Source of the DNA: Pelomonas cellulosilytica
GTDB lineage: Bacteria > Pseudomonadota > Gammaproteobacteria > Burkholderiales > Burkholderiaceae_C
NCBI RefSeq assembly: GCF_021353265.1
Contig: NZ_JAJTWU010000007.1
Span: forward strand, 248,001-312,000
Direction: 5' to 3'
DNA length: 64,000 nucleotides
This document shows, piece after piece, positions 1 through 64,000 of this stretch (position 1 is its first letter; the number at the start of each line of letters is the position of its first letter). The notes below the pieces were generated by a model that saw only the letters and a program-made list of their open reading frames with translations, made no database searches and was not told where the DNA came from. Made by a program: the position numbers and the translations under genes.

Positions 1-17
1 TCAAAGGCGGTTTGCAT
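1..17 (-). CDS. 5' end of a gene leaving the window on the left
   Basis: On the minus strand an ATG at 17-15 follows a good Shine-Dalgarno sequence (GAGGAG, then 4 bases) and opens a frame reading M-Q-T-A-F. Only five codons lie in the window, so the product cannot be named. It is downstream of and co-directional with the TonB receptor, separated by about 160 bp that include a strong hairpin. Confidence 0.45.
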
Positions 18-82
18 CGTTGCTCCTCGTGCACACGCAACGACGCAAGTTCCGCGCCCACCCGAAGGCGGTGGCTCGTGGT

Positions 83-111
83 GCGCCAGGCACCATTGTG
101 GTGCCTGGCGC
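83..111. terminator. Perfect 13-bp inverted repeat, probable terminator
   Basis: The arms at 83-95 and 99-111 are perfectly complementary (GCGCCAGGCACCA), with a 3-base loop. It lies 65 bp beyond the stop codon of the TonB receptor and before the next minus-strand gene. There is no clear U-tract, so intrinsic termination is inferred from position. It could also be a dispersed palindromic repeat of the REP type. Confidence 0.45.
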
Positions 112-175
112 CCGTCGCCCGTGTGCCAGGGCACCGCTTTTACACCCGCGCCCTGGGCGCGAGCTCAGTCGACGC

Positions 176-2167
176 TCAAAACCGCACTTGCAGGCCCGTG
201 CTGGCGGAGCGGCCCGACTGCGGCGCGAGGTCGCGGATGGTGGGCACCGCCGTCGCGTTGTAGGCCAGCTTGTTGCCGAGGTTGTCGAGTTTGAGGTACC
301 ACAGCGCGTCGGTCGTGCCCCAGCGGAACTGCCGGGCCAGCGACAGCCGTACCGTCCCGTAGCCGGCGGTGGGCGTGTCGAACGCGGAGACCCGGTCCTG
401 GCGCGCTGCGCCACGCCACTCCAGCCGGCCCGACCAGTCGCCTCGGCGCGCTTCCAGGCCCACCATGGCCCGCAACGGCGCCAGGCGCGGCAGCGGCTCG
501 CCGGTCGCACGGTTGTCCCCGCGCACCGCATCAAGCTGGCCCAGCAGCGCCACGGCGGGGTGCACCTGCCAGCGGCCTTCGACCTCAGCGCCGCGCAGCC
601 GCGCCGGCACCGCCGTGAAGGCATAGACCGGCACGCTCTGCCCGTCGTTGTCTGCCAGCTCGCCGGTGGCCTGCAGCGCGATGTAGTTCGAGAAGCGTGT
701 CTCGTAGACGTTCAGGTGCAGGTGGCTTTGGGCCGACTCCCACTTCAGCCCAAGGTCCACGCCCTTGGAGCGCTCCAGCCCCAAGCCGGCATCGCCGCGC
801 TCGTAGGCCGCGCTGGCCACGTGCAGCCCGTTGGCGAACAGTTCGTAGTAGGCCGGTGCGCGCTGCGTGCGGTTCAGGTTGACGCTGGCGCTCCAGCCGC
901 CGCCCATTGGCGCGACGGCACTCAGCGCCAGACTCAGCGGGCTGAAGCGCCGCGACTGCGCGACGCCGAAGCGGTCACCGCCGTCGGAATCCACCGCCAC
1001 GCGCTCGGTCCGCGCGCCGGCCGACCAGTCGACGCCGGCCAGCCGCGCCTGCTCCAGCACGAACACGCCAGTGTTGCGCGTGCGCGTACTGGGCACGAAG
1101 GCCTCCTCGCCCAGCGCCGAGAAGTCCAGTTGCTCGGTCTGCAAACCGATCAAGCCCTTGACCGGGCCGAGCGCCGCGTGTTCCACCTCCAGGCGGCCAT
1201 CGGTGCCGCGGCTCTTGAACGTGGTGCCCGTCACGTCGCCCTCCATCTCGGTGTGCTCGTAGCGGTTGCGGCTGAGCTGCCAGCTGACGCGGTGGATGGG
1301 GCCGTCCGCCGTAGCCCATTCACCGGCCGTCGCCAGGCGCTGGCGCTGCATGCGGATCGTCACGTCGGCCTCGGCCGTGGTGCCGTAGTCGGTGTGAAAG
1401 TCGTCGACCGACACACCCGCAAAGCCGCCCTGGAAGAACACCGAGCCGCCCACCGCGCCGCCGTGGCTGCGCGCTGCGGAGTTGCGCACGCTGGTGCGGC
1501 TCTCGGTGCCGTCGTCGGTCGGACTGTCGAACCGCGGCGTGCGCTGGTCGCCGGCGTCGCGGCCCGCGACGTCCACATGCCAGCCCCAGCCGGCATGCGG
1601 CTGGCCGCTGCCGCCGTCCAGCACCAGCGCGCCGCTCTTGTCCTGCGAGGCGCCGCCCAGGCGCACCTCCGCCGCACCACTAACACCCTGGATCAGCGTG
1701 CGCGGGATGCGGTTGTCCAGCGTGTTGACGACGCCGCCGACGGCATTGCCGCCGTACAGCAGCGCCGCCGCGCCACGCAGCACCTCGACCTTGTCGATGA
1801 CCAGCGGGTCGATGGCCACGCCATGGTCGAAGCTGAGGTTGGACGCGTCCACCGACGCACCGGAGTTGCTAAGGATGCGCACCCGGTCGCCGTCCAGGCC
1901 GCGGATGCTGGGCCGGCTGGCGTTGGGACCGAAGTTGGTGGCCGCGACGCCGGGCAGACCTTGCAGCGTGTCACCGAGGTTGGCGGCGCGGGTCAGCACG
2001 AGCTGGTCGCCGGACAGCGAATCGCTGGGCTGGGCCAGCACCTGGCTCTTCAACGGGTTGCCGGTGACGACGACCTTGTCGAGGGATTCGGTCGGGTCGG
2101 CGTGGGTGGCGGAGACGAAGACGGACAGGCAGGCGGCCGCGATCGGCGCCAGGGCGAAGGAACGCAT
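176..2167 (-). CDS. TonB-dependent outer-membrane receptor, ZnuD-like
   Basis: The product is 663 residues and predicted to take up a metal or metal complex across the outer membrane using TonB energy. The chosen ATG gives an N-terminal signal peptide (MRSFALAPIAAACLSVFVSA, then THA|D). A plug domain follows (LDKVVVTGNPL; RPSIRGLDGDRVRIL; VEVLRGAAALLYGGNAVGGV near residues 55-150), then a beta-barrel ending in the aromatic LQVRF typical of outer-membrane proteins. The SFDHGVAIDPL segment and plug arrangement resemble the zinc receptor ZnuD. A His- and Asp-rich loop around residues 180-240 is compatible with metal binding. The ATG at 2374 is rejected because its extra 69 residues are Arg/Pro-rich and precede the signal peptide. 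The gene follows a small DUF2946-like gene by 67 bp, probably in one operon. Substrate specificity is inference. Confidence 0.85.
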   Translation of the reverse strand: MRSFALAPIAAACLSVFVSATHADPTESLDKVVVTGNPLKSQVLAQPSDSLSGDQLVLTRAANLGDTLQGLPGVAATNFGPNASRPSIRGLDGDRVRILSNSGASVDASNLSFDHGVAIDPLVIDKVEVLRGAAALLYGGNAVGGVVNTLDNRIPRTLIQGVSGAAEVRLGGASQDKSGALVLDGGSGQPHAGWGWHVDVAGRDAGDQRTPRFDSPTDDGTESRTSVRNSAARSHGGAVGGSVFFQGGFAGVSVDDFHTDYGTTAEADVTIRMQRQRLATAGEWATADGPIHRVSWQLSRNRYEHTEMEGDVTGTTFKSRGTDGRLEVEHAALGPVKGLIGLQTEQLDFSALGEEAFVPSTRTRNTGVFVLEQARLAGVDWSAGARTERVAVDSDGGDRFGVAQSRRFSPLSLALSAVAPMGGGWSASVNLNRTQRAPAYYELFANGLHVASAAYERGDAGLGLERSKGVDLGLKWESAQSHLHLNVYETRFSNYIALQATGELADNDGQSVPVYAFTAVPARLRGAEVEGRWQVHPAVALLGQLDAVRGDNRATGEPLPRLAPLRAMVGLEARRGDWSGRLEWRGAARQDRVSAFDTPTAGYGTVRLSLARQFRWGTTDALWYLKLDNLGNKLAYNATAVPTIRDLAPQSGRSASTGLQVRF

Positions 2168-2234
2168 GAGAAAACTTCCACGAGAAAACACAAACACCCG
2201 CGCTCGGACGACGGCGCGGGAAGGCTTGAAGGAG

Positions 2235-2546
2235 TCAGGTGGAAGCGGGCGGGGCGCGCGCCGGCGGGCGCCAGGCGGCGTCAAGCTCGACAACGGCGCT
2301 GAACGACGGCGCGGGAACGCTGGCCGACGCCACAACCGGCGGCAGCGCCGACGGCTCGGCGGCCGGAGCGCCACCGGCGAGGTTGGCCGCCGTCAGGCAC
2401 AGGTCGCAGTGGACCAGGTGGGCGATGCCGTCCGTCGAGCGGTCGGTGACGTGAGACAGCGCGTGCACGCCCGCCATCGCCTGGGCGAGGGGCAGGACGA
2501 GGGCCAGCCAGAACAGCCAGCGATGTGCGATGCGGCGCAGATTCAC
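2235..2546 (-). CDS. Small DUF2946-like protein upstream of the TonB receptor
   Basis: A 103-residue protein starting at GTG. It has an N-terminal hydrophobic signal or anchor (residues 8-26, WLFWLALVLPLAQAMAGVHA), a His-rich segment and an HCDLCLTAA motif near residues 47-55, then a Pro/Ala-rich tail. Short exported proteins with an H...CxxC centre of this kind (DUF2946) are commonly found beside metal-related TonB receptors. The CxxC and histidines suggest metal or thiol chemistry, but the function is unknown. It is co-directional with the receptor and divergent from the M20 gene. The start is only 42 bp from the neighbour's ATG, so the promoter region is compact. Confidence 0.6.
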   Translation of the reverse strand: MNLRRIAHRWLFWLALVLPLAQAMAGVHALSHVTDRSTDGIAHLVHCDLCLTAANLAGGAPAAEPSALPPVVASASVPAPSFSAVVELDAAWRPPARAPPAST

Positions 2547-2588
2547 GGGCGTAATCCTAAACTCGGTGGGTTACGGAGCCCTGAAGTC

Positions 2589-3785
2589 ATGAAGCTCATC
2601 GAATCCATCCTGGCCGACGCGCCGTCGATCACGGCCATCCGCCGCGACCTGCACAAGCACCCCGAACTCTGCTTCCACGAGGAGCGCACCGCCGATGTCA
2701 TCGCCAACGCCCTGACCGCCTGGGGCATCCCCGTCCACCGCGGCCTGGGGCGGACGGGCGTGGTCGGCATCGTCAGGAACGGCAGCTCGGACCGCGCCGT
2801 GGGCCTGCGCGCCGACATCGACGCGCTGCCCATCACCGAGCGCAACGAGTTCCCGCACGCGAGTTCCATCCGCGGCCGCATGCACGCCTGCGGGCACGAT
2901 GGCCACACGGCCATGCTGCTGGCCGCAGCCAAACATCTGGCGACGAGCCGCAATTTCGACGGCACGGTCTACCTGGTGTTCCAGCCCGCCGAAGAAGGCG
3001 GCGGTGGCGCGCGGGAGATGATCAAGGACGGCCTGTTCGAGAAGTTCCCGATGGAGGCCATGTTCGGCGCGCACAACTGGCCCGGGCTGAAGGCCGGCCA
3101 GTTCGCCGTCAAGACCGGCCCGGTGTTCGCCAGCAGCAATGAATTCAAGATCACGCTCAAGGGCAAGGGCTCGCACGCGGCCATGCCGCACCTGGGCGTG
3201 GACCCGGTGCCGGCCGCCTGCCAGTTGGTCACCGCCTTCCAGACCATCATCAGCCGCAACAAGCGGCCGCTGGACCCCGGCGTCATCTCCGTGACGATGA
3301 TCCACGCTGGCGAGGCCACCAACGTCGTGCCGGACTCGGTGGTCATGGAAGGCACGGTGCGCACGTTCACGCTGGAGCTTCTGGACCTGTTGGCGCGCCG
3401 CATGCGCGACATGACCGAGCAGCTGGCCGGCGCCTTCGAGCTGACAGCCGAGTTCGAGTTCCGCCGCAACTACCCACCGACGATCAACCACCCGGCCGAG
3501 TCCGACTTCGTGCGCCGCGTGCTGATAGACATGGTGGGCGACGACAACGTGCAGGAGTTCGAGCCGACGATGGGCGCCGAGGACTTCAGCTACTACCTGC
3601 TGGACAAGCCCGGCTGCTACTTCCTCATCGGCAACGGCGACGGCGAGCACCGCACCGGCGGCCACGGCCTCGGGCCCTGCATGCTGCACAACCCGAGCTA
3701 CGACTTCAACGACGACCTGATCCCGCTGGGCGGCTCCATGTGGGTGCAGCTGGCCGAACAGTGGCTGAACACGCCCAAACCATGA
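2589..3785 (+). CDS. M20 family metallopeptidase/amidohydrolase (hippurate hydrolase-like)
   Basis: A 398-residue cytosolic enzyme of the M20D group (hippurate or N-acyl-amino-acid hydrolases, IAA-amino acid hydrolase-like). Metal-binding and catalytic motifs are visible: GLRADIDALPI, MHACGHDGHTAML (about residues 98-110), VFQPAEEGGGGARE (general-base Glu pair), HAAMPHLGVDP and GAEDFSYY near the C-terminus. The ATG at 2589 starts the standard N-terminus (IRRDLHKHPELCFHE follows); a much longer upstream open frame is not coding-like. Its stop codon overlaps the start of the next gene (ATGA), so the two are translationally coupled. The exact substrate cannot be told from sequence. Confidence 0.9.
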   Translation: MKLIESILADAPSITAIRRDLHKHPELCFHEERTADVIANALTAWGIPVHRGLGRTGVVGIVRNGSSDRAVGLRADIDALPITERNEFPHASSIRGRMHACGHDGHTAMLLAAAKHLATSRNFDGTVYLVFQPAEEGGGGAREMIKDGLFEKFPMEAMFGAHNWPGLKAGQFAVKTGPVFASSNEFKITLKGKGSHAAMPHLGVDPVPAACQLVTAFQTIISRNKRPLDPGVISVTMIHAGEATNVVPDSVVMEGTVRTFTLELLDLLARRMRDMTEQLAGAFELTAEFEFRRNYPPTINHPAESDFVRRVLIDMVGDDNVQEFEPTMGAEDFSYYLLDKPGCYFLIGNGDGEHRTGGHGLGPCMLHNPSYDFNDDLIPLGGSMWVQLAEQWLNTPKP

Positions 3786-4333
3786 ATCAAGAACAAGTCA
3801 TCGCCGACACCCGCGACTGGGTCGTCAAGGCCGTCATCGGCCTGAACCTTTGCCCCTTCGCCAAGGCGGTGCATGTAAACGAGCGCATCCGCTACGTCGT
3901 CAGCGACGCGACCGAGCCCGAGGCGCTGCTGAAGGACCTCGCGCGCGAGCTGCTCGCGCTGAACCGGGCTGACCCCGAAGACGTGGACACGACACTGCTG
4001 ATCCACCCGGGCGTGCTGACCGACTTCCTCGAATTCAACGACTTCCTCGACGCCGCCGACGCGCTGGTCGACGAGCTGAAGCTCGACGGCGTCCTGCAGA
4101 TCGCCGACTTCCACCCCGACTACCAGTTCGAGGGCAGCGCGCCCGACGACATCGCCAACTACAGCAACCGCTCGCCCTACCCCACGCTTCACCTGCTGCG
4201 CGAGGAGAGCATCACACGCGCAGTCGAGTCCATGCCCGACACGGCGGCCATCTTCGAGAACAACCTCGACACGCTTGAGCGCCTGGGCCCCGACGGCTGG
4301 CAGGCGCTGGGCCTGAAGCGCGCTACTCCTTGA
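3782..4333 (+). CDS. DUF1415 family protein
   Basis: A 183-residue protein matching the conserved DUF1415 family: the N-terminal NLCPFA segment (residues 22-27), the central HPGVLTDFLEFNDFL and ADFHPDYQF, then NRSPYPTLHLLRE near the end. The biochemical role of the family is not established. It starts inside the stop codon of the M20 hydrolase (ATGA overlap), so expression is coupled. The 3' end overlaps the convergent minus-strand gene by 11 bp. Confidence 0.85.
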   Translation: MNQEQVIADTRDWVVKAVIGLNLCPFAKAVHVNERIRYVVSDATEPEALLKDLARELLALNRADPEDVDTTLLIHPGVLTDFLEFNDFLDAADALVDELKLDGVLQIADFHPDYQFEGSAPDDIANYSNRSPYPTLHLLREESITRAVESMPDTAAIFENNLDTLERLGPDGWQALGLKRATP

Positions 4334-4685
4334 CCCAGGAAAGGCCGCCGCCGGGCCGCTTGGGCGCATTGGCCCGTGTGCGCAGCACGGCATCGAAGCC
4401 GCTCCTGCCTCCGTTCCAAATCGCTGTCAGCAGGCTGACGACGTCGTCGCGCGTGTAGGGCTCCAGGTCGGCTCGAAACTGCTTGATCGCGGCGGCCAGC
4501 ACTTCCCGCGGCAGCCCCTGGTGCGACGCCAGTACGACGAACATCGCGGCATAGAGGTCGGGCCAGCATCCGCACAGCCGCTGGATGCGCACGAGCGCGT
4601 CATGCGGCGTTGCCCTGTGGCCGGGGAGCAGCCACGCCATCTCGTCGCTGCCTTCTTCAGCACTCGCGGCATCGGTGTCCACCAT
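4323..4685 (-). CDS. Hypothetical protein, 120 residues
   Basis: The start ATG at 4685 has a strong Shine-Dalgarno (AGGAGG) 7 bases upstream, which decides it over a longer open frame beginning at 4961. The protein is acidic at the N-terminus (VDTDAASAEEGSDE) and then helical (RIQRLCGCWPDLYAAMFVVL, KQFRADLEPYTRDDVVSLL). No catalytic motif, signal peptide or known family is recognised. It is convergent with the DUF1415 gene, overlapping its end. Confidence 0.65.
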   Translation of the reverse strand: MVDTDAASAEEGSDEMAWLLPGHRATPHDALVRIQRLCGCWPDLYAAMFVVLASHQGLPREVLAAAIKQFRADLEPYTRDDVVSLLTAIWNGGRSGFDAVLRTRANAPKRPGGGLSWVKE

Positions 4686-4851
4686 GGTCGTCTCCTCCTG
4701 GCCGTGCAGCTCTGGATTTCTCACGGCGCCGGTGCAGTGTCGATCATTTATGACTTTGCAAATGTCCAATTCAGCACGCCAACGCCCGTGAAAAGCGCCT
4801 GACGCCCCAGTCATGCGGCAAACTCCTCGATTGCTCCGAGCCCGTGCCGCC

Positions 4852-5541
4852 ATGCAGCCCAAGACCCTCGCCCTGATCGACGACGACGCTGAGTATTCCG
4901 AATTCCTGACCCAGTTCCTGCAGGAGCAGGGCATCGGGGTGAGCCGCTTCGACGACAGCAATGCGCTGCTGGCCGCCCCCGACGCCTTCTCGTTCGACTT
5001 CTATCTGGTCGACCTGATGCTGCCGGGCGTCAACGGTGTGGAACTCATCAAGATCCTGCGCCGCCGCACGGACGCCGGCATCGTCGTCGTGTCCGGGCGG
5101 CTGGGGCCCGAGGTGTTCCGCGAGGTCATCACCGCCGGCGCCGACATGTATCTCGTCAAGCCTGTGCAGTTCGAGCAGGTGTCGCTGGCGATTGCCGCCG
5201 TGCAGCGCCGCGTCGCCAAGCCGTCGGCCGCCGATGCGATCTGGAAGCTGGACCGCTCCAGCGGCGAGCTCATCGTTCCCGATGGCACGCGCATCCAGCT
5301 CTCCGAAGCCGACCGCCAGCTGCTGGAATGCTTCGCTCAGGCCGGCGGTGAGCCGGTCACGCGCGAGGCGCTGCTGAACAAGCTGGGCCGCGAGGTGCCC
5401 GACGGTGACGCCGACGACGGCTTGTCGGCCACCATCTACCGGCTGCGCCGCCGCATCGAGCGCGCCACGCCCACGCTGGTGCCGCTGCAGAGCAAGTCGC
5501 GCGTGGGCTACGTCTTCCGCGCGCCGCTGCAGCTGATCTGA
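4852..5541 (+). CDS. OmpR/PhoB-type response regulator
   Basis: A 229-residue two-domain regulator. The receiver has the acidic pocket DDD (residues 10-12), phospho-acceptor D54 in YLVDLMLPG and the conserved Lys in YLVKPVQ. The C-terminal winged-helix domain (about residues 130-229) has the usual RVGYVFRAP ending. ATG at 4852 fits the receiver start; an in-frame ATG at 4813 would add 13 residues. No histidine kinase is adjacent. The GGDEF protein and GAF/PAS kinase downstream lie on the opposite strand, so the partner is not evident. Confidence 0.85.
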   Translation: MQPKTLALIDDDAEYSEFLTQFLQEQGIGVSRFDDSNALLAAPDAFSFDFYLVDLMLPGVNGVELIKILRRRTDAGIVVVSGRLGPEVFREVITAGADMYLVKPVQFEQVSLAIAAVQRRVAKPSAADAIWKLDRSSGELIVPDGTRIQLSEADRQLLECFAQAGGEPVTREALLNKLGREVPDGDADDGLSATIYRLRRRIERATPTLVPLQSKSRVGYVFRAPLQLI

Positions 5542-5551
5542 GCCGCAGCCC

Positions 5552-7294
5552 TCAGCCGAGCGTCGGCGCCAGCTTCAGCACGACGGCGTTGCGCCCTCCA
5601 CGCTTGGCCTCGTAAAGAGCGCCATCTGCGCGGTCGATCAGCGGTCGCGCATCGAGGTCGTCCACCGACGCGAGGCTCACGCCGACGCTGACGGTCACAC
5701 GGCCCACCTGCGCAAAGCTCACCGTCTCGACTGCCGCCCGGATCTTTTCCGCGGCGATGACGGCCTCCTGCGGGCCGGCCAGTTCCGGCAGCAGCACGGC
5801 GAACTCCTCGCCGCCGAAGCGCGCAGCCACGTCCGTCGCACGGATGGAGGCCTGCAGCAGGTGCGCGAGCTGGCGCAGCACGGCGTCGCCGGTGGGGTGG
5901 CCGAACTGGTCGTTGATGCGCTTGAAGTGATCCACGTCCAGCAACAACAGCGCATGGACACGCGCCCGCTGCCGCCCGTAGCGGCGGTCCAGCGCCTGGG
6001 CTTCGGCGAGGCGGGCGTCCAGGCTGCGGCGGTTGTGCAGGCCGGTCAGCGGGTCGCGCGTGGCCAGATGCTCCAGCGCCGCGTTGGCCGCCTGCAGTTC
6101 GGCGGTGCGCTGCTGCACCTGGGCTTCCAGCGTTGCGTTGGCCTGCTGCAATTCCTGCTCGGTGGCCAGCAGCGAGCCGGCCATCGCGCGCATCGCATCG
6201 CTGAGCCGGGCCAGCTCCATCGCACCGGGGTCCGGCGGAAAGTCCGGCATGCGCCGTTCGGCCTCCACGCGCTCGGCGATCTGCGCCAGCTCCTCGACCG
6301 GCCTGCTGATGCGCCGCGCCAGCAGCAGCGCCGCCAGCGTCAGCACGGCGGCCGCCATGATGCCCAGCAGCACCAGCTCACGCTGGAGATCACGCACCGG
6401 TCGCAACGCCTGCTCCAGCGGCTGACGGGTCACGATGCGCCAGCCCAGCGCCGCATCGGTGCTCGACTGCAGCTGCGCCTCGCTGGTCAGGTAGGTCTGG
6501 CCGCCGAAGTCCAGCTCGCCGTCGAAGCGGCCACTGGCCGGCCTGGGCAGCACGTTGGCACCATCGGCCTGCGCGGCCTTCAGCGCCTCCGGATACAACA
6601 CGCGACCGTCGCGGTCCAGGATGAGGGCGTCGATGCCACCGCCCGGGTTCTGCCGGCGCGTGACACCCTCCACGAGGCCTGTGACCCAACGCCAGTGCGC
6701 ATGAGCGCCCACAACACCGAGCAGCTTTCCGTCGGCAGCTCGGATGGGCGCAGCGAAGTCGATAAAGCGCGTCGGCTCGCCGTTCGGCGCCACGGGCAGC
6801 ATGCTGGCCAGCAGCTTGGCCTCGTGCACGTCGCCCACGTAGACGCGCTCGCGCGCGGCGATGAACCACTCGCGCTGCGCCACCGACCGGCCGGCCAACA
6901 GGCCGCCGGTGGCCTGCAGCACCGTGCCGTCCGGCGCGGCCACGCCGAGCCAGCCGAACTCGTCGTGCAGCGCGGCGCGGCGCTCCAGCGCGTCGCGTAC
7001 GCGGGGGGCGTCCAGCGGGCCGTCGACGAGATGCGGGGCGACGCTCAGCAGCTCGATCTCCCGTTCTCGGTCGCGCAGCTCCGTGGCCAGCAGGTCGGCG
7101 GCGAATTGGGCCGTCGTACGAACGACGGCCTGTTGCGCGGTGTAGAGCTCCTGCGTGGCGACGCGGCCGAGGTAGACCCCCACGAGCGTCAGGATGGCCA
7201 GCGCCAGCCCGCCCAGCACCAGGCTGAGCTGGCCCCGCAGGCTCGGCAGATGGCGAGCGGGTGAGGCGGTCACGTCGTGAGGTGTGTCAGGCAT
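5552..7294 (-). CDS. Membrane diguanylate cyclase (periplasmic sensor-HAMP-GGDEF)
   Basis: A 580-residue protein predicted to make c-di-GMP. It has a first membrane segment at about residues 25-45, then a periplasmic Cache-like sensor region to about residue 300, a second membrane segment (ELVLLGIMAAAVLTLAALLL), a HAMP linker and a coiled coil (LLATEQELQQANATLEAQVQ). The C-terminal GGDEF domain has DPLTGLHNRR at its start and the active-site GGEEF near residue 493. An RxxD inhibitory site (RATD) lies exactly five residues before GGEEF, so product inhibition is expected. It is co-directional with, and 50 bp downstream of, the kinase gene that follows, so they may share a transcript. The activating ligand is unknown. 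Confidence 0.9.
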   Translation of the reverse strand: MPDTPHDVTASPARHLPSLRGQLSLVLGGLALAILTLVGVYLGRVATQELYTAQQAVVRTTAQFAADLLATELRDREREIELLSVAPHLVDGPLDAPRVRDALERRAALHDEFGWLGVAAPDGTVLQATGGLLAGRSVAQREWFIAARERVYVGDVHEAKLLASMLPVAPNGEPTRFIDFAAPIRAADGKLLGVVGAHAHWRWVTGLVEGVTRRQNPGGGIDALILDRDGRVLYPEALKAAQADGANVLPRPASGRFDGELDFGGQTYLTSEAQLQSSTDAALGWRIVTRQPLEQALRPVRDLQRELVLLGIMAAAVLTLAALLLARRISRPVEELAQIAERVEAERRMPDFPPDPGAMELARLSDAMRAMAGSLLATEQELQQANATLEAQVQQRTAELQAANAALEHLATRDPLTGLHNRRSLDARLAEAQALDRRYGRQRARVHALLLLDVDHFKRINDQFGHPTGDAVLRQLAHLLQASIRATDVAARFGGEEFAVLLPELAGPQEAVIAAEKIRAAVETVSFAQVGRVTVSVGVSLASVDDLDARPLIDRADGALYEAKRGGRNAVVLKLAPTLG

Positions 7295-7344
7295 CGCGAT
7301 GACTTCAGTATCCGCTCGGTGCCGGCGTCAAAGGCATCCGCGAT

Positions 7345-9732
7345 TCACCCGGCCTGTGGCAGCGTCAGGCGCATCGAGGTGCCTCGGGGCCCGGTGCGCA
7401 GCAGCTCGACGCTGCCGCCATGCAGGTCCATCACGCGGCGCACGATGTACAGGCCCAGCCCGTGCGCCGATTCGGCCGCGCCGTGCCCCCGCGCACCGCG
7501 CGTGAAGAGCCGTGGCATCAGTTCGGCCGGGATGCCAGGGCCGGTGTCGGCCACCTCGAACTGCAGCATCGCCGGCTCGTCGAAGTCGATGACGTGCAGC
7601 GCGACGGCGCTGGGGCCGGGCGCGTACTTCAACGCGTTAGACAGCAGGTTGCGCAGCGCCAGGCGCATCAGGCTCATGTCCATCAGCGCCGTGCGCGTAG
7701 CCGTGTGGCGGTGGATGGCGACGCGGTCGCGCTGCTCGCGCGGCAGGTCGGCAATGGTGACGGCCATCAAGGTGTCGATGTCGGTGTCCAGCCGGGCGAT
7801 CCGCCCGCCCCCGGCCAGCAGGCTGGCCGCCGCCAGCGTGTTGTCCACGCCGGCCAGCACCTGGCCCAGCACGGCCTGCGCCCGCGTCAGCCGCTCGTGC
7901 ACCTGGCGCTCGCCGCGGCTGGCCAGCGCCGCCGCAGCGCTCTGCAGCGCGGCGCTGGCGTTGTTAAGCGGCTGGCGCACCTCATGGGCCAGCACGTCCA
8001 GCATCTCGGACCGCTCGCGCAGCAGCTGGTCCAGCGCCTCCACATGGCGCTCGGTCTGGCGGCGCATCTGCTGCTCGTGCGCCAGCTCTGCGCGACGCTT
8101 GAGCTCGTCGGTGATGTCGTCCACCAACGCCAGCGCGCGCAGCGGGTGACCCTCCGCGTTGTACTCGGCAACGGCACCGACCAGCGCATCACGCAGCCGG
8201 CCATCGGCACAGATGAACTGCGCCGGGCAGTCGTCGACATGCCCATCCCGCCACAGCGCCGGCTGCCAGACCTCGCGCAACTGCCGACTGCTCTCCGGCG
8301 TCAGGAAGTCGTCCAGTGGGCGGCCGATGACTTCCTCGCGTCGATAGCCCAGCCGCTCCAGCCAGCGATCCGACACGGTCAGAAGGCGTCCTTCGATGTC
8401 CACCGAGTGCATCAGCGCTGGCGTGGACTCGTACAGCGTGCGCAGCCGCTGACGGCTGTCTTCCAGCTCGACGGTCGCGCGGTGGTGCGCCGTCACGTCC
8501 TGCACGGCGCCGACGAGGCGGACGGGCTCGCCGTCCTGCCAGTCGGCCTGCCCCTGCGACAGCACCCAGATCTCCCGGCCCGTGACAGTGATCAGCGGCA
8601 GTTCAAGAACCCACGGCTCACCGTCGTAGATGGCGCGTCGCGCCGCGGCCTGGATGACCGGCCTGGCGTCGGGCCGGTAGTAGGCCAGGGCCTCCTCCAT
8701 CGTGGGCCGATGCCCTGCCGGCCGGTCGTGCATGCGGCAGGTCTGGTCGCTCCAGACCAGCTCGTGCGTCTTCAAGTCCAGGCTCCAGCCGCCCACGCCG
8801 GCCACGCGGCCCGTGCGGTCGAGCAGGTCCTTGCTTTCGCGCAGCTCACGTTCGGCGCTCAGCTTGTCGGTCACGTCATCGACGATGCCCACCCAGCCGG
8901 TCAACTCGCCTTCGGGCGACAGCAGCGGCCGGGCTTGCGACGCGACCTGCCGCGGCAACGCGCTGCCGGGCCGGCGCACGCGGTAGCGCATGTCGAACGG
9001 CTGGCGTCGCTCGACGCTACGCGTCCACTGACGGCGCACCTCGTCGGCATCCTCCGGCGCCAGCGTCGCCGCCCAGCCGTCGCCCATCGCCTCGCGGGTG
9101 CCGATGCCGTAGATGGCCTGCCAGACCGGGTTGGTGTAGGTGTAGCGCCCCACTGCGTCCGTACGGAAGATGCCCAGCGGTGCCGTCGCGGCCAGCACGC
9201 CGAAGGCCTGCTCGGCCTCTGCGTGTTCAGCGGGCTGCAATGCCCGCTCGCGCATCATCAACGCCTCCGCAATGGCGTTGGCCAGGCGCGTCAGCGACTC
9301 GCGTTGCGACTCGGTCAGCGTGCGGGGCCGAAAGTCCAGCACGCACAGCGTGCCAGGGTGGCTGCCATCGTCCAGCCGGATGGGCACGCCGGCGTAGAAG
9401 CGCAGCGCCGGCTCGGTCAGCACGTCCGGGTGGCGGACGAAACGCTCGTCCAGCAGCGTGTCGGCCACCTCGAAAAGCCCGTCGGCCACCAGCGTGTGCG
9501 CGCAGAACGTCAGCGCCCGCGATGTTTCGCTGCGACCGAAACCGACCGCCGCCTTGAACCACTGGCGCCGCTCGTCCATCAACCCCAGCAGCGCCACGGG
9601 CGTGTCGCACAGCTGGGCAGCCAAGGCCGTGAGCTGGTCGAACAGCGGCTCCGGCGCGGTATCCATCACCGCCAGCGAGCGCAGGCGGGCCAGGCGGCGT
9701 TCCTCGTCAACGGGCAGCGGGGCGGTCCACAT
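7345..9732 (-). CDS. GAF/multi-PAS sensor histidine kinase
   Basis: A 795-residue cytosolic-type kinase without obvious membrane segments. Order: GAF domain at about residues 25-165 (DTAPEPLFDQLTALAAQL, FCAHTLVADG), at least three PAS domains (about 175-300, 310-420, 435-560), HisKA with H-box AHEVRQPLNN near residue 582, then HATPase_c with N-box NLLSNALKYAPG and G-boxes ADTGPGIP and GLGLYIVRR. ATG at 9732 is preferred since the preceding 69 codons are Arg/Trp-rich. No receiver is fused. It lies 50 bp downstream of the uvrA-like gene and upstream of the diguanylate cyclase in the same direction. The signal is unknown; a soluble GAF/PAS array suggests an intracellular cue. Confidence 0.88.
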   Translation of the reverse strand: MWTAPLPVDEERRLARLRSLAVMDTAPEPLFDQLTALAAQLCDTPVALLGLMDERRQWFKAAVGFGRSETSRALTFCAHTLVADGLFEVADTLLDERFVRHPDVLTEPALRFYAGVPIRLDDGSHPGTLCVLDFRPRTLTESQRESLTRLANAIAEALMMRERALQPAEHAEAEQAFGVLAATAPLGIFRTDAVGRYTYTNPVWQAIYGIGTREAMGDGWAATLAPEDADEVRRQWTRSVERRQPFDMRYRVRRPGSALPRQVASQARPLLSPEGELTGWVGIVDDVTDKLSAERELRESKDLLDRTGRVAGVGGWSLDLKTHELVWSDQTCRMHDRPAGHRPTMEEALAYYRPDARPVIQAAARRAIYDGEPWVLELPLITVTGREIWVLSQGQADWQDGEPVRLVGAVQDVTAHHRATVELEDSRQRLRTLYESTPALMHSVDIEGRLLTVSDRWLERLGYRREEVIGRPLDDFLTPESSRQLREVWQPALWRDGHVDDCPAQFICADGRLRDALVGAVAEYNAEGHPLRALALVDDITDELKRRAELAHEQQMRRQTERHVEALDQLLRERSEMLDVLAHEVRQPLNNASAALQSAAAALASRGERQVHERLTRAQAVLGQVLAGVDNTLAAASLLAGGGRIARLDTDIDTLMAVTIADLPREQRDRVAIHRHTATRTALMDMSLMRLALRNLLSNALKYAPGPSAVALHVIDFDEPAMLQFEVADTGPGIPAELMPRLFTRGARGHGAAESAHGLGLYIVRRVMDLHGGSVELLRTGPRGTSMRLTLPQAG

Positions 9733-9781
9733 GGGGCACGAGCTTAGGGCAGGTCGCGCGGGCGCACGGCCGGGCGAGCAC

Positions 9782-12700
9782 TCATGCGGACTGACGCGCC
9801 AGCACCGGCGCCAGCGCAACGCCGGTGTGGCTACCACTGGCCACGACCTGCTCCGGCGTCCCTGCCACGACGATGCGCCCGCCGGCATCCCCGCCTTCCG
9901 GCCCCAGGTCCAGCACCCAGTCCGCCTCGGCGATGACATCCAGGTCGTGCTCGATGACGACGACCGAGTGCCCGCCCGCCACGAGCCGGTGCAGCACGCG
10001 GATCAGCTTCTCGACATCGGCCATGTGCAGGCCCACGGTCGGCTCGTCCAGCACGTAGAGCGTGTGCGGCGCCTTCTGGCCGCGGCGCGTCACATCGTCG
10101 CGCACCTTGACGAGTTCCGACACCAGCTTGATCCGCTGCGCCTCGCCGCCCGACAGCGTCGGCGACGGCTGGCCCAGCGTCAGGTAGCCCAGGCCTACGT
10201 CCTTCAGCAGCTGCAGCGGGTGGGCGATGGACGGCATGGACGCGAAGAACTCAACCGCCTCATCGACCTCCATCTGCAGCACGTCGCCGATGCTCTTGCC
10301 GCGCCACGTGACGCCCAGCGTCTCCGGGTTGAAGCGCTGGCCATGGCACTGGTCGCACGGCACCTTCACGTCAGGCAGGAAGCTCATCTCGATGGTCTTC
10401 ATGCCCTGCCCTTCGCAGCCGGGGCAGCGGCCCTCGCCGGTGTTGAAGCTGAAGCGCCCCGGCGCGTAGCCGCGCGCCTTGCTCTCCAGTGTCTCGGCAA
10501 ACAGCTTGCGGATGGCGTCCCAGAAGCCGATGTAGGTGGCCGGGCAGGAGCGAGGCGTCTTGCCGATGGGCGTCTGGTCGACCTCCAGCACTCGGTCCAC
10601 CTGCACGTGGCCCTCGATGCCGTCGCAACCCGCCCACTTCGACGGCGCCTTGCGCAGCGGCACGGCGACGGCCATGTTGGCCAACAGCACGTCGCGCGCC
10701 AGCGTGGACTTGCCGGAGCCCGACACGCCCGTGACGGCCACCAGCCGGTGCAGCGGCACGTCGACCGTCACGCCCTGAAGGTTGTGCAGCGCGGCGTTCA
10801 GCACCGTCAGCTTGGGCGCTGCGGGGTCGATGGCGCGGCGTTCCTGCAGCGGGTGGATCAGCGGCCGGGCCAGCATGCGGCCGGTGGTGGAGTCCTCCAC
10901 CGCCGCCAGCTCCGCCGCCGTGCCCTGGGCGACGACGCGGCCACCGCGTTTGCCGGCGCCGGGGCCAATGTCGATGATGTGGTCGGCGCGGCGGATGGTG
11001 TCTTCGTCGTGCTCGACGACGACGAGGGTGTTGCCCTTGTCGCCCAGCGTGCCCAGCGCCTTCAACAGGATCTGGTTGTCGCGCGGGTGCAGGCCGATCG
11101 TCGGCTCGTCCAGCACATAGCAGACGCCCTGCAGGTTGCTGCCCAGCTGGGCGGCCAGGCGGATGCGCTGCGCCTCGCCGCCCGACAGCGTCGGCGCCGC
11201 ACGGTCCAACGTCAGGTAGCCCAGGCCCACCTCTTCCAGGAATTCCAGCCGGCCGAGGATCTCGCTGACGACGTCGCGGGCGATGTCGGCGTCACGCCCT
11301 TCGAGGTGCAGCCCCTGCACCCACGCGCGCGCCTGGCCCACGCTCCACGCGGCGACCTCGCCTATGCCCTTGTCCTCGAACTCGACCGAACGGGCCGTGG
11401 GATTCAGCCGCGTGCCGTGGCAATCCGGGCACGGGGCGTCGGTCAGCCCTTCGACCTCGGCCTCTTCAGACGGGAAGCTCTGCTCGCGGCCGCGGTTGTC
11501 GTCGGCCTGCACGCTGTCGTCCAGCGCCTTGCGCTGCTCACGCGTGAGCTGCAGGCCCGTGCCGACGCAGCCGGTGCACCAGCCGTGCTTGGAGTTGTAC
11601 GAGAACAGGCGCGGGTCCAGCTCGGGGTAGCTGGTGCCGCAGACCGGGCAGGCGCGCTTCGTGGAGAACACCTTGACCTGGCCGATGCCGCGACCGGTCT
11701 CGCCGTCGGCCAGCGCGGTGCTGAGCCCGTCCAGCGGCGCCAGCAGGTGCAGCACGCCCTTGCCGGCATCCAGCGCCTTGGCGAGCAGCTCGCGCAGTTC
11801 CGGTTCCTTCTCGGGTGAGATCACGAGATCACCGACGGGCAGCTCCAGCGTGTGCTCCTTGAAGCGGTCCAGCCGCGGCCACGGCGACGTGGGCAGGAAC
11901 TCGCCGTCCACGCGCAGGTGCGTGTGGCCACGGCCCTTGGCCCATTTCGCGAGGTCGGTGTAAACGCCTTTGCGTGCGACAACCAGCGGCGCCAGCAGGC
12001 CGACATGCTGGCCGCGGTAGTCCCGCATCAGCTGGGCAGCGATGCTCTCGACGCTCTGGGGTCGCACCGGCGCGCCGTCATTCACGCAGTGCTGAACGCC
12101 CAGCTTCACGTACAGCAGCCGCAGGAAGTGCCACACCTCCGTCGTCGTCGCGACCGTGCTCTTGCGGCCGCCACGCGACAGCCGCTGCTCGATGGCGACC
12201 GTCGGCGGGATGCCCCAGACCGCGTCCACCTCCGGCCGGCCGGCCGGCTGCACGATGCTGCGAGCGTAGGCGTTCAGCGATTCGAGGTAGCGGCGCTGGC
12301 CTTCATTGAACAGGATGTCGAAGGCCAGCGTCGACTTGCCGGAGCCGCTGACCCCTGTGACGACGTTGAACTTTCCGCGCGGGATGTCGACGTTGACACC
12401 CTTGAGGTTGTGCTCGCGGGCGTTGACGATCTTGATAGCCTCGTCGGTCTGGCGGCGCGCCTTGATGAGCTGCTGCAGCGGGCGGCCTTCCTCCACGGCG
12501 ACGGCCGGGCGGTCCATGTGCAGCGCGTAGTCGCGCAGCGCCGCGGCGGTGTGCGACGTGGCGTGCCGGGCCACCTCTTCCGGCGTGCCGACGCAGACCA
12601 CCTCGCCACCGGCCTCGCCACCTTCGGGGCCCAGGTCAATCAGCCAGTCGGCCGCGCGGATGACGTCGAGGTTGTGCTCGATGAGGATCAGCGAGTGGCC

Positions 12701-15421
12701 GGCCGTCAGCAGCTTGCGCATGGCGCGCATCAGCTTGGCGATGTCGTCGAAGTGCAGGCCGGTCGTCGGCTCGTCGAACAGGAACAGCGTGCCCTTCTTC
12801 GCCACGCCGAAGCGCGGGCTGCTAGCGGCCTCGGCGAGGAAGCCGGCGAGCTTGAGGCGCTGAGCCTCGCCGCCCGACAGCGTCGGCACCGGCTGGCCGA
12901 GGCGCACGTACTCCAGGCCCACGTCGACGATGGGCTGGAGCTTTTGCAGCACCGCGCGGTGCTCGCTGAACAGGTGCACGGCCTCGGCGACGGTCAGCTC
13001 CAACACGTCGGACACGCTCAGGTCGCGGTCCTTCAGCGCAAGCTTCACATCCAGCATCTCGGCGCGGAAGCGCTTGCCGTCGCAGTCCGGGCAGCGCAGG
13101 TAGACGTCGCTGAGGAACTGCATCTCCACATGCTCGAAGCCCGAGCCACCACAGGTCGGGCAGCGGCCGTCGCCGGCGTTGAAGCTGAACATGCCGGCGC
13201 TGTAGCTGCGCTCGACAGCCAGCGGCGCGACAGCGAACAGCTTGCGGATCTCATCGAACGCGCCGACGTAGCTGGCCGGATTGGAGCGCGCCGTCTTGCC
13301 GATGGGCGACTGGTCGACGAACACCGCATCGGCGAGGAAGTCCGCGCCCAGCAGCGCCTCGTGCTGGCCCGGTGTCTCGGTGGCCTTGCCGAACTGGCGG
13401 GCCAGCGCCGGGTAGAGCACGTCCTGCATCAGCGTGCTCTTGCCGGAGCCGCTCACACCGGTCACGACGACCAGGCGCTGCAACGGGAACTCGACGGACA
13501 CGTCTTTCAGGTTGTGCTCACGTACGCCCTGCAGGATGAGCTTGGGCGTGGACGCTTCCACCAGCCGCTTCAGGCCCATGCCCACGTGCTTGCGCGCGCC
13601 GAGGTAGGCGCCCGTCAGCGTGTCCGCTGCGCGGATTTCCTCGGGCGTGCCGTCGAACACGATGGCGCCGCCGCGCTCGCCGGGGCCGGGGCCCATGTCG
13701 ATGAGGCGGTCGGCGGCCAGCATGACGGCCGGGTCGTGCTCGACGACGACCAGCGTGTTGCCTGCGTCGCGCAGGCGCTGCATGGCCTGCACGATGCGCC
13801 CCATGTCGCGCGGGTGCAGTCCGATGCTGGGCTCGTCCAGCACAAACAGCGTGTTGACCAGGCTGGTGCCCAGCGCCGTCGTCAGGTTGATGCGCTGCAC
13901 CTCGCCGCCGGAGAGGGTCCGGCTCTGGCGGTCCAGCGTCAGGTAGCCCAGGCCCACGTCGCACAGGTAGCGGCTGCGGTGGCGGATTTCGTCAAGCAAC
14001 AGCTTCAGCGCCTCGTCCAGCATCGTGCTGGGTAGTTGCAGGCCGTCGACGAAATCGCGCAGCCGGCTGATGGGCAGCTGCATCAGGTCGTGCAGCGACA
14101 GGCCAGGCAGCGCCTCAAGCTGTTCACGGGTCCAGTCCACGCCGACCGGCAAGAAGCGCTGGGCCGGCGGCAATGCGGCATCGGCCAGCGCCTTGGCCCC
14201 GACGCGCCAAAGCAGCGCCTCGGTCTTGAGCCGCGCGCCGCGGCAGGACGGGCACTCGGTGTAGCTGCGGTACTTGGACAAGAGCACGCGGATGTGCATC
14301 TTGTAGGCCTTGCTCTCCAGGTAGTCGAAGAAGCGCTTGACCCCGTACCACTGCTTGTTCCAGTTGCCGTTCCAGTTCGGCGTGCCGTTGATGACCCAGT
14401 CGCGGTACGCCGGGCTCAATTCCTTCCAGGGCGTGTCGCGCGGGATGCCTGCCTCGCCGGCGTACTTCAGCAGATCGTCCTGGCAGTCCTTCCACGCCGG
14501 TGTCTGCATGGGCTTGATGGCACCGTTGCGCAGCGTCTTGCGCTCGTCGGGGATGACCAATCCCAGGTCCACGCCGATGACACGGCCGAAACCCCGGCAG
14601 GACTCACAGGCGCCGAAGGCGGAATTGAAGGAAAACAACGCCGGCTGCGGGTCGGCATAGCGCAGATCGCTTTCCGGGCAGTGCAGGCCGGTCGAGAAGC
14701 GCCAAGTCTGCGCTCCTTCGTCACCCACGTAGACATTGAGCCGCCCTGCCCCTCGTTTCAGTGACAGCTCGATGGCTTCCATGGCACGCTGCTTGTCGGC
14801 TCCCACGATGCGAAAGCGGTCCGCCACCACATCCAGCACCTTCTTGCCGTCGACCTCGCGCTCGGCCTGCACCCGCGTGAAGCCGCTGGCCGACAGCCAC
14901 TGCTCGACCTGCTCGGCCGACGTGTTGGCCGGCAGCTCGACCGGGAATGTCAGCACGAGCCGCGGGTCGCTGTCCTGCGCCCGCGCCAACAGTTCGGCAT
15001 GGATGCTCTGTGCGGTGTCATGTCTGACGGGCAGCGCCGTCCGCCGATCGAACAGATCGGCCGCCCGCGCGAACAGCAGCTTCAGGTGGTCATTCAGCTC
15101 CGTCATCGTGCCGACCGTGGAGCGGCTGGTGCGCACCGGATTGGTCTGGTCGATGGCAATCGCCGGCGGCACCCCGTCCACCTTGTCGACCGCCGGCCGG
15201 TCCATTCGGTCCAGGAACTGCCGCGCGTACGCCGAGAACGTCTCGACATAGCGCCGCTGGCCTTCCGCGTAGAGCGTGTCGAACACCAGGCTGGACTTAC
15301 CCGAGCCGCTGGGACCGGTGACCACCGTCAGCTCCGCCGTGCGGAGGTCGAGATCGAGGTTCTTGAGGTTGTGCTGGCGGGCACCTCGGATACGGATCAG
15401 GCCTTCGGACTGGGACGACAT
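9782..15421 (-). CDS. uvrA: Double-length UvrA-like excinuclease subunit A (tandem fusion)
   Basis: At 1879 residues it is twice the normal UvrA length (about 940). Two complete UvrA-like copies follow each other in one frame. Copy 1 has Walker A motifs near residues 36 (GPSGSGKSS) and 658 (GVSGSGKST). Copy 2 has them near 1029 and 1567. Each copy carries zinc-binding CxxC pairs (for example [13 protein letters not shown] and [13 protein letters not shown]) and LSGGE signatures before the Walker B segments. UvrA normally acts as a homodimer that scans DNA for bulky damage and loads UvrB; this protein would be a covalent dimer with four nucleotide sites. ATG at 15421 gives the normal N-terminus ([15 protein letters not shown]). 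The window does not show whether a normal uvrA exists elsewhere. Confidence 0.92.
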
Positions 15422-15599
15422 GGTGGGGGGCAAAACTGCGAAGGCAAGCAGTGTAGGGATGGCCCTGCCGGAAACTGTCAGCACGCGCCAGCGACCCCGG
15501 GCGATCAACGGTCGTTCCAGCCTACGCGAGCGGCCAAGCCTCTGTGAAATTCAGCGACTTGCGGTTGCACCGCCCACCTCCTGCGGCAACAATGGGTCA

Positions 15600-15614
15600 C
15601 CCCCTTACCGGGGG
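15600..15614. promoter_or_regulatory. CCCCC-N5-GGGGG palindrome upstream of a receiver gene
   Basis: A short perfect palindrome (CCCCC ttacc GGGGG) lies 31 bp upstream of the receiver ATG, inside the divergent intergenic region 15422-15644 shared with the uvrA-like gene. The position suits an operator or an RNA hairpin. No sigma-70 promoter could be assigned confidently in this 223-bp region, which holds no other recognisable feature. Confidence 0.3.
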
Positions 15615-15644
15615 AGATAACAACAAAGCAATCGAGGACATGGG

Positions 15645-16154
15645 ATGGATCATTCAAGGCTGGCTGCTCACGTGCCCCTTCATCAGATCTGGCTGAGCGC
15701 CACCTCCGGAGCCTCCGGGGCTGGCACACCACGCCCCGAATCCGAGGGGATCGCATCGAGCCAGCGCCAGCCCCAGGTGCTGCTGGTGGAAGACAACCAC
15801 ATCAACCAGGTCGTCGCGCTGGAATTCCTGTCGCTGATGGGCGTGGAAGCCCGACTCGCGCGCAACGGCATCGAAGCGCTGGCCGCCTGTGAACAGGCCG
15901 TGCCCGACCTCGTGCTGATGGACATCCAGATGCCCGGCATGGACGGCCTGGAATGCGCCCGGCGCCTGCGCGCGCAGCAGCGCGACGGCACGCTGCCTGT
16001 CTTCCCCATCCTCGCGCTGACCGCCCATGCGCTGGACGCCGACGTGGCCGCCAGCATCGACGCCGGCATGGACGAGCACCTGACCAAGCCGCTGGACTTC
16101 GTCGCGCTGCGCACGCGGCTGCAACGCTGGTTGAAACTACCCGACCAGAACTGA
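15645..16154 (+). CDS. Single-domain response regulator (receiver) with N-terminal extension
   Basis: A 169-residue protein with about 42 unconserved N-terminal residues and then one CheY-like receiver. The acidic pocket is VEDN (residues 49-52), the phospho-acceptor is D93 in LMDIQMPGMDG, and the conserved Thr and Lys are in LTAHALD and HLTKPLD. The DIQMPGMDG and AGMDEHLTKPL style is that of receivers attached to hybrid kinases. There is no output domain, so it probably acts by protein contact or in a phosphorelay. No kinase is adjacent. The start is uncertain between ATG 15645 and a later codon close to residue 40. Confidence 0.75.
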   Translation: MDHSRLAAHVPLHQIWLSATSGASGAGTPRPESEGIASSQRQPQVLLVEDNHINQVVALEFLSLMGVEARLARNGIEALAACEQAVPDLVLMDIQMPGMDGLECARRLRAQQRDGTLPVFPILALTAHALDADVAASIDAGMDEHLTKPLDFVALRTRLQRWLKLPDQN

Positions 16155-16393
16155 CAGCGAATCGTCCGGCCTTGCCTCGCCGGATGCGGCCGGGAGGCCG
16201 CGGCGACCTGGTCAAACCGCCGGCACTTAGACATCGCCGACGTTGCGCGCGGTCTTGACGACCTCGGGCCTGTCGGGGCCGCGCTCCACCTGGCGGAGCA
16301 GCTGCATGCCGCGCAGGTCGGGCCTAGCTGATCGGCGAGATGCTGGGCTGCTGGCTCGCGTCGCCGAACTGCCCTCCCGATAATCCCGTCGCC
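16155..16393. other. Intergenic region with a possible gene remnant
   Basis: This 239-bp stretch has no complete gene. On the minus strand an open segment at about 16227-16325 reads like the C-terminus of a protein (RGMQLLRQVERGPDRPEVV...) ending in TAA, with an in-frame stop upstream. It may be the remains of a deleted gene. Nothing else is recognisable. Confidence 0.3.
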
Positions 16394-17893
16394 ATGAACC
16401 TCTACACCGCCCTGCGCGCCGGCTTCCCGGCCGACCTCGACACGACCGCCATCGACCACGACGGCGCGCTGTACTCGTGGCGCGACCTCGACAGCGGCAG
16501 CGCCCTGCTCGCCAACTGGCTGGCCCGTCTGGACCTGCCCGCCGGCAGTCGCGTGGCCGTGCACACCGACAAGAGCGTCGAGGCGCTGATGCTCTACCTG
16601 GCCGTGCTGCGCGCCGGCTTCGTCTACCTGCCGCTGAACCCGGCCTACCAGGCCAGCGAGCTGGAGCACTTCATCACCGACGCCGAGCCCGCCGTCGTCG
16701 TCTGCGCCGGCCGCAACTTCGGCTGGATCAGCAAACTGGCCTTCCAGCGCGGCGTGCGCTGGGTGTTCACGCTGAACGACGACCGCACCGGCACGCTGCT
16801 GGACCGCGCCGCGCAGATGCCGACGGTCAACGAGCCGGTCGCCCGCGAGCCCGCCGACCTGGCCGCCATCCTCTACACCAGCGGCACGACCGGGCGCAGC
16901 AAGGGCGCCATGCTGAGCCACGGCAATCTGCTGTCGAACGCCCAGGTGTTGAAGACCTTCTGGGACTGGCGCTCCGACGACGTGCTACTGCACGCGCTGC
17001 CGATCTTCCACGTGCACGGCCTGTTCATCGCGTCGCACGGCGCGCTGCTGAGCGGCAGCAGGATGCTGTGGTTCAACAAGTTCGACGCGCCCGCCGTGGC
17101 ACGCCGGCTGCCCGAGGCCACCGTCTTCATGGGCGTGCCGACGCTGTATGTGCGGCTGCTGCAGGAAAAAACGCTGGACACGCGCCGCATGCGGCTATTC
17201 ATCAGCGGCTCGGCGCCGCTGCTCATCGAGACTTGGACGCAGTGGCAGGCCCGCACCGGCCATCTGATCCTGGAGCGCTACGGCATGAGCGAGACGCTGA
17301 TGCTGACCTCCAACCCCTGCCGGCCGGCAGACGGCGAACGCGTCGGCGGTACGGTCGGCCCGGCCCTGCCGGACGTCGGGCTGCGGGTGCTGCGCGACGA
17401 CGGCACGGCTTGCGATGTCGGCGAGATCGGCCATGTGCAGGTGTGCGGACCCGGCGTCTTCGCCGGCTACTGGCGCATGCCGGAGAAGACGGCAGAGGAG
17501 TTCACCGCGGACGGCTGGTTCAAGACCGGCGACGTCGGCCGGCTGGACGCCAAGGGCTACCTGACGCTGATCGGCCGCAGCAAGGACCTCATCATCAGCG
17601 GCGGTTTCAACGTCTACCCGGCGGAGGTGGAAGGCTTCCTGAACGAGCTGCCCGGCGTGGGTGAGTCCGCTGTCATCGGCGTGCCGCACGCGGACTTCGG
17701 CGAGGCGGTCGTGGCCGTCATCACGCCGGTGGGCGAGCCGGACACCGAGGCGCTGATCCACGAGCTGAAGGCCCGCATCGCGGGGTTCAAGGTGCCCAAG
17801 CGCATTGTTGTCGTGGCCGAGTTGCCGCGGAATGCGATGGGGAAGGTGCAGAAGAAGTCGCTGCGGGAGCGGTACGCCGGGTTGTTGGCCTAG
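16394..17893 (+). CDS. matB: Malonyl-CoA synthetase-like acyl-CoA ligase (MatB-like)
   Basis: A 499-residue ANL-superfamily ligase that activates a carboxylate with ATP and joins it to CoA. Motifs: the P-loop-like ILYTSGTTGRSKGAMLSH, then LPIFHVHGLF, MGVPTLYVRLL, ERYGMSETLM, GWFKTGDVG and the C-terminal catalytic Lys context AMGKVQKKSLRE. The HALPIFHVHGLFIAS and ATVFMGVPTLY blocks are very like MatB malonyl-CoA synthetases, which make malonyl-CoA from malonate. ATG 16394 begins the aligned N-terminus; an upstream in-frame start at 16340 lacks similarity. No malonate decarboxylase or transporter gene is adjacent, so the malonate assignment rests on sequence alone. Confidence 0.8.
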   Translation: MNLYTALRAGFPADLDTTAIDHDGALYSWRDLDSGSALLANWLARLDLPAGSRVAVHTDKSVEALMLYLAVLRAGFVYLPLNPAYQASELEHFITDAEPAVVVCAGRNFGWISKLAFQRGVRWVFTLNDDRTGTLLDRAAQMPTVNEPVAREPADLAAILYTSGTTGRSKGAMLSHGNLLSNAQVLKTFWDWRSDDVLLHALPIFHVHGLFIASHGALLSGSRMLWFNKFDAPAVARRLPEATVFMGVPTLYVRLLQEKTLDTRRMRLFISGSAPLLIETWTQWQARTGHLILERYGMSETLMLTSNPCRPADGERVGGTVGPALPDVGLRVLRDDGTACDVGEIGHVQVCGPGVFAGYWRMPEKTAEEFTADGWFKTGDVGRLDAKGYLTLIGRSKDLIISGGFNVYPAEVEGFLNELPGVGESAVIGVPHADFGEAVVAVITPVGEPDTEALIHELKARIAGFKVPKRIVVVAELPRNAMGKVQKKSLRERYAGLLA

Positions 17894-17911
17894 CCCCGGG
17901 CATCCCGCGGC

Positions 17912-18406
17912 TCAGCAGCTGACCGCCCCCTTCACCTCGTCCAGCGCCAGCTGCAACACCCGCGCATCACTGCTGGCCCGATGCCGTGTCAACGCCTGCC
18001 GTGCCCGGACGGCCTCGGTGGCGCTCTTCCAGCGCTGGGCCTCGTCCTCGTTGAGCAGGCGGCGCAGGTCCTCCAGCTTGAAGCTGGGCCGCAGGCCGAC
18101 GGCGTCGTACAGCCTCGCGAGCCACGTGAAGTCATGCCCCCAGCCGTCGCAATAGACGGTGCAGCCGGCCAGGCGGGTGTTGAGCTGCTGGGCGATCCAG
18201 CGGGCGGGCCGGCCGTGCTCCAGCAGCAGCTCGCGGCTGATGCCATGCAAGGCTTCGGCGGCGCCGTCCCAATGCAGCCAGTCGGATTCCGGGCGGATCA
18301 GCCCGCAGAACAGCGCGCCGTCCGGGGCCACGAAGCCCACCTCGATGGGATAGCTACCTCGGCCGAAGCCGGAAGCCTCGATGTCGATGATGGTGGGGCG
18401 TTGCAC
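17912..18406 (-). CDS. DEDDh-type 3'-5' exonuclease family protein
   Basis: A 164-residue protein with the exonuclease fold. The first acidic pair is D8 and E10 in IIDIEASGFG, followed by HGISRELL, the middle Asp in YCDGWGHDFTWL and the HxxxxD-type ending HRASSDARVLQL. These are the metal and catalytic positions of RNase T/DnaQ-like enzymes. The start is set at GTG 18406, directly before the conserved strand, because no ATG fits; the ribosome site is weak. Specific substrate (DNA or RNA) is unknown. It is convergent with the MatB-like gene. Confidence 0.7.
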   Translation of the reverse strand: MQRPTIIDIEASGFGRGSYPIEVGFVAPDGALFCGLIRPESDWLHWDGAAEALHGISRELLLEHGRPARWIAQQLNTRLAGCTVYCDGWGHDFTWLARLYDAVGLRPSFKLEDLRRLLNEDEAQRWKSATEAVRARQALTRHRASSDARVLQLALDEVKGAVSC

Positions 18407-18437
18407 GTTACCAAGTGTGACAGACGCCAGGGGCGAA

Positions 18438-19013
18438 TCAAGCCGGGTTGTCGATGACGATGTCCCGTTCGAACAGCTGCAGCGCCGCCCGGCCGACCTG
18501 CCGGGTATCCCACCAGGCATAGGCACCCACGCCGGCGGCGCCCACCAGCGGCATCCAGCGTGACACGGCCCGCCCGGCCACCTGCTTGCCAAGCTGCAGG
18601 CCCACGGCACCCGCCAGACGCTGCAGCAGCGCCTGGGCAGCGGGCCGCACGATGACGCGTTCGCCTACCCGCACGCCGAGATCGCGCAAGGCCTGGGCGG
18701 CCGTGTGGCGGAATAGGCACCACATCATCTGCGCGGGGCCCAGCTCGGCACTGCGGCCGTAGAGCGCGGCGATGTCGGCCACCAGCTGACGCTGGATGTA
18801 CCAGACGGCCATCATCTCCGGTGCGATGGTGGCCCAGCCCAGTGGCCCGGCCGGCAGCGCCAGCGTGCCGGCGGCGAGCGCGGCCTTGCTGGCGGCAGCC
18901 TCAATGGCACGCGCTGCGGCATGGGCCGGCCTGGGGCTGGCCTCGAACACGGGCTCCGGGGGCTGGGCAACCAGTGCCAGCACGCGATCGCCCCAACTCG
19001 CTTCCATCGCCAT
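18438..19013 (-). CDS. EcsC-like membrane-associated hypothetical protein
   Basis: A 191-residue protein starting at ATG 19013, 6 bases after a clear AAGGAG. It is Ala-rich with hydrophobic segments (AALAAGTLALPAGPLGWATI; a Gly/Ala helix WMPLVGAAGVGAYAWW near the C-terminus) and a long helical middle (YIQRQLVADIAALYGRSAEL). The pattern resembles the EcsC family, whose function is poorly defined. It runs 31 bp upstream of the exonuclease gene on the same strand and may share its transcript. Confidence 0.55.
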   Translation of the reverse strand: MAMEASWGDRVLALVAQPPEPVFEASPRPAHAAARAIEAAASKAALAAGTLALPAGPLGWATIAPEMMAVWYIQRQLVADIAALYGRSAELGPAQMMWCLFRHTAAQALRDLGVRVGERVIVRPAAQALLQRLAGAVGLQLGKQVAGRAVSRWMPLVGAAGVGAYAWWDTRQVGRAALQLFERDIVIDNPA

Positions 19014-19170
19014 CGCTACTCCTTGAACGCGCCAGGCGTCCATTGTTAATGAGCCGAATCCACCTGGCGAACACCGTGGCATTGCAATTGGACGGCCACG
19101 CCACCCGACGAGACAATTTTTGGTTGGCCAGACGGCCTGGAACCCCAATACATCCAATCAGGGAGACCCG

Positions 19171-20736
19171 ATGAATCTACTCAACAACATGCGCATCGGT
19201 ATGCGGCTGGCGCTCGCGTTTGCCACCTGCATCGCCTTCAGCATCCTCCTCGCCGCGTATGCGCGCCATTCGCTGGTGCGCATCAATGACCAGCTGGAGA
19301 TCATGGTCAACGACCGCCTCGCGAAGGTGGCTCAACTGAGCCAGTTCAAGGACAACGTCAACGTCATCGCGCTGGCCGTGCGCAACATCGTGCTGGCCGA
19401 CAACGACGCCGAGACGCAACGCGGCGTCGGGCGGATTGCCGACGTGCGCCGCGCGGACGCCGAGATCATCAAGAGCCTGGACAACAGCATCCAGCGTCCC
19501 AAGGGCCGCGAGCTGCTCAAAGAGATCGGCGACGCCCGCGACGCCTACGCGGCGTCCATCGACCGCGTCATCCAGCTCCACCGCGCCGGCGAGAGCGCAG
19601 AGGCACGCAGCCTGCTGCTCGGCGAGGCACGCAAGAAGCGCGAGACCATGCTCGTTACGCTGAACGCGCTGATGGACTTCCAGCGGCAGCTGATGCAGGA
19701 CTCGGCCAAGTCGGCGAACGACCTCGTCGATTTCGCAAGCGACACCGTGCTGGCGCTGGCCATCGCCGCCGGCGTGCTCGGCGCGACGCTGGCGTGGCTG
19801 ATTACGCGCTCGGTGGTTGCGCCGATCCGCGAGGCGGTCCATGCGGCGGAGACGGTCGCCGGCGGCGACCTGCGGCTGCACCTGGCCAGCGAACGCCCGG
19901 ACGAGGCCGGCCAGCTGCTGAATGCGCTGCAGCGCATGGCCGACTCGCTGGTGGGCATCGTCAGCTCGGTGCGCGGCAACGCCGAGAGCGTCGCCACGGC
20001 CAGCGGGCAGATCGCCCAGGGCAATGCCGACCTGAGCCAGCGCACGGAGGAGCAGGCCAGCAGCCTGCAGCAGACAGCCGCCTCGATGGAGGAGCTCAGC
20101 GCCACGGTCAACCACAACACTGATACCGCCCGCCAGGCCGCACAACTGGCCGACGCCGCGGCCCGCGTCGCGGAGACCGGCGGCCGCGTCATGAACGAGG
20201 TCGTCGGCACGATGGCACAGATCACGACCAGCTCCCAGAAGATCGCCGACATCATCGGCACCATCGACGGCATCGCGTTCCAGACCAACATCCTGGCGCT
20301 GAACGCCGCCGTCGAGGCGGCCCGCGCCGGCGAGCAGGGCCGCGGCTTCGCCGTTGTGGCCGGCGAGGTGCGCTCGCTGGCGCGGCGCTCGGCGGAGGCC
20401 GCGCGCGAGATCAAGACGCTCATCGGCGCCAGCGTGGAGCGCGTGGAGTCGGGCAACGCGCTTGTCGGCGAGGCCGGCCGCACGATGGACGACGTGGTGG
20501 GCCAGGTGCGCCGCGTGGCTGACCTGATCGGCGAGATCAGCGCCGCCAGCACCGAGCAGAGCAAAGGCATCGGCCAGGTGGGCGACGCCGTCAGCCAGCT
20601 CGACCAGGTCACGCAGCAGAACGCCGCGCTCGTGGAAGAAAGTGCCGCCGCGGCCGAAAGCCTGCGCAGCCAGGCCCAGGCGCTGGCGGAGACGGTGGCC
20701 GCCTTCAAGCTCGACGCCGCTGCTGCGCGGGCCTGA
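19171..20736 (+). CDS. Methyl-accepting chemotaxis protein
   Basis: A 521-residue transmembrane chemoreceptor. It has TM1 at about residues 12-30, a four-helix-bundle periplasmic sensor (4HB_MCP) to about 190, TM2 ([20 protein letters not shown]), HAMP, and a cytoplasmic signalling domain. The hairpin tip is the invariant [20 protein letters not shown]. Methylation-helix segments ([18 protein letters not shown]) are present. There is no CheR-binding NWETF-type pentapeptide at the Ala-rich C-terminus. ATG 19171 follows a GGGAG ribosome site. No che genes are adjacent, so this is an orphan receptor. Confidence 0.93.
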
Positions 20737-20770
20737 CCCCGGCAACAGGCGCCGCTTCTGAGCGAACATC

Positions 20771-20789
20771 GGGCTCCCACAAGGAGCCC
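20771..20789 (+). promoter_or_regulatory. Hairpin enclosing the ribosome binding site
   Basis: A perfect 7-bp stem (GGGCTCC 20771-20777, loop cacaa, GGAGCCC 20783-20789) ends 4 bases before the ATG at 20794. The only Shine-Dalgarno (AAGGAG) lies in its loop and 3' arm, so the folded RNA would hide the site. It could also serve as the terminator of the upstream chemoreceptor gene, though no U-tract follows. Confidence 0.4.
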
Positions 20790-20793
20790 AGCG

Positions 20794-21708
20794 ATGCACA
20801 ACGTCCCCTGGCGCGGCGTCTTTCCCGCCGTCACCACCAAGTTCCACGCCGACGAGAGCCTGGACTTCGCCGGCACGGCCCGGCACATCGACTTCCAGAT
20901 CCGCAACGGCATCCACGGTGTGGTCTGCTGCGGCTCGCTGGGTGAAGCCAGCACATTGACACTGGACGAGAAGCTGGCCGTGGCGCGCTGCGCGCTGGAC
21001 GCCGCCAATGGCCGCGTGCCGGTGCTGGCTACCGTGTCGGAGGGCAGCACGCGCGAGGCGCTGCGTTTCATCGAGGGCGCGAACGCGCTCGGCGTGGCGG
21101 GTTACATGGTGATGCCATCGGTCATCTACGTGGCAGATGCCCGCGAGGCGATGGCCAATGTGCGCGCCTACGCCAACGCGGCACAGCGGCCGCTGATGGT
21201 CTACAACAACCCGGTCGCCTACCGCGTGGACCTGAGGCCCGAGCACTTCGCCGAGCTGGCCGACTGCGAGCATGTCGCCGCCATCAAGGAGAGCAGCGGC
21301 GACGTGACGCGCATCACCGACCTGCGCAACCTGCTGGGCGACCGTTACCGGCTCTTCATGGGCGTGGACGACCTCGCGTTCGAGGGCCTGGCGCTGGGCT
21401 GCGACGGCCTGCTGGCCGGCGTCGGCTGCGCCTTCCCGCGCGAGACAGTCACGCTGTTCGAGCTGATGCAGGCCGGCCGTTGGGACGAGGCCCGCGCGAT
21501 CTACCGCTGGATGACGCCGCTTCTGCACCTGGACGTCTCCACCAAGCTGGTGCAGAACCTCAAGCTCATCGATGCGCTGGTGGGCGTAGGCAGTGAGCCC
21601 ATGCGCCGCCCGCGGCTGCCGCTGGTGGGCGACGAGCGCGCCCGCGTGGAGGCACTCGTGGCGAAGGCGCTGGCCACGCGGCCCGATCATTGCCGCTCGC
21701 AGCCGTGA
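20794..21708 (+). CDS. DapA-family lyase/deaminase, probably of hydroxyproline catabolism
   Basis: A 304-residue class I aldolase-like protein of the dihydrodipicolinate synthase superfamily. Visible motifs are [14 protein letters not shown], the Tyr in VYNNPVAY and the Schiff-base Lys in AAIKESSGD. Its stop codon overlaps the start of a 4-hydroxyproline epimerase. Family members so placed are usually 1-pyrroline-4-hydroxy-2-carboxylate deaminase, which acts on the oxidation product of cis-4-hydroxy-D-proline. The assignment therefore rests on context. The hydroxyproline oxidase is not in the window. Confidence 0.75.
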
Positions 21709-22655
21709 AGCGCATCCACGTCATCGACTCGCACACCGGCGGCGAGCCAACGCGCGTCGTCACCGCCGGCTTCCCGGACCTCGGCAGCGGCTCGATGGCC
21801 GAGCGCCGCGACCGCCTGGCCGGCGAGCACGATCGCTTCCGCCGCGCGACGCTGCTGGAGCCGCGCGGCAGCGACGTGCTCGTCGGCGCGCTGCTGTGCG
21901 CGCCGCAGGACCCAGCGCACACGGCCGGTGTCATCTTTTTCAACAACGCCGGCTATCTCGGCATGTGCGGCCACGGCACCATCGGCCTGGTCGCCACGCT
22001 GGCTCACCTGGGGCAAATCCAGCCGGGCGAGCACGTCATCGAGACGCCGGTAGGCGACGTGCGCGCCACGCTGCACGACGACGGCCGGGTGAGCGTGCGC
22101 AACGTGCCGGCCTGGCGGCTGGCGGCAGACGTGACCGTGACGCTGCCAACGGGTCAACTCGTCACCGGCGACATCGCGTGGGGCGGCAACTGGTTCTTCC
22201 TGTGCGCCGACCATGGCCAGGTGATCGCACCCGAACGCGTCGGTGCGCTGATCGACTACGCCGGCCGGCTGGCCGAGGCGCTGAACGCCCAGGGCCACCG
22301 CGGCGCCGGTGGCGCGGCCATCGACCACATCGAACTGTTCGCAGAGGCCGACCCGGCGCTGGCCGACAGCCGCAGCTTCGTGCTGTGCCCCGGCGGCGAA
22401 TACGACCGCTCGCCCTGCGGCACCGGAACCAGCGCCAAGCTGGCCTGCCTCGCGGCACGCGGCAAGCTGGCGCCGGGCCACGTTTGGCGGCAGGCCAGCG
22501 TCATCGGCAGCGTGTTCGAGGGCTGGTACGAGGCTCACGCGGCAGAAGCGGCAAGCATCGTGCCCACGATCCGCGGCCAGGCCTTCATCAACGCCGAAGC
22601 GACGCTGCTGATCAACCCGGCAGACCCGTTCGGCTGGGGCCTCGCAAGCGCCTGA
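21705..22655 (+). CDS. 4-hydroxyproline 2-epimerase (proline racemase family)
   Basis: A 316-residue enzyme that interconverts trans-4-hydroxy-L-proline and cis-4-hydroxy-D-proline. The two active-site thiols are visible: C88 in [13 protein letters not shown] and the second Cys in [13 protein letters not shown] Cys/Cys pair marks epimerases rather than dehydratases of this family. GTG 21705 gives the canonical start [19 protein letters not shown] and overlaps the previous stop (GTGA); a TTG at 21690 would add five non-conserved residues. It forms a coupled pair with the DapA-like gene. Confidence 0.88.
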
Positions 22656-22773
22656 CCCGCTGTTTACTGGGACATTGATCCATGGGGCTGCGGCGATGCG
22701 CCCCCGGCGGCACACTCGGTCCATCAGCCGGGCCCACGAGGCCTGGCGATGTCGTTGGAAGGAGCCGTCGCTC

Positions 22774-23961
22774 ATGCAGTCCGAGCAAGCCGCGCTAACC
22801 CGCCCCCGCCGACCCCAGCCGCAACCGGCCGCGCATCCACCCCAGGTGCTGCGCGAGCTGCTGGCCCGCGCCGACGTACAGATCAACGGCACGCGGCCCT
22901 GGGACATGCGCGTCCACGACGCGCGGGCCTACCGCCGCATCCTGGCGCACTGGTCGCTCGGAGCCGGCGAGTCGTATGTCGACGGCGACTGGGACTGCGA
23001 ACGGCTGGACATGATGTTCGAGCGGCTCATCCGCGCCGAGCTGGACCGCACCGTGCCGGGCCTAGCCAGGCTGAAGGTGCTAGCCGAGAGCCTGCGCCAG
23101 CGGCTGTTCAACCTGCAGACGGCCGAGCGCGCGCACCAGGTGGGCGAGCGCCACTACGACGCCGGCAACGACGTGTTCGAGGCCATGCTGGACGCTCGCA
23201 TGATCTATTCCTGCGCCTACTGGGGCGCCGGCGCGCGGAACCTGGAACAGGCCCAGGAACACAAGCTCGAGATGATCTGCCGCAAGCTGGAGCTGCAGCC
23301 GGGCGAGACGCTGCTGGACATCGGCTGCGGCTGGGGCGGCCTGGCGCGCTTCGCGGCGCAGCGCCACGGCGCGCGCGTGACCGGCGTGACGATCAGCCGG
23401 GAGCAGTTGGCGCTGGCCGAACAGCGCTGCGAAGGGCTGCCCGTCACGCTGCTGCTGCAGGACTACCGCTCGCTGCAGGGTCGCTTCGACAAGATCGTCT
23501 CGGTCGGCATGTTCGAGCACGTGGGGCTGAAGAACTACGGCCTCTACTTCGACACGGCACGACGGCTGCTGGCGCCGGACGGCCTATTCCTGCTGCACAG
23601 CATCGGCGTAGACCGCAGCGCGCCGCACACCGATCCGTGGATCGAGCGCTACATCTTTCCCAACGGCAAGCTACCTTCCCCGCGCGAGCTGGCCGACGAG
23701 GTGGAGGGCCGCTTCGTCATCGAGGACTGGCACAACTTCGGGACCGACTACGACCGCACGTTGATGTGCTGGGCCGAACGCTTCGAGGCAGCCTGGCCGC
23801 GCCTGGCCCCGCGGTATGACGAGGCATTCCGACGCATGTTCCGCTACTACCTGCTCAGCTGCGCGGGCTTCTTCCGCTCGCGCCAGGGGCAGCTGTGGCA
23901 GCTGGTGCTGACGCGGCCCGAGCGGCGCGGCGCCTACCGCTCGTTCCGACCGCAGGCCTGA
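22774..23961 (+). CDS. cfa: Cyclopropane-fatty-acyl-phospholipid synthase
   Basis: A 395-residue SAM-dependent enzyme that adds a methylene bridge to unsaturated acyl chains of membrane phospholipids. An N-terminal lipid-binding-type region (WDMRVHDARAYRRILAHWSL, LGAGESYVDGDWDCERLD) precedes the methyltransferase domain with ERHYDAGNDVFEAMLD, the SAM motif LDIGCGWGGLARFAA and the substrate-site blocks SVGMFEHVGLKNY and YIFPNGKLPS. ATG 22774 follows a GGAAGGAG-like site 9 bases upstream. It stands alone, 119 bp after the epimerase. Confidence 0.93.
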   Translation: MQSEQAALTRPRRPQPQPAAHPPQVLRELLARADVQINGTRPWDMRVHDARAYRRILAHWSLGAGESYVDGDWDCERLDMMFERLIRAELDRTVPGLARLKVLAESLRQRLFNLQTAERAHQVGERHYDAGNDVFEAMLDARMIYSCAYWGAGARNLEQAQEHKLEMICRKLELQPGETLLDIGCGWGGLARFAAQRHGARVTGVTISREQLALAEQRCEGLPVTLLLQDYRSLQGRFDKIVSVGMFEHVGLKNYGLYFDTARRLLAPDGLFLLHSIGVDRSAPHTDPWIERYIFPNGKLPSPRELADEVEGRFVIEDWHNFGTDYDRTLMCWAERFEAAWPRLAPRYDEAFRRMFRYYLLSCAGFFRSRQGQLWQLVLTRPERRGAYRSFRPQA

Positions 23962-24003
23962 CACACGGGACCTCCTGCAGCTTGGCCGGACAATCGCGGC
24001 CCC

Positions 24004-25485
24004 ATGAACCGACTGCAACACCGTTGGGCCCGCATCCCGGAGGGATCGGCCGTCCTCTTCTCCATCCAGGTCTTCGCGACGCTGGGCTTCGCCGTGCTGC
24101 AGTCCACGCTGGTGCTGTACTGCACGCGGCGCCTGGGCTTCGGGAGCGACCAGGCAGCGCTGATGATGGGCCTGTTCGGCGCGTTCAACTACGGGCTGCA
24201 CCTGTTCGGCGGCTACCTCGGCGGCCGGTTCCTGAGCAACCGCAACCTGTTCGTCGGCGGCATGGCGCTGCAGGTGCTGGGCTGCGGCACCATCGCCACC
24301 GGCTCGCTGGACGGGCTGTACTGGGGCCTGTCGCTGTTCCTGACAGGCAGCGGGCTGAACGTCACGTGCATCAACATGATGCTGACCCAGCGCTTCGAGC
24401 CGCAGGACGAACGCCGCGAGAGCGCCTTCCTGTGGAACTACGCGGGCATGAACGTCGGCTTCTTCGTCGGCTTCACGGTGGCGGGCCAGTACCAGCTGAC
24501 CGAGGCCTACAGCACGATCTTCTGGTTCGCGACGCTGGGCAATGCCGGCGCCATCGTGCTGGCGCTGGTCTTCTGGCGCTCGCTGGCCGACCGCGACACG
24601 CCGCTGTCGCGCAGCCAGGGCATGGACTTCTGGGGCCGCTTCGCCGTCGGCCTGGCCGTGCTGGCAGGCCTCGTGCCGCTGCTAGCCTGGCTGCTGCGCC
24701 AGCCCGGCGACACTGCCATCGGCATGAAGGCGCTGTGCGGCGCGGTCGGCGCGGCGCTGGCCTGGGTCACGCTGCGCCACCCGGTGCCGGACGAACGCCG
24801 CCGCATGCTGGCCTACCTGGTGCTGGCGCTGGGCTCACTGGTGTTCTGGTCGCTCTACCAGATGGCGCCCAACGGGCTGCAGCTATTCGCCGTGGGCAAC
24901 GTCTGGATGAACGTCTGGGGCGTGCCGGTCGCGCCGCAATGGGTACAGAACATCAACACGGTCGTCATCGTCATCGGCGGGCCGTGGCTAGCGGCGGTGT
25001 TTACACGCTGGCGCGCCCGCGGCTGGCCGGTGGACATCCCGGCGCAGTTCTCGGCCTCGCTGGTACTGATGGGGTTGGGCTTCCTCGCACTGCCGCTGGG
25101 CATCCACTTCGCCGATCCCGCCACCGGTCGCTCGGACTTCTTCTGGCTGTTCCTCAGCTACGTGCTGCAGAGCGTGGGCGAACTGCTGATCTCACCCGTC
25201 GGCTACGCCATGATCGGCCGCCTGGCACCACGGCAGTACCAGGGCGTCATGATGGGCGCGTGGATGCTCGTGACCGGGCTGGCGTCGCTCTTCGCCGGCG
25301 ACTTCTCGGGCGTCGTCACCCAGCCGGTGGAAGGCGCGGCGCTGGCCACCAATGCAGCCTATGCGACGCTGTTCACGCAGTTGGCGGTGGGCAGCCTGGT
25401 GACCGGTGCGCTGCTGTTCGGGCTGAGGCCGTGGCTGAGGCAACTGATCGAAGGCCGGAGCGCAGCAACGGACGGAAGTCGCTGA
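24004..25485 (+). CDS. POT/PTR2-family peptide MFS transporter, divergent
   Basis: A 493-residue inner-membrane protein with about 12-14 predicted membrane helices, expected to be a proton-coupled oligopeptide or related transporter. Blocks such as LNVTCINMMLTQRFEPQDERRESAF and the late SVGELLISPVGYAMIGRLAP are POT-like; the latter corresponds to the family's ELxxSPxG region. The usual proton-coupling ExxERFxYY motif of helix 1 is not present: the matching place reads SIQVFATLGF. Coupling or substrate may therefore differ. It originally ran convergently with nrdJ. The Tn7-like element now lies 20 bp after its stop codon. Confidence 0.8.
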   Translation: MNRLQHRWARIPEGSAVLFSIQVFATLGFAVLQSTLVLYCTRRLGFGSDQAALMMGLFGAFNYGLHLFGGYLGGRFLSNRNLFVGGMALQVLGCGTIATGSLDGLYWGLSLFLTGSGLNVTCINMMLTQRFEPQDERRESAFLWNYAGMNVGFFVGFTVAGQYQLTEAYSTIFWFATLGNAGAIVLALVFWRSLADRDTPLSRSQGMDFWGRFAVGLAVLAGLVPLLAWLLRQPGDTAIGMKALCGAVGAALAWVTLRHPVPDERRRMLAYLVLALGSLVFWSLYQMAPNGLQLFAVGNVWMNVWGVPVAPQWVQNINTVVIVIGGPWLAAVFTRWRARGWPVDIPAQFSASLVLMGLGFLALPLGIHFADPATGRSDFFWLFLSYVLQSVGELLISPVGYAMIGRLAPRQYQGVMMGAWMLVTGLASLFAGDFSGVVTQPVEGAALATNAAYATLFTQLAVGSLVTGALLFGLRPWLRQLIEGRSAATDGSR

Positions 25486-25500
25486 AGGCACCGCCGGGCA

Positions 25501-25505
25501 ACGTG
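25501..25505. repeat. Left 5-bp target site duplication (ACGTG)
   Basis: ACGTG directly precedes the TGT that begins the left end. The same five bases follow the ACA of the right end at 47543-47547. Five bases is the duplication length made by Tn7-type transposition. Confidence 0.9.
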
Positions 25506-25640
25506 TGTGCGCTGACTCATAAGCTGCAAGTTCAAGCCCTTATCTGACAAGCACTTAGCGAAGCTCCACTCACCATAAGCTGCAAGCTTCGACCCCCATA
25601 AGCTGCAAGTTTCCGCCAACATTAACGCATAAGCTGCAAG
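25506..25640. repeat. Transposon left end: four TnsB-type binding repeats
   Basis: Four identical copies of CATAAGCTGCAAG in the same orientation lie at 25518-25530, 25574-25586, 25597-25609 and 25628-25640. Spacing is irregular (start-to-start 56, 23 and 31 bp), as in the spread sites of a Tn7 left end. The region from 25641 to the PLD gene at 25764 holds nothing recognisable. Confidence 0.92.
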
Positions 25641-25763
25641 CCCTAGCTTCAAGGACGACGCATCGGACTGGCACTCTGACACCAGACCAGACCACTTCCC
25701 CATCGCTTGGCGATGCCGCAGCGCGATAGGAACCGCCCGCCACATGCGGTCGTATGGCTAAGG

Positions 25764-26417
25764 CTAGAGACGCTGCCAGGGGTACGAGAGAACCGTCTTG
25801 AGCAGCGGTCGCATCAGCCGCTCGACTTCATCGTCGAATTTTTCATCGTAAAACGCGATGTGAGGCGCGAGTCGACCGCCGCCCCAGTAGTGGAACGCAT
25901 CGTGCACGGCTTGATCAGCATCTGCGTGCGTGCGCAGCCAATAGAAGCTGTCAGCCTCAACATTGACGCGCTCCGGTGACGCAACGAACTTGTGCTCGCT
26001 GTTCCCATACATCGTGGGACTTGTGAGATTGCTGCTGCCCACGATCGCCAGCACGGGTCGCTCCCCACTGACGAAAACTGAGACTTTCGCGTGCCATCTA
26101 AGTGCTTGCTCGCCAGTACGAGGCGCGCGTAGTCGATTGGCGCTGGTGTTGATCCCGCATTTGACGAGCGCGTCCCTGAGGGCACACATTGAATCCGCCT
26201 TCTCGTGGTATCCGCCATACAGGAACACCTCCTTTCCGCCCATCTCTTCGTCGATCTGGAAGTCAGGAGCCCAGTCCGCCAGCTCGGCGGTGAAATCGTT
26301 GAAAAAGCCGGAGGCGATATGGATGCTGTCGATGTCCCACGACCTGAGTGCGCGTATCAGCACGTCACGAAAATGGCTGTCTGAAAACTGCGTACGAACT
26401 GCGATTGCGATCGGCAT
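25764..26417 (-). CDS. PLD-like (HKD) nuclease-family protein
   Basis: A 217-residue protein with one phospholipase-D-type motif: H and K in RWHAKVSVFV, then GSSNLTSPTMYGNSEHKFV. This is the style of PLD-superfamily restriction nucleases and helicase-associated domains, which dimerise to build the two-HKD active site. ATG 26417 is chosen because the conserved strand begins there; in-frame ATGs upstream (26441, 26477) are possible. It sits alone at the left end of the transposon, downstream of and co-directional with the restriction operon, separated by 314 bp. A defence or DNA-processing role is inferred from neighbourhood. Confidence 0.65.
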   Translation of the reverse strand: MPIAIAVRTQFSDSHFRDVLIRALRSWDIDSIHIASGFFNDFTAELADWAPDFQIDEEMGGKEVFLYGGYHEKADSMCALRDALVKCGINTSANRLRAPRTGEQALRWHAKVSVFVSGERPVLAIVGSSNLTSPTMYGNSEHKFVASPERVNVEADSFYWLRTHADADQAVHDAFHYWGGGRLAPHIAFYDEKFDDEVERLMRPLLKTVLSYPWQRL

Positions 26418-26431
26418 TGCCGCTTGTCCTG

Positions 26432-26653
26432 TTAAACACATCCACCCTGAGTCCGTACATTGCGGCTGATTCTGCACGCCTGGAACGCCCGCAAGTTGCG
26501 ACTTGTTCGACCAGCTGCAACTTGATCACGGGTGCACCGGCTCACCTCGAACCGCACAAAATTCGCCAACCGCCCCGACTCCGACATCTCGTCATACGAC
26601 ACCAGCAAGTAGGGCCATGGCTTGCTGCCGACCGACGCCGCATGGTCAGACGC
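26432..26653 (-). pseudogene. Unrecognised open fragment between hsdM and the PLD gene
   Basis: The 314-bp gap 26418-26731 holds a 74-codon minus-strand segment open between two stop codons, with a coding-like amino-acid mix (SKPWPYLLVSYDEMSESGRL and ANFVRFEV). There is no convincing start codon. It may be the C-terminal scrap of an older cargo gene. I do not recognise the family. The rest of the gap holds nothing notable. Confidence 0.3.
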
Positions 26654-26731
26654 TTACTTGCATCAACGCACCGCAGCAGCAGCCACAGTCATTGAGCTCG
26701 AAGAAGGCAGCCAGATTGCCAGCGGTAGCCC

Positions 26732-28363
26732 TTACCGTTCTACTTCGGCGCCGTAAGGGAGCGGTGGCAGCCCCAGTTCCTTGAGGAATTCATTGTGTTG
26801 ATCGGTGGCTGCCCTGATCTTCTGATCCAACGCCACCAGCTCCGCATGCACGGCCGCCAGTTTGACTTCTTCCTCTGCCTCGGCCGTGCTCACGTAGCGC
26901 GAGATGTTCAGGTTGAAGTCGTGTTCCTTCTCGATGACTTCCAAAGGCACCCTACGCGAGTAGCGAGGCTCTTCCTTTCGGTAGCGGTAGGTATCGACGA
27001 TTTTGTCGATGTGCTCGGGCAGCAGCTGGTTCTGCCGTTTGCCCTTCTCGAAGTGCTCAGCCGCGTTGATGAACAGCACGTCATCGGGCTTCTTGCACTT
27101 CTTCAGCACCAGGATGCACACCGGAATGCCCGTGGAGAAGAACAGGTTCGCCGGTAGGCCGATCACCGTGTCAATATGCCCATCCTTGAGCAACTTGGTG
27201 CGGATACGCGCCTCAGCCCCCCCACGGAACAGCACGCCGTGAGGCAGGATGATGGCCATCACGCCGTCCTGCTTCAGGAAGTGGAAACCATGCAGCAGGA
27301 AGGCAAAGTCAGCGGCAGACTTCGGTGCCAAGCCATAGTTCTTGAAGCGGGTGTCCTCGCCCAGCGCCTCGCTCGGTTCCCAGCGGTAGCTGAATGGCGG
27401 GTTGGCCACAACCGCGTCGAACTTCGGCATCTTGGCAGGGTTGGTTTCACGCAGCATGTCCCACTCGTTGAGCAGGGTGTCGCCGTGGAAGATTTCGAAC
27501 TCCGAGTCCTTCACCCCGTGCAGCAGCATGTTCATGCGCGCCAGGTTGTAGGTGGTGATGTTCTTCTCCTGCCCGTGAATCGTGCCGATGCCATGCGGCC
27601 CCATCCGGTGGCGCACGTTCAGCAGCAAAGAGCCAGAACCGCAAGCGAAGTCGAGCACGCTGTCCAGATGCGAACGCTGGCCCGTGGCGGGCTCCTGACT
27701 GTCCAGCGTGACGATGGCCGACAGGATGTCTGAAATGCGCTGCGGCGTGTAGAACTCGCCAGCCTTCTTGCCCGAGCCTGCCGCGAACTGGCCAATCAGG
27801 TATTCATAGGCGTCGCCCAGGGTGTCGCTGTCGGTGGAGAACTGGCCCAGGCCCTTGGCGATTTCGGCGATGATCTTGCACAGGCGGGCATTGCGCTCGG
27901 CGTAGGTCTTGCCCAGCTTGTCCGACGCCAGGTTGATCTCCGAGAACAGCCCCCGGAAGGTGCTGGCGAAGGATTCTTCCTCGATGTATTTGAAGCCGGC
28001 TTGTAGCGTGATGAGCAACTCAGCGTGCTGTGTGCGAGCCATCTCGGCGATATTGCCCCACAGGTATTGCGGCTCAATAACGTAATGCACCTTGCGGCGC
28101 ATTTGTTTCTCGAACTCGGGCACATCGTCTAGATTGCCTTCATACCATTGCTGCAGCGGCGTGGAGACCGAACCATCGATCTGCGGCGGGTAGTCCGACC
28201 CCAGCTCTTTCTGGGCGGCTGCTTCGTAGTTGTCCGACAGATAGCGCAGAAACAGGAAGGCCAGCATGTAGTCGCGGAAGTCATCCGCATTCATCGCGCC
28301 GCGCAGTTGGTCGGCAATGGCCCAGAGGGTCGCGCCCAGTTTTCGTTTTTCGAGATCGGTCAT
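26732..28363 (-). CDS. hsdM: Type I restriction-modification methyltransferase subunit
   Basis: A 543-residue N6-adenine methyltransferase. The N-terminal HsdM helical domain (KRKLGATLWAIADQLRGAMN) leads to the SAM site DFACGSGSLLLNV near residue 239 and the catalytic NPPF in VVANPPFSYRW near residue 320. Its ATG lies within the stop of the PrrC-like gene (ATGA). It is the last gene of the operon, so modification is made from the far end of a transcript that begins with hsdR. With HsdS it would protect the host at the recognised sites. Confidence 0.95.
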   Translation of the reverse strand: MTDLEKRKLGATLWAIADQLRGAMNADDFRDYMLAFLFLRYLSDNYEAAAQKELGSDYPPQIDGSVSTPLQQWYEGNLDDVPEFEKQMRRKVHYVIEPQYLWGNIAEMARTQHAELLITLQAGFKYIEEESFASTFRGLFSEINLASDKLGKTYAERNARLCKIIAEIAKGLGQFSTDSDTLGDAYEYLIGQFAAGSGKKAGEFYTPQRISDILSAIVTLDSQEPATGQRSHLDSVLDFACGSGSLLLNVRHRMGPHGIGTIHGQEKNITTYNLARMNMLLHGVKDSEFEIFHGDTLLNEWDMLRETNPAKMPKFDAVVANPPFSYRWEPSEALGEDTRFKNYGLAPKSAADFAFLLHGFHFLKQDGVMAIILPHGVLFRGGAEARIRTKLLKDGHIDTVIGLPANLFFSTGIPVCILVLKKCKKPDDVLFINAAEHFEKGKRQNQLLPEHIDKIVDTYRYRKEEPRYSRRVPLEVIEKEHDFNLNISRYVSTAEAEEEVKLAAVHAELVALDQKIRAATDQHNEFLKELGLPPLPYGAEVER

Positions 28364-29475
28364 GATGTACCTGCTGTTGCGGCCTCAGGAGCCTGCGGGA
28401 ACAAATCGGGATTGAATGGGTAGCGATTCAGGAAGTCGTTCAGAATCTTCTTGAAGTAAGCCTTGTTCTCATCGAGCATCTGCTGCGGCTCATATAGCGA
28501 ATAGTTGCCGTGGCTGAGGATGTTGATCAGGCGCGTGTGCAGAATGCCGTCCGGGTCGTCATCGTCTTGCTTGATGCATACCGAGAAATTCTTGTGCCCG
28601 TGAAAGCTGGCCGTCTTCTCCAGAATCGTGCGCAGCATGTTGAAGTGGTGGGTAAACAACCGGTCTTCCTGCATAGCCTGGTACAGCTCGGCTAAGGCAG
28701 CTACGTGGTGGAAGAATGGCGTGTCGCCATCTTCGGGGCGCAGCAGATAGCTACCGCTTGCCGATTGTTTGTTGACGACATACCTGCGGGCCTTGCCCAT
28801 CTCGTTGCACAGGACATTGAAGAACAAAGTGTGATGCGTGGAGATCACCGTCTTCAGCTTGTTGTCCTGCCGTTTAAGCAATTGCGCCAGATGGTTGGCA
28901 ACGGCGATCGCATTGTGCTCATCCAGCGAGGAAATCGGATCGTCGATATACAAGTACTTCACCCACTGGTAAGCCTCGATCTCCGGGTCCATCGCCAGTT
29001 CGACCACGGCCAGGAAGAAGCACCAGATGAAGATGTTTTCCTCGCCGCGCGATACCTTAATGTTGTCAACGGTCTGCCCGTCTACCAAGCGCGAAAAGCG
29101 CACTGCCCACTCGGCGCCTTGAGTGTCGATGCGGAAATCGAAGTCTGCATAACGTCGCAGCAGCGGGCGGATGCGGTTGTCCATTTCCAGCTCGAACAAG
29201 CCCTGGAAAAAGCGCGAATCCCTATTGAGCAGCAAGCGGCGATCAGAATCGTCTGCCAGATCATTGTTCCAGTGGAACAGATCTTCGGTGAAGGCGTTGA
29301 AGTACAGGGTATCGCGGGCCTCGCCCTGCTTGCCCATGTCCTTGAAAGCCATGGACAGCCGAGTCTTGCCGGTGCCGTTGTAGGCGTAGAGCAGGATGGT
29401 TTTCTTGGCTTCCAGTTCCGCACGCAATAGGGTGGCAAGGGCAGTGAGGTCGGCAACGGTCTGGCCTGGCTTCAC
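28360..29475 (-). CDS. PrrC-like anticodon nuclease candidate with ABC-type ATPase
   Basis: A 371-residue protein starting at GTG inside the hsdS stop (GTGA). The ATPase part shows Walker A AYNGTGKTRLS (residues 31-41), a signature-like VSRGEENIF (141-149), Walker B YLYIDDPISSLDE (174-186) and an H-loop STHHT (212-216). The C-terminal part has R282, E286 and H322 (LRTILEK... LSHGNYS). Spacing is close to the reported Arg-Glu-His catalytic triad of E. coli PrrC (320, 324, 356). PrrC is held silent by a type I restriction complex and cuts tRNA-Lys when phage disables that complex. The placement next to hsdS and hsdM and the length near PrrC (396) fit. tRNA cleavage is inferred; a related AAA_13 ATPase with another effector is the alternative. 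Confidence 0.7.
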   Translation of the reverse strand: MKPGQTVADLTALATLLRAELEAKKTILLYAYNGTGKTRLSMAFKDMGKQGEARDTLYFNAFTEDLFHWNNDLADDSDRRLLLNRDSRFFQGLFELEMDNRIRPLLRRYADFDFRIDTQGAEWAVRFSRLVDGQTVDNIKVSRGEENIFIWCFFLAVVELAMDPEIEAYQWVKYLYIDDPISSLDEHNAIAVANHLAQLLKRQDNKLKTVISTHHTLFFNVLCNEMGKARRYVVNKQSASGSYLLRPEDGDTPFFHHVAALAELYQAMQEDRLFTHHFNMLRTILEKTASFHGHKNFSVCIKQDDDDPDGILHTRLINILSHGNYSLYEPQQMLDENKAYFKKILNDFLNRYPFNPDLFPQAPEAATAGTS

Positions 29476-30677
29476 GCTGAAACCCCATCAAGTACGGGGA
29501 AAAGTTGCTGCATCAGGCCCATTTTGTGGGTCTTGAGTGCGCCTATTTTCTGGGCCTGGATGTCAATCGATTTATCGAGTGCTCCAAGGCTTTCTGCGAT
29601 TCGCTCTTGCTCCCTCTTCTTGGGACAACGCACAATAATCTCTGAAAATGTTGTCTTGTTGATGATTGGAACCGCGTGATTTCCAGCCAACTCCGATATG
29701 CGCGCAGACTCTCGGAGTAACAGGTAGTAGATGAAATCTCCGGAGAAGTCGGCGAACGGAACCAGAGAGTTTATCTGTTGATTGGTCGCGCACCTAAACT
29801 TGTTCTGCGCGACCTTGCCAATCGTTGACCCAATGCAGACAAATAAAACGCTGCCTTCTGCAATTTGCCTTGTCTGCTCGAGGCCAAGCTTGGTTAGGGA
29901 TGTTTTTGTTTTCTCAATAAATCGGTGATCTGAAATATCGGCAGGAGAAACGAAATCAAACTCGCCGCCATAGTATTGACGCTTTGATGTGCTCGGAGTG
30001 TTGCCTGTGATTACTTCCCCAAGCTGACCTATGCTCCACTCCGGCCATTCCTCTGTATCCGCAAATTCCGGGAAGCGCCGTTGAGGCAGCGTCTCACCCT
30101 CGCGGGGGAAAAGCTGTTGCATTAGGCCCGTTTTGTGTGTCTTGAGGGTGTCCAGCTTCCTGGTTTCCGCTGTGATCAGCTCATCAAGGGAAGACAGGCA
30201 GTCGGCGATTTTTTGTTGTTCTCCAGACTTGATGTCCGGAAAAACAACTGCACGCTCTTTCAGTATTGAAAAATGACGCTTGTAATCTTCCATCGCCAAC
30301 TGACGGTGGCTGAGGGAATGGAACAGATATTCAGCGGAGATGGCGGATTTTGCTTTGAGAATTTTGATGCCATCGGCGCCTTGTGCAAATGGTTTGTCAA
30401 CAAACTTGAGGGTGCAGGTGTGGTCGCCAAATACGATGAGTGGCAGCGATTCAGTAATTACAGCGCTCTCATCATCAGTCCAGCCGCAAATGGGTCCTTG
30501 GGACTGGTCGATGATGGGAAACTTACCTTGCATCCGATAGCTGGACGATTGCAGTTTCAAGGGGGGACTAACCGTAGTGATAAGTTGCTCCAACTTTTCA
30601 CTACCCCATTCTGCGGCTTCTCGGAATTCAGGAAACCTCAACCGTGGAACCAAAGGGCATTCTACTTTTTCACTCAT
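29472..30677 (-). CDS. hsdS: Type I restriction specificity subunit
   Basis: A 401-residue protein with two target-recognition domains. Each begins with a PRLRFPEF/RRFPEFADTEEWPEW-type entry and ends with a conserved helix (TLKTHKTGLMQQLFPREGE near residue 190; ALKTHKMGLMQQLFPV near the C-terminus). The two near-identical QQLFP helices are the usual internal repeats that set the spacing of the bipartite target. The target sequence cannot be predicted by eye. An AGGAG site lies in the 3' end of the AlbA_2 gene, which stops 5 bp upstream. Confidence 0.93.
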   Translation of the reverse strand: MSEKVECPLVPRLRFPEFREAAEWGSEKLEQLITTVSPPLKLQSSSYRMQGKFPIIDQSQGPICGWTDDESAVITESLPLIVFGDHTCTLKFVDKPFAQGADGIKILKAKSAISAEYLFHSLSHRQLAMEDYKRHFSILKERAVVFPDIKSGEQQKIADCLSSLDELITAETRKLDTLKTHKTGLMQQLFPREGETLPQRRFPEFADTEEWPEWSIGQLGEVITGNTPSTSKRQYYGGEFDFVSPADISDHRFIEKTKTSLTKLGLEQTRQIAEGSVLFVCIGSTIGKVAQNKFRCATNQQINSLVPFADFSGDFIYYLLLRESARISELAGNHAVPIINKTTFSEIIVRCPKKREQERIAESLGALDKSIDIQAQKIGALKTHKMGLMQQLFPVLDGVSA

Positions 30678-30682
30678 GCGCG

Positions 30683-31837
30683 TTACTCCTGCGGCCGCGC
30701 GACGATGGCCTTAAACAGATTCCCGACTCGGTCGTCGATTAGTTCAATCTGCGGCCAGGCTCGTAAGGCACGCAGTAGACCGCTACCCAGTCCGCGATAC
30801 GGCAGGAGCTTGGCGGCAAACGATGCCAGGATGGGATTGCGCATATTGGAGTTGCCAGCCTTGATGTTCTCGATGGTCAGGTTGTTGGGCAGGTGGCCGG
30901 GACTGATGATCTCGACCCGATCCGCAAACACCAGAACACGGACCGGCGCGCTGACGAAGTAGTCGCGGTGGATGAGGGCGTTGGCGACCAACTCTTCCCA
31001 GACGATGCGCGGAATCTCAGGCTGGCCCTGGGTGTTGAAGCCCTGCTCGCCCTGCGCGGCTCGGGTGTTGGCGACGATGAAGCCCAGCGTCTGCTGGAAC
31101 ACATCAGCCAGCTTGCCGGTGATGTCCCGGCTGTCGATGTAGCGCTCGTCCTCGATCTCTGTGCCGACAAAAGCGACGGCCTTGACGATGAAGGCGGGTA
31201 GCGCGTACTGCGGTGTCTTTGCGAATAGCAGGCCGCCCGCCACGTTGAGCTGCCCCTGGTTCATCAGGTTCATGTTGGTCAGCAACTGTGGCAGCGGCTG
31301 GTTGTGCTGGGCGAGTGGCTCACCGAATTGCTGCTCGAAAAAGGCTTCGAAATAGGGCATGTCCACATCGCCCGCGCTCAAGCCCGCCACGGGCGTTTCG
31401 TCGGCGTGCACCAAGCCCGCCTGCTGGAACAGCCGCTGCAATTCCTCGCGCGAGGTGGCGCGGCGCTTGTCCGAGCCGTTCTTCACCCAAATTGCGCCGT
31501 TCTTGTCCATGTAGGGCTTGTTAACGCCCTCAGCGATGGAGAGCACCAGCACCGTGCCTGCCGGGTGGGGCACGTTTTCCGTGAGCGGGTTCACGGCGGG
31601 ACGCACGACCTGTGAGGCCACGTTGGCGATGAGGAGGTTGAGACGAGAAACGTCGGCGCCGGATAGGCCGCGTACCGAACCGTCGTCGTTCACCCCGATG
31701 AAGATGCGCCCACCAGCGGTGTTGCTGAAGGCAACGATCTCTGCCGCCAAGGCGTCGGCATTGTTCATGTCCGTCTTGAACTGCTGCCGACTGTCCTCGC
31801 CTCGGCTGAGCAGGTCGATCAGCTCTGTGGTTTCCAT
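30683..31837 (-). CDS. AlbA_2 (Schlafen-like) domain / RecG-type HATPase-like protein
   Basis: A 384-residue protein with an N-terminal AlbA_2 domain (SRQQFKTDMNNADALAAEIV, then AFSNTAGGRIFIGVNDDGSV, about residues 16-60) and a C-terminal ATP-binding region of the kind once annotated as RecG-like regulators (RIVWEELVANALIHRDYF; SPGHLPNNL; RNPILASFAAKLLPYRGLGS). Such proteins are recurrent inserts in type I restriction operons and other defence loci; the biochemical role is uncertain, with nucleic-acid binding likely. Its start overlaps the trlF 3' end by 19 bp, so it is coupled in the operon. Confidence 0.8.
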   Translation of the reverse strand: METTELIDLLSRGEDSRQQFKTDMNNADALAAEIVAFSNTAGGRIFIGVNDDGSVRGLSGADVSRLNLLIANVASQVVRPAVNPLTENVPHPAGTVLVLSIAEGVNKPYMDKNGAIWVKNGSDKRRATSREELQRLFQQAGLVHADETPVAGLSAGDVDMPYFEAFFEQQFGEPLAQHNQPLPQLLTNMNLMNQGQLNVAGGLLFAKTPQYALPAFIVKAVAFVGTEIEDERYIDSRDITGKLADVFQQTLGFIVANTRAAQGEQGFNTQGQPEIPRIVWEELVANALIHRDYFVSAPVRVLVFADRVEIISPGHLPNNLTIENIKAGNSNMRNPILASFAAKLLPYRGLGSGLLRALRAWPQIELIDDRVGNLFKAIVARPQE

Positions 31838-34461
31838 AAGTTGTAGACCTCTTTGCGACGGTTGAAGGCTTCTTGGCCTCCTTCCATGATTTTGATGATG
31901 GCGTCCTGCACTGGACGGGCGTCGATGCTTCCGCTTCGCGTGGCGACCTTCTCGTCCTGGTATTGGCAGGCGTGCACCTGCTCGGCGTCACCCAGCACTG
32001 GAAAGTTTGCGTTGTGGGTGGCGAAGATGAACTGGGCGTAAGGTTTCATCTCACGCAGCAGCTTGATCACATCGTCGTAGATGGTCTGGTTGTCCAGATC
32101 GTCTTCCGGTTGGTCGATGATGATCACGTCGTTCTGGCGTTGGCTGAGCACATACAGCAGCAGCGCTGAAGCGCGCTGCCCGAGAGAGTGGTGCTTCAAC
32201 TCTTTGCCGCGATAGCGGATGACGAAGCGGTTGGGCACCTGCCAGCTGACGAACTCAGTCAGGTTCTGCATGAAGGTCTTTTCGAAGACCTCGGGTGTGC
32301 TACCGGCCTTCGCCAAGGCTCCCGGCAGGGCACGCAGGAGGCCGCCGAAGTCGGCATAGTCCTCCATTACTGCGCGCAGGGTGGTTTCGCGGATGTTGCT
32401 GCCCTTGAAGAGTTGCTGCATGAAGCTGATCGCGGCTTCCTTGTCGCCCTTGAAGTCGGCTTCGATCTGCAGTGCAGTGTGGCCAGCGTTCACGCCGTCC
32501 AGTTCCGCCTTGATGGTGTTGAACTCGCGCAGCCAGAGCTCATTGAGCTTGTCTATCTCTGCAAACAGTGCGTCGCGGATGCTGGTCTGCTGTGATTCCT
32601 GCTTGGCCAACGCCTCCAGCATTTGCTCCGACTTGGTCTTGCGTTGCTGTTGGGTCAGGAAGTCGTCCGGCTGGATAGCTGTCATGCCGGTTTGCTTGAG
32701 CTCCTGAGCCAGTTGGCGCTCGACTTGTGCGAACTCCTCCCGAAGATTCTTGCTTGCGCCTTCAAACTCGCCCTGTTTGGCCTGGAGGCGACCCGCAATG
32801 GCTCGCGCGTCTTGCTCGATCTGCTTGAGCTGATCGACCTTGGCAACGAGCTTGGAGAACTCGGCGTAGTAGGCCGTGAAGAAATCTGGGTTCTGCTTGG
32901 ACACGTAACTCGTCGCGTTGCGCAACTCGTCCTCATGCTCGGCAATCAATTGCCCCAGGGCGAGGATGAAGCTGTCTGCCCGCTCCTTCATGCGCGCGAG
33001 CGCAGTGGCGTCCTGCTGGAAGCCGAGGCGCTTTTGGAGCTTGTCCGCAACGCCGTGCTCCGCGAACTTGGTCAGACGGAAATTGGCATCATTGAGCTGG
33101 GTCTCGAAGTCGCGCTTGAGTTCGGCCGTGTTGCTGAGCTTGAGCCAGCGCTGAGCAGCGTCGCGCACACGCTGGCGTTGGGCCTCGATCTCGTCACGCA
33201 GCACACGCAGCTTCTCGCCAACCAGCTTTTCCACCAGATCGGTCTCGAAGCCTTCGCCGGTGCTGGAAAGGTCTTTCTGGCCGAAGTAGATCGGGCGACG
33301 CAGTACGGTCTCCCGGATCGACACGCCGGGCTGCAACTTGCCGCCTAGGTAGACGTTCGGCGCTTCGCGGAAGATGCGGGAGATGGTGAACTCCTGTCCG
33401 TACACGTCGCAGGCTGTCAGCGTGACCTTGCCGCCGCTGCCAAGGGTGTGCCGGATCAACTCGTCCTTGTACTTGGTGTCCTGCGCTTTCTCACCTCGTG
33501 GAATATCGAGGGCGTAGCGCACCGCCTCCAGGATGGATGACTTGCCGCTGCCCCGGATGCCGATCAGCGTGTTGAGTTCGGAAGAGAAGTGCAGCGTCTG
33601 CCCATCGAGGATGCCCCCGTCGAAGTGGATGCTGCGGATGTGCGACGCCTGATGCTTGGGTGGCTCCGTGGCGACCCGCGCAGCGGGATCGCTCAAGGCA
33701 AACTTGACCGCCTCAAAGGACAGCTCGCCCAATTTGAGATAGCAGGCTTTGCCCTGACCGATATCCTCTACGCATTTGGCGTCACAGCCTTCGAGTTCGG
33801 CGGGGTACCAGTCACCTAGATGCTGCTGCGCTTTGGTCCGGCAGGGCTTGTTCTTCTCTTGCTGCTTGTTGTACGTGCGTACCTTCTGGAAGCCCAGGGT
33901 GCGGCGGCGGAAGAACTCGTTCTGGCCTAGTTCGGCCAGACGCCCCCCATCCAGCTCGGCCCAGAGCCCGCTCGGTGCTTCGACGTGGGCAAAGACAAGG
34001 AAAAAGTCGCGATGGTAGCTTTCCAGCTTCTTGATAGTTTCCAGCAGCGACAGAGAGGAACGCCCGTTTTCCTGCTCGTACTGGGCTGGGACTTTTCCTT
34101 CAAACGCAACGCCCAGGAAGGGGTTTATATGGTCATGACCATCGGCCAACCAGTCCTCGGAAAAGACAACAAGCGTATGAATGCCATTGGCACCGTCATT
34201 GACCGACAGCTCGACACCGGGCAGCAGTGCGATGCCTTTTTTCAGGGCTGTCTTGCGTAATGCCTTGAATTCCTCGAAGTCGAACTTGTTGTGATTGGTG
34301 ATGATTCCCAACTGGATGCCCGCGTTCTCTAGTGCATCCACATAGTTGCTGTTATAGAAGTTGTCATCACCCGTGAACTTGAACTCGCGGTCTGCGCGGG
34401 TGTGCAGATGGAAGTCTGCGCGAATCCACTGTGCCCCTTGTGCAAAGACGGCCCCCATCAT
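31819..34461 (-). CDS. trlF: TrlF-family PHP phosphoesterase - SMC-like ATPase
   Basis: An 880-residue protein. The N-terminal PHP metal-dependent phosphoesterase domain has ADFHLHT (residues 15-21), TNHN and GVELSV. The rest is an SMC/Rad50-like ATPase with Walker A GIRGSGKSS near residue 304, a long coiled-coil region (about 420-640) and Walker B IIDQPEDDLD near residue 785. This is the TrlF architecture, found associated with restriction and other defence genes. The start ATG has a strong AGGAGG and overlaps the hsdR stop (ATGA). A DNA- or nucleotide-degrading defence role coupled to type I restriction is inferred. Confidence 0.85.
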   Translation of the reverse strand: MMGAVFAQGAQWIRADFHLHTRADREFKFTGDDNFYNSNYVDALENAGIQLGIITNHNKFDFEEFKALRKTALKKGIALLPGVELSVNDGANGIHTLVVFSEDWLADGHDHINPFLGVAFEGKVPAQYEQENGRSSLSLLETIKKLESYHRDFFLVFAHVEAPSGLWAELDGGRLAELGQNEFFRRRTLGFQKVRTYNKQQEKNKPCRTKAQQHLGDWYPAELEGCDAKCVEDIGQGKACYLKLGELSFEAVKFALSDPAARVATEPPKHQASHIRSIHFDGGILDGQTLHFSSELNTLIGIRGSGKSSILEAVRYALDIPRGEKAQDTKYKDELIRHTLGSGGKVTLTACDVYGQEFTISRIFREAPNVYLGGKLQPGVSIRETVLRRPIYFGQKDLSSTGEGFETDLVEKLVGEKLRVLRDEIEAQRQRVRDAAQRWLKLSNTAELKRDFETQLNDANFRLTKFAEHGVADKLQKRLGFQQDATALARMKERADSFILALGQLIAEHEDELRNATSYVSKQNPDFFTAYYAEFSKLVAKVDQLKQIEQDARAIAGRLQAKQGEFEGASKNLREEFAQVERQLAQELKQTGMTAIQPDDFLTQQQRKTKSEQMLEALAKQESQQTSIRDALFAEIDKLNELWLREFNTIKAELDGVNAGHTALQIEADFKGDKEAAISFMQQLFKGSNIRETTLRAVMEDYADFGGLLRALPGALAKAGSTPEVFEKTFMQNLTEFVSWQVPNRFVIRYRGKELKHHSLGQRASALLLYVLSQRQNDVIIIDQPEDDLDNQTIYDDVIKLLREMKPYAQFIFATHNANFPVLGDAEQVHACQYQDEKVATRSGSIDARPVQDAIIKIMEGGQEAFNRRKEVYNLWKPQS

Positions 34462-37430
34462 CGTCCCTCCTCATATGCGGCCAGACCAGCGATCTCTCGG
34501 CCCTGGGCGAGCTTTTGCAGCAGTGGAGCCAGCTCTTCCATCAGGGCCAACTCCTTCACACGCCGGCTCTTCCAGTTGAGTCCGAGCGGTTCTAGAAAGT
34601 CGGTGAGCTTCTCTCCGTCGAAGATGCGGCGTCGCAGGATTTCATCGACAAAGCCTTGCAGGGCGTCAGGCTCAAGCCCATGGCGGTTGGCAATATCGGT
34701 CAGTTCCCGTGCTTTCTTCTCTGCCTTGAAACGGTCAAATCCGCTGCGGATTTGCTTCTCGTCCAATGCTTCATTGACCGGCAGGCCCCGGATGTACTCG
34801 GCAATGTCCCCGCGCTCATCGATGAACTTGGCGTCGGACTGGATCAGACCGATGAGCTGCTCCCGGTTCATGGTGAGCTTGCCGGGCTTTTGCTGCGTCA
34901 GCTTCGCAATGAGGCCCATGATGTAGTCGTAGTCGATCACCGCCGATGCGAAGAGCACGAACTCGAAATCAAGCTGCTGCACTTCGGGCGGAGCCTGATC
35001 GCGATCCTGCTGTTCCTTCAGCCGTTTGGCAGTCTCCAGGTACACCCCTTTGAAGCCTTGCAGCTGATCGGGCGGCGCAATCTGGGTGATCTGCGCCTTC
35101 TGTTCTTCGGAAAGATCGGTGTATTGATCGAGCTGGGTCTTGAGGCGCTGCACTTCCTTGAACAGGTTGACGAACTGCGCCCGAGCGGCGTCGCCCTTTA
35201 GGTTGGCTACCTCTTCCGGCGCATTGGCCACGCCTTGTGACTGCATGAAGTCAGCCAGCTTCTGGGTGGCCGTCTGCAGGTTGTCGATGACCTTGGGCGC
35301 AGGGTCTACGAGCCAAATTTCGCGCGGGTTGTCGATCTTCTCGCCGGAGAAGAGCGCAATCGCCTCTTCGACCGGCTTCTGCTGCTGGCGGAAGTCGAGG
35401 ATGTTGCCGTAGGGTTTACTGTCGTTCAGCACGCGGTTAGTCCGCGAGAACGCTTGGATCAAGCCATGGTGCTTGAGGTTCTTGTCCACATACAGCGCGT
35501 TGAGGTACTTCGAGTCGAAACCTGTCAGCAGCATGTCCACCACGATCGTGATGTCGATCTTCTGCGCAGCTGGTAGATCGGTGTTCGGGTACTGCTGGTC
35601 CTTGATGCGCTTCTGCACGTCCTGGTAGTACAGGTCGAACTCGCCGATGCGGTGGTTGGTACCGAAGCGGGCGTTGTAGTCAGCGACGATACGGGTGAGC
35701 GCCGCTTTTTTGCCTTCAGGGTCCTGCTGGTTGTCTTCCTTTTCTTGCGGCAGGTCTTCCTGAATCTGCTGCACGTCCTTGTTACCCTCGGCGGGCGGGG
35801 AGAACACGCAGGCAATGTTCAGCGGGCGGAATTCGAGGTCTTGCTCCGCTCGCTGCTTCTGAACGTTGGCAAATAGTTCGAAGTACTCGATAGCATCATT
35901 GATGCTGGCGGTCGCCAGCACAGCGTTGAACTTGCGCCCATTGGTAGCGGCGTCGTGCTTGGCCAGGATGGTTTCAATGACCTTCAGTTTGGCAATGCCT
36001 TCGCCGGGCTTGGGCGGATTCTTGCCCTCGGGCTTGAAGTAGTCCACGTGGAAGCGCAGGACATTGCGGTCCTCAATGGCGTGGGTGATGGTGTACTGGT
36101 GCAGGCAGCGCTGGAATAGATCGTCGGTGGTACGGTAGCTGGCCTGCTGTCCCTCAATTTGTTGATAGCTGGCGTTCTTTTCAAAGATTGGCGTGCCAGT
36201 GAAGCCAAAGAGCTGAGCGTTGGGGAAAAACTCTTTGATGGCTTTGTGGTTCTCGCCGAACTGCGAGCGGTGGCATTCGTCGAAAATGAATGTGATGCGA
36301 GCTTCGCGCAGCGCCTCCAAACGCTCTTTGTAGTTGCGCTTATTGGTGCCGTCCAGAGCCAGGCCCAGCTTCTGAATAGTGGTGACGATAACCTTGTCGG
36401 CGTAGTCGTCGGACAGCAGGCGGCGTACCAGCGCTTCTGTGTTGGTGTTCTCTTCGACGCAGCCTTCCTGGAAGCGGTTGAATTCCTCACGGGTCTGGCG
36501 ATCCAGGTCTTTGCGGTCCACCACAAACAGGCACTTGTCGATGTCCGGGTTGTCCTTGAGCAGGGTGGACGCCTTGAACGAAGTCAGCGTCTTGCCTGAC
36601 CCGGTGGTGTGCCAGATGTAGCCGTTGCCGCAGTTCTGGTGGATGCACTCCACGATGGCTTTGACGGCATAGATTTGGTACGGCCGCATCATCAGCAGCT
36701 TCTGCTCGCTGGCCACCAGCACCATGTAGCGGCTGATCATCTGGCCCAAGGTGCACTTGGCCAGGAACTTCTCAGCAAAGCTATCGAGCTGCGTGATCTT
36801 CTTGTTGTCCTCGCTGGCGAACTGGTAAACCGGCAAGAAGCGCTCATCAGCGTTGAAGCTGAAGTGCCGCGCGTTGTTGTTGGCGAAGTACCAGGTATCG
36901 CTGCGATTGCTGACGATGAAGAGCTGCAGGAAGCACAGCAGCGTTTTGCCGTAGCCATTGCCGGGATCGATCTTGTAATCAACGATCTGCTGCATGGCCC
37001 GGCGTGGGCTGACGGCCAGGGTCTTCAGCTCGATTTGCACTACCGGCACACCGTTGATGAGCAGCATCACGTCGTAGCGGTGATGGCTGTTATCGGTGTT
37101 CATACGCAACTGATTGACGACCTCGAAGTCGTTCTTGCACCAGTCCCTGATGTTCACTAGGCTGAAGTTCAGCGGCGTTCCGTCGTCTCGCTCAAAGCTG
37201 TTGAAGTTGCGCAGCGTCTGGGCTGCGTTGTAAACATCTGGGGTGACGATGCCATCGAGGAGGCGCTGGAACTCGCTGTCGGTCAGATGTACCCGGTTGA
37301 GCGCTTCGAACTTGGCGCGGAAGTTGGCTTCCAATGCGGCGCGATCGCGGATTTCCGGGCGATAGGTGTACTTGAGGTCGCCGAGCTTGCTGATCAGGTC
37401 CAACTCGATTTGGTGTTCGGTGGTCGTCAT
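34458..37430 (-). CDS. hsdR: Type I restriction endonuclease subunit R
   Basis: A 990-residue subunit. The N-terminal nuclease region has the D...ExK pattern (HHRYDVMLLI, then VVQIELKTLAV near residues 110-130). SF2 translocase motifs follow: Walker A HTTGSGKTLTSF near residue 277, DECHRS near 385, FTGTPIF, and motif VI QAFSRTNRV near 665. The C-terminal helical part contacts HsdM. ATG 37430 follows AGGAAC and is preferred to an open-frame start at 37505. It is the first large gene of the six-gene operon. It would cut unmodified foreign DNA after ATP-driven translocation. Confidence 0.95.
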   Translation of the reverse strand: MTTTEHQIELDLISKLGDLKYTYRPEIRDRAALEANFRAKFEALNRVHLTDSEFQRLLDGIVTPDVYNAAQTLRNFNSFERDDGTPLNFSLVNIRDWCKNDFEVVNQLRMNTDNSHHRYDVMLLINGVPVVQIELKTLAVSPRRAMQQIVDYKIDPGNGYGKTLLCFLQLFIVSNRSDTWYFANNNARHFSFNADERFLPVYQFASEDNKKITQLDSFAEKFLAKCTLGQMISRYMVLVASEQKLLMMRPYQIYAVKAIVECIHQNCGNGYIWHTTGSGKTLTSFKASTLLKDNPDIDKCLFVVDRKDLDRQTREEFNRFQEGCVEENTNTEALVRRLLSDDYADKVIVTTIQKLGLALDGTNKRNYKERLEALREARITFIFDECHRSQFGENHKAIKEFFPNAQLFGFTGTPIFEKNASYQQIEGQQASYRTTDDLFQRCLHQYTITHAIEDRNVLRFHVDYFKPEGKNPPKPGEGIAKLKVIETILAKHDAATNGRKFNAVLATASINDAIEYFELFANVQKQRAEQDLEFRPLNIACVFSPPAEGNKDVQQIQEDLPQEKEDNQQDPEGKKAALTRIVADYNARFGTNHRIGEFDLYYQDVQKRIKDQQYPNTDLPAAQKIDITIVVDMLLTGFDSKYLNALYVDKNLKHHGLIQAFSRTNRVLNDSKPYGNILDFRQQQKPVEEAIALFSGEKIDNPREIWLVDPAPKVIDNLQTATQKLADFMQSQGVANAPEEVANLKGDAARAQFVNLFKEVQRLKTQLDQYTDLSEEQKAQITQIAPPDQLQGFKGVYLETAKRLKEQQDRDQAPPEVQQLDFEFVLFASAVIDYDYIMGLIAKLTQQKPGKLTMNREQLIGLIQSDAKFIDERGDIAEYIRGLPVNEALDEKQIRSGFDRFKAEKKARELTDIANRHGLEPDALQGFVDEILRRRIFDGEKLTDFLEPLGLNWKSRRVKELALMEELAPLLQKLAQGREIAGLAAYEEGR

Positions 37431-37501
37431 GAGTCTGTTCCTGCCGTCATGGATTCGTTGATGTGGCGGGCAGGTAGCACCCTGTGGCTCGAGCAGCCAT
37501 G

Positions 37502-37693
37502 TCAAGCCCCCGCCTTTGCCGGCTCTCCGTTCGGGCGGTCCAGTTTCAAGTCATGACTGCGCGCGTACTCCAGCACCAGGATCTCGATCATCGATGCCAC
37601 CGAGCGACGCTCGCGATCAGCCGCCAAACGCAAAAGCTGCTTGATCTCGGCGGAGGTGCGGATGGAAAGGGTTTCGTCCTTCAGGCGTGACAT
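37502..37693 (-). CDS. Small ribbon-helix-helix-type protein, likely operon regulator
   Basis: A 63-residue basic protein reading LSIRTSAEIKQLLRLAADRE then RRSVASMIEILVLEYA, the beta-strand plus two-helix pattern of CopG/Arc-type DNA-binding proteins. It lies 71 bp upstream of hsdR on the same strand. No toxin partner is adjacent, so it is read as an autoregulator of the restriction operon rather than an antitoxin. A TTGCAT-N11-ATGCAA palindrome lies 40 bp before its ATG. Confidence 0.65.
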   Translation of the reverse strand: MSRLKDETLSIRTSAEIKQLLRLAADRERRSVASMIEILVLEYARSHDLKLDRPNGEPAKAGA

Positions 37694-37733
37694 GGCAGCG
37701 TCTCGTCAATGGTGTCACGCAAATGTACTGCCT

Positions 37734-37756
37734 TTGCATGCCTTCGCGCAATGCAA
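37734..37756. promoter_or_regulatory. Palindrome upstream of the RHH-hsdR operon
   Basis: TTGCAT (37734-37739) and ATGCAA (37751-37756) form an inverted repeat in the 324-bp divergent region 37694-38017, a plausible operator for the ribbon-helix-helix protein. The rest of this region contains a second 6-bp palindrome (GACTTG/CAAGTC, 37963-37980) and the longer one at 37995-38024, but no gene. Confidence 0.35.
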
Positions 37757-37994
37757 TGTTGCACCATTTCCTGTTCCCCTGGGGGGCCGCGGAGCTGAAG
37801 CTGCTAAGGGACTTCCTCGCCGCGGCCCGTCGCCAGGCACGGCCAGAGGCGCCATCTCAGCAACGAATACATCCAAGGGCGCTGCCGAGTGCTTGGCGAA
37901 GTCGCGGGCGCACCCTGCCGGCCTCACCGAGCACCGAACTTCTCTCGCTCGACTTGTCGAGGGACTTGAAATACCAAGTCAAGCGAGACCGCAT

Positions 37995-38024
37995 TTACCA
38001 TACAACTTGAGTTTTGTATGGTAA
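37995..38024. promoter_or_regulatory. Perfect 11-bp inverted repeat over the start of the nucleotidyltransferase gene
   Basis: TTACCATACAA (37995-38005) and TTGTATGGTAA (38014-38024) are exact reverse complements with an 8-base spacer. The repeat spans the first possible ATG (38018) and ends 2 bases before the second (38027). It could be an operator for self-control or an RNA hairpin that limits translation. Confidence 0.55.
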
Positions 38025-39088
38025 CCATGAACCTACTCTCTGTTGAACTTTCCCTCGGTGCACAGACCTCGTACGCCGAGCTCTATGACATGGCCCGAAG
38101 TGTTACCAGCGATAGATTCGCGACCTTGCGGGGCTCGTTCCACCGTCGGCAGATCAAGAACAGGAGCTACGTCTACTTCAATTTCCGAGACGCCGACGGC
38201 CATGTCCGCTCAACCTATGTGGGACCGGCCGGTGGCCGCGTAAAGGAACTCGTCGACGAGTTCGAGCATGCCAAGACTGCCAGTCGCATTGAGGCTCTGG
38301 CCCAGCGCGCCCAGGCCAGCATGGCATTGGGATGCTGCCCACTGCCGGACAAGCATTTCAGGATCATCCACAAGTTGGCCAACTATGGCGTCTTCCGCTG
38401 GCGCGGGGTTCTGGTTGGAACGCACGCATTCGTCGCCATAGGCAACATGCTGGGCGTGCGGTGGAAGGACAGCGAGACGACGATGGGTCTCGAGTTCGCC
38501 GATGCTGATGGCCAAATCTTGATCGCGCTCCCTGCCGATCCTGAGATACCCACCCACGACACGATCTCATCGCTCGAGATAGGGCTACTGCCGGTCCGGG
38601 AGTTCTCTGGCCTTACCTCCGCTCAACGTCGCAACCAAGAGGCGCCCGCACTAAGGATCGAGTTCATGACGCCCGCCGGTAATGGTCATCAGGTAATACA
38701 GGTCCCCGAGCTGAACATTGCATTGCAGCCAAGGAGTTTCACGGAGTTCTTGCTCGAAGACACATGTCCAGGGGTGGCCTTTTCCAAGTCTGGCGCTTGC
38801 GCGGTAAATCTGCCGGCCCCAGAGCGTCTAGCGGTCCATCGCCTCATCATCCACGGCGAGCGACAGGTCACCGTGCGCACCAAGTCATCCAAGGGCCACG
38901 CGCAGTCCATGGGTCTGGCACAAGCCGCTGCGCTGATTGAGTGGCACACGGATCGGAACCGCAGCGCACCATTGCGCGAGGCTTGGCAGGACGCGCTGGC
39001 ACGCGGGTCGAACTGGCGCAAGAGCGCTGAGCAAGGGCGCGATGCGCTGCTGAAGCAGCACCCTGAGCTGGCCGAGGTATTTGACTAA
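38018..39088 (+). CDS. GSU2403-type nucleotidyltransferase-fold protein
   Basis: A 356-residue protein (353 if ATG 38027 is used; neither start has a good ribosome site). The N-terminal block TYAELYDMA... LRGSFHRRQIKNRSYVYF and the core ANYGVFRWRGVLVGTHAFVAIGNMLGVRW match the GSU2403/NTP_transf_8 family of nucleotidyltransferase-like proteins. The place where relatives show a TxDxD-like metal motif reads SETTMGLEFADAD, so catalytic Asp placement looks altered. Members often ride on mobile elements and behave like AbiEii-type proteins, but no antitoxin-like partner is intact here. It is the only plus-strand cargo gene in the left two-thirds of the transposon. Confidence 0.6.
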   Translation: MVTMNLLSVELSLGAQTSYAELYDMARSVTSDRFATLRGSFHRRQIKNRSYVYFNFRDADGHVRSTYVGPAGGRVKELVDEFEHAKTASRIEALAQRAQASMALGCCPLPDKHFRIIHKLANYGVFRWRGVLVGTHAFVAIGNMLGVRWKDSETTMGLEFADADGQILIALPADPEIPTHDTISSLEIGLLPVREFSGLTSAQRRNQEAPALRIEFMTPAGNGHQVIQVPELNIALQPRSFTEFLLEDTCPGVAFSKSGACAVNLPAPERLAVHRLIIHGERQVTVRTKSSKGHAQSMGLAQAAALIEWHTDRNRSAPLREAWQDALARGSNWRKSAEQGRDALLKQHPELAEVFD

Positions 39089-39129
39089 CTGATCCACGAC
39101 CGCCGCTAACGCCGCCAATGAAATACGGC

Positions 39130-39360
39130 TCAGCCAGACAAGCCTCGGCGCATCCGTCCCAACAGCGCCGCCGGTTGGTGCCGCCCCGACGCCGTGCGCA
39201 TCACCTGCGCCGGCGTTGCCCCGCCGAGCTCAATCAAGGGGTCCTTGAGCTATGCCCCAAGCCAGGCCGCGAGATCTATCGTGCTGTCGGGCTCACCGCT
39301 CTGCCCAAGAAGTTGGCGCAACTTCCCCAGCAATTCATTCTTGGCGTGGTCGACATGCAT
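39130..39360 (-). pseudogene. MbcA/ParS (DUF2384)-like antitoxin remnant with an internal TAG
   Basis: On the minus strand a 77-codon frame starts at ATG 39360 (MHVDHAKNELLGKLRQLLG) and ends at TGA 39130, interrupted by one TAG at 39250-39252. The downstream half reads LKDPLIELGGATPAQVMRTA then ...LLGRMRRG, the pattern of the C-terminal DUF2384 domain of Xre/MbcA/ParS antitoxins. Reading the TAG as a mutated TGG would restore ...AWLGAWLKDPLIELGG. No RES-type toxin is next to it. The gap 39089-39421 otherwise contains nothing. Confidence 0.45.
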
Positions 39361-39421
39361 GGACGGATCCAATCCATTGTTGAGAGCGGCGGCGGGATTT
39401 CGAGCGGTCCAGCGCTGGCCA

Positions 39422-41689
39422 TCATGCTGCGGGACCAGGGCGTGCGTCGATGTGCGCGTCGAGCATTTGAAGAAGTTCGGGATTAGCGTGCAGGACGTTC
39501 CTGTTGACGCCACACGCCTGCGCAATCTGCAACTTGTTCAGCTTCGCGCCTCGCCGCGGCAAGGGCAGCCCACTCGCCGTCAGCCGCTGAAGGTACTGCT
39601 CTATGCGTAACTCCGGAGATTCGGTGATCGACAACTGGAACCTAAGCCCATCATCATGATTGGCGCGCTGCAGCAGCCTGCCGATCTCCGCATCCTTCGA
39701 GAACAAGCCACGATCGAAACCACACGCACGCGCGATCTCGGCTTTATTGGGAACGTTGCCTTTGCGAGGAAGCCTCACGCCGGAGCGCGCGAGATCTTCC
39801 AGATACCGCCTGAGCGCCTCGCCAGGCGATGGTCGCAGACGCCCGCGATGTGCTGGCCGCAATTCCCGAAGTCGGGATGCTTGTTCTCGCGGAACGAAGG
39901 CCGCGCATCCCCCTCGCCCAGCCGGGATTCGCAGAAGGGTCAGCCCCGCTTGCTCAGAAAGGTGCAACAACGTCGCGGCCTTGGTCCGCAAGTCCACGGC
40001 TATCAGCGGCAGCGGCACATACCGTTCAAGAAAGGAGTCGACCGATGCCTTCAGCACCCGCCCGTGTGGCACCGACTTGGCGTGAAGGTGGCCTCCAGCC
40101 ACCAGTGCAACGACAACCGCAGTGCTGCACGCAAGCATCTTGCCGGCATCCGTCCGCGAGATGGACGCTCCCGAGGCCCGGCTCGCTCGAGCATAGGCGT
40201 CTACCGTCGACCGCAGGAACACAAGCTCGGCTTGACCACTGCCAGGCACGCGGAATCCCTCGACGTCGCCGTCAAGATAACTCCCGAGGAAGGCCGCCTT
40301 GTGGCCGGCGCCGCCGAAACGCGTCTGCCTCATGACAGCGTCCAGCGTGATGGTGTCGCGAGCCGGTACGTCCACAGCCAGCGGGCCAGCCGTCGCAGCA
40401 CGGCCCAGAAGCTTCAACCGAAAGACTTCCACATCTGCGCTGTGGTACCCCCGCTTCATGGCGGGGCTGTTTGCGGCCACATAGTGCGATCCCTTCAATG
40501 CGGCCAACACCGCGACAGGGATCCCGAGCAGTCGGGCTGCGAGCCTCTCCTCGATGATTTGGCCTGGCGCGTCGGATTTCGCGGGCAGTTCCGAAGCGTC
40601 GGCTACGTATCGCGTTCGGCTCCCGCTTTCCACGGCCTTGATCGACAGTTTTCCTTCTTCAGCCCATTTGGACAAGGTCCGAGGATCGATGCCTGTGCGA
40701 CGCGCCAGCGCCGCCCGAGACGTGAATCGCGGATCTGTACCCACAGACAGCATCCGCGCATCGACGAGGCCCTCTCCCCACTGTTGCGCGCCAAACTGGA
40801 TAAACTCGCCGCGCAAGAATGCATGCTCAGGCCTGCCCTTCAGCATGGTTGAGTAAAACACGCCCAGCCTCGCAACGAGGCTGGGAGAGTGCGTCTTCGC
40901 ACCCGGCAGTTCGCCCAGCTTGCGGAGCAGTTGATGGAACTGCATGGGCCACTCGGCGAGCGATTCGGCGGCCGCTTCAACGATGGCCTCGTCGCTGCCC
41001 TCCGAGCTTCCTGATGCCGCCAGCAGCGCGAAGCTGCCGAGTTGCCGAACGAGCGCGACAAGCTCTTTCAGCGAGAGCATCGCCAACACGCCAGATGGCA
41101 GCAATCCCGGCGCCGATGGCGATGGCAGTTCCCCGTGCAACTTGGATCGCAGCGCTTCCATTAACCCGACGACCGCGTCACTTGCGCCGGGACGGACAGC
41201 TTCGCGCAGGTCCGCGCCGCATTTGCACTGCAAAAGCCCAGGACGGAACCAGGACAGCCCCAGGCCGCAGACCGGGCAGGCCTTCGTCAAAACCGTTCGG
41301 TGCCTGGGGCACGCAATCACGATCCCCAGATCCCAGAACGCGTCGATGAAGCCCATCTCATCGGCGCAGCAGGGACAAAATGCCGGGTGCCGCAGCCGCA
41401 GTGGCCGACACGCTGACGAGTCGCCAAGGTGGTGGCCCAACAACTGATACCCGATCGTTTTGCCGGAGTCTCGATAGGCAATCGCCTCGTAGGCCGTGAG
41501 GGGCCGCCCCGTCAGGGAGGAAAGCTTGTGGTGAGGAAAGCCTGGCGAGGCCATCTCACCTTGATGAATGCCGGCCTGCACGAGAACATGCCAGGGCGAG
41601 TCGTAGCCGTTCTCCTCGGAGAGGCGCAGCACATAGCCCAGCAGGCTCTCCGTCGGACGCGGTGAGGGAGTTCGCAGAAGAAGGGGCAT
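39422..41689 (-). CDS. tniQ: TniQ/TnsD-like target-selection protein
   Basis: A 755-residue protein, longer than E. coli TnsD (about 508). The N-terminal TniQ domain has ESLLGYVLRLSEENGY, then zinc ligands C105, C108, C127, H130 (CPCC...CPRH) and C138, C141, C155, C157. A helix-turn-helix segment (ALARRTGIDPRTLSKWAEEG) lies near residue 330. The C-terminus has two tandem repeats, about 624-676 and 692-744, of the form YLxxLxxSGxxLPRxG...NKxxIAxACGxxR, probably DNA-binding. It should bind the attachment site and recruit TnsC. The gene lies 51 bp after tnsC. Its target is proposed to be the nrdJ 3' end, from the insertion position. Confidence 0.88.
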   Translation of the reverse strand: MPLLLRTPSPRPTESLLGYVLRLSEENGYDSPWHVLVQAGIHQGEMASPGFPHHKLSSLTGRPLTAYEAIAYRDSGKTIGYQLLGHHLGDSSACRPLRLRHPAFCPCCADEMGFIDAFWDLGIVIACPRHRTVLTKACPVCGLGLSWFRPGLLQCKCGADLREAVRPGASDAVVGLMEALRSKLHGELPSPSAPGLLPSGVLAMLSLKELVALVRQLGSFALLAASGSSEGSDEAIVEAAAESLAEWPMQFHQLLRKLGELPGAKTHSPSLVARLGVFYSTMLKGRPEHAFLRGEFIQFGAQQWGEGLVDARMLSVGTDPRFTSRAALARRTGIDPRTLSKWAEEGKLSIKAVESGSRTRYVADASELPAKSDAPGQIIEERLAARLLGIPVAVLAALKGSHYVAANSPAMKRGYHSADVEVFRLKLLGRAATAGPLAVDVPARDTITLDAVMRQTRFGGAGHKAAFLGSYLDGDVEGFRVPGSGQAELVFLRSTVDAYARASRASGASISRTDAGKMLACSTAVVVALVAGGHLHAKSVPHGRVLKASVDSFLERYVPLPLIAVDLRTKAATLLHLSEQAGLTLLRIPAGRGGCAAFVPREQASRLRELRPAHRGRLRPSPGEALRRYLEDLARSGVRLPRKGNVPNKAEIARACGFDRGLFSKDAEIGRLLQRANHDDGLRFQLSITESPELRIEQYLQRLTASGLPLPRRGAKLNKLQIAQACGVNRNVLHANPELLQMLDAHIDARPGPAA

Positions 41690-41740
41690 GAATCGGGTAC
41701 GGTGAAACGATGCGCTCGCTCGGCGTCAGCCGAGCGAGCC

Positions 41741-42772
41741 TCAGGTCGCCGCCAGCGTCTGCGCCAGAGACGGCTTGGCCGGTGCCTTTTGACGGCGGGA
41801 CGGGCGCTCAGGCTGAACGCTCTGGACATGCTCGCCCAGCGACAACGCGATGGAGATGGCCTCCTGCGTCGGCTCCGCCGAGAACGATCGGCTGAAAGGC
41901 GACTTCTCCTGTGCCATCTCTGTCGCACTGCAGACCGACAGTTGGTGCGCTTTGCGAAGGTCTTCCAGGGTGATCTTGCGCGCCCCTTCGTCGCAGGCTG
42001 TCCAGACGACCTGACGCAGAAACTTGGTGAGGTAGCCCATAAGCCCCCCGGTCGCAAGCCAACAGCGATAGGCCATGCCCTCACCGCTCAGATCCGGCAT
42101 GTCGAAATGCTCCGACACCGCCACGGTGAATGAGTCCAGTATGCCGACGAAGGCTTCTCGATCGCCGTCGTCGAGCCAGTTGAAGCGCCGCATGAAGATG
42201 GGTGCGAGAAAGCGGCCCGACAACTGCTCGTTGCGCAACAGCACCGGCAGGCAACTCTCCAGGCCGCAAACCACCAGGGTCACGCGGGTTTCATCGACAA
42301 GGATCTTGAGCCAATCGGCGGCGTCATGAAAGATCTTCTGGGTCCCCTTATCGAAGAAGTGCTGGAATTCGTCCAGCATCAGCATGATGGTCCCGGCTTT
42401 CTTCATCTGGGTTTGCAGCCGAGCCGTCTTGTTGTTCTGAGTTCCCTTCTCCCAGTTCGGATCGCCCAGCGCCCGCAGCATTAGTTCCGCCAAACCCTTG
42501 ACCGTTGGTGACGAGGGGACACGGATTCGCAGGATGGGAACCACCGCACCGTTCGCAGTGCGCGAGCGCGGCCGGGTGCTTTCGACCTCCTCGAGCACAC
42601 GCGATTTTCCCGTTCTGGACTCCCCCACGACGGCCAGGCAGATCGGCTCTGACGAGCCAAGGCTGTAGTCGAGCCCTTGCTGAAGGCGCTGGACCGCAGA
42701 TTGAAAGGCGGTGTGGGGAATGAGCGTGCTCTCAACAACACGCCGAATGTCGTCGTTCGTTCGAATTTTCAT
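41741..42772 (-). CDS. tnsC: TnsC/TniB-like AAA+ ATPase
   Basis: A 343-residue regulator of transposition. Walker A is GESRTGKS (residues 50-57), Walker B LMLDEFQHF (131-139), with sensor-like VCGLES and the RRFNWLDDGD block. TnsC polymerises on DNA with ATP and passes the target chosen by TniQ to the transposase. It starts 3 bp after tnsB, in one operon. The Pro/Lys-rich tail after residue 310 is probably the part that contacts TnsA/TnsB. Confidence 0.93.
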   Translation of the reverse strand: MKIRTNDDIRRVVESTLIPHTAFQSAVQRLQQGLDYSLGSSEPICLAVVGESRTGKSRVLEEVESTRPRSRTANGAVVPILRIRVPSSPTVKGLAELMLRALGDPNWEKGTQNNKTARLQTQMKKAGTIMLMLDEFQHFFDKGTQKIFHDAADWLKILVDETRVTLVVCGLESCLPVLLRNEQLSGRFLAPIFMRRFNWLDDGDREAFVGILDSFTVAVSEHFDMPDLSGEGMAYRCWLATGGLMGYLTKFLRQVVWTACDEGARKITLEDLRKAHQLSVCSATEMAQEKSPFSRSFSAEPTQEAISIALSLGEHVQSVQPERPSRRQKAPAKPSLAQTLAAT

Positions 42773-42775
42773 TGA

Positions 42776-44833
42776 TCAGAGTTCGTCCTTCCATGTGCTT
42801 TCTTGACGCTGCCGCTTCACCGGCGCGAACTTGAGGGTCTTCGTCGGCATCGGAATCGGCGGCATGGCCGGAGCCGTTGGCGGCGATTCGACGGGCTCGT
42901 TCGGACCTGTCGATGGGCAGGTCGCCACGCTGGTGGTCGGAAGAGCCGCTCCCGCGTCGGCAGGCGCGCTTTGCACCGCAGGCGACGAACTCGAGCCCGT
43001 GATGTATCGGCCGACCCGCTTGGCCGACTTCGCCGGGGCTTTTGTGCCGCGAGGCTTGGTTTTCTTCTTCCAGTTGAATTCCTGGTGGATCATCTCGGCG
43101 ATGGCCGTCTTGGCCTCTTGCCATCCTGCCGAGTCGTGTTTGCCGAGTTGCAGCGCTGCATGCCGCTTGCAGACCTTGTGCTGCCACGCCGTCATGCCCT
43201 TCGCGTAGGACAGCGCTAACGCTGGTGCAACAAACATGCGCTTCTTGTCCGGAGAGAGCACCGTGATGGAGCCGATATCGCCGTCGTTGATGCAGATCTC
43301 GACCTCCAGACGCTCGCCCAACTCACGGCGAAGCGTCGTCAGTTCCGGCGAGTTGTAAAACAAGCCGTCCAGTTCAATGCCCTTGTGCGATAGAGATCGC
43401 TGCACTCGTCGTCCCAGGATCGCATCCAGTTGGGCAGGGTCGTCCGGCAACTGGATGTCTTCCAGGGCCACCGACGACCTCCAGAGTTGGGCGGGGGGCA
43501 CCTTCAAACTTCGGTGAGGACGCTCGTGGTACACGTCAACAATCCATTTCATGACAATGTGGCGCAGCGTGCTCAGGCGCACGACCGCGTGCTTCGACGG
43601 GTCATAGTCATCCTTTTCGAAGATGTTCGAGAACGTGGTCCCGGGAGCCCCGTGGAGGAGCGATGAATTCAACGTACCTAGAAATCGTTCGATCTTTCCT
43701 TTGAACCAAGGGGTCTTCCGGGGCGCGTAGTGGATCTCGATGCCCAGCGTGAGGCAGGCCGTTTCCAAGCTATCGCTGTGGAACTCGGCCCCGTTGTCCA
43801 TGCAAAGCTCCTGCATGACGCCATGCGCATCCCAGTCCTGGACGACCTCGGGGTAGTCAGCCCGCGTGTTCAACTTCGGAAGAAACGCGTGCTTGAGACA
43901 CCGTGCAACGGTCAGGTAACTCGCCGGCTCGAATCCGATCGAAATACCGAGCACGCAGCGGGTGAAGTCGTCGATGCACGCGGTCAACAACGGTCGGCCG
44001 AGCGGCAGACCGGTGGTGTCGTCGACCACCATGATGTCGAGCACCGTGTGGTCGATCTCTGCGCGCACCAGCGGCCCATCCGTAGTCCGGTGCCGTTGGA
44101 CGGATCGGTAGCGCCGCACGGCTGCTTCGCGCCCGTATCTGGCCTGGCATCGGTCAAAGGCAGAGATTTCGTTGATCAATCGCTTGACCAATCTCCGCTG
44201 TGGGAGGGGAAGCTGATCCTCTTCTGGGCGCAGCTTGTTTTCCCGCCGCACCGCAGTCACGGCCGCATCGATGGTGTCCTGAATCGTCTTTCGTTCTTTC
44301 GTGAGATAGACCTTCTCGATGGCGTTTTCGACGAATTCGATCAAACGATCTTCATAGCGCTCTGTTCTGTTTCCCTTTTTCTCATTCTGCGCAACGACGG
44401 CATTGATATCCATCCCGGCGGACAAAAGCTTGGCTTTCCAGCGAGAGACCGTCGTCCAGTGAGGTGGCGTCGCGGGCTTTCCGATCTTGGCCCATACCCG
44501 CGCGGCGACATCTCGCAATGCTGTCTCTGACGACGGTCCCTTGGCCGCTTCCACCGCGTAGGAGCGTCGCACCTTGGCGCGCTCCATGAGCGGCTGCGCG
44601 ACTTCGCGATGCACCTTTCCGATCTTTGCGCCCTTGTAAGAAGCATCCTCCTGGGTAAAGCTCAGTCGGCCATCGACATAGAGATGCCTGAGTTCGCTTT
44701 CGGACTTTTGGTGAAGTCGACCGGTCTTCGTTTCTTCGATTTGCCACATTTCAGCGTCAAGCTTCCTGCGCATGACGAACTCGATGCCGTCGATGCGAAA
44801 GCTTGCGTCCTTTTCAAACCTCCTTGTCGCCAC
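42776..44833 (-). CDS. tnsB: TnsB-like DDE transposase
   Basis: A 685-residue transposase (from the GTG at 44833) that binds the 13-bp end repeats and joins 3' ends to the target. Helix-turn-helix regions lie in the first 230 residues. The catalytic triad is in VRAEIDHTVLDIM (D261), CMDNGAEFHS (D346) and KGKIERFLGT (E382), with 36 residues between the last two. A Mu-type beta-barrel and a Lys/Pro-rich tail follow. The start is uncertain: GTG 44833 overlaps the preceding gene by 20 bp and has a GAGGAG upstream; the next ATG is at 44773. The stop is 3 bp before tnsC. Confidence 0.93.
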   Translation of the reverse strand: MATRRFEKDASFRIDGIEFVMRRKLDAEMWQIEETKTGRLHQKSESELRHLYVDGRLSFTQEDASYKGAKIGKVHREVAQPLMERAKVRRSYAVEAAKGPSSETALRDVAARVWAKIGKPATPPHWTTVSRWKAKLLSAGMDINAVVAQNEKKGNRTERYEDRLIEFVENAIEKVYLTKERKTIQDTIDAAVTAVRRENKLRPEEDQLPLPQRRLVKRLINEISAFDRCQARYGREAAVRRYRSVQRHRTTDGPLVRAEIDHTVLDIMVVDDTTGLPLGRPLLTACIDDFTRCVLGISIGFEPASYLTVARCLKHAFLPKLNTRADYPEVVQDWDAHGVMQELCMDNGAEFHSDSLETACLTLGIEIHYAPRKTPWFKGKIERFLGTLNSSLLHGAPGTTFSNIFEKDDYDPSKHAVVRLSTLRHIVMKWIVDVYHERPHRSLKVPPAQLWRSSVALEDIQLPDDPAQLDAILGRRVQRSLSHKGIELDGLFYNSPELTTLRRELGERLEVEICINDGDIGSITVLSPDKKRMFVAPALALSYAKGMTAWQHKVCKRHAALQLGKHDSAGWQEAKTAIAEMIHQEFNWKKKTKPRGTKAPAKSAKRVGRYITGSSSSPAVQSAPADAGAALPTTSVATCPSTGPNEPVESPPTAPAMPPIPMPTKTLKFAPVKRQRQESTWKDEL

Positions 44834-45518
44834 GACCAGGCTCCTCGTCAAAAGGGTGTTGGTCGGATCGGGGACTCGGCATGGCCGGCAACCTCTCCGG
44901 CCGGGCTGCATGTCGCAGCACATGCACGACTTCGATCAGCGTCGAGTCGATCTCAGTACGTTCATTCGACGCGAGGCATCGCCAAGACCGCTCCGCGCGG
45001 GAACTGCTAGCCGTCAGCGGCGCGCGCGGTGACGGCTTTGAGTCCGCATGGCATCGTCGACCGGCACGTACGAGCAAGCCGTTGGGACCATGGAGCGATT
45101 GCTCGATAACGCGCTTGCACTGCTCGATGCTTTCAAATGCCCCAAACCTCAAGATTGTTTTGCCCAGCCAACGTTCGAGCTGCAATCCGGACTTGCTCCT
45201 GCCATGCCTGGCTTGGTGGCTGATCGCGACGCAGTTGGCAAAACCCCAGTCTTCGAGGTGCAGACTCATTCCTTCGAGTCTGCAGTCCGTCCAAATTTGC
45301 TGCGGGAGGCCATAACGGGCAGCCGCTTGGTCACAAAGCTCATAGAGCCGCGCCGCAGAAAATCTTGAATCGACATTGACCGCCAACACCGTGGCCGGCA
45401 CACCGCCCATCAGGGCGAACGCGCGGCACCGCTGACCGTTGAGGAACTCAAACAGCGCAGTGGAGACACTCCATTCGTCGAAGGCCGCACGAGAAAACTT
45501 CTCGACGTTGATCTTCAT
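44814..45518 (-). CDS. IS3-type integrase-like protein with degraded active site, between tnsA and tnsB
   Basis: A 234-residue protein whose ATG lies in the tnsA stop (ATGA). It follows the IS3/rve integrase core in order: W16-x-x-S19 where IS3 has WxxD, LNGQRCRAFALMGGVPATVL, VDSRFSAARLYELCDQAAAR then YGLPQQIWTD (D78, but CRLEG instead of NGPEF), and LQLERWLGKT (E115, in place of IESFNG). Thus the second Asp and the Glu persist, with spacing 37, while the first catalytic Asp is Ser. The last 75 residues are Arg/Ser/Pro-rich and probably disordered. Its intact frame and coupling suggest a retained structural job in the transposase complex rather than decay. This gene is not part of the standard tnsABCD set known to me. 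Confidence 0.7.
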   Translation of the reverse strand: MKINVEKFSRAAFDEWSVSTALFEFLNGQRCRAFALMGGVPATVLAVNVDSRFSAARLYELCDQAAARYGLPQQIWTDCRLEGMSLHLEDWGFANCVAISHQARHGRSKSGLQLERWLGKTILRFGAFESIEQCKRVIEQSLHGPNGLLVRAGRRCHADSKPSPRAPLTASSSRAERSWRCLASNERTEIDSTLIEVVHVLRHAARPERLPAMPSPRSDQHPFDEEPGRGDKEV

Positions 45519-46258
45519 TGATTCGACTCCGCCGGATTGGAAAAGTCCGCTTGCTGACCGCGCCATGTCAGCGGCCGGCTGTCCAAGATGGGAGTCGTCA
45601 GGTCAAGCGCGATGGCACCTTCCAGAATCAGGCGGCAAGCGAAGTACTGACCCTTTGCGCCGAGTGCGCCGCGTTTGACATCTCCCCAGGTCAAGTTGGG
45701 GGCCCGCTCAAACGTGACTCGCAGCCGTTCGCGTTCGACCGCCGGGATGTCTGCGCGGCCCAATCGCAGTACCTCAAGCACGGTCTTGAGCCGGGGCCGA
45801 CGCCCAAGATCCTCTGCGTGAACAACTCGATAAACGTAGCCGAGGGTTGGCAGTGCCGCTGACATGAGCGCGGTACGCCGGGCCACCTCTGGCGTTGCGG
45901 CGTCTTCGGCTGTCTTCACCTCCCACAACTCCTTACCCTGTCGCGTGGTGACCCGGATGTCCGGGTAGTGCTCATGCTCCACACCGTCGAGGCGGTACTT
46001 GATTACCAGTGGTTGCTCGGCGAATTCCAAAACCGCGGAATTTGCATCCAGAAGTCTGAAGGCGTTCAATTCATGAGGAGACTCCCAATGGATCATTCGC
46101 CCCATTTTCCAGCTTGGATATTTGCCAGAACCGCGCGCCTTCGATCTGGAGATAACCTTTCGCGATCTAATTCGATCACCTTCTGGGTATTCAATCGCAA
46201 GGATTGCGTCTTCGGCGCCACCGAATGCAGCGTTCGCATCTTTCACACACAGATCCAA
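45515..46258 (-). CDS. tnsA: TnsA-like endonuclease of the heteromeric transposase
   Basis: A 247-residue protein with the restriction-nuclease-like fold. Catalytic candidates are E63 (SPHELNAF), D100 (HYPDIRV) and E113/K115 (LWEVKTAED), matching the E...D...ExK order of TnsA. It cuts the 5' ends so that transposition is cut-and-paste. The start is TTG 46258, 7 bases after an AAGGAG; a GTG four codons later is an alternative. It is preceded by a small HTH gene (16 bp) and overlaps the IS3-like gene. A C-terminal helical domain for TnsC contact follows. Confidence 0.88.
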   Translation of the reverse strand: MDLCVKDANAAFGGAEDAILAIEYPEGDRIRSRKVISRSKARGSGKYPSWKMGRMIHWESPHELNAFRLLDANSAVLEFAEQPLVIKYRLDGVEHEHYPDIRVTTRQGKELWEVKTAEDAATPEVARRTALMSAALPTLGYVYRVVHAEDLGRRPRLKTVLEVLRLGRADIPAVERERLRVTFERAPNLTWGDVKRGALGAKGQYFACRLILEGAIALDLTTPILDSRPLTWRGQQADFSNPAESNQ

Positions 46259-46274
46259 ACCACAACTCCTTCAA

Positions 46275-46508
46275 CTATTTAGGTTTAATATCGATCAACC
46301 ATTGCACAACGTCGCCAGTCAGAGCAAACTTCCCTTTCCGCCCTGGAATTTCAAAAACCCGCACCGGCAACATTCCCCTTCTCAATGCCTGCCTGAAAGC
46401 TGCCATTGAAGAAAACTTCAACAGCGACGCCAGCTGCTTTCCGTTGATCAATGGCCCGTACTGCTCATTTAGCGAGCACCTCAAATCATCACGATCATCT
46501 TGGTTCAT
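46275..46508 (-). CDS. Small HTH protein leading the transposition operon
   Basis: A 77-residue protein starting at ATG 46508 (NQDDRDDLRCSLNEQYGPLI). The block INGKQLASLLKFSSMAAFRQ then ALRRGMLPV and the end FALTGDVVQWLID have the winged-HTH layout of AlpA/excisionase-like proteins. Lying 16 bp before tnsA, it is a likely regulator of transposition genes or an end-binding accessory factor. Specific function is inferred only from fold and position. Confidence 0.6.
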   Translation of the reverse strand: MNQDDRDDLRCSLNEQYGPLINGKQLASLLKFSSMAAFRQALRRGMLPVRVFEIPGRKGKFALTGDVVQWLIDIKPK

Positions 46509-46674
46509 ATAGCCTTCCATACGCCACAAGATCCATATCTCGACTGGAAACCAGGTCGACCCCACAAAGCAATTGCGTCAACGCTTCGCAGATTACGCAC
46601 AGTCACGCTTGGTTGCACCCGAGCGCGGTGTTATGCACAATGCCAGCCAAAACACCGATGAGAGTTGACCGACT

Positions 46675-47382
46675 GTGGCGGATGAAATAAGTGAGAGCGA
46701 TGGGAACGGTCTACAGCCAGCTGGTGCGGATCAGCTAAAGCAGCCCACTCTCGCTGGGCGCATTGACGGGCTCCGAGGCATGGCTTGGGCGTATGCCGTT
46801 TTGCTGCACACGGGATATTCGGCCTCTGGCGCATCCAAGCGCTTCTCTGCCACCCCGGCAGGTGACGTCGAAATCAACAATTCAAAGTTGATGTATCAAT
46901 ATCTTCGGGGCGACCGGGCTCCAACTCGAGGACCACGAGGGAGGTATGGATTTGATTTGGTGGCGGCGGTTGATTCCCATCACACCGGCCGCAATGCGAC
47001 GCGCTGGCTCGATCACCCGATTTGGACGATATTCGATGCAAACATCAGCAGCAGAGAACTAGCACCATTTCTTGACGAAGAGACGTTAGACCCGATCGTT
47101 GGGCAGTATTGGCTTGATGACGAGATCCCTACAGACGGAGCAGAGGCCAGCCAGCTAGAAAACGCTCTGAAATTCTTTGACTTCGACGGCTATATATATC
47201 TATGCGCACTGCTCAGGGCCGCCAATTTCGCAGGCATTCGCGCAAAGTCCGGAAAAGCTCTTCATTTCTCGCTTCTGGAATACCTTACGCCACATGCAGC
47301 TCGGGCAGAGCCTGTGTTCGGATTTATTCAGGCGCCTTTCCTGCAGATGATTCGTGACTTCCATTTCCCGGCCAAAAAATAA
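46675..47382 (+). CDS. Hypothetical protein at the transposon right end
   Basis: A 235-residue protein starting at GTG 46675, divergent from the transposition operon. No signal peptide, membrane segment or known motif was recognised. It has an acidic middle (APFLDEETLDPIVGQYWLDD) and an aromatic C-terminus (FFDFDGYIYLCALLRAANF). A perfect terminator hairpin starts 1 base after its TAA, and codon use is AT-richer than the host genes. These support a real, recently acquired cargo gene. Function unknown. Confidence 0.55.
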   Translation: MADEISESDGNGLQPAGADQLKQPTLAGRIDGLRGMAWAYAVLLHTGYSASGASKRFSATPAGDVEINNSKLMYQYLRGDRAPTRGPRGRYGFDLVAAVDSHHTGRNATRWLDHPIWTIFDANISSRELAPFLDEETLDPIVGQYWLDDEIPTDGAEASQLENALKFFDFDGYIYLCALLRAANFAGIRAKSGKALHFSLLEYLTPHAARAEPVFGFIQAPFLQMIRDFHFPAKK

Positions 47383-47417
47383 GGCCGTCAGCAAGCTAAT
47401 GCTGACGGCCTGGTTTT
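47383..47417 (+). terminator. Rho-independent terminator
   Basis: GGCCGTCAGC (47383-47392) and GCTGACGGCC (47401-47410) form a perfect 10-bp stem with an 8-base loop, followed by TGGTTTT. It directly follows the stop of the 46675-47382 gene and would also insulate the transposon end. Confidence 0.88.
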
Positions 47418-47474
47418 GAAAAGCCGCGGCGGGCTGTTACTTCTGACGCTGGGCCCCTCGGCCACCCCGAAAAG

Positions 47475-47542
47475 CTTGCAGCTTATGGGGTCCAGACTTG
47501 CAGCTTATGGGGTCCAACTTGCAGCTTATGGGGTCCCGGACA
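47475..47542. repeat. Transposon right end: three closely spaced TnsB-type repeats
   Basis: Three copies of CTTGCAGCTTATG (the reverse complement of the left-end repeat) lie at 47475-47487, 47497-47509 and 47518-47530, start-to-start 22 and 21 bp, each followed by GGGTCC. The last is followed by 12 bp ending GGACA at 47542. The tight array opposite a spread left end mirrors the asymmetric ends of Tn7. Confidence 0.92.
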
Positions 47543-47547
47543 ACGTG
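47543..47547. repeat. Right 5-bp target site duplication (ACGTG)
   Basis: Identical to 25501-25505. The centre base is 25 bp from the last base of the nrdJ stop codon. Removing the element leaves one ACGTG and about 42 bp between the stop codons of nrdJ and the POT transporter gene. Confidence 0.9.
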
Positions 47548-47548
47548 A

Positions 47549-47561
47549 GGCGCCCAGCGCC
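47549..47561. terminator. Short hairpin between nrdJ and the transposon
   Basis: GGCGC-cca-GCGCC forms a 5-bp GC stem just after the nrdJ stop codon. In the empty site it would stand between the convergent nrdJ and POT genes and may be their terminator. It is short, so support is modest. Confidence 0.35.
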
Positions 47562-47569
47562 GTTCCAAT

Positions 47570-50500
47570 TCACCCGCATTGGCCCACGTACCCACAAGCG
47601 GTGCAGAAATCGCACCCATCCTTGTGAATCATCGTCGCGTTGCCGCACTCCGGGCAGGGCTTGCCGGCCTGGACCTGCAGCGCGCCGGCCGCCGCGGCGA
47701 GCTTGGGGGCCGGCGTCTGCAGCAGGCCCATGTCCGTCAGCGGCTGGCCGGCCTCGTCGAGGATGCCCAGCATCGCATAGCGATGGATGATCAGCCGCGC
47801 CACATAGGCCACCGTCGATGGCCACACCTGCTGGCGGCGTTCACCCGTCAGTGACGGCACCGGCGCCATGAAGTGGCCCAGCGGCTCGCCGACGTTGAGC
47901 AGCTTGCGCAGCTTCATCGCGATCCAGCCGGGGTCCATGACGCGCATGTCCAGGCTCAGCAGGCGGGCCAGGCCGTCCAGCGCCTTGGGGTAGTTGCCTG
48001 AGAAACCCATTGCGCAAGGCCGCGTGACCGATCCCCCTTCGGGCGTCGGCAGCAACACTTCCTTCAGCGTCAGCGTGAACTGCTCGTTCGTGGCCGGGTT
48101 GTCCACGTCCACCGCCCAGGCCAGGGTGCCGGACGTGCCGGTGCGCGGCTCGTTGCGGCTGAACATCGCGTCCACCACCGGCGTGGGGCCGCCTTCGGCC
48201 AGCGCACCGAGCTGCTCGCAGCGCCAGCGGATGACCGCCGCCGTGGCCGCCACGACGCCGGGGAACAGCCGCTTCTCGCCGGCCGGCGGCATCGGCATCT
48301 CGAAGGCGCGCTCCTCGGCCACCGTGGCGAGCGCGTCAAGCTTCAGGCGCAGCCAGGCCGCGTCGTTGGTGCGCAGGTCGGTGGACAGAGTCTTGGCCAG
48401 CGCCGCGAGGCCGCGCGGCTGCTCGGCGCCGTTGACCCACACCTCGAATGGCAGGTTGCGGCCGAACAGGCCGCCATCCGGCCCGTCCAGCGGCAGCTCA
48501 CCGATGAAGAGCGCGAAGTCGCCATGCGGATGCTGGATCAGGTAGCTCCAGGCCGGGTTGCCGCCGGGCATCTCGGGCCGGCTGGGCCAGCGCAGCGATG
48601 CGACGACGGCGTTCGGCAGGCGCTCGACCTTCAGGCGCTGGTTGGTGCCGTCGATGTCGGCCTTCAGAGGCTCGGGCTGCTTGACCTCGGGCGTGACCGA
48701 CAGCACCGAGCCCAACACGCTGTTGGGCCGGTAGGTGGCCAGGCCCTTGAGCTTGGCTCGCCACGCCTGGAGGTACAGATCCTGGAAGTCCTCGTAGGGG
48801 TAGTCGGCCGGCACGTTGACGGTCTTGCTGATCGACGTGTCGATGTAGGGCGCCACCGCGGCGACCATGGCCGCGTGGTCGGCCGCGCTCAGTTCGAGGG
48901 CCGTCACGAAGGCCTCGCTGAGCGGTGCGTCGGCACCGAACAGGTGCCGATACAGCCGCCAGGCATGGTCCTCGACCTGGTACTCCTTGAAGCCACCGCC
49001 CTCGGCCTGCGACAGCCGCTTCTTGCGCGTGTAGGCCCACGAGAACGCAGGCTCGATGCCGTTGCTGGCGTTGTCGGCAAACGCGAGGCTGATGGTGCCG
49101 GTGGGTGCGATGGACAGCAGGTGCGAGTTGCGAAGCCCCTGCGTGCGGATCTTGTCCTTCAGCGGCTGCGGCAGGCGAGACGCAAAACTGCCGCCGGACA
49201 GGTACAGGTCCGCGTTGAAGAGCGGGAAGCTGCCTCGCTCGGCGGCCAGGTCGCTGCTGGCAGCATAGGCAGCATCACGCATCAGCTCGGAAATGCGGCT
49301 CGCCATGTCGCGCGCCTCGGGCGTGTCGTAGCGCAGGTTCAGCATGACGAGCGCGTCGCCCAGCCCGGTGAAGCCCAGACCCACGCGGCGCTTGTTGGCG
49401 GCCTCCTGTGCCTGCGCGGGCAGCGGCCAGGGGGTCACGTCCAGCACGTTGTCCAGCATGCGCGTGGCAACGGCAACGACGTCGGTGAAGCCGGCTTCGT
49501 CGAAACTGGGCCTGGCGCTAAACGGGTCGCGCACGAAGCGCGTCAGGTCGATGGAGCCGAGGCAGCAGCAGCCGTAGGGGGGGAGGGGTTGCTCCGCGCA
49601 GTTGTGCACGTAGAGCCCGTTGGCGTCGAACGCGTGGACATGCTCGACCGTCACGTCGTAGACCGCCTCAACGCCGGCCGGCTCGATAGCGTCCACGGTG
49701 GCGGTAAAGCGCTCGCGGTTCAGCTCACTGCGGTATCCACCCAGCAATTCGTCCAGGCGCGACTGCTTGGCGCCGTCCTCGAAACCGACGCGCTCGGCAT
49801 AGAGCCGCAGGTTGTCGCCACTGACGACCAGTTCGTGCACGGCACGGCGCTCGTAGTCCCGCTCGCCGCCGCGGCCGTCGGGCAGGCGCTGCAGGCCTGC
49901 CGGATGGCGGTCACGGTAGATCGTCGACGCGATGCCCAGCCGCGCCAGCATGCGCTGCACAGCCTGCAACTGCTCGACGTCCGCCTGCGTCAGCCGCACG
50001 CTGACGCCCTTGTCCTGGGCGCCTTGCACCGATCCATCGGCGTCGAACAGGCCGCGCAGCAGCCCGCGATGGAATTCCGACGACGTCGCTTCCATCGCCG
50101 GCGTGATGCGCTTGTGCCCAGGCGTGGCGCCCAGTGCTGCCGCCAGGTCGCGCAGGCCGGCGGAGGCTAGGCGGCATTCACCGCGGCCGGCCACCGGGCG
50201 CTGCCAGCCGCGGAAATCGGCATGGCTCGTGATGGCTGCCTGCATGGCCGTCTCGGCGGCCCGCATGACGCCGTCGACGCTGGCGGGCCGGTGGCTCACG
50301 TCGCTGCCGACCGCCTTCAGCTCGGGAGCCCAGACGGACAGCACGGCCTTGTCGGCCTGCAACGTACCGTCGCCGATCAGCAGGCCCAGCAGGTAGCCCT
50401 CGGCCTCGCTGCGCGGGCCGTCCCAGCCTTGCAGGGCACGGTGGTCGTGCAGCATCAGCTCGTCGCCGGGTTTCACGTCGGCTGCAGCGGCCCACTCGGC

Positions 50501-51607
50501 CTCGACCAGATAGCGCGTCTTGCGCGTCACGCGGCGTACCGGGTGGTCGCCGGTCAGGCGCAACTCATGGCCTTCGCGGGTGCGCAGCCGCAGCACCGGC
50601 TTCACGCCCGTGGCGAAGAAGCCCTGGGACTCGGTCGCGTATGCCTTGCCGTCGACGATGGCGTGGAAGGGCCGGCCGATCAGGTCGGCCACCTGGCGCG
50701 GGCCTTCGCTCGTCATCGTCCAGGTGTCGGCCGTCACGCAGGGATTGGTCGCCGCGATCGTCTCGCAGTAATGCAGGTTGTTGTCGGCGTTGATGCGGTC
50801 TAGGAACAGCACGCCGGGCTCGGCGTGGTCGTAGGTGGAACGCATGACCTGGTCCCACAACGCGCGGGCGCGCACCTTGCGGTAGACCCACAGGCCGTCG
50901 CCACGCTGGTACGCGCCGGCCTCGATCTGCTCGGCGCTGGGCTGGGCCTTGTGGGCCAGCTCAACCATGCCGTCGGCCTGCACAGCCTCCATGAAGGCAT
51001 CGGTCACGCCGACCGAGATGTTGAAGTTGCGCAGGTCGCCCTGGTCCTTGGCGTGGATGAAGGCCTCGATGTCGGGGTGATCGCAGCGCAGCACGCCCAT
51101 TTGCGCACCGCGGCGGCTGCCCGCGCTCTCGACGGTCTCGCACGAACGGTCGAACACGCGCATGTAGCTGATCGGGCCCGACGCATGGCTGCGCGTGGAG
51201 CCTACCCAGGCGCCGGCCGGGCGGATGCGGCTGAAGTCGTAACCGACGCCGCCGCCGCGGCGCATCGTCTCGGCGGCCTCGGTCAGCGCCGTGTAGATGC
51301 CGGGCACGCCATCCTCGGCGCTGGCGATGGCGTCGCCGACCGGCTGCACGAAGCAGTTAATGAGCGTCGCCGACAGCTCGGTGCCCGCGGCGGACATGAT
51401 GCGGCCCGCCGGCACGAAGCCGCGCTGCTGGGCATCCAGGAAGGCGGCCGCCCACTGCGCGCGCTCGGCGGGCTTCTCAGCCTGGGCCAGCGCGCGGGCC
51501 ACGCGTTCACGAAGTTCGTCGGGCGTCTGCTCGCCGCCCTTGGCGTATTTCTCGATGAGGACTTCGCTGGAAATGTCCTGCACCGGCAGGTCGGTGATGC
51601 TGCTCAC
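47570..51607 (-). CDS. nrdJ: Adenosylcobalamin-dependent ribonucleotide reductase with intein
   Basis: A 1345-codon frame; after removal of a 380-residue intein the enzyme is 965 residues, normal for class II NrdJ. It reduces ribonucleotides to deoxyribonucleotides using a B12-derived radical, so it does not need oxygen. Host motifs: [50 protein letters not shown], the NPC...[11 protein letters not shown] junction (thiyl-radical Cys), [10 protein letters not shown] and a C-terminal zinc-type end (CPECGNATM... [14 protein letters not shown]). The intein occupies residues 290-669. A LexA-like box lies 13 bp upstream of ATG 51607. The Tn7-like element sits just past the 3' end. Confidence 0.95.
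49601..50740 (-). other. LAGLIDADG intein within nrdJ
   Basis: Residues 290-669 of the nrdJ frame. It begins with Cys ([11 protein letters not shown]) directly after host NP, has block B TGDH (intein residues 63-66), two LAGLIDADG motifs ([10 protein letters not shown] near 116-125 and [10 protein letters not shown] near 227-236) and ends VHN before host Cys670. These are the splicing residues Cys1, penultimate His, terminal Asn and Cys+1. Both LAGLIDADG acidic residues are present, so the homing endonuclease may be active. The insertion point splits the N-P-C-x-E active-site motif. Confidence 0.95.
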
Positions 51608-51619
51608 GGGGGCCTCGAC

Positions 51620-51639
51620 TACTGGATGAAAAAACAGTC
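51620..51639 (-). promoter_or_regulatory. LexA (SOS)-box-like site upstream of nrdJ
   Basis: Read on the minus strand the site is CTGT-N8-CCAG with outer matches (AC before and TA after), one base away from the LexA core CTGT-N8-ACAG. It ends 13 bp before the nrdJ ATG, a place where binding would block transcription or initiation. The remainder of the 177-bp gap to the DUF1134 gene shows no B12 riboswitch and no NrdR box that I can see. Confidence 0.4.
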
Positions 51640-51784
51640 TACGCCGCCACGACGCAGCCCGACTTTGATTTTTTCGATGGGCATCCCACCGAAGGCACAG
51701 AGCCTGCCCGGCGGCGCTCGTGTTGTCCTTGACCGGCCTCAGAGCGTGGCGGGTTTCTTCGGCGAACGCGCCAAAGGCCCCAAT

Positions 51785-52354
51785 TCAGAAGGGGTTGATG
51801 CTTTTCTCGCGACGGTAGTGGATGTAGCCCACGCTGGCCCCTGCGCGCAGCCCCACGCCCAGGCGGATGGGCGCCAGCGTGATGCCTTTAAGCCGCTGAT
51901 AGTTAATGCCCGCGCCGCCGATGTAATAGAGGCTGCCGTCCACGCCGGGGAAGCGCTGGTAGATGTCGGCCGCCTTGGGCAGGTGGTAGACCAGCGTGAA
52001 CACCTTGGACGCATTGGCGCCCAGGTCGAAGCCGATGGACGGGCCCGCCCAGAAGACCTTGCCGCCGCCCCCGCCCTTCATCAGCAGCTCGCCTTCGCCG
52101 TAGCGCAGGCCCACGGTGATCGCCGCGCCCGCCTCCTCGCCCTTCACATAGGCATTGGGCCGGCCCTGCTCTTTGAACGCCTTCTCGATGACCTTGGCCA
52201 GGCCCTCGGTCGTCTGGCCGAAGAAGTCGGTGGCGGCCTTGAGGATGGAGTCCTCGTCGTAAGTGGCGTCCTTGTCGTCAGCGGCCCAGGCGGGCACGGC
52301 CGCTGCAGCGGCGAGGGCGGCGAGGTGTTGCAGGTGCTGGCGGCGGTCGGACAT
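51785..52354 (-). CDS. DUF1134 family exported protein
   Basis: A 189-residue protein with an N-terminal signal (RRQHLQHLAALAAAAAVPAWAAD) and the DUF1134 core: ATDFFGQTTEGLAKVIEKAF, GRPNAYVKGEEAGAAITVGL, VFWAGPSIGFDLGANASKVF. The Gly-rich middle resembles lipid-binding SYLF-type folds, but no function is established. ATG 52354 follows AAGGAG at 7 bases. It is upstream of nrdJ on the same strand, 177 bp away. Confidence 0.82.
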   Translation of the reverse strand: MSDRRQHLQHLAALAAAAAVPAWAADDKDATYDEDSILKAATDFFGQTTEGLAKVIEKAFKEQGRPNAYVKGEEAGAAITVGLRYGEGELLMKGGGGGKVFWAGPSIGFDLGANASKVFTLVYHLPKAADIYQRFPGVDGSLYYIGGAGINYQRLKGITLAPIRLGVGLRAGASVGYIHYRREKSINPF

Positions 52355-52502
52355 GGAGGCTCCTTTGGGGGTCGGGTGGGCGACCAGCATAAACAGCCGG
52401 CGTGACGTTGTGGCCGCCGTTGCGCCTTGACACGCGCCGGTCCCGAGTGGCGCAAGGGCGCGTTTCGTCTAAGCTCGTCGGCTCTGTCACCGGGAGAGCA
52501 AC

Positions 52503-52883
52503 ATCAACACCGAACGCCGCCACTTCGCCCGCGTCGCCTTTGCCGCCGGCGCCGAGCTGATTACCACCGACGCCCGCCTGCCGGTGAAGGTCATCGACAT
52601 CTCACTCAACGGCGCACTGCTGCAGCTGCCCGCCGGCGCGGCCGTGCCGGTGGGCAGACCCTGCCTCGTCCGGCTGCCGCTGGGCAGCGATGCCGACGGC
52701 ATCGTCATCGAGATGGGCGGCGAGCTGGCACACGTGGAAGGCCCCCATGCGGGCGTGCAATGCCGCACCATCGACCTCGAATCCATCACGCACCTGCGCC
52801 GGCTGCTGGAGGTCAACCTGGGCGACCCTGAGGCCTCCGAACGGGAACTCAAGGCGCTGATTGCCGCGGCCAGGGGCGGCTGA
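52503..52883 (+). CDS. PilZ-domain c-di-GMP-binding protein with an apparent ATC start
   Basis: A 126-residue PilZ protein. The c-di-GMP motifs are RxxxR in TERRHFARV (residues 3-11) and DxSxxG in VIDISLNGALL. The reading frame is closed by a TAA at 52470 and contains no ATG, GTG or TTG before codon 28. Codon 52503 is ATC, placed 6 bases after GGGAG, and starts the usual PilZ N-terminus. A GTG at 52581 would delete the RxxxR motif. So either a rare ATC start is used or one base is mis-sequenced. The family reads c-di-GMP levels for motility or surface control. Divergent from the DUF1134 gene. Confidence 0.75.
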   Translation: MNTERRHFARVAFAAGAELITTDARLPVKVIDISLNGALLQLPAGAAVPVGRPCLVRLPLGSDADGIVIEMGGELAHVEGPHAGVQCRTIDLESITHLRRLLEVNLGDPEASERELKALIAAARGG

Positions 52884-52938
52884 GCCGGGTTCGTCGCACG
52901 CCGCCCGGCGCTGCGCAGCAGCGGCCGACAATGGCCGC

Positions 52939-54033
52939 ATGGAAGAGCCGACGCCGCTGCAAGCCTTTCGCCGCATCTGCAATCTGCGGATGCTCGCGGG
53001 CGTCTACTACTTCTGTCTGCTGCACGCGCTGTCGCGCACGCTGGCCTGGTATCGCGATGGCGACGATGCGTTCGAGGGGCTGTTCCATCTGGTGCGGATG
53101 AACCGCCAATCGCTGCTGACGGGCCTGTCGCTGATGCTGGCCGTGGCGCTGGCCGAGGCCGTGCTGGCGCGGCGGCGCTGGCCGCTGCCGGGTGCGCTGG
53201 CCGTGCAGGCCACGGCCGTGGGCCTGGGGGCCGCGCTGGGGACCTGGCTGCGCTTCAAGGTGGCCCGGCTGGAGAACCCGGGCATGGTGATCGATGCGGG
53301 CTGGACCGCCTCCACGGTCGCGCTGTGGATGCTGCTGGGCGGCACCGCCTACGCGCTGCTGCGCGTCGGACTGGCGCAGCGCCAGGGCCGCGAACAGCTG
53401 ACCGAGCTGTTTCGGGAGCGAGAAGCGCTGAAGACCCAGCAGACCGAAGCGCAGCTGATGGCGCTGAACGCGCAGATTGAGCCGCACTTCCTGTTCAACA
53501 CGCTCGCCAACGTGAAGCGCCTGTACGAGACGCAGCCCGAGCGCGGCCGCCACATGCTGGTGGCGCTCATCGCCTACCTGAGGGCCGCCCTGCCGGGCAT
53601 GCGCCGCCACGAGTCCACGCTGGCCGACGAACTCGCGCTGGTGCGCCACTATCTGGCCATCCTGCAGATGCGTATGGGCGAGCGGCTGTCGTTCGACATC
53701 GACGCGCCAGCCGAGCTGCTGTCGGCGCACCTGCCCACGCTGGTGCTGCCCACGCTGGTGGAGAACGCCATCAAGCACGGCCTGTCGCCGCTGCCGGAGG
53801 GCGGGCGCATCGAAATCCGCGCAGGACGGGCCGACGACGGCAGCCTGCGCATCGAGGTGGCCGACAACGGCCAGGGCTTCGGCGCGGCCAGCGGCGGCGC
53901 GGGCGTGGGGCTGGCCAACACGCGCGCGCGGCTGGCCGCCCGCTTCGGCGACTCCGCCTCGCTGGAGCTGGAGGCGGCCCAGCCGCGTGGCGTTGTAGCC
54001 CGCGTGAATCTGCCTGCCGAGGCGCTGGCGTGA
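52939..54033 (+). CDS. LytS/YehU-type sensor histidine kinase
   Basis: A 364-residue kinase with about four membrane segments in residues 18-142 and then a His_kinase domain. The H-box is AQIEPHFLFNTLANVKRL with H183. The ATPase part has N-box LVENAIKHGLSP and G-box VADNGQGFG and GVGLANTRARL. All catalytic residues look present. Its stop overlaps the GTG of the next gene (GTGA), starting a coupled three-gene operon ending in a LytTR regulator. Confidence 0.88.
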   Translation: MEEPTPLQAFRRICNLRMLAGVYYFCLLHALSRTLAWYRDGDDAFEGLFHLVRMNRQSLLTGLSLMLAVALAEAVLARRRWPLPGALAVQATAVGLGAALGTWLRFKVARLENPGMVIDAGWTASTVALWMLLGGTAYALLRVGLAQRQGREQLTELFREREALKTQQTEAQLMALNAQIEPHFLFNTLANVKRLYETQPERGRHMLVALIAYLRAALPGMRRHESTLADELALVRHYLAILQMRMGERLSFDIDAPAELLSAHLPTLVLPTLVENAIKHGLSPLPEGGRIEIRAGRADDGSLRIEVADNGQGFGAASGGAGVGLANTRARLAARFGDSASLELEAAQPRGVVARVNLPAEALA

Positions 54034-55070
54034 TCGCCCACGTGCTGCGCTCCTGGCGCTCGCTGCGCCCGCAGGAGGCGCTGGTCTTCGTCATCGCGGC
54101 ACTGCTGTTCGGTGCCATCGACCTGGGCTCGCTGCTGGAGCTGAACGTCGGCGACGAACTACCCCAGGTGCTCGGCCGCCACCTGCTCGTGCCGCTGATG
54201 AGCTGCTCCATGCTGCTGCTGTGCTGGCTGCCGGCCGCGCGCAGCAGCCCCATCCACCCGGCGCGGCGCTGGCGGCTCGTCGCGGCCACGCTGCTGGGCT
54301 CGATGCTGACGATCGTCGTCGTCTACCCGCTGACGCAGGCCCTGCCCTGGCCGTCGCTGTGCGAGATCTACGCGCGCACGGAGGGCAAGTTCAAGTGCAT
54401 GGATTTCCGCCTGTCCGGCCTCATCGGCGACACGCTGTGGGTGTTCATGCCGGCGCTGATGATCGTGGGCGTGCTGGAGTTCGGCACGCTGCGCCGCCGC
54501 CAGGCCCGCGCCGCGCAGGACCTGCTGCGCGAGCACAGCCAGCTGCGCCGCCACGCGCTGGCCGCCCGCCTGGCCGCGCTGCAGGCGCAGGTCGACCCAA
54601 CGCTGCTGTTCGACGCGCTGGTCGCCATCGAGCAGGCCTATGACCGGCACGACCCGGACGCCAGCGCGCGGCTGGAGCGGCTCATCCGCCACCTGCGCGT
54701 GGCGCTGCCGCGGCTGCGCGAGACGGGCGTGACGCTGGCCGGCGAGGTCGAGCTGATCGCCAGCTATCTCGACCTGCTGTGCGACCTGAACGGCCAGCCG
54801 CCCACCTTCGAGGCCACACTGGGCACTCACCCGATCACGCTGCCGCCGATGCTGCTGCTACCACTCGTGCAGCGCGCACTGCGGCTGGGCCGGCCGACGC
54901 GCTGCTGGCTGGTGGCCGGCCCGCCGCTGACGCTCGGCTTCGACATCGACGGCATGTGCGAGGACGACGCCGAACTCGCCTCGCTGCGCGAGCGACTGGA
55001 CGTGCTGGACGCGCGGCTGACCTGCCACAGCGGCAACGGCCGCTCCGAATTCGCGCTGGACCTGCCATGA
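54030..55070 (+). CDS. Catalytically degenerate LytS-like kinase paralogue
   Basis: A 346-residue paralogue of the preceding kinase with membrane segments near residues 18-38, 50-68, 82-104 and 132-152. The H-box position reads QAQVDPTLLFDALVAI: the phospho-accepting His is Thr191 and the following Asn is Asp. The N-box position reads LVQRALRLGR rather than ENAxxHG, and the G-box glycines are lost. It cannot be a normal kinase. It starts at GTG in the previous stop and overlaps the next ATG, so it is maintained in a strict operon. A regulatory partner of the active kinase is the likely role. Confidence 0.8.
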   Translation: MIAHVLRSWRSLRPQEALVFVIAALLFGAIDLGSLLELNVGDELPQVLGRHLLVPLMSCSMLLLCWLPAARSSPIHPARRWRLVAATLLGSMLTIVVVYPLTQALPWPSLCEIYARTEGKFKCMDFRLSGLIGDTLWVFMPALMIVGVLEFGTLRRRQARAAQDLLREHSQLRRHALAARLAALQAQVDPTLLFDALVAIEQAYDRHDPDASARLERLIRHLRVALPRLRETGVTLAGEVELIASYLDLLCDLNGQPPTFEATLGTHPITLPPMLLLPLVQRALRLGRPTRCWLVAGPPLTLGFDIDGMCEDDAELASLRERLDVLDARLTCHSGNGRSEFALDLP

Positions 55071-55831
55071 GCCTCACATCGCCCACCGCCGTCGTCGCCG
55101 AAGACGAAGCCGCATTGCGCGGCGAGCTCGTCGAGCAGCTCGACAAGCTCTGGCCCGAGCTGAGCATCGTCGGCGAGGCCGCCGACGGGCTGCAGGCGCT
55201 GCGGCTGCTGGACCAGCAGCAGCCCGACATCCTGTTCCTGGACATCGAGATGCCCGGCGCCACCGGCATCGACGTGGCGCGGCAGGTGGGCGGTCGGGCC
55301 CATGTCGTCTTCGTCACCGCGTACGACCAGTACGCCATCGATGCCTTCGACCAGGGAGCGGTGGACTACCTGCTCAAGCCGCTGAACGGCGCGCGGCTGT
55401 TCACGGCGGTCACGCGGCTTAAAGCCCGCCTGGGCCAGGCACCGGCGCCGCTCGGCGGCGTGCTGGACCAGCTCGGCGCGCGCCCGGCGCCGTCCGCCGC
55501 ACGCGCGCCGCTGCGCTGGATCAATGCGTCCGTCGGCCAGACGCTGCGCCTCATCACCGTCGACGAGGTCATGTTCTTCCAGAGCGACAACAAGTACACG
55601 CGGCTCGCGCTGAAGGACGGCGAGGCGCTGATCCGCAAGCCGCTGAAGGAGCTCATCGACGAGCTCGACCCGCAGCAGTTCTGGCAGATCCACCGCTCCA
55701 CGCTCGTCAACGTGAACGCCATCGCCAGCGTCAGCCGCGACTTCCGCGGCCGCATGCAGATCAAGCTCAAGCACGGCACGGAGACGTTGCTCGTTGCCGA
55801 GAGTTGCGCGCACCTGTTCCGGCAGATGTAG
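55067..55831 (+). CDS. LytTR-family response regulator (AlgR/LytR type)
   Basis: A 254-residue regulator. The receiver has EDE (12-14), phospho-acceptor D59 in FLDIEMPGATGIDV and Lys in YLLKPLN. The C-terminal LytTR DNA-binding domain has VDEVMFFQSDNKYTRL, IRKPLKELID, FWQIHRSTLVNVNAI. The ATG lies in the previous stop codon. The two upstream genes are its sensor kinase and a pseudokinase. No target promoter with direct repeats was identified in the window. Confidence 0.92.
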   Translation: MSLTSPTAVVAEDEAALRGELVEQLDKLWPELSIVGEAADGLQALRLLDQQQPDILFLDIEMPGATGIDVARQVGGRAHVVFVTAYDQYAIDAFDQGAVDYLLKPLNGARLFTAVTRLKARLGQAPAPLGGVLDQLGARPAPSAARAPLRWINASVGQTLRLITVDEVMFFQSDNKYTRLALKDGEALIRKPLKELIDELDPQQFWQIHRSTLVNVNAIASVSRDFRGRMQIKLKHGTETLLVAESCAHLFRQM

Positions 55832-55864
55832 GCAGGCGCAGGCGGCGCGCTGTCGGGCGGTGCC

Positions 55865-56836
55865 TCAGTACCCGTAGCGCGCCTTGTAGGCCTGCGGCGC
55901 GATCGTGCGGGCCGCATAGTCGATGCCGCTAAAGGCCGCGTAGTCCGCAAGACTGCGCACGGTGCCAAGGCCGTAGACGCCGAGGTCGGCGCCGGTCCAT
56001 AGCAGCGCCGCCATGCGGCGGTTGGCAGCCTCCGACAGCTCGGCCGAGCGCACGCGGCGCTGCGCGTCCAGCTCGGGCGACCAGTGCATCGGCCGCGTGC
56101 TGCCGGTCGTCACGTACTGGTGATAGATCGGCAGGCCGGGGACGTGGAACAGGTCCCAGCCGCGCGTCCACGCCCGCAATGCGAACGCCTGCTCCTCGCC
56201 ATGGAAATACAGGAACGGGTCGTACGGCACCTCGGCGACGATGCGCCCCGGACCGAACAGGCAGCCGCCGCCGATGTGGAACGTGGGCAGCGGCGCACGG
56301 CCGGCCACTGGCACGGCCTCGAACATCAGCACCGGGTGATCGACGCCGAACTGCTGGTCGCCGCGCACGACGAAGGCCAGCAGCTCCGGCCCCGCGATCT
56401 CGGCTACGGGCTGGCCGTCACGCAGTGTGAAGGCGTTTGGGTAAGTCGTGACGAGGCTGCGCGAGTTCAGCGCGGCGCAGCGCTCGCCCCAGGCGATGAG
56501 CCGCTCGTCCCAGCCGGGCTCGAACCACATGTGCGAGTCGATCTGCAGAAACCAGCGCTCCCCCTGGTACAGCGACATCGCGATGGCCCGCGCCCAGCAT
56601 GGTCCGCGCGCCTCCAGCGGGTGGATGTTCACGCGCCGCACCTGGCGCTGCCAGGCGTCGGGCAGTTGCACGCAGGCTTCCGGCAACTGCTGCTCGACGA
56701 GGCCGAACACGAGCCGTTCCGGCCGGCTGGCCTGCGTCATCGCGCTGGTGATCGTGAACGCCAGCATCGGGTCGCAGTACGACGCGATGCTGATGAAGAC
56801 GCGGTCGGCCGCGGCCGGCCTGGGCGGCGGTCTCAT
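55865..56836 (-). CDS. GlcNAc-type glycosyltransferase family protein
   Basis: A 323-residue cytosolic enzyme of the family that includes the skp1 GlcNAc transferase (GlcNAc, Pfam style). Motifs: FISIASYCDPMLAFTI at the N-terminus, RGPCWARAIAMSLYQGERWF, the metal-binding DxH in LQIDSHMWFEPGWD, GGGCLFGPGRI and FHGEEQAFALRAWTRGWD. It probably transfers a sugar from a nucleotide sugar. The start overlaps the stop of an upstream methyltransferase gene (ATGA), indicating a paired pathway, perhaps surface glycan or protein decoration. Confidence 0.78.
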   Translation of the reverse strand: MRPPPRPAAADRVFISIASYCDPMLAFTITSAMTQASRPERLVFGLVEQQLPEACVQLPDAWQRQVRRVNIHPLEARGPCWARAIAMSLYQGERWFLQIDSHMWFEPGWDERLIAWGERCAALNSRSLVTTYPNAFTLRDGQPVAEIAGPELLAFVVRGDQQFGVDHPVLMFEAVPVAGRAPLPTFHIGGGCLFGPGRIVAEVPYDPFLYFHGEEQAFALRAWTRGWDLFHVPGLPIYHQYVTTGSTRPMHWSPELDAQRRVRSAELSEAANRRMAALLWTGADLGVYGLGTVRSLADYAAFSGIDYAARTIAPQAYKARYGY

Positions 56837-57492
56837 GGCAGGCGGTACGCCACTTCGCGCGGGTGCTCCACCAGCCGCAGCCGCGCCGGCCGCACCAGGC
56901 TCGCGGTATCGTGGAACTCATGCACCGGCAGCTGGGCGTCGTTCACGCGCGCCACCAGCTCACGCAACGGCACGGTGGCCGGCAGGTAGCCGCGCAGCAG
57001 GAAGATCGACATCGCACGGCAGTTGTCGAACGCCCAGAGGTCGTGCCAGTGCAGGTCGCGCTCGCTCCACACCGACACATGCGCCTCGCCTGCGATGCCA
57101 TCGACACTGCCCTGCACGAGAAACTCCGGCGCGATGACGAGCGTGTAGGCCGCCCTGTAGGCCAGCGCATTGAGAAGGTCCAGGCCCGTGCTCTTGGGCA
57201 TGTGCTCGATGCAGTCGCCCAGGATGGCCAGGTCGGTGCAGGCCTCGGTGCCGTCGGCCAGCCACTGCGCCGCCGTGCGCACCTGCACCTCGTCGTAGAG
57301 CGATGCCAGACTGAAACGCTCCACGTAGGCCGCCTCGGGCTCCACTGCCACCGTCCGGCAGCCGGGCGCTACGTCGCGCAGCAGGCGGCCGAACTTGCCA
57401 GCTCCGGCGCCGAAGTCGATGGCATGACGCGGCGCCATCCACTGGACGAGCTGTCGGGAGAGGGAGTCGAACACGACAAAGGAACCGGGCAT
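56833..57492 (-). CDS. SAM-dependent methyltransferase
   Basis: A 219-residue class I methyltransferase: AIDFGAGAGKFGRLLRDV is the SAM motif I (about residues 23-40), VAVEPEAAYVERF motif II, and LAILGDCIEHMPKSTG the motif IV region. ATG 57492 is placed shortly before the conserved fold; an ATG at 57543 would add 17 residues. It is coupled to the following glycosyltransferase. The conserved context suggests methylation of a sugar or glycan terminus, which is an inference. Confidence 0.78.
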   Translation of the reverse strand: MPGSFVVFDSLSRQLVQWMAPRHAIDFGAGAGKFGRLLRDVAPGCRTVAVEPEAAYVERFSLASLYDEVQVRTAAQWLADGTEACTDLAILGDCIEHMPKSTGLDLLNALAYRAAYTLVIAPEFLVQGSVDGIAGEAHVSVWSERDLHWHDLWAFDNCRAMSIFLLRGYLPATVPLRELVARVNDAQLPVHEFHDTASLVRPARLRLVEHPREVAYRLP

Positions 57493-57618
57493 GGCGGCGC
57501 GCAACGGGCAGAGGCGAAGGATTGTCTCGGCTCGACATGGCATGCATGTGGCAACACGGCTTGAGGGCCGCTTGACCAACATCAACACGCGGAGCCGCAC
57601 GGTCGCCAACATGGCGCC

Positions 57619-58206
57619 ATGCCACGCCGTGTCCTCCTCATCCAGGCCCACCCCGATGCCGCGGGCGGCCACCTGTGCCATGCGCTGGCCGACGCATATG
57701 TCGCCGGCGCCCGGCGCGCCGGGCATGAAGTGCGCACCGTCGATGTCGCCCAGCTCGACTTCCCGTTGCTGCGCTCGCCTCGGGACTGGCAGCACGGCGA
57801 GGTGCCGGCAGCACTGCACCCGGCGCAGGACGGCATCCGCTGGGCGGAGCATCTGGTGCTCGTCTTTCCGCTGTGGCTGGGCGACATGCCGGCGCTGCTG
57901 AAGGCCTTCCTCGAACAGATCGCCCGGCCGGGCTTCGCGTTCGACTATGTCGAGGGCAACCCGCTCGGCCGCAAGCTGCTAGGCGGCCGCTCGGCCCGCG
58001 TCGTCGTGACGATGGGCATGCCGGCGCTGGTGTATCGCTGGGTCTTCCGCGCGCACAGCGTCAGGTCGCTGGAACGCAACATCCTCGGCTTCGTCGGCAT
58101 CGGTCCCATCCACGAAACGCTGGTGGGTGGCGTGGATGGCCTCGGCGAGACGGGCGTGAAACGCTGGCTGCGCCAGCTGGAAGCGCTCGGTCGCCGCGCG
58201 GGCTAG
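57619..58206 (+). CDS. NAD(P)H-dependent oxidoreductase (flavodoxin fold)
   Basis: A 195-residue FMN or FAD enzyme of the KefF/MdaB/NQO-like group: RVLLIQAHPDAAGGHL at the N-terminus, LVLVFPLWLGDMPALLKAFLEQ in the middle and PGFAFDY with VVTMGMPALVY after it. It probably reduces quinones or similar electrophiles. It is divergent from the methyltransferase. An inverted repeat AACCGGC/GCCGGTT (58230-58257) beyond its stop may be its terminator. Confidence 0.85.
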   Translation: MPRRVLLIQAHPDAAGGHLCHALADAYVAGARRAGHEVRTVDVAQLDFPLLRSPRDWQHGEVPAALHPAQDGIRWAEHLVLVFPLWLGDMPALLKAFLEQIARPGFAFDYVEGNPLGRKLLGGRSARVVVTMGMPALVYRWVFRAHSVRSLERNILGFVGIGPIHETLVGGVDGLGETGVKRWLRQLEALGRRAG

Positions 58207-58284
58207 CGCAGCCCCGCGGCAGAAGTCACAACCGGCGCCCGGTGCCGGCAGCCGGTTGAAGGGCGGCCCGCCTAGACTGCGCCG

Positions 58285-58390
58285 CATTACCAACCCAGAG
58301 GGCAAACCCGTCGAAAGGCGGGGACGCAAAGCTTCCGGCCTACCGCACTTGCAGCACGCAGGTGCCAGGGCAGCGGGGCCGCCGGGGCCG
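58285..58390 (+). ncRNA. c-di-GMP-I (GEMM) riboswitch
   Basis: The leader matches the GEMM-I aptamer in order: AGGGCAAACC (58299-58308), GAAAG loop, GGGACGCAAAGC (58321-58332), CCGGCCUA, and the receptor-like AGGGCAGCGG (58367-58376). The segments GGCAAACC, GACGCAAAGC and CGGCCUA are the hallmark bases around the ligand pocket. The 3' part is GC-rich and can pair in alternative ways before the ATG at 58436. It would let c-di-GMP control the protease gene. The 5' and 3' limits are approximate. Confidence 0.92.
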
Positions 58391-58435
58391 CGAGGCCTCG
58401 TCCGGCGTGGCCCTCTTCACCGCAAGACGACGGCC

Positions 58436-60241
58436 ATGCGCAACACCCGCCTCACCTGGACCCTCAGCCTCCTCGCCACCGCGGCCCTGACGGCCTGCGG
58501 CGGGGGCGGTGGTGCTGCCGGCTCCGACACGGCCACACTGCAGGCCAGCGACGTGACGCTCCCTGTCGCGCTGAGCGTGCAGCTGGACACGCCTGACGAG
58601 GCCGCCGGCGTCGAGGCCCTGCCCGGTTTCCACCTCGCCGCCGTCGAGCTGGGTGAGCCGCAGGACGGCGAGGCGCCGCACCAAGCGCTGGCCGACGCGG
58701 GCGTCGCGACCAAGGGGCTGACGCTGGCCGCGCTTGACGATGCGCTGCGCCCGCGCGCGCTGGCCGCCGCCACCGGTGAGGCCTTGCCGATGGCCACGAC
58801 GACGGCCGTCACGACCTACACGCCGGCCCAGATCCGCGCCGCCTACGCGCTGCCGGCGCTGGCGAACGCCACGCCAGCCCAGTTGGGCGCCGGGCAGACG
58901 ATTTATATCGTCAACGCCAAGCACGACCCCAACGTCGCCGCCGAACTGGCCGCCTTCAACGCCAAGTTCGGCCTGCCCACGTGCACGACGCGCACGCTGG
59001 CCGCAAGCACGACGCTGCCCCTGGCCGTGGCATCCACATCGGGCTGTGAGCTGGTCGTCGCCTACAGCTCGGGCGCCAACCTGACCAGCACCGCCCCGGC
59101 CTACGATAGCGGCTGGGCCACCGAGATCGCGCTGGACGTGCAATGGGCGCATGCCACCGCGCCGCTGGCCCGCCTCGTGCTGATAGAGGCGCCGGACGCC
59201 GGCGTGGCCAGCCTGTCCAATGCCGTGGCGCTCGCCAACAAGATGGGCGCGGGCGTCGTGTCGATGAGCTTCGGCGCGGGCGAGGGCAGCTGGACGGCCA
59301 GCTACGACGGCGTCTTCGGCGCCAGCGGCATGAGCTATGTGGCTGCTACCGGCGACAACGGCGCAGCGGTGTCCTGGCCGTCGGTTTCCACCAAGGTGGT
59401 GGCCGTAGGCGGCACAACGCTGACCTGGAGCGGCAGCGGCACGCGCACCGAGACGACGTGGAGCGGCACCGGCGGCGGCACCAGCGCCTACACCGCGTTG
59501 CCCAGCTACCAGAGCAGCACGATCAGCGGCTATGCCCGCCGCGCCGTGGCCGACGTGGCGTTCAACGCGAATCCCAACTCGGGCCAGTACGTGGCGGTCA
59601 TCTCGCCCGGCACGACGGCGGCGCGCTGGGTCAGCGCCGGCGGCACGAGCCTGTCCACGCCGCAATGGGCCGGCCTGCTGGCCGTCGCCAATTCGATGCG
59701 CGCGGCCGGCGGCAAGGCGGCGCTCGGACAGCCGCATGCAGCGCTCTATCAGCAGATCGGCGCCGTGCCCACCCAGTACGCGGCCGCCTTCAAGGACGTG
59801 GCCACCGGCGCCAACGGCAGCTGCACGACCTGCACCGCCAAGACTGGCTACGACACGCCGACCGGATGGGGCACGCCCAACGCGACCTCGCTGCTAACCA
59901 CGCTCAGTGCGGCGACCTCCGCCACCACGACCAGTGGCACGACGACAACGACCTCGTCGACGACCGTGACCACCGCCCCCAAGCTGACGACTGCATCGCT
60001 GACCGGCGTGGCGGGCAAGGCCTTCAGCGGCACCATCGGCTACAGCGCGCCGGGCGCCAGCTCGCTGTCCATCAGCATCAGCGGTGCCGCCAGCGGCATG
60101 AGCTTCGCCGGCACCAACGGTGGCATTGCCATCGGCTGGGCCAAGCCGGTGGCAGGCAAGACGACGCTGACCATCACACTGAAGGACAACCTGGGCCAGA
60201 CGTCGACCGGCACGGTGACTGTGACTATCAGCGCTTCCTGA
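58436..60241 (+). CDS. Sedolisin (S53) family lipoprotein peptidase under riboswitch control
   Basis: A 601-residue exported serine-carboxyl peptidase. The lipobox LTAC puts the lipid on C21, followed by a Gly linker. A pro-region runs to about residue 125. The catalytic residues are E230 and D234 (WATEIALDVQWAHA), oxyanion D307 (AATGDNGA) and S405 (SAGGTSLSTPQ). After a Thr/Ser-rich linker (about 500-523) a C-terminal Ig-like domain of about 75 residues ends in VTVTISAS. The linker and end domain suggest a surface or secreted enzyme. The c-di-GMP riboswitch leader links protease supply to biofilm or motility state. Confidence 0.88.
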   Translation: MRNTRLTWTLSLLATAALTACGGGGGAAGSDTATLQASDVTLPVALSVQLDTPDEAAGVEALPGFHLAAVELGEPQDGEAPHQALADAGVATKGLTLAALDDALRPRALAAATGEALPMATTTAVTTYTPAQIRAAYALPALANATPAQLGAGQTIYIVNAKHDPNVAAELAAFNAKFGLPTCTTRTLAASTTLPLAVASTSGCELVVAYSSGANLTSTAPAYDSGWATEIALDVQWAHATAPLARLVLIEAPDAGVASLSNAVALANKMGAGVVSMSFGAGEGSWTASYDGVFGASGMSYVAATGDNGAAVSWPSVSTKVVAVGGTTLTWSGSGTRTETTWSGTGGGTSAYTALPSYQSSTISGYARRAVADVAFNANPNSGQYVAVISPGTTAARWVSAGGTSLSTPQWAGLLAVANSMRAAGGKAALGQPHAALYQQIGAVPTQYAAAFKDVATGANGSCTTCTAKTGYDTPTGWGTPNATSLLTTLSAATSATTTSGTTTTTSSTTVTTAPKLTTASLTGVAGKAFSGTIGYSAPGASSLSISISGAASGMSFAGTNGGIAIGWAKPVAGKTTLTITLKDNLGQTSTGTVTVTISAS

Positions 60242-60281
60242 TCGGCGGCCATAGCATGGCTCCCAATTCAAGGGAGCCACC

Positions 60282-62228
60282 ATGCGTCGTCTACTCATCG
60301 CAACCCTGCTCGCCGCCGCACTCGGCGCGAGCGCCGACACCACATCCTCCGGCCACAGCTATTCGCCGCCAGAAGCCTTCGCGGCCAGCGTTGCCGGCAA
60401 CCTGCTGACGTTCACCGCCCCGGAGGGCGACGCGACCGTGACGGTCGTTGATCTGCCGGCCGCCAAGGATGCGGCCGACGCCGTCGCGCAGGCCTGGGCA
60501 CGGGTACAGCCCGACTTCCGGCGCACGCTGCGCCTGGCCACACCGCGACCCAGCCGCAACGGCTGGGTAGACCAGCAGGTCTTCGACTACGAAACGTCGC
60601 CCAACGAGAAGCTCACCATCCAGGCCATCGCGCGGCGCGCCAGCACCGGCGACGGCAAGGCCTGGGTCGTGCTGCTGCTGCAGGCCGGTGAAGGCACGCT
60701 GGAAAAGCGCGGCGCGCCCATCGGCAAGTTCTTCGCCAGCCTGCGGCCTCAGGGCTACCAGCGCGAGAGCTTTGCCGGCCGCACCGCCCGGCCGCTGACG
60801 CCGGAGCGCGTCGAGCAGCTCAAGGCCTTCATCGCAGACGGCATGAAGCAGCTCGACGTGCCGGGCGTGGGCCTGAGCTTCATCAGCGGCGGGCAGGTCG
60901 TCTGGGCCGGTGGGCTGGGCGTGCGCGAACTGGGCAAGCCGGCCAAGGTCGACGCCGACACGCTCTTCATGGCCGCCAGCAACACCAAGGCCATGACCAC
61001 CGCGCTGCTGGCCCGCGCCGTCGACGCTGGCAAGCTGCGCTGGGACCAGCCCGCTGCCGAGGCCTATCCGGGCTTCCGCCTCGCCGACGCTGACGTCACC
61101 AAGAGCGTGCAGATCCGGCACCTCGTCTGCGCCTGCACCGGCATGCCGCGTCAGGACATGGACTGGATCTTCTCCGATGGCCGCGCGCCGGCCAGCACCA
61201 CGTTCGACCAGCTCGCCACGATGAAGCCGACCAGCAAGTTCGGCGAGGTCTTCCAATACAGCAACCTCATGGTGAGTGCTGGCGGCTACATCGCCGCCGC
61301 CGCGCTCAAGCCGGGCAAGGACATCGGCGCTGCCTACGACGAGGCCATGCAGGAGCTGCTGTTCGGGCCGCTGGGCATGAAGGACACGACCTTCGACCGT
61401 GCGAAGGCACTGCGCGGCAACCATGCGATGCCGCACGGCGACGACATCGACGGCCACACGCGCCGGGCCAGCATGGACCTGAACGACACCGTCATCCCGG
61501 CCCGCCCGGCCGGCGGGGTCTGGACGTCGCCCAGGGACTTCAGCCGCTTCGTGCTGATGGAGTTGAACAAGGGCAGGACGCCCGAGGGTCGCCCGCTGAT
61601 CGGCGAGGCCAACTGGGCCGAGCGCTACAAACCTCAGGTGATGGTCAGCGAGGACGTCAACTACGGCATGGGCCTTTTCATCGACACGCAATACGGCATC
61701 ACCGTCGCTTCGCATGGCGGCGACCTGCTGGGCTTCCACTCCAACATGATCTGGCTGCCTGAGTACGGCATCGGCGCCACCATCCTGACCAATTCGGATG
61801 CCGGCGTGCTGCTGCGCGGACCGCTGCTGCGCAAGTTGCTGGAAGTCGTGTTCGACGGCCTGCCCGAGGCGGATGAACGCCTCAAGGTGGCCGTGGCAAA
61901 CCGCAAGGCCGAAGCCGCCCAGACGCGCGGACGGCTGACGCTGCCCGTGCCGGCCGATGCGATCAAGCCTATGGCGGCCGCCTATGCCAGCCCCGAGTTG
62001 GGCCACATCAAGATCGCGCGACGGGCCGGCAAGCTGCGCTTCCAGTTCGACCACTGGAGCAGTGAAGTCGCCTTGCGCCGCAACGAAGACGGCACGCAGA
62101 GCTACATCACTATCGATCCGGGCGTCGAAGGCATCGAGTTCCTGCGCGACGACAAGGCCGGCGCGCCCACGCTCGTGCTGCGCGACGCGCAGCACGAGTA
62201 CCGCTTCGTGGCCCTCAAGCCCAACTGA
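60282..62228 (+). CDS. Serine hydrolase, beta-lactamase/class C family
   Basis: A 648-residue exported protein with signal peptide (RRLLIATLLAAALGASAD). An N-terminal domain of about 150 residues precedes the penicillin-binding-like hydrolase. Its motifs are S233-N-T-K236 (FMAASNTKAMT), Y325-S-N and the late SHGGDLLGF in the KTG position. A C-terminal lipocalin-like domain follows (AAYASPELGHIKIARRAG). The substrate is unknown; esterase or D-peptidase activity is typical of the family. ATG 60282 has AAGGGAG upstream. Its 3' end overlaps the convergent kinase gene by 14 bp. Confidence 0.85.
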   Translation: MRRLLIATLLAAALGASADTTSSGHSYSPPEAFAASVAGNLLTFTAPEGDATVTVVDLPAAKDAADAVAQAWARVQPDFRRTLRLATPRPSRNGWVDQQVFDYETSPNEKLTIQAIARRASTGDGKAWVVLLLQAGEGTLEKRGAPIGKFFASLRPQGYQRESFAGRTARPLTPERVEQLKAFIADGMKQLDVPGVGLSFISGGQVVWAGGLGVRELGKPAKVDADTLFMAASNTKAMTTALLARAVDAGKLRWDQPAAEAYPGFRLADADVTKSVQIRHLVCACTGMPRQDMDWIFSDGRAPASTTFDQLATMKPTSKFGEVFQYSNLMVSAGGYIAAAALKPGKDIGAAYDEAMQELLFGPLGMKDTTFDRAKALRGNHAMPHGDDIDGHTRRASMDLNDTVIPARPAGGVWTSPRDFSRFVLMELNKGRTPEGRPLIGEANWAERYKPQVMVSEDVNYGMGLFIDTQYGITVASHGGDLLGFHSNMIWLPEYGIGATILTNSDAGVLLRGPLLRKLLEVVFDGLPEADERLKVAVANRKAEAAQTRGRLTLPVPADAIKPMAAAYASPELGHIKIARRAGKLRFQFDHWSSEVALRRNEDGTQSYITIDPGVEGIEFLRDDKAGAPTLVLRDAQHEYRFVALKPN

Positions 62229-63507
62229 CGCGCGCCACCAGCCCGCCGCCATCGCGCGGCAGCAGCTGCAATGCGGCCCCTTCCGAGCGCGCGATGCGTT
62301 CGACGATGGCCAGGCCCAGCCCGGAGCCGGGCTTGCCGCCGCGCGCCGAGTCGCCGCGCTGGAAGGGTCGCTTCAGCTCGTCGACACGGTCCAGCGCGAT
62401 GCCGGGGCCGCGGTCGCGCACCTCGATCCACGCGGCGCCCTGCGTGTCCCCGCAGGCCAGTTCGATGGGCGGCGCGCCGTGGTGCTGCGCATTGACGACG
62501 AGGTTGAGCACCAGCCGCCGCAACGCCTGGGGCCGCGCTCGCACCCGCACCTCGGCGCCGTCGGCGAGGCTCGGATGCGGCAGCCCCGGCGCCAGCGCGA
62601 TGCACTCGGCGAGGAACTCGCGCAGCCCGATGTCCACCGGCGGCAGATCTTGCTCGGCTGGATGAGCCGCACGCGCGTAGTCGAGGAACTGGGTCAACAG
62701 CCCGTCCAGGCCGTGCAGGCTGCGGTCCAGCGTGTCGAGCAGCGCAGGGTCGCCCTGGCCAGCGTCGCGCAGCATCTCGCTGGCCAGGCGGATCTTGGCC
62801 AACGGCGTGCGCAGGTCGTGCGATAGCCCGGCCAGCATCAGCAGCCGCTCCTCCTCGTCGCGCGCCAGTGCGGCGGCCATGTCGTTGAAGCCGCGCGCCA
62901 GCGCCGCCGTCTCGGCCGGGCCGTCAGTGGGCAGCACGAGGCGCCGCTGACCGTCGCCCACGGCCTTCGTCGCCTCGACGAGACGGGCCAGCGGTCGGTT
63001 GATGCGGCGCTGGATGAGCCAGGCGCCCAGCAGCGCCAGCGCACCGCTGACGGCGCTGGCGATGATCCAGGTTCGCGCGAAGCGATGTGCCGGCTGCACG
63101 GACGGCACGACCAGCCAGAACGGCACGTCGGGCAGCCGCACGGCGATAAGGCCGCCGGGCTCGCGGCGCCAGGCCAGCGCCTCGGGCGGCAGGCCCAGTT
63201 GCGTCGCTAGCTCAGAGAGGTAGCTGCGCTCCAGTAGCGAGGCGCGCGCGCGGCGCGGCCCGTCCATGCCAGAGCCGGCGCGCGCGTTGAAGCGGGCAAC
63301 GAAGCCGGCGCGCTGATCGTCCGGCAGCAGGCTCAGGCCTTCGGCGACGGCCTGCAGGCTGCGCGCCGTCGCCTCCGCCGACTGGCGCAGTCGCGGCTTG
63401 GCGATGAACTGGCCGTAGGCCAGCGCATTGACGATCTGGCCCATGACGATGAGGGCCACGATGAGCCACAGGTTGCGGCCGAACAGCGTGGACAGGCCCA
63501 GTTTCAT
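62215..63507 (-). CDS. EnvZ-type sensor histidine kinase
   Basis: A 430-residue kinase with TM1 (LWLIVALIVMGQIVNALAYG), a periplasmic domain of about 110 residues, TM2 (WIIASAVSGALALLGAWLIQ), HAMP, HisKA with LAGLSHDLRTPLAKIRLASE (H230), and HATPase_c with RDRGPGIALDRV and GSGLGLAIVERI. The ATG overlaps the stop of the upstream OmpR-type gene, giving a coupled two-component pair. The signal is unknown. Confidence 0.9.
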   Translation of the reverse strand: MKLGLSTLFGRNLWLIVALIVMGQIVNALAYGQFIAKPRLRQSAEATARSLQAVAEGLSLLPDDQRAGFVARFNARAGSGMDGPRRARASLLERSYLSELATQLGLPPEALAWRREPGGLIAVRLPDVPFWLVVPSVQPAHRFARTWIIASAVSGALALLGAWLIQRRINRPLARLVEATKAVGDGQRRLVLPTDGPAETAALARGFNDMAAALARDEEERLLMLAGLSHDLRTPLAKIRLASEMLRDAGQGDPALLDTLDRSLHGLDGLLTQFLDYARAAHPAEQDLPPVDIGLREFLAECIALAPGLPHPSLADGAEVRVRARPQALRRLVLNLVVNAQHHGAPPIELACGDTQGAAWIEVRDRGPGIALDRVDELKRPFQRGDSARGGKPGSGLGLAIVERIARSEGAALQLLPRDGGGLVARVSWA

Positions 63508-64000
63508 CGGCGGTCCGGCTCGGGGATGAACACGTAGCCCAGGCCCCAGACGGTCTGGATGTGGCGCGGTGCACTTGGGTCCACCTCGATGAGCCGGCGC
63601 AGCCGCATGACCTGCACGTCCAGGCTGCGGTCGCTGACGCCGTGGTCCTCGCCATGCGCCATCACCAGCAGCTTCTCGCGGCCCAGCGGCCGGTTGGGCT
63701 GGCTGGCCAGCGCACGCAGCAGCTGGAATTCGACGGTGCTGATCTCCACGGCCTCGCCGTCGCGCTCCAGGCGGCGCTGCGTGGGGTACAGCGTGAACAG
63801 ACCGAAGCTGAGCGGCTCTTCGCCCGCCGGCCCCAGGTGGGCACCGAGCTGATGCTGGCGCCGCACCATGGCCTGAATGCGCGCGAGCAGCTCGCGCGGC
63901 GCAAAGGGCTTGGCCAAGTAGTCGTCGGCGCCCATCTCCAGGCCCAGCACGCGGTCGACGAGGTCGCCGCGGGCGGTGAGCATCAGGATGGGGATGGTCT
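63504..64000 (-). CDS. OmpR-family response regulator, 5' part outside the window
   Basis: The C-terminal 165 codons of an OmpR-type regulator. The frame stays open to the window edge, reading TIPILMLTARGD. The receiver's conserved Thr and Lys (LTARGD, YLAKPFAPREL) and the winged-helix domain (LLRALASQPNRPLGREKL; SDRSLDVQVMRLRRLIE; IQTVWGLGYVF) are visible. The phospho-acceptor Asp lies beyond the edge. It is the partner of the EnvZ-type kinase that follows (ATGA overlap). Confidence 0.92.
   Translation of the reverse strand, partial: TIPILMLTARGDLVDRVLGLEMGADDYLAKPFAPRELLARIQAMVRRQHQLGAHLGPAGEEPLSFGLFTLYPTQRRLERDGEAVEISTVEFQLLRALASQPNRPLGREKLLVMAHGEDHGVSDRSLDVQVMRLRRLIEVDPSAPRHIQTVWGLGYVFIPEPDRR

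Follow-up and report, generated by a model that had tools for sequence, protein, structure and literature searches.

Which site in the host chromosome does the Tn7-like transposon of this locus use, and which of its proteins would select it? The element occupies positions 25506-47542 (22,037 bp) of the window, by which we mean the whole 64-kb stretch of DNA analysed (positions 248001-312000 of a contig in a host assembly of 6.35 Mb and 29 contigs). Read directly, it opens with TGT at 25506 and closes with ACA ending at 47542, and it lies between two copies of ACGTG (25501-25505 and 47543-47547), a 5-bp target-site duplication. The 13-bp sequence CATAAGCTGCAAG, a TnsB-type site, is found seven times without mismatch in the 64 kb of the window, each time within an element end. 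Four copies are in the left end (25506-25640, plus strand) at 25518-25530, 25574-25586, 25597-25609 and 25628-25640, and three are in the right end (47475-47542, minus strand) at 47475-47487, 47497-47509 and 47518-47530; at either end the outermost copy is set 12 bp in from the terminus. With up to two mismatches the window contains nine matches against 1.29 expected, and none of 100 shuffles reached nine. The left end also includes a 15-bp block, TGACAAGCACTTAGC (25545-25559, plus strand), that is distinct from the TnsB-type repeat. No direct repeats of at least 20 bp were found within the element besides the end sites, and no Rfam family passed its gathering threshold between 24000 and 52000. 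An earlier note on this DNA had claimed the same boundaries and termini, matching 13-bp repeats placed 12 bp from each end and the ACGTG duplication. All of these were recovered to the base, and the description of an intact-looking Tn7-like transposon with exactly these boundaries is supported.

The transposition genes form one co-directional cluster on the minus strand and contain no internal stops. They encode the endonuclease TnsA (45515-46258; PF08722), the DDE transposase TnsB (42776-44923; rve and Mu-transpos_C), the TniB/AAA protein TnsC (41741-42772; TniB) and a TniQ protein of 755 amino acids (39422-41689; PF06527), which we propose as a TnsD-like target selector. TnsB aligns with its relatives from about residue 31 onward, and a GTG there is a possible start codon. 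Residues D291, D376 and E412 of TnsB are invariant in three homologues, and by eye we take them to be the DDE residues of the family; the PD...EVK motif of TnsA and the Walker A motif of TnsC were likewise picked out by eye and are presumably those of their families. Two further open reading frames accompany the cluster. Between tnsA and tnsB lies orf250 (44814-45566, minus strand), which has similarity to an IS3-like integrase core, the first catalytic aspartate of which is not conserved in the alignment; it has no match in Pfam, PHROG or NCBIfam. The right-end ORF occupies 46675-47382 (plus strand).

The cargo is mostly encoded on the minus strand. It includes the type I restriction-modification genes hsdM (methyltransferase, 26732-28363), hsdS (specificity subunit, 29472-30677) and hsdR (restriction enzyme with an EcoR124-type C terminus, 34458-37505), a PrrC-type anticodon nuclease (28360-29475; PADLOC PrrC E-value 2.6e-142), a protein with AlbA_2/Schlafen and HATPase_c_4 domains (30683-31837), and a TrlF-family AAA-like ATPase related to Ppl (31819-34461; TrlF_fam_ATP 589 bits at a cut-off of 350, with Ppl below its own cut-off). 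Type I restriction-modification loci are known to harbour PrrC genes. The remaining cargo genes are an ORF with weak similarity to PLD-type nucleases, below the Pfam cut-off (25764-26477, minus strand), and an NTP_transf_8 nucleotidyltransferase (38018-39088, plus strand). No CRISPR array was found, since the only repeats of at least 20 bp are the end sites, and no Cas family is among the Pfam matches of the ORFs scanned, so the array and effector genes of CRISPR-associated transposons are absent at this level. The gene content given in the earlier note, namely intact tnsA, tnsB, tnsC and tniQ, a defence cargo and no CRISPR parts, holds in full.

The element begins 27 bp beyond the stop codon of a host gene, nrdJ (47570-51607, minus strand), which is undisrupted and encodes an intein-containing class II ribonucleotide reductase; the tnsA side of the element faces this gene. 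The last 90 bp of nrdJ (47570-47659, minus strand), in which 61 of 90 columns are invariant in 20 genomes, are the proposed recognition region of the attachment site. The left end is flanked by an undisrupted host gene for a PTR2/POT transporter (24004-25485, plus strand). A strong nrdJ match is present in 17 of 19 congeners, and PTR2 follows nrdJ in 11 of these 17 within the stretches fetched; the interval between them measures 52 bp in G019, 66 bp in G007 and 564 bp in G003, and all the others exceed this, up to about 23 kb. Removal of the element and one ACGTG is predicted to leave 42 bp between the two genes in the window. Since nrdJ adjoins PTR2 in congeners, the pair is ancestral, and the insertion leaves every gene whole. 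A base-exact empty site was not found in the congeners, the spacer in G007 and G019 being too diverged to show a single ACGTG. In the congener with the longest interval, G014, an end-like sequence occurs 35 bp past nrdJ; as no tns gene or left end is found within 25 kb, it was not accepted as an element.

Related elements were sought by several routes. Searching 399 genomes of the order with TnsB yielded one close relative, G113 (56% identity), and a scan of genome contigs with a two-row TnsB alignment gave four loci, including Mitsuaria sp. WAJ17 (62%). A TnsB profile screen of 399 family genomes gave five matches at E <= 1e-120: the window, G444, G449, G1098 and G1147. The G444 match has the same coordinates as the Mitsuaria sp. 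WAJ17 contig. In four of these five genomes the element is located beside nrdJ. The three relatives of the window element belong to other genera, with TnsB 56-64% and TniQ 34-45% identical. The distance from the nrdJ stop codon to the terminal TGT is 27 bp in the window, 28 bp in G449, 30 bp in G1098 and probably 31 bp in Mitsuaria; the tnsA side is toward nrdJ and the outermost TnsB-type site is 12 bp inside the TGT in all four.

The G1098 element (C11:198429-262360, 63,932 bp, with the right TGT at 198429 and the left ACA ending at 262360) has open tns genes and TGT/ACA ends and is bracketed by a 5-bp duplication of its own, ATCCG; at the right end the same TnsB-type site again lies 12 bp from the terminus. 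The left end can be aligned with that of the window element over the outer sites, and the TGACAAGCACTTAGC block is identical in the two. Its own duplication and homologous left end provide independent support for the rule by which the boundaries were drawn. The Mitsuaria element has an in-frame stop in tnsC, and its outer boundary is ambiguous because another TGT (7648), accompanied by a degenerate site, occurs 2 bp past the nrdJ stop. The TGT at 7677 (31 bp), next to three exact sites with the spacing found in the window, is the more probable of the two. A search for the left ends in Mitsuaria and G449 found none.

Two other candidates were left outside the nrdJ group. In G1147, TniQ is 24% identical, the right end is in another region and nrdJ is on another contig; in G613, from a class-level search, only the N-terminal part of TniQ is similar and no nrdJ was found in the 25 kb read. 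The insertion site in G113 could not be placed, because its contigs are short and nrdJ was not found in the assembly. Among more distant carriers of Tn7-like TnsB (G059, G402, G270 and G152), the nrdJ flanks read in all four have no recognised element end. In an independent search, a pattern combining an nrdJ-type end with an end motif (TGCGGSTGA, a gap of 25-54 bp, CATAASSTGC) matched 10 of 399 family genomes, against two for the reversed control, and four of the ten are the known elements. Two identical matches (G840 and G1155) have an nrdJ-like end and a lone motif without TGT at 12 bp and were dropped, and pattern matches L131-L134 have no nrdJ match. No relative was found with TniQ alone in genome contigs or with the TnsB alignment in viral contigs. 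On plasmids megablast found none and tblastn gave only partial TniQ matches below 36%.

The TniQ protein consists of the PF06527 domain (residues 6-134) and a large HTH-rich C-terminal part predicted to bind DNA, the layout of a TnsD-type selector. Helix-turn-helix-like modules were modelled at about residues 320-612 and are followed by tandem modules at 618-690 and 691-750. HTH_17 was detected in five of five TniQ homologues at E <= 1 (best 7.3e-14); in the window protein the HTH_17/MerR-type matches are below the Pfam cut-off. Overall confidence in the structural model is low (mean pLDDT 61.7, pTM 0.27), but at residues ~380-680 most blocks have a pLDDT of roughly 75-87 and form repeated strand-helix-helix-strand units. 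The only Foldseek match below 0.001 is TniQ itself (6v9p, 3.7e-4), and the core resembles type I-F and I-B TniQ structures. In a profile self-comparison, homology was found only between the last two modules (99.1%), all others reaching at most 15.5%. As these two modules are missing from the G449 and G1098 proteins, the reading of nrdJ, if it is done by TniQ, would reside in residues ~320-612.

We consider it very probable that this is a cut-and-paste Tn7-like transposon, mobilized by TnsA and TnsB, whose long TnsD-like TniQ targets the 3' end of nrdJ through TnsC and TnsAB. The starting points, all read from the DNA, are the ends, the duplication, the open genes, the recurrent insertion beside nrdJ, and the near-constant distance and orientation. 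The HTH-rich C-terminal part of TniQ, the only recognised target selector of the element, would bind the conserved end of the nrdJ coding sequence, and the N-terminal domain would engage TnsC. TnsC may then guide TnsAB in inserting the excised element some 27-31 bp past the stop codon, with the tnsA side toward nrdJ and a 5-bp duplication. The host gene would be left intact, and the type I restriction-modification, PrrC and TrlF cargo would pass between hosts, lodged each time in a safe site. Binding of TniQ to nrdJ is suggested by one observation, the recurrent insertion, and recruitment of TnsC is predicted by analogy with TnsD. Several observations count against this reading: the TniQ proteins of the nrdJ-sited elements are only 34-45% identical, G449 groups with the unplaced G113 in a small TniQ tree, and the distances are unequal (27, 28, 30 and 31 bp, with the lone G014 end at 35). 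The low confidence of the TniQ model, the self-comparison that supports no more than the last two modules, and the ambiguous boundary, interrupted tnsC and missing left ends among the relatives weigh on the same side.

The site would be uninformative about targeting if a single ancestral insertion beside nrdJ had been passed down by vertical descent and had since disappeared from most lineages, a history that agrees with the restriction of the four carriers to one family and with the synteny of nrdJ. One vertically inherited insertion is expected to give similar dS for the element and for nrdJ, whereas dS among the four elements is 1.3-2.1 for tnsB (dN 0.30-0.39) and 2.3-4.4, near saturation, for tniQ, against 0.5-0.9 for the C-terminal 170-odd codons of the adjacent nrdJ. 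Because the element genes are more diverged than nrdJ, the insertions look independent; the different insertion points and duplications (ACGTG and ATCCG) and the absence of a close TniQ from all 19 congeners, two of which retain a close nrdJ-PTR2 junction, point the same way. We therefore regard descent from one insertion as highly improbable. A general hotspot, in which a tolerant spacer between convergent genes is entered with no specific recognition, would agree with the variable nrdJ-PTR2 interval in congeners and with the ~23-kb insert of G014, which encodes metabolic genes among the ORFs scanned. A tolerant spacer alone would not fix a single orientation in four of four elements together with a distance of 27-31 bp, and insertion downstream of a conserved coding end is the TnsD pattern, as for Tn7 and glmS in PMC11406308, so we find this explanation very unlikely.

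It is also quite unlikely that nrdJ is selected by a factor other than TniQ, such as orf250, the right-end ORF or a host protein. There is a precedent in TnsF, which selects comM for Tn6022 according to PMC10293859, and the Mitsuaria element has a counterpart of the right-end ORF (55%) in the corresponding position; orf250, for its part, was found in neither the Mitsuaria nor the G113 element. Against such a factor, tblastn (E <= 1e-5) detected neither ORF in stretches of the nrdJ-sited G449 and G1098 that do contain their tns genes (that of G1098 starting inward of its right-end cargo at 198429-200000), and the window TniQ has the long C-terminal part that is associated with direct target selection in PMC10293859. 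The element could also be a dead relic that no longer moves: orf250 separates tnsA from tnsB and, lying inside the tns operon, could impair its expression, and the Mitsuaria relative is decayed. The four open tns genes, the exact end repeats with their duplication, and pN values far below pS between relatives, as expected of genes kept functional, make this rather unlikely. Together with the presumed catalytic motifs, these features make present-day mobility plausible.

The likeness to Tn7 comprises TGT/ACA ends with several inverted TnsB sites, a 5-bp duplication, TnsA, TnsB and TnsC with a long TniQ/TnsD, and a position immediately downstream of a conserved gene, which the tnsA side faces. 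In contrast to Tn7 with its attachment site at the 3' end of glmS, the element lies between nrdJ and PTR2, its TnsB is only distantly related to that of Tn7 (2e-14 in a PDB search) and its TniQ has another C-terminal part; the name TnsE is not among the Pfam matches of the element ORFs scanned. The nearest solved TnsB relatives are those of PseCAST (TnsAB, 2.9e-72) and Tn6677 (TnsB, 1.3e-57) in the PDB search, but these systems combine a short TniQ with Cascade, whereas the window element has one long TniQ and no match to a CRISPR array or Cas protein. Transposons of the Tn5053/Tn402 family are not known to carry tnsA and are replicative, with a resolvase; the window element shares with them a TniB-type TnsC, the TniQ domain and a DDE transposase, and differs in having tnsA and a long TniQ. 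With Tn6022 (comM, TniQ and TnsF) it shares a Tn7-like core, and unlike Tn6022 it leaves the target gene undisrupted, has no recognised TnsF homologue and encodes a long rather than a short TniQ. Table 1 of PMC11406308 lists Tn7017, an I-F3 element with a parE-targeting TnsD, Tn6230, which targets yhiN, and tRNA-targeting TnsD elements; these are likewise TniQ-directed, as the window element appears to be, and located beside a conserved chromosomal gene, and the gene differs. Among the rows of this table considered here nrdJ does not appear, and the word 'ribonucleotide' is absent from the main texts of PMC10293859, PMC8649781 and PMC11406308. In the main texts of the PMC library neither nrdJ nor ribonucleotide reductase was found as a Tn7-like insertion target, although an unpublished mention, or one in a table, could exist, and the recurrence beside nrdJ in diverged relatives points to a landing site not described there.

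The earlier note was correct and understated the case: the probable target, left open there, is the 3' end of nrdJ, and this is the more interesting part. The element is a new member of the Tn7-like transposons, set apart by its target. We speculate, tentatively, that the nrdJ 3' end may be an undescribed attachment site reused across the family by Tn7-like elements, and that the winged-HTH-like run of TniQ may be a modular DNA reader of the conserved codons for the C-terminal cysteine motif of NrdJ. A further lineage, whose ends are of the TGTGCGCTGCAC type, may insert at this gene end at a distance of only 2-4 bp from the stop, which would make the site a lasting point of entry for islands of defence and metabolic genes. 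What defines Tn7-like elements is their target choice, and few attachment genes are known, in the excerpts of the literature considered here glmS, yhiN, comM, parE and tRNA genes. A site of protein-guided insertion at a ribonucleotide reductase gene would provide a new and testable TniQ-target pair, with a natural series of diverged TniQ proteins, all apparently reading the same DNA, and with two elements, in the window and in G1098, for which both ends are known. In nrdJ-bearing bacteria, the 3' flank of this gene is also where cargo islands may be sought.

At its left end, the window element contains a 15-bp block, TGACAAGCACTTAGC (25545-25559), that is identical in the left end of the related element of genome G1098 and is not a TnsB-type repeat. 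The G1098 element (G1098:C11:198429-262360) spans 63,932 bp, and about 15 kb of cargo separate its tnsA gene from the right end. In the window, an ORF lies beside the right end (46675-47382); it has a 55% counterpart at the equivalent position of the Mitsuaria element and gave no match in Pfam and PHROG searches.

The tns operon includes orf250 (44814-45566), which overlaps both tnsA and tnsB and encodes an IS3-like integrase-core fragment that has apparently lost the first catalytic Asp. No counterpart of orf250 was found in the elements of Mitsuaria and of the relative G113. TniQ ends in tandem C-terminal modules (residues 618-750; 39422-39650) with a weak, below cut-off resemblance to VPA1267-family proteins; among TniQs of the nrdJ site, only some carry these modules. 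The genome that contains the window also has a second, distant Tn7-like tnsB (29%) with a tniQ gene (G000:C25:238506-242526).

The host nrdJ gene (47570-51607) contains an intein with a LAGLIDADG domain (49601-50737). The intein is missing from nrdJ of Mitsuaria and G449, both of which align to the host gene on either side of it.

Sequences resembling element ends were also observed beside nrdJ in other genomes. In the congener G014, a right-end-like sequence is located 35 bp past nrdJ (at ~621 of stretch L113, G014:C11). The ~23 kb between this sequence and PTR2 hold mainly metabolic genes among the ORFs scanned; tns genes and a left end were sought within 25 kb and neither was found. At 2-4 bp past the nrdJ stop codon, three stretches have a TGTGCGCTGCAC-type sequence and, after it, a motif similar to TGAAAG: L114 from genome G012 (~794), L115 from the congener G003 (~1510), and L091, where it coincides with the alternative right-end TGT of Mitsuaria (7648). 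This arrangement resembles the right end of the more distant Tn7-like element of G1147. The TGTGCGCTGCAC-type sites at nrdJ may be either native sequence or leftovers of another Tn7-like lineage.
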